Below the pieces are notes generated by a model. That model was not told where the DNA came from. It made no database searches and saw only the letters and a list, made by a program, of their open reading frames with translations. A DNA stretch of 34,235 bases, from contig JACNKC010000070.1 in the NCBI GenBank assembly GCA_014382245.1, positions 17,941-52,175 on the forward strand. Reading direction: 5' to 3'. Origin of the DNA: Pseudomonadota bacterium. Lineage in GTDB: Bacteria > Desulfobacterota > Binatia > UBA1149. The translations under genes were made by a program, and so were the position numbers. Numbering within the stretch: position 1 is the stretch's first letter; every line of letters begins with the position of its first letter. This document shows positions 1 through 34,235 of this stretch, piece by piece.

Positions 1-719
1 CTTCCTGCGGCAGCATAAGCGTGCTGGTCGAAGTGCTGGCTGGCGATGAACCGGCGCTCGACCTGGCGCTGGCCGAGCTCGCCGCGGGGCGTGCCTGCTC
101 CCTGGTGACAGCCTTGCCGCCGGGGTCGGGAAGGCTGTGTATCGACCACGACGACAACAGGGCGGGCGATATGCAGGGCAGCCTGGGAGCGCTTACGGCA
201 GCGCAACTGCGAGACTCCAGCGAGGTGTTTTTCGAAGAGCTGGAGCCCGACGAGCCACTGTACATCGTTGGCGCCACCGACACCGCGGCGCAGCTGTGTC
301 GCATGGCCTCGGCCACCGGCTTCGCGGTGACGGTCATAGACCCGCGCGCGGCTTTCGCTCGCCCTGATCGTTTTCAAGATGCGCGGGCACTGTTGTGCGA
401 GTGGCCGCAGGCGGTTTTCAAGCGAGAGGATCTGCCCGTTACGGCCAGCGTTGTTACTCTGAGCCACGACGAGAAGTTTGATATGCCGGCGCTCGAAGCC
501 GCGCTCGCCGCAGACATCCGCTACGTGGGTGCGCTGGGCAGTCGTGCCACCCAGGCCCGTCGTCGTAGTGAGCTGGCTTCGCGCGGGGTCGCAGAAGAAC
601 AGCTCGACAGTATTCACGGGCCGGTGGGGCTCGACCTGGGTGGCGGCGAGCCCGCCGAGATAGCCGTGGCCGTGCTCGCCGAGCTGGTGGCCGCGCGCCA
701 CGGCCGGGCACTGTCGTGA
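1..719 (+). CDS. XdhC/CoxI family molybdenum-hydroxylase maturation protein (5' partial)
   Basis: The frame is open to the window edge (first complete codon at base 3), so the N-terminus is missing. The visible part begins at SCGSISVLVE, the end of the XdhC/CoxI N-terminal domain, where related proteins have a Cys-Gly-Gly stretch. It continues into a Rossmann domain: LYIVGATDTA, then VTVIDPRAAF, SHDEKFDMPALEAAL, YVGALGSRAT, and the closing IHGPVGLDLGGGEPAEIAVA. That order is diagnostic of the family. Such proteins bind the molybdenum cofactor and help insert its mature (sulfurated) form into xanthine-dehydrogenase or CO-dehydrogenase-like enzymes in the cytoplasm. The nucleotide loop reads GATDTA where GAGHVA is usual. 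The stop overlaps the next start as GTGA. The target enzyme is probably encoded upstream, outside the window. The GTG at 21 is only the first in-frame start-like codon, not the real start. Confidence 0.88.
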   Translation, partial: SCGSISVLVEVLAGDEPALDLALAELAAGRACSLVTALPPGSGRLCIDHDDNRAGDMQGSLGALTAAQLRDSSEVFFEELEPDEPLYIVGATDTAAQLCRMASATGFAVTVIDPRAAFARPDRFQDARALLCEWPQAVFKREDLPVTASVVTLSHDEKFDMPALEAALAADIRYVGALGSRATQARRRSELASRGVAEEQLDSIHGPVGLDLGGGEPAEIAVAVLAELVAARHGRALS

Positions 720-1390
720 CCCACGGGCGACTTGTGAGCGGCGTACTGCTGGCCGCCGGTACTTCGTCGCGCATGGGCGAGTGCAAGCCGCTGCTGCCCT
801 GGGGCGAGGTCACGCTGATAGAGGCGGTGACGGCCGAATTGTTGCGGGTTGAGTTCTGCGAGCTGGTGGTCGTGCTGGGTCGCGAGGCCGAGCGCGTAGC
901 CGCGCTGCTCGAGCAGATGGACGACGCGCGGATCACGATAGCCCGCAACCGGGACTACGCCCGCGGCGTGGCCTCGTCGCTGCAAGCGGGCCTGGCGGCC
1001 TGCTCGGCCTCGAGCGAGGCGGCCGCGGTGCTGCTGGGCGATCAACCCACGCTGGGCCACGAGCTGGTCGAGCGGGTGATAGCCGCTTGGTTGGCGGGCG
1101 ACCGCGAAGCCGCGAGACCGGTATACGCGGGTCGGCAAGGCGAAGTAGTACCCGGCCATCCAGTGCTGCTCGGGCGATCGCTGTGGCCGTCGGTAGCCAC
1201 GCTTTCGGGCGAGCAGGGCGCGCGCGAGCTGTTTGCTGCCGATCCATCGCTGTTGCTCGAGCTCGAGCTGGAAGGGCTGCCGCCCCCTGACATCGACAGC
1301 CACGATGATTACCTCGCCGCGCTGGGCGATATGATCGGCGCGGGTGACTTGAAAACGGGTAACTTGAAAAAAGAGCGGCGCATGGGCTAA
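716..1390 (+). CDS. MocA-like molybdenum cofactor nucleotidyltransferase
   Basis: A 224-residue MobA-like NTP transferase. The N-terminus has the nucleotide-binding signature LLAAGTSSRMGECKPLLPW (about residues 11-29). The metal-binding GDQPTL loop is near residue 107, then GHPVLLGRSLW, and near the end DIDSHDDY, which matches the DIDTPEDY motif of the family. Members transfer CMP or GMP to molybdopterin, making the dinucleotide cofactor used by xanthine-dehydrogenase-type enzymes (MCD if MocA-like). The GTG start overlaps the XdhC stop by four bases (GTGA), a sign of translational coupling, and the two jobs belong to one cofactor pathway. A second GTG at 734 would give a start just before SGVLLAAG. 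The C-terminal tail after residue 210 (DLKTGNLKKERR) is polar and looks unconserved. MocA is favoured over MobA from the XdhC neighbour; the sequence alone does not settle CTP against GTP. Confidence 0.85.
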   Translation: MTHGRLVSGVLLAAGTSSRMGECKPLLPWGEVTLIEAVTAELLRVEFCELVVVLGREAERVAALLEQMDDARITIARNRDYARGVASSLQAGLAACSASSEAAAVLLGDQPTLGHELVERVIAAWLAGDREAARPVYAGRQGEVVPGHPVLLGRSLWPSVATLSGEQGARELFAADPSLLLELELEGLPPPDIDSHDDYLAALGDMIGAGDLKTGNLKKERRMG

Positions 1391-1422
1391 CTGGTCGGCG
1401 CTACTACCCACAAAAGAAAACG

Positions 1423-2046
1423 ATGGCAATAGAGATCAAGCAGCAGTTTGAAGTCAGTGCACCTGTCGACGAGGTGTGGGCGTTTGTCATGGACCCGCAT
1501 CGCGTGGCTCCGTGCATGCCCGGCGCCACGCTCGACGAGGTCATCGACGACAAGAACTTTCGCGGTTCGGTTCGCATAAAGGTGGGCGCGGTCTCGGCGG
1601 CCTACAAGGGCAGCGTGTGCATGCAGAAGGCCGACCAGGCAGCTGGCCTGCTCGAGATGCTGGCCGAGGGTAGAGAGACCGGCGGTGGTACGGCCCGCGC
1701 GACCATGACCGCCACCGTGACCGCGGGCGACAACGGCACAACGGCCGTAACCGTGCTCGCGGCGGTGGATATAACCGGTCGCCTGATGCAGGTGGGCGGG
1801 CGCATGATACAGGGCGTGTCGGACCAGCTGTTCAAGCAGTTCGTGCGCAAGCTCAAGGCCGAGCTCGAGGCTGGCGCGGCACCTTCGGGAGCGGAGACTT
1901 CCGGCGCCGCAGACTCCGGCGTGACGGCTGCGGGAGCATCGCCGCCGGCACCGACAGACAACGCCATACGCGTGCTACCGCTGCTGCTGCGCACCCTGGC
2001 GGTCGCCGTAGCCCGTCTGTTCCGCCGCCTGTTCGGCCGTGGCTGA
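1423..2046 (+). CDS. coxG: CoxG-like SRPBCC-fold protein with C-terminal membrane anchor
   Basis: Residues 1-150 form a START/SRPBCC domain of the carbon monoxide dehydrogenase subunit G family: the opening IEIKQQFEVSAPVDEVWAFV, the MPGATLDEV turn, and GRLMQVGGRMIQGVSDQLF at the end of the domain are all typical. A low-complexity Ala/Ser/Gly/Pro linker (about 150-180) follows, then a hydrophobic amphipathic segment rich in Leu and Arg (about 183-207) likely to bind the inner face of the membrane. CoxG proteins link molybdenum hydroxylases of the CO-dehydrogenase type to the membrane and its quinone pool. The gene starts 33 bases after the MocA stop and ends the accessory cluster, so the enzyme served should be a CoxMSL-like or xanthine-dehydrogenase-like complex encoded upstream. 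The substrate need not be CO, since the family is broad. Confidence 0.85.
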   Translation: MAIEIKQQFEVSAPVDEVWAFVMDPHRVAPCMPGATLDEVIDDKNFRGSVRIKVGAVSAAYKGSVCMQKADQAAGLLEMLAEGRETGGGTARATMTATVTAGDNGTTAVTVLAAVDITGRLMQVGGRMIQGVSDQLFKQFVRKLKAELEAGAAPSGAETSGAADSGVTAAGASPPAPTDNAIRVLPLLLRTLAVAVARLFRRLFGRG

Positions 2047-2056
2047 GAGTAAAACA

Positions 2057-2071
2057 GCCGCGCAAAGCGGC
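2057..2071. terminator. Short GC hairpin after coxG
   Basis: GCCGC and GCGGC separated by five bases (GCAAA) form a short stem 10 bases after the coxG stop. No T run follows, so it is at best a weak or Rho-assisted terminator. It does separate the molybdenum-accessory genes from the promoter of the carboxylase beta gene. Confidence 0.3.
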
Positions 2072-2081
2072 GCTCCAAGGC

Positions 2082-2095
2082 TAGAACGTGTTGCA
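2082..2095. promoter_or_regulatory. KstR-type palindromic operator TAGAACGTGTTGCA with overlapping promoter
   Basis: The 14-mer fits TnnAACnnGTTnnA, the consensus reported for the TetR-family repressor KstR of mycobacterial sterol catabolism and similar to sites of other lipid-pathway TetR regulators. It shares 13 of 14 bases with the site at 20292-20305. It overlaps a possible -35 box TTGCAA (2091-2096), followed after 17 bases by GATAAT (2114-2119), so a bound repressor would cover the polymerase site. The next gene, the beta subunit, starts at 2188. No TetR gene is present in the window, so the regulator is inferred. Confidence 0.6.
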
Positions 2096-2187
2096 ATATG
2101 ACTCGCGGCCACCGATAATCCGCCCGCGCGGCCGGAACGGGGGCAGTTTCGCTCCGCCGGCGCTCAAAAGGAAGGAGACCACCGAGA

Positions 2188-4329
2188 ATGTCACGTTATG
2201 TTGTAGCCTGCGACGCGGGCGGGACGATGACCGATGTCATCATCGTCGATGAAGAAGGACGCAGTGTCATAGGAAAGGCGCCCACTTCGCCGCAGGACGA
2301 GAGCATCGGCTACATGGAGTCCTTCTGGGAAGCCCTGGAGTTCATGGGCATAGACCGTGAACAGGGTGCGCAGTTCGGAGGGCAGGTCGAGACCGCCATC
2401 TACACCGGCACCTCGATGCTCAACACGGTGATCAACCTGAGCGGCTACCGTACCGGTCTGCTCGTCACTCGCGGGTTTGAAGACGTCATCGCCCAGGGCC
2501 GCGGTTCGCAGACTTTTATCAACGCCCAGTGGACCGAGATCACGCACATGCAGTACCGCAAGCACCGCACGCCGCTGGTGCCGCGCAGCCTGGCCCGCGG
2601 CGTGACCGAGCGCGTGGACATGTTCGGGCAGGTGGTCATCCCGATGTACGAGCACGAGGTCGCTCAGGGCGTGCGCGAGCTGCTCGTGGACGAACAGGTA
2701 GAAGCCATCGCCATCGTATTTCTGCAGTCGTTCAACAATGCCACCCACGAACGGCGCGCAGCCGAGATCGCCCGCGAGGTCATGAAAGAGACCGGCCGTG
2801 AGGTGGTGCTCGAGCTGTCGAGCGAGGTAGCCCCCACCACCCGTGAGGTGTCGCGTGCCAACGCCACCGTGGTGCAGGCCTACGCGAGCGACCCCGCGCG
2901 CAAGCAGCTGCTGCGCATTGAAGAAGAAATGAAGGGCGTAGGTTACGAACACAGCCTCAAGACCGTGCTCGGCTATGGCGGCATCACCAACATACGCTAC
3001 CCGCGTCTGTTCGAGGCCGCCATGTCTGGTCCGGTGGGCGGACTGATGGGGGCAAAGTACCTGTCGAGCGTGATCGGTGAGGACAATATAGTGTGCTCCG
3101 ACGTTGGCGGCACCTCGTTTGACGCCGGTGCCATCACCGCAGGCGTTCTGCCCATCGACCGCGAGCCCGGTTTCCAGGACATGTACGTCAACGTGCCCAT
3201 GCTCGGCATCACTTCCATAGGCGCGGGCACGGGCACTTACATACGGCTTGATCCGCAGACCAATCGCATCAAGCTCGGCCCCGACTCGGCCGGCGGTACA
3301 CCGGGGCCGGCCTTCCTGGAGGCCGGCAACACCACGCCGACCATCAACGACGTCAACCTGTTGCTGGGCATACTCAACGAGGACAACTACCTGGGCGGTA
3401 AGCTGTCGGTAAACAAGCAGGTGTCTTACGATACCTTCAAGGAGAAGGTAGCCGACCCCCTGGGGCTGGACGTCTACGTGGCAGCAGAGACCTGTCTCGA
3501 GTTGCTCAACGTGATGATGCGCGAGCACCTGGTGCGCAGCCTCATGGTCGGGCACGACTTGAGAGAGTACGTGTTGCTGGGCTACGGCGGCGGTGGTCCC
3601 ATGCACCTGCTGGGCTACGCGGGCGATCATCCGTGGAAGGCGGTGGCAACCGTGCCGCACGCAGGCGGGTTCTCGGCCTGGGGCGGAGCCTGCATGGACT
3701 ACTCGCACCGACGCCATAAAAGCGTGCAGGCCCTGCTCACGCCCGAGCTGGACGATGCAACCCGGCTTGCCTACGTGGCGCCGGTGGCGCAGGCATGGCG
3801 CGATCTCGAGACCGAACTGCTCGAAGAGCTGCAGGAAGAGGGATTCGCCCGCGACCAGATCACTCTCAACCAGGTGGCCTACGTGCGCTACTTTGGTCAG
3901 CTCGAGGATGTGGAGGTCGACTCGCCGGTGACCACGCTCGAGAACCTCGACGATCTCGGCCAGCTCATAACTGCGTTCGAGGGCCTGTACACGAAGATGT
4001 TTACGCTGGCAGCAAAGCCCGACGTGGGCAGCTACCTGATCACCGAGGTCTGTGTAACGGCCAAGGTGGCCACCGTTAAGCCGCAACTGCGGCGCCACGA
4101 GCTGGCTGACAAGAAACCCAGCAAGGAAGCCTTCAAGTTTACCCGGCCCGTGTTCCAGGGTGGCGAGTGGAACGACGCCGACATATGGCGCATGGAGTCA
4201 CTCGTGCCGGGCAACGAGATCGAGGGCCTGGCGGTCATCGAGGCATCGAACACCACGCTGTTCGTTCCCCGCGAATGGAAACTGCGTATTGACGAGCACG
4301 ACATCTACTGGCTCACCCGCGCCGAGTAG
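2188..4329 (+). CDS. Acetone-carboxylase-type ketone carboxylase, beta subunit (HyuA/OplA superfamily)
   Basis: At 713 residues this matches the length of acetone carboxylase beta subunits (about 717). The N-terminus shows the ASKHA phosphate loop VACDAGGTMTDVIIVDEEG, with the DAGGTMTD form typical of acetone and acetophenone carboxylases; hydantoinases usually read DxGGTFTD. Further family segments are IYTGTSMLNTVI (residues 71-82), LLVTRGFEDVI, the second phosphate loop CSDVGGTSFDAGAI (about 305-318), and LGYGGGGPMH (about 466-475). In the known enzymes this subunit uses ATP to phosphorylate the ketone enol and bicarbonate before carboxylation on the alpha subunit, in the cytoplasm. A strong AAGGAAGGAG ribosome site precedes the ATG. 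Oddly, no alpha or gamma gene follows; these lie at 20366-23143. Acetone as the substrate is not established; the family also acts on acetophenone and other ketones. Confidence 0.88.
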   Translation: MSRYVVACDAGGTMTDVIIVDEEGRSVIGKAPTSPQDESIGYMESFWEALEFMGIDREQGAQFGGQVETAIYTGTSMLNTVINLSGYRTGLLVTRGFEDVIAQGRGSQTFINAQWTEITHMQYRKHRTPLVPRSLARGVTERVDMFGQVVIPMYEHEVAQGVRELLVDEQVEAIAIVFLQSFNNATHERRAAEIAREVMKETGREVVLELSSEVAPTTREVSRANATVVQAYASDPARKQLLRIEEEMKGVGYEHSLKTVLGYGGITNIRYPRLFEAAMSGPVGGLMGAKYLSSVIGEDNIVCSDVGGTSFDAGAITAGVLPIDREPGFQDMYVNVPMLGITSIGAGTGTYIRLDPQTNRIKLGPDSAGGTPGPAFLEAGNTTPTINDVNLLLGILNEDNYLGGKLSVNKQVSYDTFKEKVADPLGLDVYVAAETCLELLNVMMREHLVRSLMVGHDLREYVLLGYGGGGPMHLLGYAGDHPWKAVATVPHAGGFSAWGGACMDYSHRRHKSVQALLTPELDDATRLAYVAPVAQAWRDLETELLEELQEEGFARDQITLNQVAYVRYFGQLEDVEVDSPVTTLENLDDLGQLITAFEGLYTKMFTLAAKPDVGSYLITEVCVTAKVATVKPQLRRHELADKKPSKEAFKFTRPVFQGGEWNDADIWRMESLVPGNEIEGLAVIEASNTTLFVPREWKLRIDEHDIYWLTRAE

Positions 4330-4367
4330 GGGGAGGTGTCCAGCTCACTTTCGGTCGCCGGCCGATC

Positions 4368-5072
4368 CTAGGCCGCGTAACGGTCGATGGTTATAGCGTG
4401 GCGGACGTGGCGCAGCAGCTGCGACAGGCCGGGGCCCTCGCGGCGTACCGAGACGCCCTCGTGGGCAAGCTCGAGAATGGGGTAGGATCCGCACTCTCCC
4501 TTTGCTGCTTCACCGGTGACTAATAGTCCCACGCCGCGGCTCCTGGCGAATTCGAGAGCCCGTTGCTCGTCGACGATAGAGCCCAGTGGATCTCCACTGA
4601 TGTTGCAACTGGTGGCAAGCGGCGCGGTGAAGTGCTTGCCCGCCCACATCCCGGGCTCCGCGCTGTGATCAAAGGCAGCTTCAATTTCCTTGACCATCTC
4701 GCGGTGTATGCCGTTGAGCATCAGGGCCTGGTGGGTGCCATCGCGGACGGTGGTGGATTGGAAACCGGGGTGGGCGAAGGGAAATCGCAGTATGACGTCG
4801 GACATGCCCGAGATGGCTTCGGACAAGTGGAATCCATCGGGGAGCCTGTCGTGGTCCAGGCTCTGCCATAAGCGCGCGAGGTCGCCTATCGTGGCGCTGT
4901 AGTTCTTGTTGGGTAGTCGTATCTTGAGCCTGTCGAGATGGCCGACTCCCTGGCTGGTCGGGGCGGCGATGAGTACGTATACCGGTGCCAGCTGGACGAC
5001 CACGGCGTTGACTCGTAACTCGTCAATGATCCTGCCGAACGCGCTTCGGTCGGTGATATCTATGGTTTTCAT
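4368..5072 (-). CDS. YrdC/Sua5-fold protein, divergent
   Basis: A 234-residue protein starting at the ATG of MKTIDITDRS; longer frames run into non-coding sequence, and GGGGAG lies a short distance upstream. It resembles the YrdC domain that makes threonylcarbamoyl-AMP for tRNA t6A: APTSQGVG aligns with the PTETVYGLG region, LKIRLPNKNYSATIGDL with the KxRP..KPL nucleotide-binding stretch, and PLATSCNISGDPLGSIVDE with the PLxSTSANLSG motif. The end, KGECGSYPILELAHEGVSVR, matches the conserved PSTVVDL..G..ILR tail. Several positions differ from housekeeping TsaC (SCNISG for SANLSG), so this may be a paralogue with another carbamoyl-type or regulatory role. It lies 206 bases downstream of the RND pump gene on the same strand and converges with the carboxylase beta gene. 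Confidence 0.62.
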   Translation of the reverse strand: MKTIDITDRSAFGRIIDELRVNAVVVQLAPVYVLIAAPTSQGVGHLDRLKIRLPNKNYSATIGDLARLWQSLDHDRLPDGFHLSEAISGMSDVILRFPFAHPGFQSTTVRDGTHQALMLNGIHREMVKEIEAAFDHSAEPGMWAGKHFTAPLATSCNISGDPLGSIVDEQRALEFARSRGVGLLVTGEAAKGECGSYPILELAHEGVSVRREGPGLSQLLRHVRHAITIDRYAA

Positions 5073-5249
5073 GGCCTGTTTTTCTCCCCGCGGACAGCCT
5101 GATTCAGCAACAGCCGTGCCAGCGTGAAAGAGCAGAAAAACAGCCTGAAAAGGGGGTGGCCGCCGCGGCTGTAAAGAAAGGTTGGCGCCTGCCGGGGGCT
5201 GAGCGCTAAGCCTGGTTGCGAGCGGCTTCAGGGCGCGCCGATCCAGGCA

Positions 5250-5278
5250 GGGCAGGGCAGGGCTGCCGGGGGGGGGGG
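5250..5278 (+). repeat. G-quadruplex-type motif with an 11-G run
   Basis: Four G tracts on the + strand (GGG at 5250, 5255 and 5260, then eleven Gs at 5268-5278) have loops of 2, 2 and 5 bases and fit the canonical quadruplex pattern. The run ends right against the stop codon of the RND gene, which is read on the other strand, so the transcript there carries the C-rich complement. The rest of 5073-5278 shows nothing else clear. Confidence 0.55.
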
Positions 5279-8200
5279 TCAGTCGTGTGTGTAGTCGCTG
5301 AAGTTCACGTTGAAAAAAAGCGCGTACAGGACGGGCACGATACACAGCGTGAGCATGGTGGCGAATATCAGCCCCGCCATGATAGAGATCGCCAGCGGTT
5401 CCCACATCGGCCCGCCGCCAAGATACAGCGGCACAAGTCCGGTCACCGTGGTGGTGGTCGTGAGCAGGATCGGCCGCAGTCGCCGTTGCGCGGCCTCTAT
5501 CACCGCTGCCTGCGGCTCCCTGCCGAACTCGTCGAGTTCGGTCTGTATTCGATCGAGCAGGACGATGGCGTTGTTTATGACTATGCCCGACAACGATATT
5601 ATCCCGAGAAACGTCATGAACCCGAAGTAAGAGCGGGCTACAAGCAGGCCGACAACTACCCCGATTACGCCCAGTGGTATGGTCATCAGTATGATCAACG
5701 GTTTGCGGATCGAGTTGAACTGCATGACCAGGAGCAACACTATGAACATGCCCGCCAGCGGCAGGGTCGATACGAGCGCGGCGTTGGCCTCGCTCGAGCT
5801 TTCTTCTTCGCCACCAAATTCCCAGGAGTACCCGACCGGCCACTCGGCCGAGATTTCTTCAAGCCAGGGTCGCAGCTGGGTGTTCACGTCGTGGGCGGTG
5901 ATTCCACCGCTTACCCCGGATTCTACCGACACGGTTTTTCGGCGGTCTCGGCGTTGGATCTGTGCTGACTGCCAGGCGACTCGAACGTCGGCCACCTGCT
6001 TGAGCGGTACCGACACCCCGGTCGACTGCGAGTAGACATTGATGCCCTCGAGGTTGCCCATGTCGTTGCGATCCAGGGCCTCGGCCCTGAGCGTTATGGG
6101 GATTAAATCGTCGCCCTCGCGGAACTCTGTCGTTTCGAGTCCCGTCAGGTAGGTCTGCAGCGACACGGCTATGTCCTGGGAGCTGACGTGTGCGCGCGTG
6201 GCCCGCGCCTGGTCAATGTCGACGACCAGTTTCTTGGTTTCCGCTCCCCAGTCATCGTCGATGTTGTACGTGCCCGGGATGGACCGGAGCTTGTCCTTCA
6301 CCATGTCGACTATTTCAAAAATCCTGGTCTTGTCAGACCCCGCGATCCGTATTTCTACCGGCGGCCATGCCGGTGGTCCGAGCGCGAGCGGCCGCAGGAC
6401 GGCCTTCACGTCGGGGAAAGTCTTCTCGATGTGTGTCCCCATGACCTCCATCAGCCGGTCAACTTCCGGCCGGCTGGTCGCGTTCAAGAGGTAAACCCCG
6501 ATCTCGGCCCCGCGGTCAGGGGGCGCGTAGGTGAGTATGAAACGGGGCGGTGGCTCGCCGAGATAGGCGGTCCAGCTGGTGATCCCTTCCTGTCGTTCTT
6601 CGCCTGCGGCCAGTTCCGACCGGATGTACTCGTCCATGGCATCAGCCACCGCGACGGTCCTTTCGATGGGCGAACCGACGGGCATCTCCAGGTCGAGCGT
6701 AAAAGTCGGCCTGTCGTTGGGGGGAAAGAAAATTACAGGCACCAGCGAGAACGCGCGCAGGGCGACGACCAGCAGCAACACGGCGCCAACGACGACGACC
6801 AGCGGACGGCGCAACGCCGGCATGAGCAGTCCGCGGTATGTCTTGTAGAGAGTCGAGTCGAAGCTCTCGGGTTTCTCGCTGACTTTCACCTTGAGGAAAA
6901 GCGTGCACAGCATCGGCACCATGGTCAGTGCCAGTACCCACGAACACAGCAAGGTGATCGTCACGACCGAAAAAATGGGCCCGGTGTACTCGCCCGTAGA
7001 GTTGGGCGTTATGAATATGGGTAAGAAGGCGGCGGCCGTCGTGAGAGACGAGGTAAGCAGCGGGATGGTCAATTCACCGGCCGCGTCTATCGCAGCCTGC
7101 CGGGCTGGCTTGCCCGCGCTCATCTGCGTCATCGTGCTCTCGGACATCACGATGGCGTTGTCGACCAGCATCCCGAGCGCGATGATGAGCGCGGCGAGCG
7201 ACATCTGGTCCAGGCCGATTCCCAGGAGGCCCATGACGGCGATGGCTGATACCATTGCCATCGGTACCAGCGAGGCGACGATCAGGCCGCTACGCAAGCC
7301 AAGGGTGATCAGCATGACCAAGGTAACCACGGCCACCGACTGGAGCAGGTTGACCTGGAACGCCGAAATTTTTTGCGAGACCGCCTCGGGCTGAAACTGC
7401 GCGACGGAGATTTCCAGCCCTAGCGGGTACTCGGGGGCGAGCCTATCGACGAGCCGGCTGATGTCTTCGCCCATGGTGATGATGTTGCCACCGTCGCTCA
7501 TCGAAACCGCCAGTCCCAGGCTCGGCACCCCGTTCGAACGCATCAAGCGCTGGGGAGGGTCGATGTAGCTCCTGTGGATGTCCGCCAGGTCTTCGAGGGC
7601 GACCAGGCCATCGGAGTCGGGCAGCTGCACTACCGCGCGGCGGATGTCGTCGACGGTTTCAAAGTTGCCCGTGGGCTCCAGCGTGATGGCCTCGAAGCGG
7701 TTGTAGACCTCTCCGCCCGACAGGACGATGTTCTGTTTTTTAAGTATGTCCTGGAGCTGGCTCGGCGAAAGGCCGTAGCGAGCGAGCCTGGCGTTGGAGA
7801 ACTCGACGAAAACCCTCTCGTCTTGTACGCCCACGATGTCGACCTTGGCCACGTCGGGGACGAACAGGAGTTCGTCGCGTACCTCGTCGGCAACATCCTT
7901 GAGCCTGGCGTAGTCGAATCCCTCACCGGTGAGGGTGAGGATCACCCCGTACACGTCGCCGTATTCGTCGTTAACGTAGGGGCCGTGCACGTTGCTGGGC
8001 AGGTCGCGCGCGGCTTCTTCCATCTTGCGGCGCAGGTTGTCCCAGATGGGCCGGATGTTGTCGAACTCGTCTCGTATGTCGACGTACACGATGGACACGC
8101 CGTTTTTCGATACGCTGCGGACCTCGTCGAGTTCGGGGATGCGCTGGACCTTTTCCTCAATCTTGTCGGTGACGAGTTGCTCAACGCGGTCGGGGCTGGC

Positions 8201-8359
8201 CCCGGGAAAGTACGCGGTCACCACGGCCGTCCGGATGGTAAACCCGGGATCCTCGGCGCGGGGCATACTGTTGTAAGTCGAAATCCCGGCGAACACGGTG
8301 AGCACGAGGGCAACCGTGGTGATGCGGTTCTTCTCGATAGCGATCTTGGCTATGTTCAC
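5279..8359 (-). CDS. RND-family efflux pump, inner-membrane transporter
   Basis: At 1026 residues this is full length for the AcrB-like RND family, which exports drugs, lipids or metabolites using the proton gradient. The layout is standard: a first membrane helix (about residues 13-28), a large periplasmic porter loop, a membrane block around 335-490 including LIIALGMLVDNAIVMSES, a second porter loop, and a final helix block (about 850-1015). In membrane helix 4 the proton-relay pair reads Asp400-Asn401, where AcrB has two Asp residues; one-Asp versions are common in other RND branches. The start is GTG at 8359, five bases after the adaptor stop. Together with the fusion lipoprotein and TolC-like gene it makes a complete tripartite pump. 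The substrate cannot be told from sequence. Confidence 0.93.
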   Translation of the reverse strand: MNIAKIAIEKNRITTVALVLTVFAGISTYNSMPRAEDPGFTIRTAVVTAYFPGASPDRVEQLVTDKIEEKVQRIPELDEVRSVSKNGVSIVYVDIRDEFDNIRPIWDNLRRKMEEAARDLPSNVHGPYVNDEYGDVYGVILTLTGEGFDYARLKDVADEVRDELLFVPDVAKVDIVGVQDERVFVEFSNARLARYGLSPSQLQDILKKQNIVLSGGEVYNRFEAITLEPTGNFETVDDIRRAVVQLPDSDGLVALEDLADIHRSYIDPPQRLMRSNGVPSLGLAVSMSDGGNIITMGEDISRLVDRLAPEYPLGLEISVAQFQPEAVSQKISAFQVNLLQSVAVVTLVMLITLGLRSGLIVASLVPMAMVSAIAVMGLLGIGLDQMSLAALIIALGMLVDNAIVMSESTMTQMSAGKPARQAAIDAAGELTIPLLTSSLTTAAAFLPIFITPNSTGEYTGPIFSVVTITLLCSWVLALTMVPMLCTLFLKVKVSEKPESFDSTLYKTYRGLLMPALRRPLVVVVGAVLLLVVALRAFSLVPVIFFPPNDRPTFTLDLEMPVGSPIERTVAVADAMDEYIRSELAAGEERQEGITSWTAYLGEPPPRFILTYAPPDRGAEIGVYLLNATSRPEVDRLMEVMGTHIEKTFPDVKAVLRPLALGPPAWPPVEIRIAGSDKTRIFEIVDMVKDKLRSIPGTYNIDDDWGAETKKLVVDIDQARATRAHVSSQDIAVSLQTYLTGLETTEFREGDDLIPITLRAEALDRNDMGNLEGINVYSQSTGVSVPLKQVADVRVAWQSAQIQRRDRRKTVSVESGVSGGITAHDVNTQLRPWLEEISAEWPVGYSWEFGGEEESSSEANAALVSTLPLAGMFIVLLLVMQFNSIRKPLIILMTIPLGVIGVVVGLLVARSYFGFMTFLGIISLSGIVINNAIVLLDRIQTELDEFGREPQAAVIEAAQRRLRPILLTTTTTVTGLVPLYLGGGPMWEPLAISIMAGLIFATMLTLCIVPVLYALFFNVNFSDYTHD

Positions 8360-8364
8360 GGTTT

Positions 8365-9459
8365 CTAGAGGTCAGTGCGCAGCACTCGGACCTTCATTCC
8401 TCCGCGTATCCTGGGCAAGCCGGCACCGGCGATTATCTCGCCACCGCTGAGCCCGCTGATGATTTCTATGCCGTTGGCGGTCAGCTCTCCTATCGTTACC
8501 CCGACCCTGCTCGTGGTCGCGGTGCCGTCTTCGCCGGATTCAAGCACGTACACGAAGTGTCCCTCCCTGTCGTGGCCCACCGCGTATGCCGGCACGACCA
8601 GTCGCCCGTTGGACCCGGTAGAAAAACGAAAATCAACCTTGGCCGCCATGCCCGCGCGCAGCCGGGAGTCGCGATCGTCGAGCCGGACGGTTACCGGGTA
8701 GGTCGCTCCGCCCTGCGTGGCGGCGACGCCGACCTCGGTTACCTCGGCCCCGACAACCTCGCCGGGTATGGCGTCGAATCGTACCTCGACACGGTCCTCC
8801 CTGCGTATGGGCGAGATCAGGCTCTCCGGCACCACAATTTTTACTTCGGGCCGTTCCCCGTAAACGGCTATCGCCACCGGGTCACCCGACTTGACGTTCT
8901 CATTGTCGGAACGGATCACCTGGGTGACCGCCATGTGCTGCGGGGCGAGCAGGGTCGTATACCCGAGCTGTTGCTTGGCCAGGGCCAGGCCCTGCTCGAG
9001 CGATCGAACCGTAGCCTTGCGGGATTCAGCCTGGGCTCGGGCTGCGTCGAGGTCGGTCAGCGACACGCTCTGCTCCTCGTACAGGTCGCTCATGCGGGTA
9101 TAGTTGGCGCGCGCGTTTCTTTCCTCGGCCTTCGCCTGTGTCAGCGATGCCTGCGCCTCGCGTGTCTTGAGTTCGAAGTCGGTACGGTCCAGCACGGCCA
9201 CGGTGTCGCCCTTTTCGAGTATGTCACCGACGTCGACGTTGACCTTGTCCAGCTGTCCGCTGACGCGAAAGCTCAATTCGACGGTGGTGTTGGCCTCTAC
9301 CGTCCCCGAGAAAGTCCGCACGCGGTCCACGCCGGGCTCGGACACGAGTATCGCTTCGACAGGCCTGGCCGGCCTCTCGGGGGGTGGCGGTGCATCGGTA
9401 CATGCGCTTGCGAGCACAACGAGGAGCAGGGTGGAAAGCGTCATCGGTCGAATGGGCAT
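8365..9459 (-). CDS. RND efflux membrane-fusion lipoprotein (periplasmic adaptor)
   Basis: This 364-residue adaptor begins with a lipoprotein signal peptide: hydrophobic LLLVVLASAC with the lipidated Cys at residue 20, then a Pro-rich spacer. The HlyD/AcrA architecture follows: beta-barrel/lipoyl half (VEANTTVELSFRVSGQLDKV, VDVGDILEKGDTVAVLD), an alpha-helical hairpin (about 95-165, rich in Ala, Glu and Gln), the second lipoyl half (YTTLLAPQHMAV), a beta-barrel domain (PEVKIVVPESLISPI; GATYPVTVRLDDRDSRLRAGM) and a membrane-proximal domain. It joins the inner-membrane pump to the outer-membrane channel. The start overlaps the upstream stop as TGATG and the stop is five bases before the RND start, so all three are co-translated. 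LAPQHMAV replaces the usual LRAPFDG. Confidence 0.92.
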   Translation of the reverse strand: MPIRPMTLSTLLLVVLASACTDAPPPPERPARPVEAILVSEPGVDRVRTFSGTVEANTTVELSFRVSGQLDKVNVDVGDILEKGDTVAVLDRTDFELKTREAQASLTQAKAEERNARANYTRMSDLYEEQSVSLTDLDAARAQAESRKATVRSLEQGLALAKQQLGYTTLLAPQHMAVTQVIRSDNENVKSGDPVAIAVYGERPEVKIVVPESLISPIRREDRVEVRFDAIPGEVVGAEVTEVGVAATQGGATYPVTVRLDDRDSRLRAGMAAKVDFRFSTGSNGRLVVPAYAVGHDREGHFVYVLESGEDGTATTSRVGVTIGELTANGIEIISGLSGGEIIAGAGLPRIRGGMKVRVLRTDL

Positions 9460-11852
9460 CAGCGTGTCTCCTGGCCGGCCAGTTGAACATGGGCTCTGTC
9501 GAGTTCGGCGGCGCGTTCGTCTTCTGAAAGGAACAACCAGAATCTCCCGATCTCTCGCTGCAGGGAGAGCAGGTCTACCAGGTAGTCAAAAACGGCGTTC
9601 TCCGCTTCGTCGGCCGAGGTCGTCGCGGCGTTCTGGGCGTCGAGAAGTTCAACGACCGAGACGGCTCCCCGGCTGTAGGAGCCGGTGACAAGCTCGAGGT
9701 TGCGGGCGGCCGATTCCGACGCGCTCCGGGACAAGTCTATTGCCATCAGGCTTGACCAGGCCTGGAAGGCGGCCGTCCTCACGGCTCCGTCTACCCTCTT
9801 GCGGGCCGCCGACTCGCGTAGCCGGAGTTCCAAAAGGGTGTCGTAGGCCTGCCGTTGCGCAAAAACTCGCCGGCCACCCTCGAACAGGGGAATCCCCGCC
9901 TCGACGCCGACGGTCCACTGGTCGTCGTCGTCGAGGCGCAGTCCCGATCCGTCGCCCCCCTCGTCGACCACGCGGTCAAAGCGACCGTTGAGCGAAAAAG
10001 TGGGCATCCAGAAAGACCGCTTGGCCGATGCGAGCACGCGCTGCTGGGCGGTAACCTGTTCCCGTATTTCGCGTAGCTCGGGAGAATGTCCCATTGCCTC
10101 GGCGACGAGCATCCTCCGGATCGTCCCGAAACCCGCGGGCTTGCGCAGTGCCTGTTGCACCTGCTCGTCGCCGAACAGGTGCATCGCCGCCGGAGGGGCT
10201 GCCGGGTCGAGCGTGATCGGCGATTCGGTATCGCGATCGAGGATGCGGTTGAGCGCGAACTCGGCCTGTCGCCGGTCACGAAAGGCAAAGATTGCCGACA
10301 TTTCATCCCGGGCCAACTGGCTGCGCCAGCGGTATACTTCGCCTGCCGCGGCCGTGCCCACCTTGCGACGCGTTTCGGCCAGCTTGAGGTTCTCCCTCGT
10401 CACGCGTTCGTTCTCCTCCCTGATACGTCGCGTGGCCTCGGCGCGTAGTACCTGCAGGAAGGCGATGCCGGTCCCCTGGATGACGTCAAGCCGAACCTGG
10501 TCCCTGGACGCCTCTGTCGATGCCAGCAGGTGCTTGCGTATGGACACGTCGGCCATAAGCTTTTCGTCGAAAATCACCTGGCTGAGCTCGGCCCTGGCCC
10601 GCCGGTCTTCTTCGGGGGTGCGCCCGTTGGTCTGCGCGGCCCGGTCGGCGTCGATAACCGTGGCAAGAAAAGAGGCCCGGGCCTGCGGGAGCAACCTGGC
10701 GATGGACAACATCACGTCAGACCGACCCGCCGCCACAACCCGTTCCTCGGCCTGCAGGTCCAGGTTGACCTGGACGCTGCTGTGCATGGCTTCGGCCAGG
10801 GTCATTGCCTTGGTATCCTTGAGCGCTTCCTCGTTGATAATTCTTGCGCTTATAAGAAGGTCATAGGCCGGAACCTTACCGATATCGACGGCGGTCTTAG
10901 CGTTTATGGTGACCGCGGCATCGGACGACAACGCCAGTGGGAACTCTGCCGGGTCATCGCCGAGCAGTGCGCGCTGCACGTTCAAAGATACACGCCTGGC
11001 GATGCGCGTGAACTCCGAATCCGGGGAGTTGCTGGCGAGAAACCCGAGTTCGACTTCGCGCGTGCCCAGGAAGGCGAAAGACGGCAAGCGGCGTTCGACC
11101 AGGTCTGTTGCCAGCCCGCTTACCTGTTCGGCCGTGAACCGGAGCAGGGGTGTAGCGATAACGGCGTCTACGTCGGCGGGTATTCTGTCTGCGAGGCCGG
11201 CGAGGGAATCACCGACCGTGACCAGCTCTACCTGAACGTCGAGCGATTCCGCCAACGTTTTTATGCGGTCGGCTATTGCCGGGTAGGCCGACAGGTGTCG
11301 CCCGTCTATCAGCAGCGCGATCTTGTCGGCGGTGGTGACCTCGCGCACGAATTCCGCCAGGCGAGCGAAATCGACGGGGGAGGTTACGTAGTTGAAGTTG
11401 GTGACGCCGCTTGTCCCTTCATCGCTGGGCAGGGCCAGCAACTTGGAATCAAACACGAGGGCGGCAAAGGTCGGCTTGGCCAGTGGGCCGCGCGAGCCGA
11501 GTTCTACAGCGCTGCTCGCGCCCAGTCCGATAACGACGTCGATCCCGGGGTCAGAAAGTAAACTATCGGCCGCTTTGCGCGCGGCTGCCGGATCGGCCCC
11601 GGTGACCACGCGGGCCGACTCGGGGTAACGCACAGTGAAGTCCTCGCCGAGCAGCGTCGCCAGCTCCTCGCGCACCATGGCGTCGACCTCGACCAGTTGC
11701 AGCTGGTGGTCCATGATGAACGCGACGTCGATCGTCCGCGCGGCGAAACACGGGGTCGCGGGCGCCGTGGCCAGCAGGGCGCCGGTGAGTGCTATGGCAG
11801 TACTGAAACGGATGGTTTTTTCTAAAGCGTGTCGCCGGTTATGTCGAGTCAG
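9459..11852 (-). CDS. Periplasmic-binding-protein/TolC fusion, outer-membrane efflux protein (probable CTG start)
   Basis: The coding frame shows a clean signal peptide (KTIRFSTAIALTGALL...PCFAA) but no ATG, GTG or TTG just before it. The best start is CTG at 11852-11850, which overlaps the upstream stop as CTGA and gives a basic leader TRHNRRHALEK and 797 residues. Residues about 40-340 resemble an ABC-type substrate-binding fold (TIDVAFIMDHQLQLVEVD, IDVVIGLGASSAVELG, TSGVTNFNYVTSPVDF, KIALLIDGRHLSAYPAI, DAVIATPLLRFTAEQ). From about 360 on is an outer-membrane efflux domain with long helices (MTLAEAMHSSVQVNLDLQAEE), VGVEAGIPLFEGGRR, and SRGAVSVVELLDAQNAA. TolC-type proteins normally have about 450 residues, so the N-terminal half is an extra domain. 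It probably forms the exit duct of the adjacent pump. A frame error near the A6 run at 11817-11822 is an alternative reason for the missing start. Confidence 0.82.
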   Translation of the reverse strand: MTRHNRRHALEKTIRFSTAIALTGALLATAPATPCFAARTIDVAFIMDHQLQLVEVDAMVREELATLLGEDFTVRYPESARVVTGADPAAARKAADSLLSDPGIDVVIGLGASSAVELGSRGPLAKPTFAALVFDSKLLALPSDEGTSGVTNFNYVTSPVDFARLAEFVREVTTADKIALLIDGRHLSAYPAIADRIKTLAESLDVQVELVTVGDSLAGLADRIPADVDAVIATPLLRFTAEQVSGLATDLVERRLPSFAFLGTREVELGFLASNSPDSEFTRIARRVSLNVQRALLGDDPAEFPLALSSDAAVTINAKTAVDIGKVPAYDLLISARIINEEALKDTKAMTLAEAMHSSVQVNLDLQAEERVVAAGRSDVMLSIARLLPQARASFLATVIDADRAAQTNGRTPEEDRRARAELSQVIFDEKLMADVSIRKHLLASTEASRDQVRLDVIQGTGIAFLQVLRAEATRRIREENERVTRENLKLAETRRKVGTAAAGEVYRWRSQLARDEMSAIFAFRDRRQAEFALNRILDRDTESPITLDPAAPPAAMHLFGDEQVQQALRKPAGFGTIRRMLVAEAMGHSPELREIREQVTAQQRVLASAKRSFWMPTFSLNGRFDRVVDEGGDGSGLRLDDDDQWTVGVEAGIPLFEGGRRVFAQRQAYDTLLELRLRESAARKRVDGAVRTAAFQAWSSLMAIDLSRSASESAARNLELVTGSYSRGAVSVVELLDAQNAATTSADEAENAVFDYLVDLLSLQREIGRFWLFLSEDERAAELDRAHVQLAGQETR

Positions 11853-12562
11853 TCGACGGGTTGGGTTGGGCGGTTGCCCACCAGGCTGGCCACCATCACG
11901 CCGACGTAGAGTACGCCGCCGATCGCTTCGAGTATGACCAGGGTCCTGGTGTACGGCGACACGGGGGTGATATCCCCGTAGCCGAGCGTGGTCAGGGTGA
12001 CAAAACTGAAGTAGGTAAAAACTGGGAACGCGTCGCTCGTGTAAGCCGGGTCGGCCCTGTTGACGACCAGTTCCTGTATGGGTGCACCGGTGAAGCTGGT
12101 CGGGTCGACGAGAAAGACCACTACGTAGATCATGCTCCAGGCCAGGCCGGCGAGCAGGTAGACGCACAGCGCCGCCGACAGGCGGGTCCTGGTGTCGGCG
12201 TTCCCCCTCACGACGAATCCCAGCATGGTCCAGCCTACGTATGCAACGAAGAGCGCGAGCAGCGCAGGAACAAGCGCGTACTGCTCGGTGCTCCCCAGGG
12301 GGCGTACTATGGTTATGATCAGGGCCAGGGTGGACAAGCCCCCGAGCGTGAGCACCGTGACCCGGTGGCGGCCGCTGTCGGCCAGCGCGGCCGCCGCCTG
12401 TCCGATCACGGACAGGAACGTGACACCTATTATCACGCTGCCCAGTGTTCCCCTTACGAACGGCTGCAGGGCCAGCAGCCCCAGTAAGAGTACCAGCAGG
12501 CGGTTGCAGCGACTGGCGGCGGTCCCACTGTCGAGTGACGTTGCTGTAAACAATTTGGCCAT
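11849..12562 (-). CDS. Six-helix potassium channel with TLGYGD filter
   Basis: A 237-residue inner-membrane protein with about six hydrophobic segments (roughly 21-37, 40-60, 68-86, 95-117, 129-151, 205-228). Between the last two is a pore loop, FVTLTTLGYGDITPVSPYTR, with the potassium selectivity filter TLGYGD at residues 192-197. No regularly spaced Arg/Lys voltage-sensor helix is visible and no RCK or cyclic-nucleotide domain follows, so gating is unclear. Its last codons overlap the start of the binding-protein/TolC gene by four bases, making it the first gene of the efflux operon. A potassium channel coupled to a tripartite pump is unexpected; it may balance charge or respond to the same stress. 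The ATG start gives MAKLF; no strong ribosome site is obvious upstream. Confidence 0.82.
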   Translation of the reverse strand: MAKLFTATSLDSGTAASRCNRLLVLLLGLLALQPFVRGTLGSVIIGVTFLSVIGQAAAALADSGRHRVTVLTLGGLSTLALIITIVRPLGSTEQYALVPALLALFVAYVGWTMLGFVVRGNADTRTRLSAALCVYLLAGLAWSMIYVVVFLVDPTSFTGAPIQELVVNRADPAYTSDAFPVFTYFSFVTLTTLGYGDITPVSPYTRTLVILEAIGGVLYVGVMVASLVGNRPTQPVD

Positions 12563-12624
12563 GGGCGGGTGCCCAGATTACTAGGCCGCTTACCTGCTTA
12601 TGTCGAGCCCCGATGCGGTCGTCA

Positions 12625-15030
12625 TCAGGGCGATATTTCCAGGGTGAGAACCATGACCTGGGCAGGTTCCAGTTCCAGTTCCAAGGTGTAGCCCTGTTCC
12701 ACGGTCTGCCGGAGCAGGTCTATTGAACCGGTCCGCGGATTCCAGGCAGTGAGTTTCCGGCCGGCCCACGTGAAGCGCAAGCGGAATGTGGTCGTCGACC
12801 AGGATTCGTTGACCAGCAGCAGGGTGTCCCCCGCTGGGCTGCGCCGACGCGCGATCGAAACCGACAACGGCTCTCCGGGTAGCGGTTCGATGAACTCTGC
12901 GTGAACGTGCTCTTCCAGGAGACGGAGCAGGTCGCGGTTACCGTTTGCGTTGATAACAGCCGCCGATAACTTTTCGCTTGCCTCGCGCACCCTGGCATCG
13001 CGGAGCTCGGCGTTGCGCAGTCCCGGTGCGCGTTTCGGAAGCGCGCCAAGGGCCAGCACCGGTATGCCTGCCTCGGCTACCTGGACAATCTTTTCGACCA
13101 GTTCGGGTTCCGCGATTTCAAAGTGGTCAAGCAGCAGGGCGCTGTAGCTTGCGGCACCTACCTGCAGTTTGCCCCCGGACACGCGGGCAGCCGAAAGCAT
13201 ACGGCGGCTTACGCGATCGTGGACAAGACCCCGTTGTCGCAAGGCGGCAGTGGTGTCGGATTCACCCTCGTGGGGATCGACGCGTCCCAGCTGCAGGCTT
13301 ACAGAGTCGGGGTAGACCGGGTCGCTGCGAAGCCAGGCCAGGTCGGTGGCCGGCTCTCCGCAGCTCATGGCCAGTGACATTCGGGAAAGGAAAAGGTTGA
13401 AGTCCGACAGCCCGGCCAGCTGGTCGTTATCGATGCGGGAGGTCATGGGGAAGGGGCCGGCCAGTATTCGTCCGAAGCCACCACTGAAGGGGTACCAGGT
13501 TTTGCCGTCGGCCCGGGTGTAGGGGTAGGGCACCCCGTGGTAGACAAGCCGGTTGATCCCCGCCGAGTACGCGCGCCCGGCCAGCATGTACATGTCTTCG
13601 CGGGCGAGCAGGGTTGCCAGCAGTCGCATGGTTATGAACGATTCCGACGACGCCCAGCGGCGGTCGGCTACGTGGGCCGCAGAGGCCGCCAGCTTGAGAA
13701 AATCAAAACTGCCACCGGCAAACAGGCCCTCGGATTCGGGTACGTCGGCGAGCGCGTAGGTGTCGAGGTAGTCGCCGTAGCCCCCGTGCGCCTGCAGGCG
13801 TAGCTCGAGGTTTCGATCGTGTGCCCACCCGACGATGCGGCCAATGAACCGCTCCTCGAAAAGCGCGCTGCGCACGCTCTCGTAGTCTTCCCGGATACGC
13901 TCAGCGCGACCCGGCTGCGCGTCGAGGTAGAGGGGCTGACCGCTGCGCCCGAAAAGGTCGACCATCTCGGCGTATTTTGATTCACCGCCCCTGCGAAACA
14001 GGAACGGAAGGTATGGGGTCAAGTCGTAGCCTGTCCTTTGACGGAACTCTCGTATGAAATCAGTCGTGAAGGGCAACTGGCCCATCAGTTCCAGGCTATC
14101 GACAAACAGTGCTCGCACGTTGCCGCCATCAATGGAGTCCAGGATGTGGCCGGCGTACCCGTCCAGCAAGGCCTCGGCTCCCGATACCGACAGGTGGTCC
14201 ACTACGCGTGCGTCTTCTTCGGAGCCCGGGTAAGCGCCGCCCATGACGAAGTGTTCGGTGGAGTTCTGGTACAGGACAAAAATACGCCAGTCACCGGCGG
14301 GTACCTGCCAGTCGAGGCGGCTCGCGTGGGCACTGGCGCTGATGTCGCGGACGTCCTCCAGCGTGTCGACGCCGTCACGGGCCTGTCCGACCCGCGCGGC
14401 GAGTACCGCGACAACACGGGCCTCGGCGTCGGACGGCCCGAGCACGTCGAGCATCCACTCGACCTTGCGGCGGTAGTCCTGGTCGGGAGGGGGCGGAAGC
14501 AGGCCCTTGAAGTGCCGGGGGCCGGACAGCTGGATCTCTGTCATCAGTAACTGGGTTTCGGCGTTCTGCTTGCCGGTGGGCAGGCCGCCAGGCCACCCAC
14601 TGCCGAGCGTAAGGTCAAAGTCGAGCCCGATCTCGTCGGCCATGGCCACGGCGTCGGCAACAAGGCCTGCGAACTGAGGCTGCCCGACGCTTCGCAACCG
14701 CGGGTCCGCGGCCAGGTCCTTGTCGCCCAGCCCCAGTAGCAGCGGCTGGAGTTCTACCGCTCCGAAGCCGGCCGCCTTGATCTGCCGAAGCTGGCCCTGC
14801 AGCGCTTTCGAGTCAACGCCACCACCGGGCCACCACCAGCGGGCCACGGGTCGCAGGTCGGGGGGAGGGTCGTGCCACTGCTCGAGCGGGATGATCTCAT
14901 CCCGCTCGGGAGCACTGAGTGCGGGACCCGGTGACGCCGTGCACAGGAGGGCCAGTAACGTTGTGACAAGCGGGGTGAAGTTACGGGATCCCGACCGACT
15001 GGCTAGGGCTTTGACCACGGAAGTCTTCAT
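12625..15030 (-). CDS. Secreted GH106-like glycoside hydrolase
   Basis: An 801-residue protein with an N-terminal signal peptide (Arg/Lys-rich start, hydrophobic TPLVTTLLALLCTASPGPAL). After it comes DPPPDLRPVARWWWPGGGVD, then QLRQIKAAGFGAVELQPL and LTLGSGWPGG, the pattern of the alpha-L-rhamnosidase GH106 family. Mid-protein segments also fit: VRALFVDSLEL, FRQRTGYDLTPYLP, LRLQAHGGYGDYLDTYALAD with the following VPESEG, and SAGINRLVYHGVPYPY. Acidic residues in the VDSLEL and PESEG stretches are candidate catalytic residues by analogy. It is shorter than many GH106 enzymes (over 1000 residues), the C-terminal sugar-binding modules being reduced to one small beta domain. Likely role: trimming rhamnose-type sugars from plant or microbial glycans in the periplasm or outside. 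It lies 83 bases downstream of the HD-domain gene; substrate specificity is inferred only from the family. Confidence 0.72.
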   Translation of the reverse strand: MKTSVVKALASRSGSRNFTPLVTTLLALLCTASPGPALSAPERDEIIPLEQWHDPPPDLRPVARWWWPGGGVDSKALQGQLRQIKAAGFGAVELQPLLLGLGDKDLAADPRLRSVGQPQFAGLVADAVAMADEIGLDFDLTLGSGWPGGLPTGKQNAETQLLMTEIQLSGPRHFKGLLPPPPDQDYRRKVEWMLDVLGPSDAEARVVAVLAARVGQARDGVDTLEDVRDISASAHASRLDWQVPAGDWRIFVLYQNSTEHFVMGGAYPGSEEDARVVDHLSVSGAEALLDGYAGHILDSIDGGNVRALFVDSLELMGQLPFTTDFIREFRQRTGYDLTPYLPFLFRRGGESKYAEMVDLFGRSGQPLYLDAQPGRAERIREDYESVRSALFEERFIGRIVGWAHDRNLELRLQAHGGYGDYLDTYALADVPESEGLFAGGSFDFLKLAASAAHVADRRWASSESFITMRLLATLLAREDMYMLAGRAYSAGINRLVYHGVPYPYTRADGKTWYPFSGGFGRILAGPFPMTSRIDNDQLAGLSDFNLFLSRMSLAMSCGEPATDLAWLRSDPVYPDSVSLQLGRVDPHEGESDTTAALRQRGLVHDRVSRRMLSAARVSGGKLQVGAASYSALLLDHFEIAEPELVEKIVQVAEAGIPVLALGALPKRAPGLRNAELRDARVREASEKLSAAVINANGNRDLLRLLEEHVHAEFIEPLPGEPLSVSIARRRSPAGDTLLLVNESWSTTTFRLRFTWAGRKLTAWNPRTGSIDLLRQTVEQGYTLELELEPAQVMVLTLEISP

Positions 15031-15113
15031 CGATGACTGGACGCTAACGTCGTCCCAGGCGGTCTTCAGATCTCATCGCTGCCCTGGGTAAGCCCGCCCG
15101 GTAAATCGGCAAG

Positions 15114-15731
15114 CTAAGGGGATTCCGAGTTGCCGGCCTGGTCGGTCGCTCCTTCCAGGTATATAGACTTTTTCAGCGACGCGAAGACGCTTTCGACAAG
15201 CGGCCCAAAGTGTTCCAGCGCCAGGGTGTCGTAGGCGGGATCGAAGCTGTTCTGGTCGTACTTCTCGCAGAATTCCGCGCAGTCTTTCCAGTAGGGGTGA
15301 TCGCGAAAACGGTCGCGCATGTCGCGGTCCAGGTCGAGGTGGTGAAAGAAGTAGTAGCCTTGGAAGATGCCGTGGTGCTTGACGATCCAGTGGTTCTTCT
15401 CACTCACGAAAGGCTCCAGTATTGTCGCTGCGAGGTCGGCGTGGTTAAAGCACGCGAGCGTATCGCCGATGTCATGTAGCAAGGCGCAAACGACGTACTC
15501 GTCGTCGCGGCCGTCGCGCTGCGCGCGGGTGGCGGTCTGCAGGCTGTGGGTGAGCCGGTCAACGGCGTAGCCGCCGGTGTCGCCGGCAAGAATCTCCAGG
15601 TGCCCCATGACGCGGCCTGGCAACCCGGAGCCGAACTCGATCGAGTGATGCGCGATCTGCTGGTAGTCTTCGCGACTTGCGTCGCGCATGGCTGTGAAGC
15701 TGGTCTGCATTGCTTTCGTACTTCCAGGCAT
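15114..15731 (-). CDS. HD-domain protein, possible PhnZ/MIOX-like diiron enzyme
   Basis: A 205-residue protein. The ATG at 15731 follows GGGAGGA six bases upstream, which fixes the start. Metal-ligand candidates are in family order: His62 (THSLQTATRA), His86-Asp87 (ALLHDIGD), His97, His119-His120 (VKHHGIFQGYYFFHH), and Asp159 (KYDQNSFDPAYDTL). The HHGxFQGYY and DQxSFDPxYD segments recall the HD-type diiron oxygenases PhnZ and myo-inositol oxygenase rather than plain phosphohydrolases, but both are in the same superfamily and the reaction is not fixed by sequence. No signal peptide, so cytoplasmic. A remnant of a second copy lies about 230 bases upstream at 15958-16035. Confidence 0.72.
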   Translation of the reverse strand: MPGSTKAMQTSFTAMRDASREDYQQIAHHSIEFGSGLPGRVMGHLEILAGDTGGYAVDRLTHSLQTATRAQRDGRDDEYVVCALLHDIGDTLACFNHADLAATILEPFVSEKNHWIVKHHGIFQGYYFFHHLDLDRDMRDRFRDHPYWKDCAEFCEKYDQNSFDPAYDTLALEHFGPLVESVFASLKKSIYLEGATDQAGNSESP

Positions 15732-15846
15732 ATCGATTCCTCCCTTGCCCAGTCACACGGATTTGTAGGCTGTTTTTCACCACCAGTCGAATTATCCAAT
15801 GAACATCGGCTGACCGTGCGTATTAAGGCTGCGCACATGGCTCCAA

Positions 15847-15969
15847 TTGTCAGGTTGCTACCTGGTCTGCTGGCAGAATGCGTCGTGCCAGAATGTGCCC
15901 TTCCGCCCGACGACCACTATCACCTGCTCCACTACTTCGACCACCACCACTACGACCACGGCACCGGTC
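15847..15969 (+). pseudogene. Remnant of Cys/Thr-rich secreted protein gene (3' part)
   Basis: The frame MSGCYLVCWQNASCQNVPF then TTTITCSTTSTTTTTTTAP repeats, with changes, the C-terminus of the protein ending at 16891 (IGCYLNCWNTASCETGQF, then TSTITCTTTITTTTTTMPP). Cys positions and the Thr tract are shared. Upstream sequence (15732-15846) shows no match to the N-terminal part and no signal peptide, so only the tail is left. It then runs straight into the HD remnant on the opposite strand. Confidence 0.5.
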
Positions 15970-16035
15970 GCGGATATTACGGTCCAGGCCGAGGTGATGG
16001 AAAAAATAGTAACCCTGGAAGATGCCGTGGTGCTC
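15958..16035 (-). pseudogene. Remnant of an HD-domain gene (residues about 119-142)
   Basis: Read on the minus strand this encodes EHHGIFQGYYFFHHLGLDRN then IRDRCR, nearly the same as the intact HD protein at 15114-15731 (HHGIFQGYYFFHHLDLDRDM). At DNA level 15979-16044 and 15323-15387 agree at roughly 80 percent of positions by eye. No homology continues on either side, so it is a fragment of a duplicated and decayed gene. Most differences are synonymous, so it was once under selection as protein. Confidence 0.6.
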
Positions 16036-16129
16036 GCCTACCCCGTCAGGGTAGCTTGTAGACCGCTTACCGGTCCCAGTCTCACTTCACACTGGACTTT
16101 GCCTTTTTCGGCGTGCTACCGTTCCGGCC

Positions 16130-16891
16130 ATGAGGCTGCTTGGCTCGTTAGTACTCTCGATATTGGTGATCGCTGGGCCCACCCCGGCAGAAGGCGGTAT
16201 AGAGTGCGGCTTGGTACCGGTGGATCCTGGCAACGTTATCGAACGGGACAGTTTTTTCGTTCGCGTTTTCAGGAGTAACCTGGACATCGCGCGAAAGTGT
16301 ATGGGGGTGAGGGATGAGAGTGCGAGCGAGTGTTTCAGCGGGGGCGATCCGGGCCGGAACCACGGGAGCGTGCCCCTGTTGGACCAGCTGTTCGGCCTGG
16401 ACTTCGATGGGGTCCTGGCCTCCGAGAGCGGCCTTCGGAGTCGGTGCCAGCGAACGATCGCTAAGCGCGCCATGCGTGTTGCCGCCAGGCAAATACGCGC
16501 GGATGCTTCCTGCCGAAAAGTGGGGGTAACCGATGGAAGCCTGGAGGTATGCTGAGACAAGCGTGACTGCGTGGCGGTAACAGGCAATGCACGTCTTGTA
16601 AAAGCCAGGGCCAGGCTGAAGAGCCGGAGCGATTTCTGCGCGGCGAAGTTTAACCTGCGCGGGTTGTTCCCGGGTGATTGCCTGGAGATCGACGAGGCAA
16701 ACGAAGTCGGCTTCGGGGATTGTCTTGGGAACCTGGCCCAGTGCAGGGTTTGCAGTGTCCTGACGATAGGTTGCTACCTGAATTGTTGGAATACCGCGTC
16801 GTGCGAGACGGGGCAGTTCGGATCGACATCAACGATCACCTGCACGACTACCATCACGACGACGACTACCACGATGCCGCCCGGCGGCTAG
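16130..16891 (+). pseudogene. Cys/Thr-rich secreted protein gene with one in-frame TGA
   Basis: One frame of 254 codons is interrupted only by TGA at 16553-16555. The first part has a signal peptide (MRLLGSLVLSILVIAGPTPA), then Cys residues and CQRTIAKRAMRVAARQI. The second part continues the same family pattern after the stop: LVKARARLKSRSDFCAAKF, CLGNLAQCRVCSVL, GCYLNCWNTASC and a poly-Thr tail ending at TAG. Secreted proteins with helical CQxxIxK repeats, a CxxC segment and a Thr-rich tail are, to my recollection, frequent in deltaproteobacterial and Binatota-type genomes; function unknown. Both halves keep family features, so the stop is either recent or read through. A hairpin directly after TGA (16557-16599) allows the alternative that TGA is recoded; see findings. 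If not recoded, the first half would be a 141-residue secreted product. Confidence 0.55.
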
Positions 16892-16931
16892 GCACCGCGC
16901 AACCTGTGGACCAGTGGTTTTTATTGCTGTC

Positions 16932-16991
16932 CTACAGCGGGCCGCAGACGAAGATGGGGATGTCGCGGCTGGTTAACTTGCGGTAGTCAGC
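16932..16991 (-). pseudogene. Remnant of Ddn-type nitroreductase gene (C-terminal 19 codons)
   Basis: The minus strand reads ADYRKLTSRDIPIFVCGPL and a stop, against ADYRKRTARDIPIFVCSPV and a stop in the intact nitroreductase at 19697-20185. DNA identity is high across about 45 bases. Homology ends upstream next to the hydrolase gene end at 17001, so the rest was deleted or replaced. Confidence 0.65.
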
Positions 16992-17000
16992 AGTTGTTTC

Positions 17001-17735
17001 TCAACGCGAATTGGAAGCAAGGAAGCTGGCTACCCGGGCGCTCGTTGACTCCAGGTACTCGGCTTCTTTCCAGAACTCCACGAATTCCGCGTTGCAGGTT
17101 ATGTCGGCGACTTCGCGCGAGATCGATTCCGGGTGATATATATCGTGCCCGCAGAAGACCAGCAGGGGGGTGGTGCAGGCGGCGACGAAATCACGCGCTA
17201 CGTTGAACAGGAAGTCACCGCCGTACATCGCGTGCCTGAAAACCTGCCAGGTCTTTTCAGTGACCGCCGGTTGTTTCCCCGCGATTTCTTTCGCCCAGTC
17301 GTCAAACATTTCAAAAAAAACCCCGCGGTTATTCTCGGGCCCGGTTTCGTCGAGGCCTATGGGTTGAAACAGTACGGCCGACGCCACGCGTTCGGGCGCG
17401 GCCTCGATGAGCCCCATGCCGAATGACCCGCCGATGCACATGCCCAGGACGCTGAAGCGGTTCACGCCCAGGTGGTCGAGCAGGGCGAGCTGGTCGGCGG
17501 TATAGACCTGCCAGGAGTCGGTAGGCAGTACCGGCGCCGTTGAGCGTCCGGCGTTGCGTTGGTCCATGGCGATCACGCGAAAGTGGTCGGCCAGTGAAGC
17601 CACCGGGTTCCAGGGCTGCGTTTCCCACATCTCAAGCGAGGAGCGCATGCCGCCGGGTGCAAGCAGCAGCAGCGGGAAACCCTCGCCGTGTTCCTCGTAG
17701 TAGATCTCGGTTTCGTTGTTTTTGAATACGGGCAT
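17001..17735 (-). CDS. Alpha/beta-hydrolase with Cys nucleophile
   Basis: A 244-residue cytoplasmic protein; the ATG at 17735 (MPVFKNNETEIYYEEHGEG) has AAGGA eight bases upstream and is the natural start, although the frame is open further. The fold is shown by PLLLLAPGGM (oxyanion region), FRVIAMDQRNAGRS, and a nucleophile elbow GMCIGGSFG with Cys100 where Ser is usual, as in dienelactone hydrolases. The acid is probably Asp198 in LLVFCGHDIYHP. The usual C-terminal His is not seen; the matching stretch is FWKEAEYLESTSARVASFL, so His201 or another residue may serve, or the protein may not be a standard hydrolase. It is divergent from the DUF1295 gene. Substrate unknown. Confidence 0.75.
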   Translation of the reverse strand: MPVFKNNETEIYYEEHGEGFPLLLLAPGGMRSSLEMWETQPWNPVASLADHFRVIAMDQRNAGRSTAPVLPTDSWQVYTADQLALLDHLGVNRFSVLGMCIGGSFGMGLIEAAPERVASAVLFQPIGLDETGPENNRGVFFEMFDDWAKEIAGKQPAVTEKTWQVFRHAMYGGDFLFNVARDFVAACTTPLLVFCGHDIYHPESISREVADITCNAEFVEFWKEAEYLESTSARVASFLASNSR

Positions 17736-17848
17736 TTCGTGTTCCTTGCCGTTGCCGGGCGCCGATTGCCTATACGAGACACCGCGCTGCAACCACCCGG
17801 CGTCGGGCAGGCGTTGTGTCAGCCCGCGCGAGGGGGCAGAGCTGGGGC

Positions 17849-18736
17849 ATGAACCGACCCGCTTTCACCCAGGATCGCTTTGCTTCCATGGCCTACGTCG
17901 TCCTCGTTTACCAGCTGGTGATCGGGCTGGCCTGGTGGACCTTCGGCGCCTTTGACCTTGCCCCGTTGTGGGCCATGAGTGCGGGCCTGTTCGCCTCGGC
18001 GCTGCTCTGCTTCGTGGCCATGCTGCCGGTCAACAACGGCTCGGTGTTTGACCCCTGGTGGAGCGTGTTGCCTCCATTCGCCGCGCTTTATTTTCTCACG
18101 CTTGCGGCGGGCGAGGGGCTGAGCGACCGACAGCTGGCCGTGCTCGTGGTGGTCGTGGCGTGGTCGCTGCGGCTCACCCTGAACTGGTTCCGCGACTATC
18201 CGGGCCTGACACACGAGGATTTCCGCTACGTTGATCTTTACGAGAAGACGCCGCTACCACGGTGGGCCGTACGGTTGTTTCTCGTTGATCTCTTTCCCGC
18301 CTTGCAGGTGGTGCTCGGCTGCCTGCCGCTTTACCCGGCGCTTGTGCTGGGCGGCGGCGAGTTCGTTGCGCTGGACCTGCTGGCCCTGGTCGTTGGCCTG
18401 GTCGCCGTGGCCCTGGAACTGGTCGCCGACGAACAGATGCGCAATTTCAAACGCAGGCGCGCCGAGGGCGAAAACATGTCGAGCGGACTGTGGCGTTACT
18501 CGCGCCACCCCAACTACCTTGGCGAGATACTGTTCTGGGTGTCGCTGTTCTTGTTCGGGCTGGCGGCCGCCCCCGGGTGGTGGTGGACCGGGGTAGGCGC
18601 AGTGGCCATGATACTGATGTTCGTCTTTGCGAGCGTTCCCATGATGGACGAGCGCAGCATGGCGCGCCGACCGGGCTACGCCGACTACGCCCGGCGCACC
18701 TCGGCGCTCTTGCCCTGGCCGCCGCGGCGGGATTGA
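17849..18736 (+). CDS. DUF1295 membrane protein (steroid-5-alpha-reductase/ICMT-like fold)
   Basis: A 295-residue protein with about seven hydrophobic segments. The ATG at 17849 (MNRPAFTQDRF) is preferred; an earlier GTG at 17816 would add only a charged leader. Key motifs are FDPWWSVLP (about residue 68), TLNWFRDYPGLTHEDFRYV, and the C-terminal LWRYSRHPNYLGEILFWVSL with GYADYARRTSALLPWPPR. The RHPNYLGE segment is shared by DUF1295, steroid 5-alpha reductases and isoprenylcysteine methyltransferases and binds the cofactor in characterised relatives. It is therefore likely a membrane NADPH-dependent reductase or methyltransferase acting on a lipid or steroid-like compound; the exact reaction is unknown. 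It converges with the EamA transporter gene, seven bases away. Confidence 0.82.
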   Translation: MNRPAFTQDRFASMAYVVLVYQLVIGLAWWTFGAFDLAPLWAMSAGLFASALLCFVAMLPVNNGSVFDPWWSVLPPFAALYFLTLAAGEGLSDRQLAVLVVVVAWSLRLTLNWFRDYPGLTHEDFRYVDLYEKTPLPRWAVRLFLVDLFPALQVVLGCLPLYPALVLGGGEFVALDLLALVVGLVAVALELVADEQMRNFKRRRAEGENMSSGLWRYSRHPNYLGEILFWVSLFLFGLAAAPGWWWTGVGAVAMILMFVFASVPMMDERSMARRPGYADYARRTSALLPWPPRRD

Positions 18737-18742
18737 TCGGGC

Positions 18743-19654
18743 TCAGCTCTCGAGGATCAGTATAACGATACCGACAAGCATGACGGCCATGCCCGCCAGT
18801 TCGAGGCGGTTGCTCCGTTCGCGGAAGAATATCCACGAAGCTGCCATCGCGAAGAGAAGTTCCACCTGCCCGAGCGCGGTCACGTAGGCAACGTTCTGCA
18901 GTGTCATCGCGGTAAACCAGCCTACCGATGCCGCCGCGCCGCATATTCCTACCCACAGCGACGGTCGCCATGCCCGGCCCACCCTGCGAAGTTGCCCGGG
19001 CTCACGCAGCGCGAGGAACAGGGTCATTATCACGGCCTGGAACACTAATACGCAGGAAAGCGTGAACCCGGCGCGCAGGAACGCTCCCCCGTCGGATAGC
19101 AGAGAGAGTGAGGCTGCCCGGTACGAAACACCCGCCAGGGCGAACAGTGCGGCCGATAACATTCCCAGCCCGGCCCCTCGGTCCAGGAAAATGTTGCGCA
19201 GGGGGCGCCGGGTTACGTCCTGGCGGGAGACGGTGAGCAACAACACGCCCACGACCGACACGAGTATGCCGATCCCTGCCAGCTCTCCCACCGACTCCCC
19301 GAGAATGGCAACGCTGAACGCCGCAGCCTGCAGGGGCTCGGTCTTCCGGTAGGCGGTGCTCACGGCGAAGTTTCTAAACGAGAATGCGTGCAGCAGGGTG
19401 GCGGTGGCAAGCACCTGGCCGATTCCGCCCAGGGCTCCATAAAAAAAGAAGGTGCCGCCCGGCTTCGGCAGCGAGTGGTCGAGCCCGACCGTCAGCACCA
19501 GTAGGTAAACGAGGGCGAACGGTGCGCCAAAAGCGAAGCGGACGTAGGTCGCTCCCGTGTTGCTGAGTCTAGTCTTGAGATCCTTCTGCAGCGCCGAGCG
19601 AATGTTCTGCAGGAAGGCAGCCGCTACGGTTAACAGGATCCACGGTTCGGGCAT
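18743..19654 (-). CDS. EamA-family drug/metabolite transporter
   Basis: A 303-residue inner-membrane protein with about ten predicted helices arranged as two EamA repeats (about 3-140 and 160-300). The first repeat has TYVRFAFGAPFALVYLLVL and AYRKTEPLQAAAFSVAILGE, the second VTALGQVELLFAMAASWIFF then RERSNRLELAGMAVMLVGIV, whose Glu/Gly positions match the EamA signature. DMT-superfamily members export small metabolites or drugs by proton exchange. The ATG at 19654 gives MPEPWILLTVAAAF, which starts in the first helix as is normal. The end is seven bases from the DUF1295 stop; the start is 42 bases downstream of the nitroreductase stop on the same strand, so the two may be co-transcribed. Substrate unknown. 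Confidence 0.85.
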   Translation of the reverse strand: MPEPWILLTVAAAFLQNIRSALQKDLKTRLSNTGATYVRFAFGAPFALVYLLVLTVGLDHSLPKPGGTFFFYGALGGIGQVLATATLLHAFSFRNFAVSTAYRKTEPLQAAAFSVAILGESVGELAGIGILVSVVGVLLLTVSRQDVTRRPLRNIFLDRGAGLGMLSAALFALAGVSYRAASLSLLSDGGAFLRAGFTLSCVLVFQAVIMTLFLALREPGQLRRVGRAWRPSLWVGICGAAASVGWFTAMTLQNVAYVTALGQVELLFAMAASWIFFRERSNRLELAGMAVMLVGIVILILES

Positions 19655-19696
19655 GAGGCAGGGGATGTTTTGTGGCAGGAGCCGGGCTCGCTCTTA

Positions 19697-20185
19697 CTAC
19701 ACCGGCGAGCATACGAAGATGGGAATGTCGCGGGCGGTTCGCTTGCGGTAGTCGGCGAAGGGCGCGTAGCAACCGTCGCACACCGGCCACATGGCGGGCT
19801 TTTCGTCGGCCTGGGCCAGGCGGGCCGTGTAGCTCTTGCGCAGGCCACGGTAAGTGATGTCGACGCCCGGGTTCTTGACGATGTTGTGATACCAGATGGG
19901 ATTCTTCGGCGCGCCGCCCAGCGATGCCACCAGCAAAACATCGTCTCCGTGCGGCACGTACATAAGCGGCACGGTCAGTCGGCGGCCGCTGCGGGCACCG
20001 GTCATGTCGACAAAGCAGACCTCGTCGCCGCCCAGGGTGTTGCCCAGGCGCGCGCCGGTCAGCCGGCTCAACATGACGTGCAGGCGGGTGATGATCTTGA
20101 GAATCCAGCGCGGCGGTGCGGCTCCCTTGTCCTGGAGTTTGCTGTCCGTGCTGGCAGTATCGGTGGTGCTGGCGGTGTCGCTCAT
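19697..20185 (-). CDS. Ddn-type (F420-dependent-like) nitroreductase family protein
   Basis: A 162-residue protein of the deazaflavin-dependent nitroreductase family. A polar Ser/Thr/Asp-rich leader (1-20) precedes the split-barrel domain: RLGNTLGGDEVCFVDMTGAR, RRLTVPLMYVPHGDDVLLVA, SLGGAPKNPIWYHNIVKNPG, and the ending DIPIFVCSPV. The GGAPKNPxWYHNxxxNP stretch is characteristic and lines the cofactor site. Characterised members use reduced F420 to reduce quinones or nitro compounds; whether this host makes F420 cannot be seen here, and some relatives use flavins or haem. A GGAGGA site eight bases before the ATG supports the start. It is divergent from the carboxylase alpha gene and could share its operator. 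A C-terminal remnant of a second copy lies at 16932-16991. Confidence 0.82.
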   Translation of the reverse strand: MSDTASTTDTASTDSKLQDKGAAPPRWILKIITRLHVMLSRLTGARLGNTLGGDEVCFVDMTGARSGRRLTVPLMYVPHGDDVLLVASLGGAPKNPIWYHNIVKNPGVDITYRGLRKSYTARLAQADEKPAMWPVCDGCYAPFADYRKRTARDIPIFVCSPV

Positions 20186-20252
20186 GCTGTTGTTCCTCCG
20201 GGCGTTGGCCGAATGTTAGACCGCCGAACGGCCAGCGGCAAGCCGCCGGCCG

Positions 20253-20281
20253 TTGCCATAACCGCCGGCCCTGCACATATT
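20253..20281 (+). promoter_or_regulatory. Possible promoter for the alpha-gamma-CoA-transferase operon
   Basis: TTGCCA at 20253-20258 and CATATT at 20276-20281 are 17 bases apart. Transcription would then begin near 20288, placing the palindrome at 20292-20305 at the start of the transcript, a normal repressor position. The match to consensus is moderate only. Confidence 0.35.
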
Positions 20282-20291
20282 ACGCGGCAGG

Positions 20292-20305
20292 TAGAACGTG
20301 TTTCA
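20292..20305. promoter_or_regulatory. KstR-type palindromic operator TAGAACGTGTTTCA
   Basis: A full fit to TnnAACnnGTTnnA and one base different from the site at 2082-2095 upstream of the beta subunit. It lies 61 bases before the alpha-subunit start, between divergent genes, so it could also act on the nitroreductase. A TetR-family repressor that responds to an acyl-CoA or similar intermediate is the likely reader, by analogy with KstR. Confidence 0.6.
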
Positions 20306-20365
20306 CTTGCTCTCCTCCGGCAGCCGCGGGGAAGCAATTACGGCGGCACAACAGGAAATAAGACT

Positions 20366-22588
20366 ATGAGCGAAGACAAGGGCTTAAAGCTGAAAGAACA
20401 GCTCAGGGTCAACGACCGGGAGCTGGCCGATACGGGACATCTTTTCGGGCTTGAGAAGCTTGAGCGCAAGGAAAGCGACCCCGGCACCTACGAGGCCGTG
20501 TGGCACATACTATCTAATCTCTGTAACGCCGCGTGGTCGGTGGGCTGCAAGGTTTCCAGTTCGCCCATTGCCGCCGAGGGTGGCGACGCCCTGTGGGCGC
20601 TGCACACCCCCACCGGCGAGGCGGTGTGCGTGTCGCGTGGCATCACCGCCCACCCCGGTCTGCTGGCCGACATGATACGCAACTTCATCGAGCTCGACTA
20701 CGAAGACTACCCGGGCTTTCACCAGGGCGACATATTCGAAAACAACGATCCCCACTACGGCGGCATCCACGCGCCCGACTTCGACATGGCCATGCCGATC
20801 TTTTACGGCGACGAGCTGGTGGCCTGGACCAGCTGCGTGTCGCACGTGAGCGACTGTGGTTCGGTGACGCCGGGCTCCATCGGTTTTCTCAATCCCGATT
20901 GCTACTCCGACGGCCTTTGCATCGCCATGGAGAAGGTCGGCGAGGCCGACAAGTTCTACCCCTGGTACGACATGCGCATCAAGTCGCGCACGCGCACTCC
21001 CGACTGGGTGCTGGGCGACGCGCGCGGGCGTCTGGCCGGCTGCATCACGGTGCGCGAAAAACTCATCGAGGTCATCGACAAGTATGGGCTGGATTTCTTT
21101 CGCGACGCTTGCAAGGAGTACGTCGAAGACAGTCGCCGCTACGCCGTTGGCCGCGTCAGGACCCAGGCCGTGCCCGGGCGCATACGCAAGTCGCAGTTCA
21201 AAGACCTTGCCATGAAGGGCAAGCGCGTGCTGCTGGGCAAGCAGGACATCGACTGCCTGTTCAACCTGCCCATGGAGCTCGAGATCAAGGCCGACGCCAA
21301 CGTGGCCATTTCACTCCGGGGGGCGAGTGGCACGGTGCCGTTTGGAGAGAACATAAGCCCCACCGCGCTCAAGTCGGGCCTTCTCAACGGCTACTCGCAC
21401 ATAGTTGGCTTTGACATGTTCAACTCGGGGCCGTCGGCTTCCTGGGAAGTTGAAACCCCGCCCGGGGGTTCCTGGGCAAACCCGTTCGAGAAGGACTTCT
21501 CGGCCTCGTCGGGAGTGGCCTGGGCGCCGGCCGTGATGTGGATGAGCAGCCTTTACGAGGTTTTCGGGCGGTTGTACCACATGCGCGGTTTCATAGAGGA
21601 GATGGCCGCCGGCGCAGCCACCACCATGACGGCCGAGTTCGCGGGCATTAACCAGACCGGCCAGTACGTGGCCGGCCTCACCCTTGAGCAGGCCTGCAAC
21701 GGCTCACCCGCGCGCGGCTTTACCGATGGTGAGAACAGCGCCTGGTGCATCTACACGCCCAACGCCGACTTCGGCAACGCCGAGATCGCCGAGCTCTACT
21801 ACCCCGTCCTCTACCTGGGCCGCAACCTCGAGCCCGACTCGGCGGGCTACGGACGATTTCGCGGCGGCCTGGGCCACACCGCGGTGTGGATGGTGCACAA
21901 TACTCCGAGCATCGAGTACCAGTGCGGTTGCGCCGGTATACGAAGCAAGACGATCTCGAACCACGGCATGTACGGTGCTTACCCGGCGGTGCCCGACCGC
22001 CCGGCCTACGCCCACGACACCAACGTGAAGGAACTCATCGCCGAGCAGAAACCACTGGTACACGAACGCGGTGACCCCGAGGACCAGCAGATCACCAACA
22101 ACGTCAAGGCGCGCGAACTCGAAGACGCGGCCATCGCTCCCTTCGTGACACCCGAGCCCTTGCAGGACTACGACATCATCGTTCACCCGGTTTCTGGCGC
22201 CCAGTCGATGGGCGACCCCCTGGACCGCGCCCCGGCGGCCGTGGAAGACGATCTCAACAAGGGCTGGGTGCGCGCTGGCGTGGCCGAGCGTGTGCACGGG
22301 GTGGTGGCGGTGAGCAACGGTCGCTGGACGGTGGACGAGAAGGCCACCGCCGAAAAACGCAAGACCCTACGCGACGAACGCAAGGGCAAGGCCGTACCGT
22401 TTCGGCAGTGGTGGGACGAGGAACGCAAGCGCGTAGAGGCCTGCGAAAACATGGATGCGGCCGTCATCGAGATGTGGCGCAGCTCGATGGAGTTGTCGCC
22501 GGGCTACGGCGACGAGCTGCGCGCCTTCTGGCGGCTGCCCGAAGATTTTATTTTCGAGTTACCGGCAGCGGGCAAAGAGGAGAGCTGA
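20366..22588 (+). CDS. Acetone-carboxylase-type ketone carboxylase, alpha subunit (HyuB superfamily)
   Basis: The start is the ATG of MSEDKGLKLKEQL, with AGGAA upstream; the frame stays open to 19670 but that part covers the nitroreductase gene. The product has 740 residues, close to acetone carboxylase alpha subunits (about 776). The HyuB-type metal motif DPHYGGIHAPDF (about residues 129-140) supplies two His and one Asp ligands as in the Mn site of the known enzyme. Other conserved pieces are ISLRGASGTVPFGENISPTA, GFTDGENSAWCIYTPNADFG, and GYGRFRGGLGHTAVWMVH, the last matching the GxGxxRGGxG signature. This subunit carries out carboxylation of the phospho-enol with bound CO2 in the cytoplasm. 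Gamma follows three bases after the stop. The expected beta subunit is not here but at 2188-4329. Substrate unknown: acetone, acetophenone or a larger ketone. Confidence 0.9.
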   Translation: MSEDKGLKLKEQLRVNDRELADTGHLFGLEKLERKESDPGTYEAVWHILSNLCNAAWSVGCKVSSSPIAAEGGDALWALHTPTGEAVCVSRGITAHPGLLADMIRNFIELDYEDYPGFHQGDIFENNDPHYGGIHAPDFDMAMPIFYGDELVAWTSCVSHVSDCGSVTPGSIGFLNPDCYSDGLCIAMEKVGEADKFYPWYDMRIKSRTRTPDWVLGDARGRLAGCITVREKLIEVIDKYGLDFFRDACKEYVEDSRRYAVGRVRTQAVPGRIRKSQFKDLAMKGKRVLLGKQDIDCLFNLPMELEIKADANVAISLRGASGTVPFGENISPTALKSGLLNGYSHIVGFDMFNSGPSASWEVETPPGGSWANPFEKDFSASSGVAWAPAVMWMSSLYEVFGRLYHMRGFIEEMAAGAATTMTAEFAGINQTGQYVAGLTLEQACNGSPARGFTDGENSAWCIYTPNADFGNAEIAELYYPVLYLGRNLEPDSAGYGRFRGGLGHTAVWMVHNTPSIEYQCGCAGIRSKTISNHGMYGAYPAVPDRPAYAHDTNVKELIAEQKPLVHERGDPEDQQITNNVKARELEDAAIAPFVTPEPLQDYDIIVHPVSGAQSMGDPLDRAPAAVEDDLNKGWVRAGVAERVHGVVAVSNGRWTVDEKATAEKRKTLRDERKGKAVPFRQWWDEERKRVEACENMDAAVIEMWRSSMELSPGYGDELRAFWRLPEDFIFELPAAGKEES

Positions 22589-22591
22589 GCG

Positions 22592-23143
22592 ATGGCCGAG
22601 TTTCACAAGGAAGACATTGCGCGCTTGATGGACGGGGTGCTGCCCTGGCCGGCCGTGCAGGACATGCTCAAGAGCCCCAAGGATCTCGACCGTTTTGATA
22701 AGTACCTCGAGATAATGGCCGAGCGCGTACCCTGGGACGACACCATACTGCTGCCTCTTACGCCGCAGTTGATGATAGTGGCGCGCAAGGGCGAGCGCGT
22801 GGTCAAGTGCCTGTGCGGGCAGGAGTACGGCGACTACCGCGTTAACTGGAAGTTGTCGGCCCTGGTGCACGTGCGCGACAGCCAGCAGGCCCTCGACGAG
22901 ATCTACCGCGGTCGCGACGCGCTGGACGAGGCCTGGGTGCAACTGCGCGAGTACATCTGCCCGGGCTGCGGCAGTATGCTCGAGGTGGAGGCCGTGCCGC
23001 GTGGCTGCCCGCCCGACTTTGAATTCCTGCCCGACCTCGACACTTTCTACCGCGAGTGGTTGGGCCGCGAGTTGCCCGACAAGTGCGAGTACGAGGACCG
23101 TACGCTGGCCGTAGTGGCCGAGTGGTCCTCGGAAGGAGAGTAA
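22592..23143 (+). CDS. Acetone-carboxylase-type ketone carboxylase, gamma subunit
   Basis: A 183-residue protein, near the 168-residue length of known gamma subunits. It carries two Cys pairs for zinc: VKCLCGQEYGDYRVNWK (about residues 71-87) and YICPGCGSMLEVE (about 127-139). The C-terminal DFEFLPDLDTFYREWLGREL stretch is also typical. The gamma subunit closes and stabilises the heterohexamer near the alpha subunit. It starts three bases after alpha, behind AGAGGAGAG, and its stop is seven bases from the next GTG. Its tight pairing with alpha supports a true ketone carboxylase rather than a hydantoinase or oxoprolinase, which lack this subunit. Confidence 0.88.
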   Translation: MAEFHKEDIARLMDGVLPWPAVQDMLKSPKDLDRFDKYLEIMAERVPWDDTILLPLTPQLMIVARKGERVVKCLCGQEYGDYRVNWKLSALVHVRDSQQALDEIYRGRDALDEAWVQLREYICPGCGSMLEVEAVPRGCPPDFEFLPDLDTFYREWLGRELPDKCEYEDRTLAVVAEWSSEGE

Positions 23144-23150
23144 CCCACGG

Positions 23151-24371
23151 GTGGCCGGCAGCCAGCCAACGGGAGCCCTCGACGACGTGAGGGTTGTTGA
23201 TCTCACGCGCACTTTCTGGGGCGCCATGGCGGGCACGCTGCTGGGGGACTTTGGCGCCGACGTCGTGCGCCTGGATTCGCCCGACGGCAGCAGCCGCGAA
23301 TTTCCCGACGACATTGAGCGCCCGGCCCTGGGCGACAACGACTGCATGGGCGCGCTTGTGCATCGCAACCGTCGCAGCGTGGCCGTGGATATTTCGAGCG
23401 ACGAAGGCCGCGCGCTGGCCCGCGAGCTGGCCGCGACGGCCGATGTATTTCTCACCGACCTGTCGTCCGACGAACTCGGGCGTTGCGGGTTGGACGAAAA
23501 ATCCTTGCGCGCCGGGCGCGAAGACCTGGTGTACCTGCGCGGTTCGGCCTTCGGGCCGCTGGGGCCCGACAGCGATCGGCCGCCCTTGGACGAGCTGGCT
23601 GCCGCGCGCACGGGTATGATGCCCATACTGCCCGAGCCGGGTCAGCCGCCCGTCTACCCGGGCCACGGGCAGATGTATACCTCGGTGATGCTGGCCCTGG
23701 GCGCGGTGACGGCGCTGCTTCACCGTCGTGCCAGCGGCGAAGGACAGGCAGTGGACGCCTCCCTGCTGGGCGGCAACATGTACGGCGCCAGTCTTGACCT
23801 GCAGGCCTTCCTCGCCATTGGTGGCCAGCGTTTCTGCGAGCCGGTTTCGCGGCTCGACGCGGGCAACCCGATGAGCGGCACCAAGTATCCCACCAGCGAC
23901 GGGCTGTGGGTTACGCTCACCATGCCCGAGACCGATCGGTGGTGGCCGGCGCTGTCGGAGCTGGTGGGCCTGGACAGCGATGACCCGAGATTTGCCACGC
24001 ACGACTTGAGGTGTGGCGACAACCGCTTACCGCTCATGGAATTGCTCGACGGGGCGTTCCGGCTCGAGTCGGCAGCTCACTGGCGCGAGCGTTTCAACGA
24101 ACTGCAGATGTCGGCCGACGTCATAGAGGGCTACGAGTTTCCGGCCGCCGATCCCCAGGCCAGCGACAACCGTTATCTTATTGAGCTCGAAGGCGGGCAA
24201 CGCTCGCTTGGCTTCCCGGTGTGGATGCAGGACACGCCGGCTGCCATGCACCGCGAAGCTCCCGCGGTGGGCGAACACACGGACGAGCTCCTGCTTGCGC
24301 TCGACGGCATGGACAAGGCCCGCCTCGAGAGCCTGCGCGAGTCCGGGGTCGTGTCGGGAGGAGAGCGCTGA
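23151..24371 (+). CDS. Class III CoA-transferase (CaiB/BaiF family), copy 1
   Basis: A 406-residue member with a GTG start about ten bases after GGAAGGAGAG. Family features: DDVRVVDLTRTFWGAMAGTL at the N-terminus, LGDFGADVVRLDSP, RNRRSVAVDISSDEGRALA, and the probable catalytic Asp147 in PPLDELAAARTGMM (compare FDxxxQAxxG in relatives). Then GEGQAVDASLLGGNMYG and GTKYPTSDGLWVTLTM. Such enzymes move CoA between carboxylic acids through an aspartyl-CoA anhydride. Compared with copies 2 and 3 the sequence around the catalytic Asp is less standard (LDELAAA). The gene overlaps copy 2 by one base (TGATG). Some class III enzymes, such as BbsEF, are made of two different subunits, so copies 1 and 2 may form a heterodimer. 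Confidence 0.87.
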   Translation: MAGSQPTGALDDVRVVDLTRTFWGAMAGTLLGDFGADVVRLDSPDGSSREFPDDIERPALGDNDCMGALVHRNRRSVAVDISSDEGRALARELAATADVFLTDLSSDELGRCGLDEKSLRAGREDLVYLRGSAFGPLGPDSDRPPLDELAAARTGMMPILPEPGQPPVYPGHGQMYTSVMLALGAVTALLHRRASGEGQAVDASLLGGNMYGASLDLQAFLAIGGQRFCEPVSRLDAGNPMSGTKYPTSDGLWVTLTMPETDRWWPALSELVGLDSDDPRFATHDLRCGDNRLPLMELLDGAFRLESAAHWRERFNELQMSADVIEGYEFPAADPQASDNRYLIELEGGQRSLGFPVWMQDTPAAMHREAPAVGEHTDELLLALDGMDKARLESLRESGVVSGGER

Positions 24372-25594
24372 TGGCAGGCGCGCTCGACGGCATACGCGTC
24401 ATCGATCTCACCATGTGGTTCCAGGGCCCGGTGGCCGGTCAGCACCTCGCCGACCAAGGAGCCGAGGTCATACACTTTGAGAACCCGAGGGGAGGCGATC
24501 TCGGCCGCGGCGTGGCGAGCATCAAGGCGCTGCCCGTGGGCGACTGGAACCAGTACTTCCTCGTCATCAACCGCAACAAGAAGAGCATGGCGGTTGACCT
24601 GAAGAGCGATGCCGGCCGCCAGGTCATGTACGAGCTCGTGGAGAAGTCCGACGTCTTTCTCACAAACCTGAGCGCCGGCGCGCTGTCGAAATGGGGCGTG
24701 AGTTACGATGACCTCTCTGCCATAAACCCGCGCCTGGTCTACGCCATGGGCAGCGGTTACGGGCCGCGCGGCACGGTGACCAAGCCCTCCTTCGATCTCA
24801 CGGTGCAGGCATTGATCGGCGTGATGACCCGCCTGGGCGAGCCCGGCCAACCGCCTATCTACCTTGGCATGGGTTCGGGCGACGCCATGGGTGGGTTGAT
24901 GGCGGCCTTTGGTATCACCACCGCCCTTTGGGCCCGCGAGAAGACCGGCCGTGGCCAGTTTCTCGACGCGTCGCTTTACGGCGCGCAGTTGTTCATGGCT
25001 GCGCCCACCATGCAGGCGTGGCTGGCGACGGGCAGTGACAGGTTCTCGCGGCAGGTGTCGCGCAGCCACGCGCGCACCCCGACCTGGAATACCTACCGGG
25101 CATCCGACCGTTGGATGGTCGTTTGCGTGCACAACGACGATGGGCAGTGGGCGAAGCTGGCCGGCCTGCTCGACGAGCAATCGTCGGGGGGCAAACTGGC
25201 CGCTGACGCGCGCTTTGCCACTGACGCCGCGCGAGGAGAGAACAACGTTGAGTTGGTGGCCGAGCTCGACCGCGTGTTTGCCGGCGACACGGCTGAGAAC
25301 TGGGTTGAGAGTCTCGCCGAGACCGGGCTGCACGCGGGCGTGGTGTGCACGTTGGCCGAGCTGGCCGAGGACGAGGGCGCCTGGGCCAACGACTATCTCG
25401 CGCGCACCCACTGTAACGAGGTCAACCGCGAGGTGATGCTGCGCGGCCTGCCCCTGGGCTTGCGTGGTACCCCGGGCACGATCAACACGCTGGGCCCTGA
25501 GCTGGGACAGGACACCGAGCTGATACTGTTTGAAACCCTGGGCTACGACTGGGATCGCATAGGCGAGCTCAAGTCGTCGGGCGCCATACTCTAG
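24371..25594 (+). CDS. Class III CoA-transferase (CaiB/BaiF family), copy 2
   Basis: A 407-residue protein starting at the ATG that overlaps the previous stop (TGATG) behind AGGAGAG; earlier in-frame codons fall inside copy 1. It shows GALDGIRVIDLTMWFQGPVA, DQGAEVIHFENPRGGDLGR, INRNKKSMAVDLKSDAGR, the catalytic Asp142 in KPSFDLTVQALIGVMTRLGE, and GRGQFLDASLYGAQLF. All core motifs are intact, including the GDAMGG turn around residue 172, so this should be an active transferase. In context it may load CoA onto the beta-keto acid made by the carboxylase, or onto a related acid. Two bases separate its stop from the next ATG. Confidence 0.88.
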   Translation: MAGALDGIRVIDLTMWFQGPVAGQHLADQGAEVIHFENPRGGDLGRGVASIKALPVGDWNQYFLVINRNKKSMAVDLKSDAGRQVMYELVEKSDVFLTNLSAGALSKWGVSYDDLSAINPRLVYAMGSGYGPRGTVTKPSFDLTVQALIGVMTRLGEPGQPPIYLGMGSGDAMGGLMAAFGITTALWAREKTGRGQFLDASLYGAQLFMAAPTMQAWLATGSDRFSRQVSRSHARTPTWNTYRASDRWMVVCVHNDDGQWAKLAGLLDEQSSGGKLAADARFATDAARGENNVELVAELDRVFAGDTAENWVESLAETGLHAGVVCTLAELAEDEGAWANDYLARTHCNEVNREVMLRGLPLGLRGTPGTINTLGPELGQDTELILFETLGYDWDRIGELKSSGAIL

Positions 25595-25596
25595 GA

Positions 25597-26817
25597 ATGC
25601 CGGCCGTGGGCGCAGGCAGTACACAGAAACCCGGCGCCCTCGACGGCCTGCGGGTTCTCGACCTGGGCAGCATGATGGCCGCTCCCTACGCGGCCACGCT
25701 GCTGGGCGATCTCGGCGCCGACGTCATCAAGGTCGAGGCCCACCGCGGCGACGACAGCCGCTACCTCGGCCCCGAGCGCGGGGGTGAGCACACCCCTTTT
25801 CTCGCCATCAACCGTAACAAGCGCAGCCTTCTGCTCGACCTGCGGCAGGACGAATCCCGGCCGGTGTTCGAGCGGCTGTTGGCCACCACCGATGTGCTCA
25901 TTACCAACGTGCGCGAGCCGGCCTTGTCGCGGCTCGGCCTTGCCTACGAGCAGGTCAAGGCCCATCGCGACGACGTCATCTGGGCGGGGGTTACGGCTTT
26001 TGGCCCCGACGGCCCCTACGCGGGTCGACCGGGCATCGACTTCCTGGCCCAGGGCTACGCGGGGATGATTTCCCTGAACGGTCAACCTGGCTCTGATCAG
26101 GCGAGGGTAACCATACCGGTGGTGGACGTGATGACCTCGGAGCTGGTGGTTACCGGTGTGCTGGCGGCTTTGCTGGTGCGCGAGCGTACGGGCGAGGGAC
26201 AGCGTGTTGACGTGTCGTTGCTCGACGCGTTGGCGCACGCGCAGTCGCCGGGCCTGGCGGTGTGGAACGTTGCGGGCGAAGTGACGCCGCGCACGGGCAA
26301 CGCCAGCCAGTACTTTGCCCCCTCGGGTATCTACCCCACCCTCGATGACAGCCACGTGGTCATCACCTGCCCCGCCGACAAGTTCTTTGCCAACCTGTGC
26401 AGCGCGCTCGAAGTCGACTGGCACGAGCAGGCGCGCTTCGCGTCGGTGAACGATCGCCTGGCCAACGCTGTTGAGCTCGACGAGTTGATCGCTTCGAGCA
26501 CCGGGGCATTTGATCGCGAGGAGTTGGTCGAGCGCCTGGTGGCGGCCGACGTTCTCACCGCGCCCATAAAGACCATTGACGAGGTCAGCAGTGACCCGCA
26601 GCTCAGGCACAACGGCATGCTGGCCGAGGTCGAGCACGCCGCGCTGGGCCCGGTGACGGTGACCGGTGTGCCGGTCAAGCTGGGCTCAACGCCGGGCTCG
26701 GTGCGCCTGGCGCCGCCCGTGCACGGCCAGCACACACGCGAACTGCTGGCCGAGCTGGGTTACGACGCCGACGCGGTCGAGCGGTTGCTGTCTTCGCGCG
26801 TAGCCGGCTCGGCCTGA
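25597..26817 (+). CDS. Class III CoA-transferase (CaiB/BaiF family), copy 3
   Basis: A 406-residue protein with ALDGLRVLDLGSMMAAPYAA, LGDLGADVIKVEAHRGDDSR, INRNKRSLLLDLRQDESR, catalytic Asp148 in RPGIDFLAQGYAGMISLNGQ, GEGQRVDVSLLDALAHAQSP and the C-terminal GQHTRELLAELGYDADAVERL. Of the three copies it is the closest to the general CaiB/BaiF pattern. It ends the operon. The three copies differ clearly along their length, so they are ancient paralogues and not a recent tandem duplication. Acceptor and donor acids are unknown. Confidence 0.88.
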   Translation: MPAVGAGSTQKPGALDGLRVLDLGSMMAAPYAATLLGDLGADVIKVEAHRGDDSRYLGPERGGEHTPFLAINRNKRSLLLDLRQDESRPVFERLLATTDVLITNVREPALSRLGLAYEQVKAHRDDVIWAGVTAFGPDGPYAGRPGIDFLAQGYAGMISLNGQPGSDQARVTIPVVDVMTSELVVTGVLAALLVRERTGEGQRVDVSLLDALAHAQSPGLAVWNVAGEVTPRTGNASQYFAPSGIYPTLDDSHVVITCPADKFFANLCSALEVDWHEQARFASVNDRLANAVELDELIASSTGAFDREELVERLVAADVLTAPIKTIDEVSSDPQLRHNGMLAEVEHAALGPVTVTGVPVKLGSTPGSVRLAPPVHGQHTRELLAELGYDADAVERLLSSRVAGSA

Positions 26818-26870
26818 GCGCTTGCCGGTCGACTGCGCGCGGCCGCCTTGCTGCAAACCCTGGTTGTCAG

Positions 26871-26899
26871 TAGCCCCCGATCGGGGCGGCGCGGGGCTA
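26871..26899. terminator. Palindromic terminator-like region between convergent genes
   Basis: CCCCGATCGGGG at 26875-26886 is a perfect palindrome, and TAGCCCC (26871-26877) can also pair with GGGGCTA (26893-26899), giving alternative hairpins. It lies between the end of the CoA-transferase operon and the end of the small secreted-protein gene on the other strand. There is no clear T run. The remaining bases from 26818 show nothing else. Confidence 0.35.
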
Positions 26900-27136
26900 A
26901 GCCCGGTATGCGGCAATCGGCGACTCCACCGACTCGGTGGGCGCCAACGGCGGGCCTGAAGTGGAGGGGGAGGTCAGATAATCCGGGCATGACTCTTGCT
27001 TCAACACACTAAAGCGGTCGACTATTGAAGCAGGCTGCTGTTTACCAGTCGCTGTCGTGCTCGTGGCGGTTACCATGAGCGCAGCCAGTAAGGGTGCGAG
27101 TAGAAGAACTCGACGCTGCTTTGAAACGATAGTCAT
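26897..27136 (-). CDS. Small secreted protein of unknown function
   Basis: A 79-residue protein. The ATG at 27136 has CGGAGAAAG about eight bases upstream. The N-terminus MTIVSKQRRVLLLAPLLAAL followed by MVTATSTTATG is a good Sec signal peptide (basic start, hydrophobic core, small residues near a likely cut). The mature part of about 45 residues is polar, with one Cys (ESCPDY) and Pro/Ser/Thr at the end. No family is recognised. The signal peptide and ribosome site argue for a real gene; its small size and GC-rich setting keep confidence moderate. The stretch from 27137 to 27283 shows nothing clear. Confidence 0.45.
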   Translation of the reverse strand: MTIVSKQRRVLLLAPLLAALMVTATSTTATGKQQPASIVDRFSVLKQESCPDYLTSPSTSGPPLAPTESVESPIAAYRA

Positions 27137-27283
27137 GCGACTTTCTCCGATTGTCGGTTGTGGCCGCCCCATGGCGCCGGGTTACTGGGCCTGGTTGATC
27201 TTCCGGGCTGCCAGGCAAGGGTGCCAGTCCCTTGATATTGTACACCAAGCCCGTCTGCCGGGTAGGTTTTCCATGGGCTGCAG

Positions 27284-28267
27284 TCAGCTCTCGGTCCTGA
27301 GCAGGATTTTGCCCACGTGCAGGCCTTCTTCCATGCGGGCGTGAGCGGCGGCCGCCTCGGCGAGGGGGAACACCGAGTCGACAACGGGTGCGATCGCACC
27401 CGATTCCAACAGCGGCCACACCTCGCGGGCCAACGTCTCGGCGATGGCGGCCTTTTCTTCGTCACTTCGTATCCTGAGCGTTGAGCCGGTAATCACCTGC
27501 CGCTTGAGCATCAGTCGCAGCAGGTCCACCTCTACGCGCGACCCGCGCAGGAAGGCGATTATCGACACGCGGCCGCTCTCGGCCAGGCAGGACAGGTTGC
27601 GCTCAACGTAGTCGCCGCCGACCATGTCGAGGATGACGTCGACGCCGCGTCGGTCGGTGGCGTCTTTGATCTTCTCGACGAAATCGTCGTCGTTGTAGTT
27701 GATCGCCAGCTCGGCGCCGAGCTCGAGGCAGCGCGCGCATTTTTCGTCGCTGCCGGCGGTGGTAAACACGCGGTGGCCGCGCGCGACGGCCAGCTGTATA
27801 GCGGTGGTGCCGATGCCGCTCGTGCCCCCGTGCACGAGCAGGCTTTCACCGGGGGCAAGGCCCGCGCGGTCGAAGACGTTGTACCAGACGGTGAACAGCG
27901 CTTCGGGCAGGCCGGCGCCGTTGACCGGGTCTATGGTGCTCGGCAGGGGCAGCACGCTGCCCTCGTGCGCCGTGGCGTACTCGGCGTAGCCGCCACCGTT
28001 GAGCAGGGCCACGACCTGTTCGCCACCCTTGTAGCGGCTCACGCCCTCTCCCACGGCGGCCACCGTTCCCGATACCTCCAGGCCCGGCCAGTCGGGGGCG
28101 TCGGCGGGAGCCGGGTACAGACCCATGCGTTGCAGCGTGTCTGGACGGTTCACCCCCGCGGCCGTAACGCGGATGAGCACTTCATCGTCAGCCGGCCGCG
28201 GCGTGGGCAGTTCGGCAGGCAGCAGCACCTCGGGGCCTCCGGGCTCGCGGATGATCACGGCCTGCAT
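27284..28267 (-). CDS. PIG3-type NAD(P)H quinone oxidoreductase (MDR superfamily)
   Basis: A 327-residue zinc-free medium-chain dehydrogenase/reductase. The start MQAVIIREPGGPEVLLPAEL matches the family N-terminus; a TTG at 28312 would add 15 Ser/Thr-rich residues, and neither start has a strong ribosome site. Features in order: VLIRVTAAGVNRPDTLQRMG, PDWPGLEVSGTVAAVGEGV, GGGYAEYATAH, the nucleotide-binding LVHGGTSGIGTTAIQLA, and GVDVILDMVGGDYVERNLSC. PIG3-type members reduce quinones with NADPH in the cytoplasm. The gene follows the cyclophilin gene on the same strand with about 55 bases (or 10 from the TTG) between, so both may be on one transcript. Confidence 0.88.
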   Translation of the reverse strand: MQAVIIREPGGPEVLLPAELPTPRPADDEVLIRVTAAGVNRPDTLQRMGLYPAPADAPDWPGLEVSGTVAAVGEGVSRYKGGEQVVALLNGGGYAEYATAHEGSVLPLPSTIDPVNGAGLPEALFTVWYNVFDRAGLAPGESLLVHGGTSGIGTTAIQLAVARGHRVFTTAGSDEKCARCLELGAELAINYNDDDFVEKIKDATDRRGVDVILDMVGGDYVERNLSCLAESGRVSIIAFLRGSRVEVDLLRLMLKRQVITGSTLRIRSDEEKAAIAETLAREVWPLLESGAIAPVVDSVFPLAEAAAAHARMEEGLHVGKILLRTES

Positions 28268-28322
28268 CGTGTCGGGCAGCTGTTGACCAGTCGTGGTGGT
28301 GCTAGTCGCCAAGGGCCGGTTG

Positions 28323-28916
28323 TCAGCCGAGAGCGACGGTGGCTTTTTCTATGAACAGCGGCTCGGTGGTGGCACCGCTGCCGCTGCCGCGTTGCTCGAG
28401 CTCGCCCAGCGTATCCATGCCCGCTACCACCTCGCCGAATATGGTGTGGTTGTCGTCGAGGTGGGGAGTGGGCACGAAGGTGATGAAGAACTGGCTGCCG
28501 TCGGTGCCCGGTCCGGCGTTGGCCATGCTGAGAAGGCCCGGCCTGTCGTGGCGCTCGCTGGGAGAGAACTCGCCGTCGTACTGGTAGCCCGGTCCGCCGT
28601 AGCCCTGTCCGAGCGGGTCGCCGCCCTGGGCCATGAAGCCGCTTATTACACGATGGAAGACCACCTCGTCGTAAAAGCCAAGGCGCGTGAGAAAGAGCGT
28701 GCTCGATACGTGCATGGGTGCCACGTCGGGCATCAAGCGTATGGCAAGATCGCCCACGTTGGTGGCCAGGGTCCATGTAAGTTGGCAGCCGGGTTCAAAC
28801 TGCAGGCAATCGGGCTTGGAGAGACTAGTTTTCCAGTCGTTGCCGCTGGTGTCGATTGACTGTGCCTCTATGTAGGCGTCGATGGCTGCTATGGGGTCGT
28901 TGCTGGGGGTACTCAC
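28323..28916 (-). CDS. Cyclophilin-type peptidyl-prolyl isomerase
   Basis: A 197-residue protein. The GTG at 28916 (STPSNDPIAAIDAYIEAQ after Met) has AAGGAG ten bases upstream, whereas the longer frame begins in a non-coding leader. The first 50 residues are a polar extension; the isomerase domain runs from about 55: TNVGDLAIRLMPDVAP, FYDEVVFHRVISGFMAQGGD with the catalytic Arg in FHR, YQYDGEFSPSERHDRPGLLS, MANAGPGTDGSQFFITFVPT, and PHLDDNHTIFGEVVAGMDTL. The Trp of cyclosporin-binding forms is His here, as in many bacterial cyclophilins. There is no signal peptide, so it should assist folding in the cytoplasm. Confidence 0.92.
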   Translation of the reverse strand: MSTPSNDPIAAIDAYIEAQSIDTSGNDWKTSLSKPDCLQFEPGCQLTWTLATNVGDLAIRLMPDVAPMHVSSTLFLTRLGFYDEVVFHRVISGFMAQGGDPLGQGYGGPGYQYDGEFSPSERHDRPGLLSMANAGPGTDGSQFFITFVPTPHLDDNHTIFGEVVAGMDTLGELEQRGSGSGATTEPLFIEKATVALG

Positions 28917-29068
28917 TGCTTGCTGCTCCTTATCTATATACGGATCCGGCTGTAAGCCGCGTATGCTGCCAGTGCCACGCGGAGAATGCACCCCCGGGGG
29001 GAGCTTGCCGGTGCCGCTGGCCCCTCTCTTGACTCGGCCGCCCGTGGGCAGGAACTTCGGGGCCTACA

Positions 29069-30406
29069 GTGTCCTTACTGCGCAGCATCATAGCCCCCGG
29101 AGTGTCGGCCCTGCTCACCAGCCATCGTACGCAGCATCTCCTGCGCCGGCGGTCCGAGCTTGCACGGCGACTGTTCGGTCGCGCCCATCGCGTGCATTAT
29201 TTTCACCAGGTCGATGACCCTTACTCGGCCCTGACGGTCCAGCTGCTCGAGCAGTTCGCCGCGCGCTACCAGGTGGAACTCGCCTGTCACCTCGTGCGCC
29301 CACCCCGCGCGGCCGCGGCACCAGAGCCGCGAATGCTCCAGGACTACTCGCTGGCTGACGCCCTGGCAGTGGCCGGGGAGATGGGCCTGCGTTTCGACGC
29401 GCCTGCCGGTCGCCCTTCGGACAGCTCGCTGCGCCTTGCCACGCGCGCACTCGCGGCTGCCCTGGATAGCGGTACGATGCCCGCTGCTGCGGCGGTGGTG
29501 AGCGATGCCTTGTGGCGGGGCGGTGAGCAGGCGGTAGAAAAGGTCGCCGCCTCTTTGTTGCAATCGGGGCCGGACGATACGCGGGTGGCGAGTCTTCTCG
29601 ACGAGGGTGGCCGCCTTCGCAGCAAACTGGGTCACTACCTGGGCGCGACTTTCTACTACGCCGGCGAGTGGTACTGGGGTGTGGACAGGCTGCACTATCT
29701 TGAGCAGCGACTTGGAGACCTCGGCCTGTGTCGATCTTCATTTGACGGTGGCGCTCAAGCCCAGCCCCTTGTAGAGCCAGCAGTTGTCGCGGCGCCGGCC
29801 GCCAGCGGAGAAGGATTCACGCTGGAGTACTTTCCTTCGCTGCGCAGCCCCTACACCGCGATAGTTACGCCGAGGGTTTTTGAATTTGCCGAGCGCAGCG
29901 GGGTCGACCTGCGCGTGCGCCCGGTGCTGCCCATGGTGATGCGCGGACTGGCCGTGCCCAGGGCCAAGCGCGTGTACATACTGCGCGATACGGCAAGAGA
30001 GGCGCGGCGGCTGGGGGTGCCGTTTGGTCGCGTGAGCGATCCGCTGGGCAGGCCGGTCGAGCGCGCGCTTTCGCTGTACGACTGGGCCCGCGGGCAGGGT
30101 CGTGAGCGCGAGTACCTGCTGGCCTTCTACGACCTGGTGTGGGCTCACGGGGTAGACGCCGGAAGCGACACGGGCCTGCGGCGGATCGTGGAGCGCGCGG
30201 GTCTTCAGTGGCAAGGCGCGCGCAGCGTTGTCGACAACGACGACTGGCGCGGCGAGGTCGAGCAGAACCGGGTGGACATGATGGCGGCGGGCTGCTGGGG
30301 CGTGCCCAGCTTCAGGCTGTCGGGGCCGGGGCTCGACGAGCCGCTGGTCACCTGGGGCCAGGATCGGCTGTGGTTGCTAGAGCGGGCGCTGACGGGTCTT
30401 TCCTAG
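29069..30406 (+). CDS. Tandem DsbA-fold protein, HCCA-isomerase-like
   Basis: A 445-residue protein made of two DsbA/thioredoxin-like domains of the 2-hydroxychromene-2-carboxylate isomerase type. Domain 1 (about 40-230) begins HRVHYFHQVDDPYSALTVQL; domain 2 (about 255-445) begins FTLEYFPSLRSPYTAIVTPR. Both share the YF...SPY pattern, where HCCA isomerases have a Ser and substrate- or glutathione-binding residues. The second ends CWGVPSFRLSGPGLDEPLVT then WGQDRLWLLERAL, the family signature. No CxxC redox motif is seen, so disulfide exchange is unlikely; a glutathione-using isomerase or transferase of aromatic or lipid breakdown is more likely. HCCA isomerases are usually single-domain, about 200 residues. 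The start is GTG at 29069 with a weak ribosome site; later starts are possible. Confidence 0.75.
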   Translation: MSLLRSIIAPGVSALLTSHRTQHLLRRRSELARRLFGRAHRVHYFHQVDDPYSALTVQLLEQFAARYQVELACHLVRPPRAAAAPEPRMLQDYSLADALAVAGEMGLRFDAPAGRPSDSSLRLATRALAAALDSGTMPAAAAVVSDALWRGGEQAVEKVAASLLQSGPDDTRVASLLDEGGRLRSKLGHYLGATFYYAGEWYWGVDRLHYLEQRLGDLGLCRSSFDGGAQAQPLVEPAVVAAPAASGEGFTLEYFPSLRSPYTAIVTPRVFEFAERSGVDLRVRPVLPMVMRGLAVPRAKRVYILRDTAREARRLGVPFGRVSDPLGRPVERALSLYDWARGQGREREYLLAFYDLVWAHGVDAGSDTGLRRIVERAGLQWQGARSVVDNDDWRGEVEQNRVDMMAAGCWGVPSFRLSGPGLDEPLVTWGQDRLWLLERALTGLS

Positions 30407-31542
30407 GCGCCGTCGAGCAGCTCCTTGAAGCCCGAGGGATCGTGGCGTCCAAAGCAGATGGTCTCCAGCGTGCCTATGCCTTCGAGATCGCCCAGGCGGG
30501 CGCGGCAGATGTTGTGAACGTGGATGTGCTTGTAGTCGAGCAGGTCCATGTCGTCCAGGCTCCATGACTCGCCGGCGATCACCTCTTCACCCTTCCAGAT
30601 GGCGTGCCCCCACTCGGGATGCTGGTAGCCGATGCCGAGCAGGTGCAGCCGTATCATGGGCTCGAGCTCTATGTGCAGGCTCTCGCCGCCGGGACGCAGG
30701 AGGTCGAACTCGGCTCGCTCCGGGCAGCGGGTACCGGGCTTCCAGTGTACGCGGTGGCTAGCGGTCTGTATCAGCTCGGTGCCGGGGTCATCGCCGCTGG
30801 GAATGTCGTCGGGCGAATCGTAGACGGGTAGCAAGTGCGCGCTCAGCTGCGTGGCGGTGCCGTCGCGGTCTTCGAAGGTACCGAACTGGGTCGAGAATTC
30901 GTCGAAAAGAAGCGGACACCAGACCCAGTACACACCGGGTTCGGTGGTGAGCTTGCCGGGTGCGCCGGCCTCGGGTTCTCCCACCGGGCGAACGCCCCAG
31001 CTCCGGTCGCGGGTGCCCGGCCAGCGTGCCGGGTCCACGTCCACGCGTGTGCCACTCGCCGAGACCTGCCCTTTCCAGTTTCCCATCTGCGTGTAGCGGG
31101 TCGTGTTCATGATGAGCCGGCCGTCGTCGTACATCACGTTACGCGGTTCCTGGTGGGGAGCCGTGCGAGCCACGAAAGTGAGGTCAGCCGAAATGCCGGT
31201 CTCGTTGTGGTCCAGCCGCACCCGCACTTGTCGCAGGGCTTCTACTATTTCGATTCTGAGCGGGCCTACATTCATTTCCGCGCGCTCGTGCGGGGCGCGA
31301 CGCGATGCGTGGAAGGCGTGCTGGCGGCCGTCGAGGACCACCGTAAGGTGCGCGTCCATCACCAGCCGGTTGGGGTACAGGCCAAATCCGACCTCGAAGG
31401 TACAGTCGCCGTCGCGCGAGTAGCCGTTGAACCAGTATCGGTCGTAGAAGTTGCGGTCGCTGGGTTCGGGCTGGGTCACCGGCTCGGCCGTCTGGTGGAT
31501 CATGTACTCATCGAACTGCGTGATCATAGGCCTGTGTAGCAC
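30403..31542 (-). CDS. DUF7064/DUF7065-like protein of unknown function
   Basis: A 379-residue protein with GTG at 31542 placed behind GGGAGAG; an ATG at 31527 is the alternative, and the frame further up is not supported. It begins ITQFDEYMIHQTAEPVTQPE, then SDRNFYDRYWFNGYSRDGDC, FGLYPNRLVMDAHLTVVLDG, FHASRRAP, and TRYTQMGNWKGQVSASGTRV, which I recognise as a family found beside acyl-CoA and sterol or terpenoid breakdown genes in actinobacteria and proteobacteria. The later part (WGVRPVGEPEAGAPG; YWVWCPLLFDEFSTQFGTFE) resembles beta-rich CrtC/AttH-like folds, a weak comparison. No signal peptide. Its end overlaps the tandem DsbA gene end by four bases on opposite strands. It is divergent from the acyl-CoA ligase gene. 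Reaction unknown. Confidence 0.7.
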   Translation of the reverse strand: MLHRPMITQFDEYMIHQTAEPVTQPEPSDRNFYDRYWFNGYSRDGDCTFEVGFGLYPNRLVMDAHLTVVLDGRQHAFHASRRAPHERAEMNVGPLRIEIVEALRQVRVRLDHNETGISADLTFVARTAPHQEPRNVMYDDGRLIMNTTRYTQMGNWKGQVSASGTRVDVDPARWPGTRDRSWGVRPVGEPEAGAPGKLTTEPGVYWVWCPLLFDEFSTQFGTFEDRDGTATQLSAHLLPVYDSPDDIPSGDDPGTELIQTASHRVHWKPGTRCPERAEFDLLRPGGESLHIELEPMIRLHLLGIGYQHPEWGHAIWKGEEVIAGESWSLDDMDLLDYKHIHVHNICRARLGDLEGIGTLETICFGRHDPSGFKELLDGA

Positions 31543-31633
31543 CGTGCTCTCCCTAATGGGAAGAGGATCGCGACCCCCGCCGGCATTGCGCACTGGTTGA
31601 CAGGGGCGAGGGTTGGGCGCTAAAGAAATAGCC

Positions 31634-33175
31634 ATGAAAAACAATGTGGGGCTTTTTCTTGCTAAGCGTGCCGAACTCGACCCGGACCTCGAGGCCTTCG
31701 TGGGCCTGGAGTCGGGGCAGCGATTGACCTACCGCGAGTTCAACGAGCGCTCCTGCCGGACGGCCAACGCGCTCACCGGGCTCGGCGTAGGTAAGGGCGA
31801 CCGCGTGGCGTTGCTGATGATGAACGGCGCCGAGTACATCGAGTCGTTCTTCGCTATTGCCAGGATAGGCGCCATCGTGGTGCCGCTCAACTGGCGGCTG
31901 GTGGCCGACGAGCTGGCATTTATATTGTCGGACAGCGGCGCCACGGTGTTGTTGTTTGACGGTGAGTTTGCCGAGGTGGTGGCCGCGCTGCAGGGGCGAC
32001 CCGACGCGACGTCACTGAAGACCTGGGTGCAGGCCGGCAGCGGTGAGCGCCCCGACTGGGCGCTGTCGTACGACGAGCTGCAGCAGGAGGCCGACTCGGC
32101 TGCGCCCGAGACCGGGGCCTGCGACGATGACGAGCTGTACATAATGTATACGTCGGGTACCACGGGTCTGCCCAAGGGGGCCGTACACACGCACGCGTCG
32201 GCCATGTGGGGCTGCCTGACGATCGCGGCGACCGCCGACATACGCTACCGCGACCGCTACATGGTTACGTTGCCACTTTTTCACGTCGGCGCCCTCACGC
32301 CCATGACGGCCAACGTTTACAGGGGAGGCACCAACGTCATCATGCGCGCCTTCGACCCCGTGCGAGCCTGGGAGACCATAGCCGAAGAAAAAATCGACAA
32401 CCTGCTGCTGGTGCCGGCGATGCTCAATTTCATGCTGCAGGTGCCCGACTTCGACAAGTACGACCGCGGCCGTCTGCGCTGGTGCATGAGCGGCGCCGCC
32501 CCCGTGCCGGTCAATCTCATAGAGCGCTGCGCCGAGCTGGATATAGAAATCCAGCAGGTCTACGGCATGACCGAGTCCTGCGGGCCTGCCTGCCTGTTGA
32601 CCTCGGCCGATTCGCTGCGCAAGGCCGGGTCTACCGGCAAGGCCTTTTTTCACACCGACGTGCGGGTGGTCGATGACAAGGGTGACGATGTAGCGCCCGG
32701 TGAAGCTGGAGAGGTATGGATACGCGGTGCGCACGTGATGAAGGAGTACTGGAACCGGCCCGAGGCCTCCGAGGAGACCCTGGCCGGCGGCTGGCTGCAC
32801 TCGGGCGATATCGCGACGATAGACGACGAGGGTTTTATCTACATACAGGATCGAATGAAGGACATGATCATTTCGGGCGGCGAGAACGTGTATCCCGCCG
32901 AGATCGAAAACGTGTTGCTCGACTGCGAGGGCGTGGCCGACGCTGCTGTCATCGGCCAGCCCAGCGAGAAGTGGGGCGAATCGCCGGTGGCCGTGCTGGT
33001 GGGTTCGGCCGGTCCTGTAGATCCCGCTGCAGTGCTTGAGCACTGCAAGACCCGCCTGGCCGCCTTCAAGAGACCGGTGGCTGTTGAGATGGTCGAAGAG
33101 ATTCCCCGCAACCCCTCGGGAAAGATACTCAAGCGCCTCCTGCGCGAGCGCTACCCCGGGCCGGCGCCCGCCTGA
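31634..33175 (+). CDS. Class I adenylate-forming acyl-CoA ligase (fatty-acid CoA ligase-like)
   Basis: A 513-residue enzyme beginning MKNNVGLFLAKRAELDPDLE; upstream in-frame TTG at 31613 is less likely. All ANL motifs are present: YIMYTSGTTGLPKGAVHTHA (phosphate loop A3), VYGMTESCGP (A5), GWLHSGDIATIDDEGFIYI with the ATP-binding Asp (A7), DRMKDMIISGGENVYPAEIE (A8 hinge) and PRNPSGKILKRLLRE with the catalytic Lys (A10). It activates a carboxylic acid to the AMP-ester and then to the CoA thioester in the cytoplasm. Length and motifs fit medium- or long-chain fatty acid, or aryl-alkanoate, ligases. It could supply CoA thioesters as donors to the class III CoA-transferases, though no shared operator was seen at its start. 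Confidence 0.93.
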   Translation: MKNNVGLFLAKRAELDPDLEAFVGLESGQRLTYREFNERSCRTANALTGLGVGKGDRVALLMMNGAEYIESFFAIARIGAIVVPLNWRLVADELAFILSDSGATVLLFDGEFAEVVAALQGRPDATSLKTWVQAGSGERPDWALSYDELQQEADSAAPETGACDDDELYIMYTSGTTGLPKGAVHTHASAMWGCLTIAATADIRYRDRYMVTLPLFHVGALTPMTANVYRGGTNVIMRAFDPVRAWETIAEEKIDNLLLVPAMLNFMLQVPDFDKYDRGRLRWCMSGAAPVPVNLIERCAELDIEIQQVYGMTESCGPACLLTSADSLRKAGSTGKAFFHTDVRVVDDKGDDVAPGEAGEVWIRGAHVMKEYWNRPEASEETLAGGWLHSGDIATIDDEGFIYIQDRMKDMIISGGENVYPAEIENVLLDCEGVADAAVIGQPSEKWGESPVAVLVGSAGPVDPAAVLEHCKTRLAAFKRPVAVEMVEEIPRNPSGKILKRLLRERYPGPAPA

Positions 33176-33240
33176 GCTGCCCCCCGGCGTCACTGCTGGT
33201 CACGACTCGACCGGGCCTCTGCAAAAGCCCCGTAAACAGC

Positions 33241-33252
33241 GTGCATATGCAC
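33241..33252. promoter_or_regulatory. Palindromic operator GTGCATATGCAC (MarR site 1)
   Basis: A perfect 12-bp palindrome 18 bases upstream of the -35 box of the MarR gene. It belongs to a set with 33290-33301 and 33816-33833, all GTGyATATrCAC. The set surrounds only the MarR gene and the next operon, so it is most likely that regulator's own site. Confidence 0.65.
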
Positions 33253-33269
33253 TTGTTTGCTGAAAGGGC

Positions 33270-33298
33270 TTGACGCTTTCCCGTAGAACGTGTATATA
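33270..33298 (+). promoter_or_regulatory. MarR-gene promoter giving a leaderless transcript
   Basis: TTGACG (33270-33275) and TATATA (33293-33298) are exactly 17 bases apart. Transcription should begin six or seven bases later, at or next to the A of the ATG at 33306, so no ribosome site is possible. The -10 box lies inside the second palindrome. Confidence 0.7.
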
Positions 33299-33301
33299 CA
33301 C
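33290..33301. promoter_or_regulatory. Palindromic operator GTGTATATACAC (MarR site 2)
   Basis: A perfect 12-bp palindrome that contains the -10 box. Bound regulator would block the promoter, giving autorepression. The ten bases just before and into it (TAGAACGTGT, 33284-33293) also match the first ten bases of the two KstR-type operators. Confidence 0.72.
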
Positions 33302-33305
33302 AGAC

Positions 33306-33791
33306 ATGGGCAGAGGTTCTGAAAAGACCAGCGCTGGCGACAGCGGCAGTGGAAAGAGCGGAGGCAAGGACAGCGGATGTGCGTGTTTCAACATACGCCG
33401 TGCGGCCAGGGCTGTTACGCGCCTGTACGACGACACCGTCAGGTCCACGGGCCTCAAATCTTCGCAGGTAATGCTGCTCATGGGCGTGCGGGAAATGGGC
33501 CCGGTCAGCGTGGGGATCCTGGCCGAGGAAGCGGTTCTTGACCGCACTACGCTTACCCGAAACCTGCGCCCACTGGAGCGCGAAGGCCTGGTTCGCATAG
33601 AACAGGGCGTGGACAGGCGCGAGCGGGTAGTAAGTCTTACTGCCAAGGGAGACAGCAGGCTCAAGGAAGCACTGCCGGCACTGGGCAAGGCTCAGAAAAA
33701 GGTCGAAGAGCTGGTCGGCGGAGACTGCCTGGCCCGGGTCATAGAGGACCTGGGGCGCCTGGTGGGAGTTACCACCAGGGCCAGTGGGTGA
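33306..33791 (+). CDS. MarR-family transcriptional regulator
   Basis: A 161-residue dimeric winged-helix repressor. The ATG at 33306 (MGRGSEKTSAG) is the only sensible start; the longer frame from TTG at 33270 uses the -35 box itself. After a Gly/Ser/Lys-rich leader (1-22) comes CACFNIRRAARAVTRLYDD with Cys25 and Cys27, then the DNA-binding unit: SVGILAEEAVLDRTTLTRNL (recognition helix, about 69-88), EREGLVRIEQGVDRRERVVS (wing, Arg-rich) and LTAKGDSRLKEALPAL. The CxC pair at the dimer helix could sense oxidants or thiol-reactive compounds, as in other MarR proteins with N-terminal Cys; this is inference. Palindromes GTGCATATGCAC and GTGTATATACAC upstream and a close relative downstream indicate autoregulation and control of the next operon. 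Confidence 0.9.
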   Translation: MGRGSEKTSAGDSGSGKSGGKDSGCACFNIRRAARAVTRLYDDTVRSTGLKSSQVMLLMGVREMGPVSVGILAEEAVLDRTTLTRNLRPLEREGLVRIEQGVDRRERVVSLTAKGDSRLKEALPALGKAQKKVEELVGGDCLARVIEDLGRLVGVTTRASG

Positions 33792-33810
33792 ACAGGAGCG
33801 TTTTTTTTGC

Positions 33811-33838
33811 TTGACAAGGTGTATATGCACCTTATGTA
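33811..33838 (+). promoter_or_regulatory. Promoter of the small membrane protein operon
   Basis: TTGACA (33811-33816) and TATGTA (33833-33838) are 16 bases apart. Nearly the entire spacer is the third MarR-type palindrome. The run of eight Ts at 33801-33808 just before it may help as an upstream element or end the MarR transcript. Confidence 0.65.
33816..33833. promoter_or_regulatory. Palindromic operator AAGGTGTATATGCACCTT (MarR site 3)
   Basis: An 18-bp palindrome with a single mismatched pair; its core GTGTATATGCAC is a hybrid of sites 1 and 2. It fills the spacer between the -35 and -10 boxes, a position that gives strong repression. Confidence 0.72.
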
Positions 33839-33906
33839 TGTACACATGGATTGATTACGGAGAGGCCGGGACGATGATTGGAACGAAGAAAAACGGAGGT
33901 AATACG

Positions 33907-34128
33907 ATGAATATCAACTCGAATGGATGCGCAGTAGCAAGCCTGGCCGAAGGGGCCTTCGCGGCCTGGGGCGAAGACAGCGAAGACCTGGTCGCGAGAT
34001 CGGCCCGGACCGGCGCAGCCGTCGGATCGGCGGTGGGTAGAGCGGTAGGAAGCGCGTTGCCGGCGTTGGTGGCCAGTGCAGGTTTTGCCCTGGCGGTCTT
34101 CCTGCCCCTGATCCTGGCCTTCGCATGA
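33907..34128 (+). CDS. Small glycine-zipper membrane protein, MarR-regulated
   Basis: A 73-residue protein; the ATG at 33907 has a near-perfect GGAGGT six bases upstream. An ATG at 33874 (MIGTKKNGGNT) with GGAGAGG upstream is a second choice; the open frame before that covers the promoter. The sequence starts MNINSNGCAVASLAEGAFAA, has an acidic patch WGEDSEDLVARSARTG, then a glycine/alanine-zipper stretch GAAVGSAVGRAVGSALPAL and a C-terminal membrane helix ASAGFALAVFLPLILAFA. No family is recognised. Glycine zippers occur in small membrane proteins that self-associate, including some bacteriocins, holins and stress proteins; that is only analogy. The MarR-type operator in its promoter suggests induction by a small molecule or stress. 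The next gene starts on its stop codon (ATGA). Confidence 0.65.
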   Translation: MNINSNGCAVASLAEGAFAAWGEDSEDLVARSARTGAAVGSAVGRAVGSALPALVASAGFALAVFLPLILAFA

Positions 34129-34235
34129 GCTGTCGCGAGGGCAGCAAAGAAACGGGCGGCGATCGCCAGCGCAACATCGGTGGTCGCGCGCGTTTCACCC
34201 GCTTTGTTCTGGCGCTGGGCAACAGCCAACAGGCT
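34125..34235 (+). CDS. Unknown protein, 3' partial, coupled to the small membrane protein
   Basis: The ATG at 34125 overlaps the previous stop as ATGA and the frame is open to the window end (37 codons). It begins MSCREGSKETGGDRQRN, strongly polar and basic, followed by RARFTRFVLALGNSQQA, where a hydrophobic or amphipathic segment may start. Too little is visible for a family. The overlap marks it as part of the same MarR-controlled operon. Confidence 0.55.
   Translation, partial: MSCREGSKETGGDRQRNIGGRARFTRFVLALGNSQQA

Follow-up and report, generated by a model that had tools for sequence, protein, structure and literature searches.

Acetone carboxylase (Acx) is encoded in the contiguous order acxA-acxB-acxC; its HydB-type subunit has about 720 amino acids, its gamma subunit is ~50 amino acids longer than that of acetophenone carboxylase (Apc), and hydantoinases have no gamma subunit (PMC5214803). 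The HydB-type metal ligands of Acx are His150, Asp153, His175 and Glu89 (PMC5543143), the anaerobic ethylbenzene pathway passes through a molybdenum enzyme, an alcohol, a ketone, an ATP-dependent carboxylase, CoA activation and a thiolase (PMC4729919), and in mycobacteria the KstR operator consensus is TnnAACnnGTTnnA (PMC1995591), with ipdAB assigned to the regulon of KstR2 (PMC5380842).

In the window, by which we mean the whole 34,235-nucleotide stretch analysed, the HydA-type, HydB-type and gamma subunits of Acx are all found, in two places: beta stands separately, and alpha and gamma stand together 16,036 bases further on (Table 1), an arrangement that the initial annotation had described as a distance of ~16 kb and that the frames and Pfam domains confirm. 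All three frames are open and encode 713, 740 and 183 amino acids (in a program-made list, the open reading frame of alpha begins further upstream, at a TTG). The motif DAGGTMTD, which together with gamma had been taken as the mark of a ketone carboxylase, was found in beta. Among solved structures each of the three proteins came closest to its acetone carboxylase counterpart (beta 1.8e-153, alpha 6.2e-103, gamma 1.8e-43), with weaker matches to acetophenone carboxylase (4.6e-97, 6.8e-41 and 7.9e-7). Alpha and gamma have Acx-type lengths, the Apc chain 5l9w_C having 129 amino acids. In the beta tree, built wholly from biochemically uncharacterised sequences, the window falls with 100/100 support within the branch of acetone carboxylases and there, again with 100/100, in a subfamily clade of 19 rows; this branch is marked by four plasmid clusters, three of which carry an annotated gamma and one of these is named acxABC in a paper. 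Judged from these comparisons of sequence, the enzyme is of the acetone-type branch, which refines the original reading as a true ketone carboxylase; the acetophenone type was rejected on the weaker matches of all three subunits and on the missing second HydA partner. The enzyme belongs to an uncharacterised ketone-carboxylase subfamily, and acetone may be among its substrates. We call it Acx-type rather than acetone carboxylase because the contiguous acxA-acxB-acxC order is broken here, a derived change in gene order that leaves the proteins unaffected.

Table 1. Features of the window, numbered from its first nucleotide
Feature	Position	Strand	Basis or remark
XdhC-type maturation protein of molybdenum hydroxylase	21-719	+	PF13478
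MobA-like nucleotidyltransferase	716-1390	+	PF12804
CoxG-like protein	1423-2046	+	PF06240
Operator TAGAACGTGTTGCA, upstream of beta	2082-2095	+	92 bp before beta ATG; fits TnnAACnnGTTnnA of KstR
Beta, HydA-type, ATP-binding subunit of acetone-carboxylase-type ketone carboxylase	2188-4329	+	Hydant_A_N, Hydantoinase_A, Hydant_A_C (Pfam); tree
Intervening block	4330-20185
RND efflux	5279-8359
Membrane fusion	8365-9459
Outer-membrane protein	9459-12167
GH106 segment	12569-15113	-	missing at that place in G002
GH106	12625-15030
HD	15114-15731
Alpha/beta hydrolase	17001-17792
DUF1295	17816-18736
EamA	18743-19654
F420-dependent reductase-like	19697-20185		similarity to PF04075 protein of L081
Operator TAGAACGTGTTTCA, upstream of alpha	20292-20305	+	60 bp before alpha ATG
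Alpha, HydB-type, metal-site subunit	20366-22588	+	Hydantoinase_B (Pfam)
Gamma subunit	22592-23143	+	Acetone_carb_G, PF08882
Family III CoA-transferase 1	23151-24371	+
Family III CoA-transferase 2	24371-25594	+
Family III CoA-transferase 3	25597-26817	+

The genome holds three HydA, three HydB and one gamma gene. In each of the remaining two HydA/HydB pairs the members are adjacent, and in the beta tree their HydA proteins sit on long branches apart from the acetone carboxylases. A better-pairing alpha or a second beta, named beforehand as the observation that would count against the two loci completing each other, was sought in the genome; no rival partner was seen in this 95% complete assembly of 129 contigs, a draft in which a further copy may exist, and the other alpha and beta genes were rejected as true partners on the adjacency of their own pairs and the single gamma. 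Trees, a check that the initial annotation had proposed, showed one intact cluster (L091) to be the nearest relative outside the genus of beta and alpha alike, at 85% in each case. The node that unites L091 with the two split genomes is supported by 91/92 in the beta tree and by 99 in the alpha tree; in the gamma tree the window and L091 are not joined, and the stem of the split pair is 0.37 vs. 0.13 in beta and alpha. Beta and alpha distances co-vary (r 0.96 over 33 rows, 0.91 over the 17 subfamily rows). Beta and alpha-gamma are thus very probably, on the evidence of their sequences, two halves of one acetone-carboxylase-type operon; we infer that the three proteins are subunits of one enzyme assembling into one complex, and likewise its carboxylase activity and substrate.

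Gene order in relatives showed an intact operon. Beta and alpha are adjacent in all 39 evaluable loci of named subfamily relatives, with gaps of 5-194 bp and no intervening block, and in 19/20 less similar loci; some intact relatives show the order xdhC-mobA-coxG-beta-alpha-gamma-caiB1-2-3. The split was seen in the window's genus only, in the genomes of two species (G000 and the sister genome G002, ~94% identical in DNA over the compared stretches) with identical junctions. The third genome of the genus (G001) was unused, its contig beginning inside alpha and its alpha and gamma being broken by stretches of N, and no beta turned up in it; G077, with beta and alpha-gamma on different contigs and beta stopping 213 bases before the contig end, was left out. 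The simplest account is that, within the window's genus, efflux, membrane and other genes, today spanning about 16 kb, were inserted into the operon and separated beta from alpha. Of the earlier proposal that an efflux and glycosidase block broke the operon, the break itself agrees with the intact order in relatives and the glycosidase fares less well: the efflux and membrane genes are common to both split genomes, GH106 occurs in the window only and a GH9 in G002 only, and therefore the glycosidase need not be part of the original insert. For the outer-membrane protein, a relative at 64% over the C-terminal half is encoded in G003; the 18 kb around that gene matched none of the other proteins in the query set, and the remaining matches listed for the outer-membrane protein outside the genus, among 21 genomes searched, are at 27-35%.

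We favour insertion over a rearrangement, an inversion or translocation that moved alpha, gamma and caiB beside other genes. The block is not one clean element, given its differing glycosidases and positions 15757-17058, which did not align between the two split genomes; the window has no tRNA, and no integrase or transposase was found among the 26 window proteins scanned, a set that takes in part of the small frames. Yet both halves keep their order and orientation on one contig, with coxG before beta and caiB after gamma, which makes rearrangement unlikely. That the window's genome is a draft of 129 contigs might suggest an assembly artefact, which is scarcely conceivable as G002 has the same two junctions on one contig.

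Loss of contiguity could also mean that the split inactivated the enzyme and left relics. This is very improbable: the genes have no internal stops, dN/dS between the window and G002 is 0.049 for beta, 0.111 for alpha (near the 0.124 of the neighbouring RND gene) and 0.053 for gamma, and the operators are retained in both species, so that both halves are under purifying selection and look functional. Somewhat less remote, but still improbable, is a hydantoinase-type ATP-dependent amidohydrolase instead of a carboxylase; it belongs to the same superfamily, NCBIfam matches of beta and alpha, all far under cut-off, include caprolactamase beside acetophenone carboxylase, and three relatives have no detectable gamma. 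A gamma is present here, however, and hydantoinases are without one; the subunit lengths and the tree likewise place the enzyme with the acetone carboxylases.

Matching operators before the two halves had been noted from the outset and read as co-regulation that outlived the break, and both readings gained support. The two sites are exact and the only matches in the window at ≤2 mismatches, each has one perfect and one imperfect half-site relative to the palindrome TAGAACGTGTTCTA, and both are conserved in G002. Chance was rejected on three counts: 0.28 matches were expected in the window (4/100 shuffles gave ≥2), the whole genome (2.94 Mb) has six sites at ≤1 mismatch vs. 0 for the reversed pattern, and the KstR consensus has 21 sites vs. 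10 with the reversed control. One of the six genome sites precedes ipdABC-like genes, and most of the KstR-type sites examined stand before lipid- or steroid-type catabolic genes. A search for the regulator with the TetR beside the G092 cluster, at E 1e-10, found nothing in either this genome or G002. The operator before alpha may have arrived with the divergent F420-reductase-like gene; among homologue loci of this gene outside the genus a KstR-type site occurs in 1/28, hundreds of bases from the gene. With the same KstR-like operator on each half, co-expression of the two is probable, and the subunits would come together once translated.

Some of the flanking genes recur in intact clusters. 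XdhC has the same position in L091 and L093 (= G011), XdhC and the MobA-like protein, presumably with a role in molybdenum cofactor, are each encoded upstream of beta in 6/44 subfamily loci having >2.5 kb there, and CoxG lies ≤300 bp upstream in 17/47. Of the 30 subfamily loci that could be evaluated, 22 have all three CoA-transferases downstream of beta. That the three CaiB proteins act as racemases was considered and rejected, since each scores higher against CoA-transferases than against racemases. A molybdenum hydroxylase operon stands directly downstream in seven actinobacterial loci, and is placed by synteny just beyond the window's end; the linkage is strong in loci without caiB and found in 1/23 loci with it.

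In the proposed reaction, ATP on beta would activate the ketone and bicarbonate, to be joined at the alpha metal site into a beta-keto acid, which the family III CoA-transferases would convert to a thioester for thiolysis; these last two steps we likewise infer. By analogy with anaerobic ethylbenzene degradation, the genes suggest oxygen-independent oxidation, carboxylation, CoA transfer and thiolysis, perhaps of a steroid-like ketone, and the neighbourhood hints at an unstudied breakdown route for steroid-like compounds. More tentatively still, they may form a catabolic module not yet described, with the carboxylase at its core and a steroid-like (or isoprenoid) ketone as its target, in which a xanthine-dehydrogenase-family molybdenum hydroxylase would oxidise the substrate without O2, the Acx-like enzyme would carboxylate the ketone, family III transferases would add CoA, and a thiolase with a ChsH2-type partner would cleave the carbon skeleton. 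In Binatota this module would stand under a KstR-like operator, and ipdABC-like genes with it; genomes of the Acidimicrobiia type have the genes of carboxylase and hydroxylase joined end to end. Phytone-like isoprenoid ketones are, we assume, also conceivable substrates. A literature search on isoprenoid ketones such as phytone listed no paper with such an enzyme in its title or abstract opening, and no oxygen-independent oxidation and carboxylation route for steroids was found in the literature searched; a study of sponge Binatia concerns genes of sterol biosynthesis, not degradation (PMC9531527).

The split offers a clean case of a broken operon for a presumed obligate complex, each piece preceded by the same operator, and the two split species a way to study how stoichiometry is maintained; parts of the module could be dispersed yet keep one operator type. 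The larger point is the uncharacterised ketone-carboxylase subfamily that the split exposed, which by record titles occurs in uncultured Binatota, Myxococcota, Acidimicrobiia, Chloroflexi and Proteobacteria. It is linked in part to a molybdenum hydroxylase and, within the taxonomic order of the window, to genes of steroid type. Should the proposed pathway be right, carbon skeletons are broken in these bacteria through carboxylation and an oxidation that needs no oxygen.

Compared with Acx of Xanthobacter autotrophicus Py2 (AcxABC; PDB 5m45, 5svb), the enzyme has three subunits of matching types and lengths, and intact relatives of the window share the beta-alpha-gamma order; the Xanthobacter subunits have been produced together in E. 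coli from separate plasmids (PMC5543143). Alpha retains His150, Asp153 and His175 (here H135, D138 and H160), whereas Glu89, which is a ligand when AMP is bound, is replaced by Asp (D74), as in 17/17 subfamily rows and 1/13 other rows of the alignment. Gamma cysteines 73, 75, 123 and 126, retained in 15/15 subfamily rows, are also found in Xanthobacter and M. extorquens; the gammas of two plasmid acx clusters lack three of the four, and the cysteines are therefore not universal. Unlike Acx, the window's sequences form a separate subfamily clade, their operon is split, and their neighbours are CoA-transferase and molybdenum-enzyme genes, where three plasmid acx clusters have a sigma-54 regulator. 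With ApcABCDE and the ethylbenzene pathway of Aromatoleum aromaticum the locus shares the pathway logic, but its subunits are acetone-type and the window has no second HydA-type subunit (Apc alpha'), the genome's other two HydA being paired with HydB elsewhere; its molybdenum enzyme belongs to the xanthine dehydrogenase family and is not an ethylbenzene dehydrogenase, and CoA-transferases take the place of benzoylacetate-CoA ligase. The likeness to the KstR regulon lies in the fit to the mycobacterial consensus and the mostly lipid- or steroid-type genes behind it, and the difference in the ipdABC-like genes, which stand here under a KstR-like operator and whose mycobacterial counterparts ipdAB are under KstR2.

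The beta, alpha and gamma frames are intact, and among solved structures each is matched best by the corresponding subunit of Xanthobacter acetone carboxylase, whose naming we follow (alpha and beta are swapped relative to it in PMC5214803). In the beta tree the window falls within the acetone-carboxylase branch (support 100/100), in a separate clade (100/100) to which we refer as the subfamily. Of the four metal ligands that PMC5543143 describes for the HydB-type subunit of acetone carboxylase, alpha keeps three; the equivalent of the fourth, Glu89, is Asp, as it is in 17 of 17 subfamily rows of the alignment. In the less similar alpha group, 9 of 13 rows show Met at the His175 ligand equivalent, which reflects either a genuine metal-site change or a misalignment. 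Four gamma cysteines are conserved in all 15 subfamily rows, whereas two of three plasmid acetone carboxylase gammas (L223 and L224) lack three of these four, which Xanthobacter shares. As expected from acetone carboxylase, beta would carry out the ATP-driven activation of a ketone and bicarbonate, after which alpha would form the carbon-carbon bond at its metal.

The named genomes scanned contain 71 loci, 47 with a best beta match of at least 60% identity (the subfamily loci; in one, L160, the match spans only 36 residues) and 24 others. Alpha lies directly after beta in 39 of 39 evaluable subfamily loci, with gaps of 5–194 bp, the other eight being cut off inside beta, and adjoins it in 19 of the 20 evaluable less similar loci, the sole exception being L149 (gap ~1.6 kb). 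In L130 and L131 of the latter group alpha lies ahead of beta, and L130, a more distant relative, has a tandem alpha pair between gamma and beta. In G011, a genome of the same order, xdhC, mobA, coxG, beta, alpha, gamma, caiB1, caiB2 and caiB3 are consecutive, and the beta and alpha frames overlap by one base. Gamma is present in 29 of 32 subfamily loci with room for it; it was not found in L092, L102 and L125, actinobacterial loci with molybdenum hydroxylase genes directly 3′ of alpha, where it may be dispensable or lost. All three caiB genes occur in 22 of 30 subfamily loci (two in one, none in seven), coxG close upstream of beta in 17 of 47, and mobA and xdhC each in 6 of 44, so beta-alpha-gamma forms the core and the other genes are variable. 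The three CaiB proteins of the window score nearer CoA-transferases than racemases.

The window, C105:17941-52175, belongs to genome G000 (2.94 Mb, 129 contigs, estimated 95% complete), which encodes three HydA-type proteins, three HydB-type proteins and one gamma. The other two HydA/HydB pairs, on contigs C46 and C29, are each adjacent, and their HydA proteins sit on long branches outside the acetone-carboxylase branch, which leaves the window beta with the window alpha and gamma; no rival partner for either half was seen in G000. Beta-alpha distances co-vary, with r at 0.96 across 33 rows and 0.91 across 17, support that applies more to the family as a whole than to the window. Outside the genus, beta and alpha both have their nearest relative (85% each) in L091, which is intact and titled Myxococcales, but in the gamma tree the G011 cluster (L093) is nearest by path. 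The initial annotation's reading of beta and alpha-gamma as complementary halves is upheld by the order in relatives and the want of other partners, and the split arrangement therefore arose from an operon that was once intact.

Among the genomes examined, the split was found only in G000 and G002, members of one genus with ~94% DNA identity over aligned stretches. Their junctions are identical: the left homology stops at 4344, 15 bases past the beta stop, and the right homologous stretch extends through alpha. Both share efflux, HD, alpha/beta hydrolase, DUF1295, EamA and F420-reductase-like genes in the block between. The glycosidase half of the proposed "efflux and glycosidase block" is not shared, as G002 has no GH106 segment at the corresponding point and carries ~5 kb with GH9 immediately after beta instead, so the block gains or loses cargo. 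These differing glycosidases at differing positions mark a gene-turnover site. Between the two genomes beta, alpha and gamma have dN/dS values of 0.049, 0.111 and 0.053; five shared block genes fall at 0.12–0.27, HD at 0.067 and the F420-reductase-like gene at 0.32. Both operon halves look functional after the split. Synonymous divergence is 0.12–0.27 in the beta, alpha, gamma and caiB genes and 0.025–0.077 in the DUF1295/EamA/F420-reductase-like stretch, as if the latter had been recently exchanged.

The matching operators noted before both halves proved to be KstR-type sites (pattern TnnAACnnGTTnnA), the only two in the window (0.18 expected; at least two in 3 of 100 shuffles), and both are present in G002. 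The whole of G000 holds 21 such sites vs. 10 for a reversed control; 10 of the 21 have the core AACGTGTT (counted by eye), and neighbours were inspected for part of them. Most of the 44 named loci scanned have no site; seven of the ten sites found lie ~160–240 bp ahead of beta.

Features of the window and of related loci (positions are those of the window unless a contig or locus is named)
Feature	Position	Detail
beta	2188-4329	HydA-type
alpha	20366-22588	HydB-type
gamma	22592-23143	
caiB1-3	23151-26817	family III CoA-transferases
putative operator	2082	TAGAACGTGTTGCA
putative operator	20292	TAGAACGTGTTTCA
GH106 segment	12569-15113	
DUF1295, EamA, F420-reductase-like	17816-20185	
stretch with GH9 (G002)	L072:13268-18388	
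tandem alpha pair	L130:3229-7660	
hydroxylase run	L221:1106-7744	C70, contig head
KstR-type site	C24	two acyl-CoA dehydrogenases, enoyl-CoA hydratase
KstR-type site	C68	CoA-transferase-like, NMO-type
KstR-type site	C70	hydratase
KstR-type site	C70:41460	NMO-type, CoA-transferase III
KstR-type site	C111	NMO-type
KstR-type site	C115	acyl-CoA dehydrogenase, ChsH2-like, thiolase
KstR-type site	C52	ChsH2-like genes, beta-lactamase-fold gene

The CoA-transferase-like gene on C68 matches 6co6 (1.8e-86) and 6con (7.6e-82), which we take to be IpdA structures, and is followed by a FabK-like gene, in agreement with the description of IpdC, and an acyl-CoA dehydrogenase whose best match, 4x28, is presumably one with a steroid role. 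In G000, G001, G002, G011 and G012 a KstR-type site lies ahead of ipdA; five further IpdA loci were inspected, among them that of the subfamily carrier G077, and none showed such a site there. IpdA occurs in 7 of 7 genomes of the relatives' set with the subfamily (G000 included, G001 counted because of its pieces of alpha, gamma and caiB), against 16 of 138 others (Fisher 1.1e-6, uncorrected for kinship). The substrate may be steroid-like, but 16 of 23 IpdA genomes are without the subfamily. A putative KstR-like regulon (L168-L171, L241-L243), in a genome that is probably of Binatota, takes in ipdABC-like genes and acyl-CoA dehydrogenases as well as ChsH2/thiolase pairs and so points towards steroid catabolism in the phylum. 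Three papers mention both Binatota and steroid; one of them, PMC9531527, describes sterol biosynthesis genes, not degradation, from sponge Binatia.

The only MoCoBD_1 match of G000 belongs to a gene run on C70 that encodes FAD, 2Fe-2S and molybdenum subunits along with an amidohydrolase, a thiolase and a ChsH2-type protein; a KstR-type site lies 20 bp ahead of the first frame of the run. The large molybdenum subunit contains PYRGMGPP; no match was found in this subunit to AYxCSFR, the motif of form I CO dehydrogenases. Because a single contig of G002 carries counterparts of the window's last genes and then the hydroxylase genes, and the aligned ends of C105 (the window's contig) and C70 are ~90 bases apart on it, the hydroxylase genes of G000 very likely lie just beyond the window's end, some 8–9 kb after caiB3. 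Hydroxylase genes are downstream in 8 of 47 subfamily loci: directly next in seven of the eight loci that lack caiB and have 500 bp or more following gamma or alpha (L092, L102, L103, L104, L121, L125 and L159, all with actinobacterial titles; none directly next in L113), and in one (L094) of 23 that have caiB and then 1.2 kb or more of sequence. As the loci stop 8 kb beyond beta, further linkages may be hidden. The downstream hydroxylase is a possible reason for xdhC, mobA and coxG within the carboxylase cluster.

In the library searched, nothing joins acetone carboxylase with Binatota, and no paper pairs any two of acetone carboxylase, molybdenum hydroxylase and the xanthine dehydrogenase family; among the matches listed, acetone carboxylase was absent from work on steroid or cholesterol degradation (10 of 47 listed) and from work on steroid or Myxococcota (15 of 178 listed). 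The enzyme type is known and its arrangement as a split operon unusual; the new element is the carboxylase subfamily together with its proposed module. The proposed succession of molybdenum enzyme, carboxylase, CoA activation and thiolase resembles in its step logic anaerobic ethylbenzene degradation, which in PMC4729919 runs from a molybdenum enzyme through a ketone, carboxylase and CoA activation to a thiolase.
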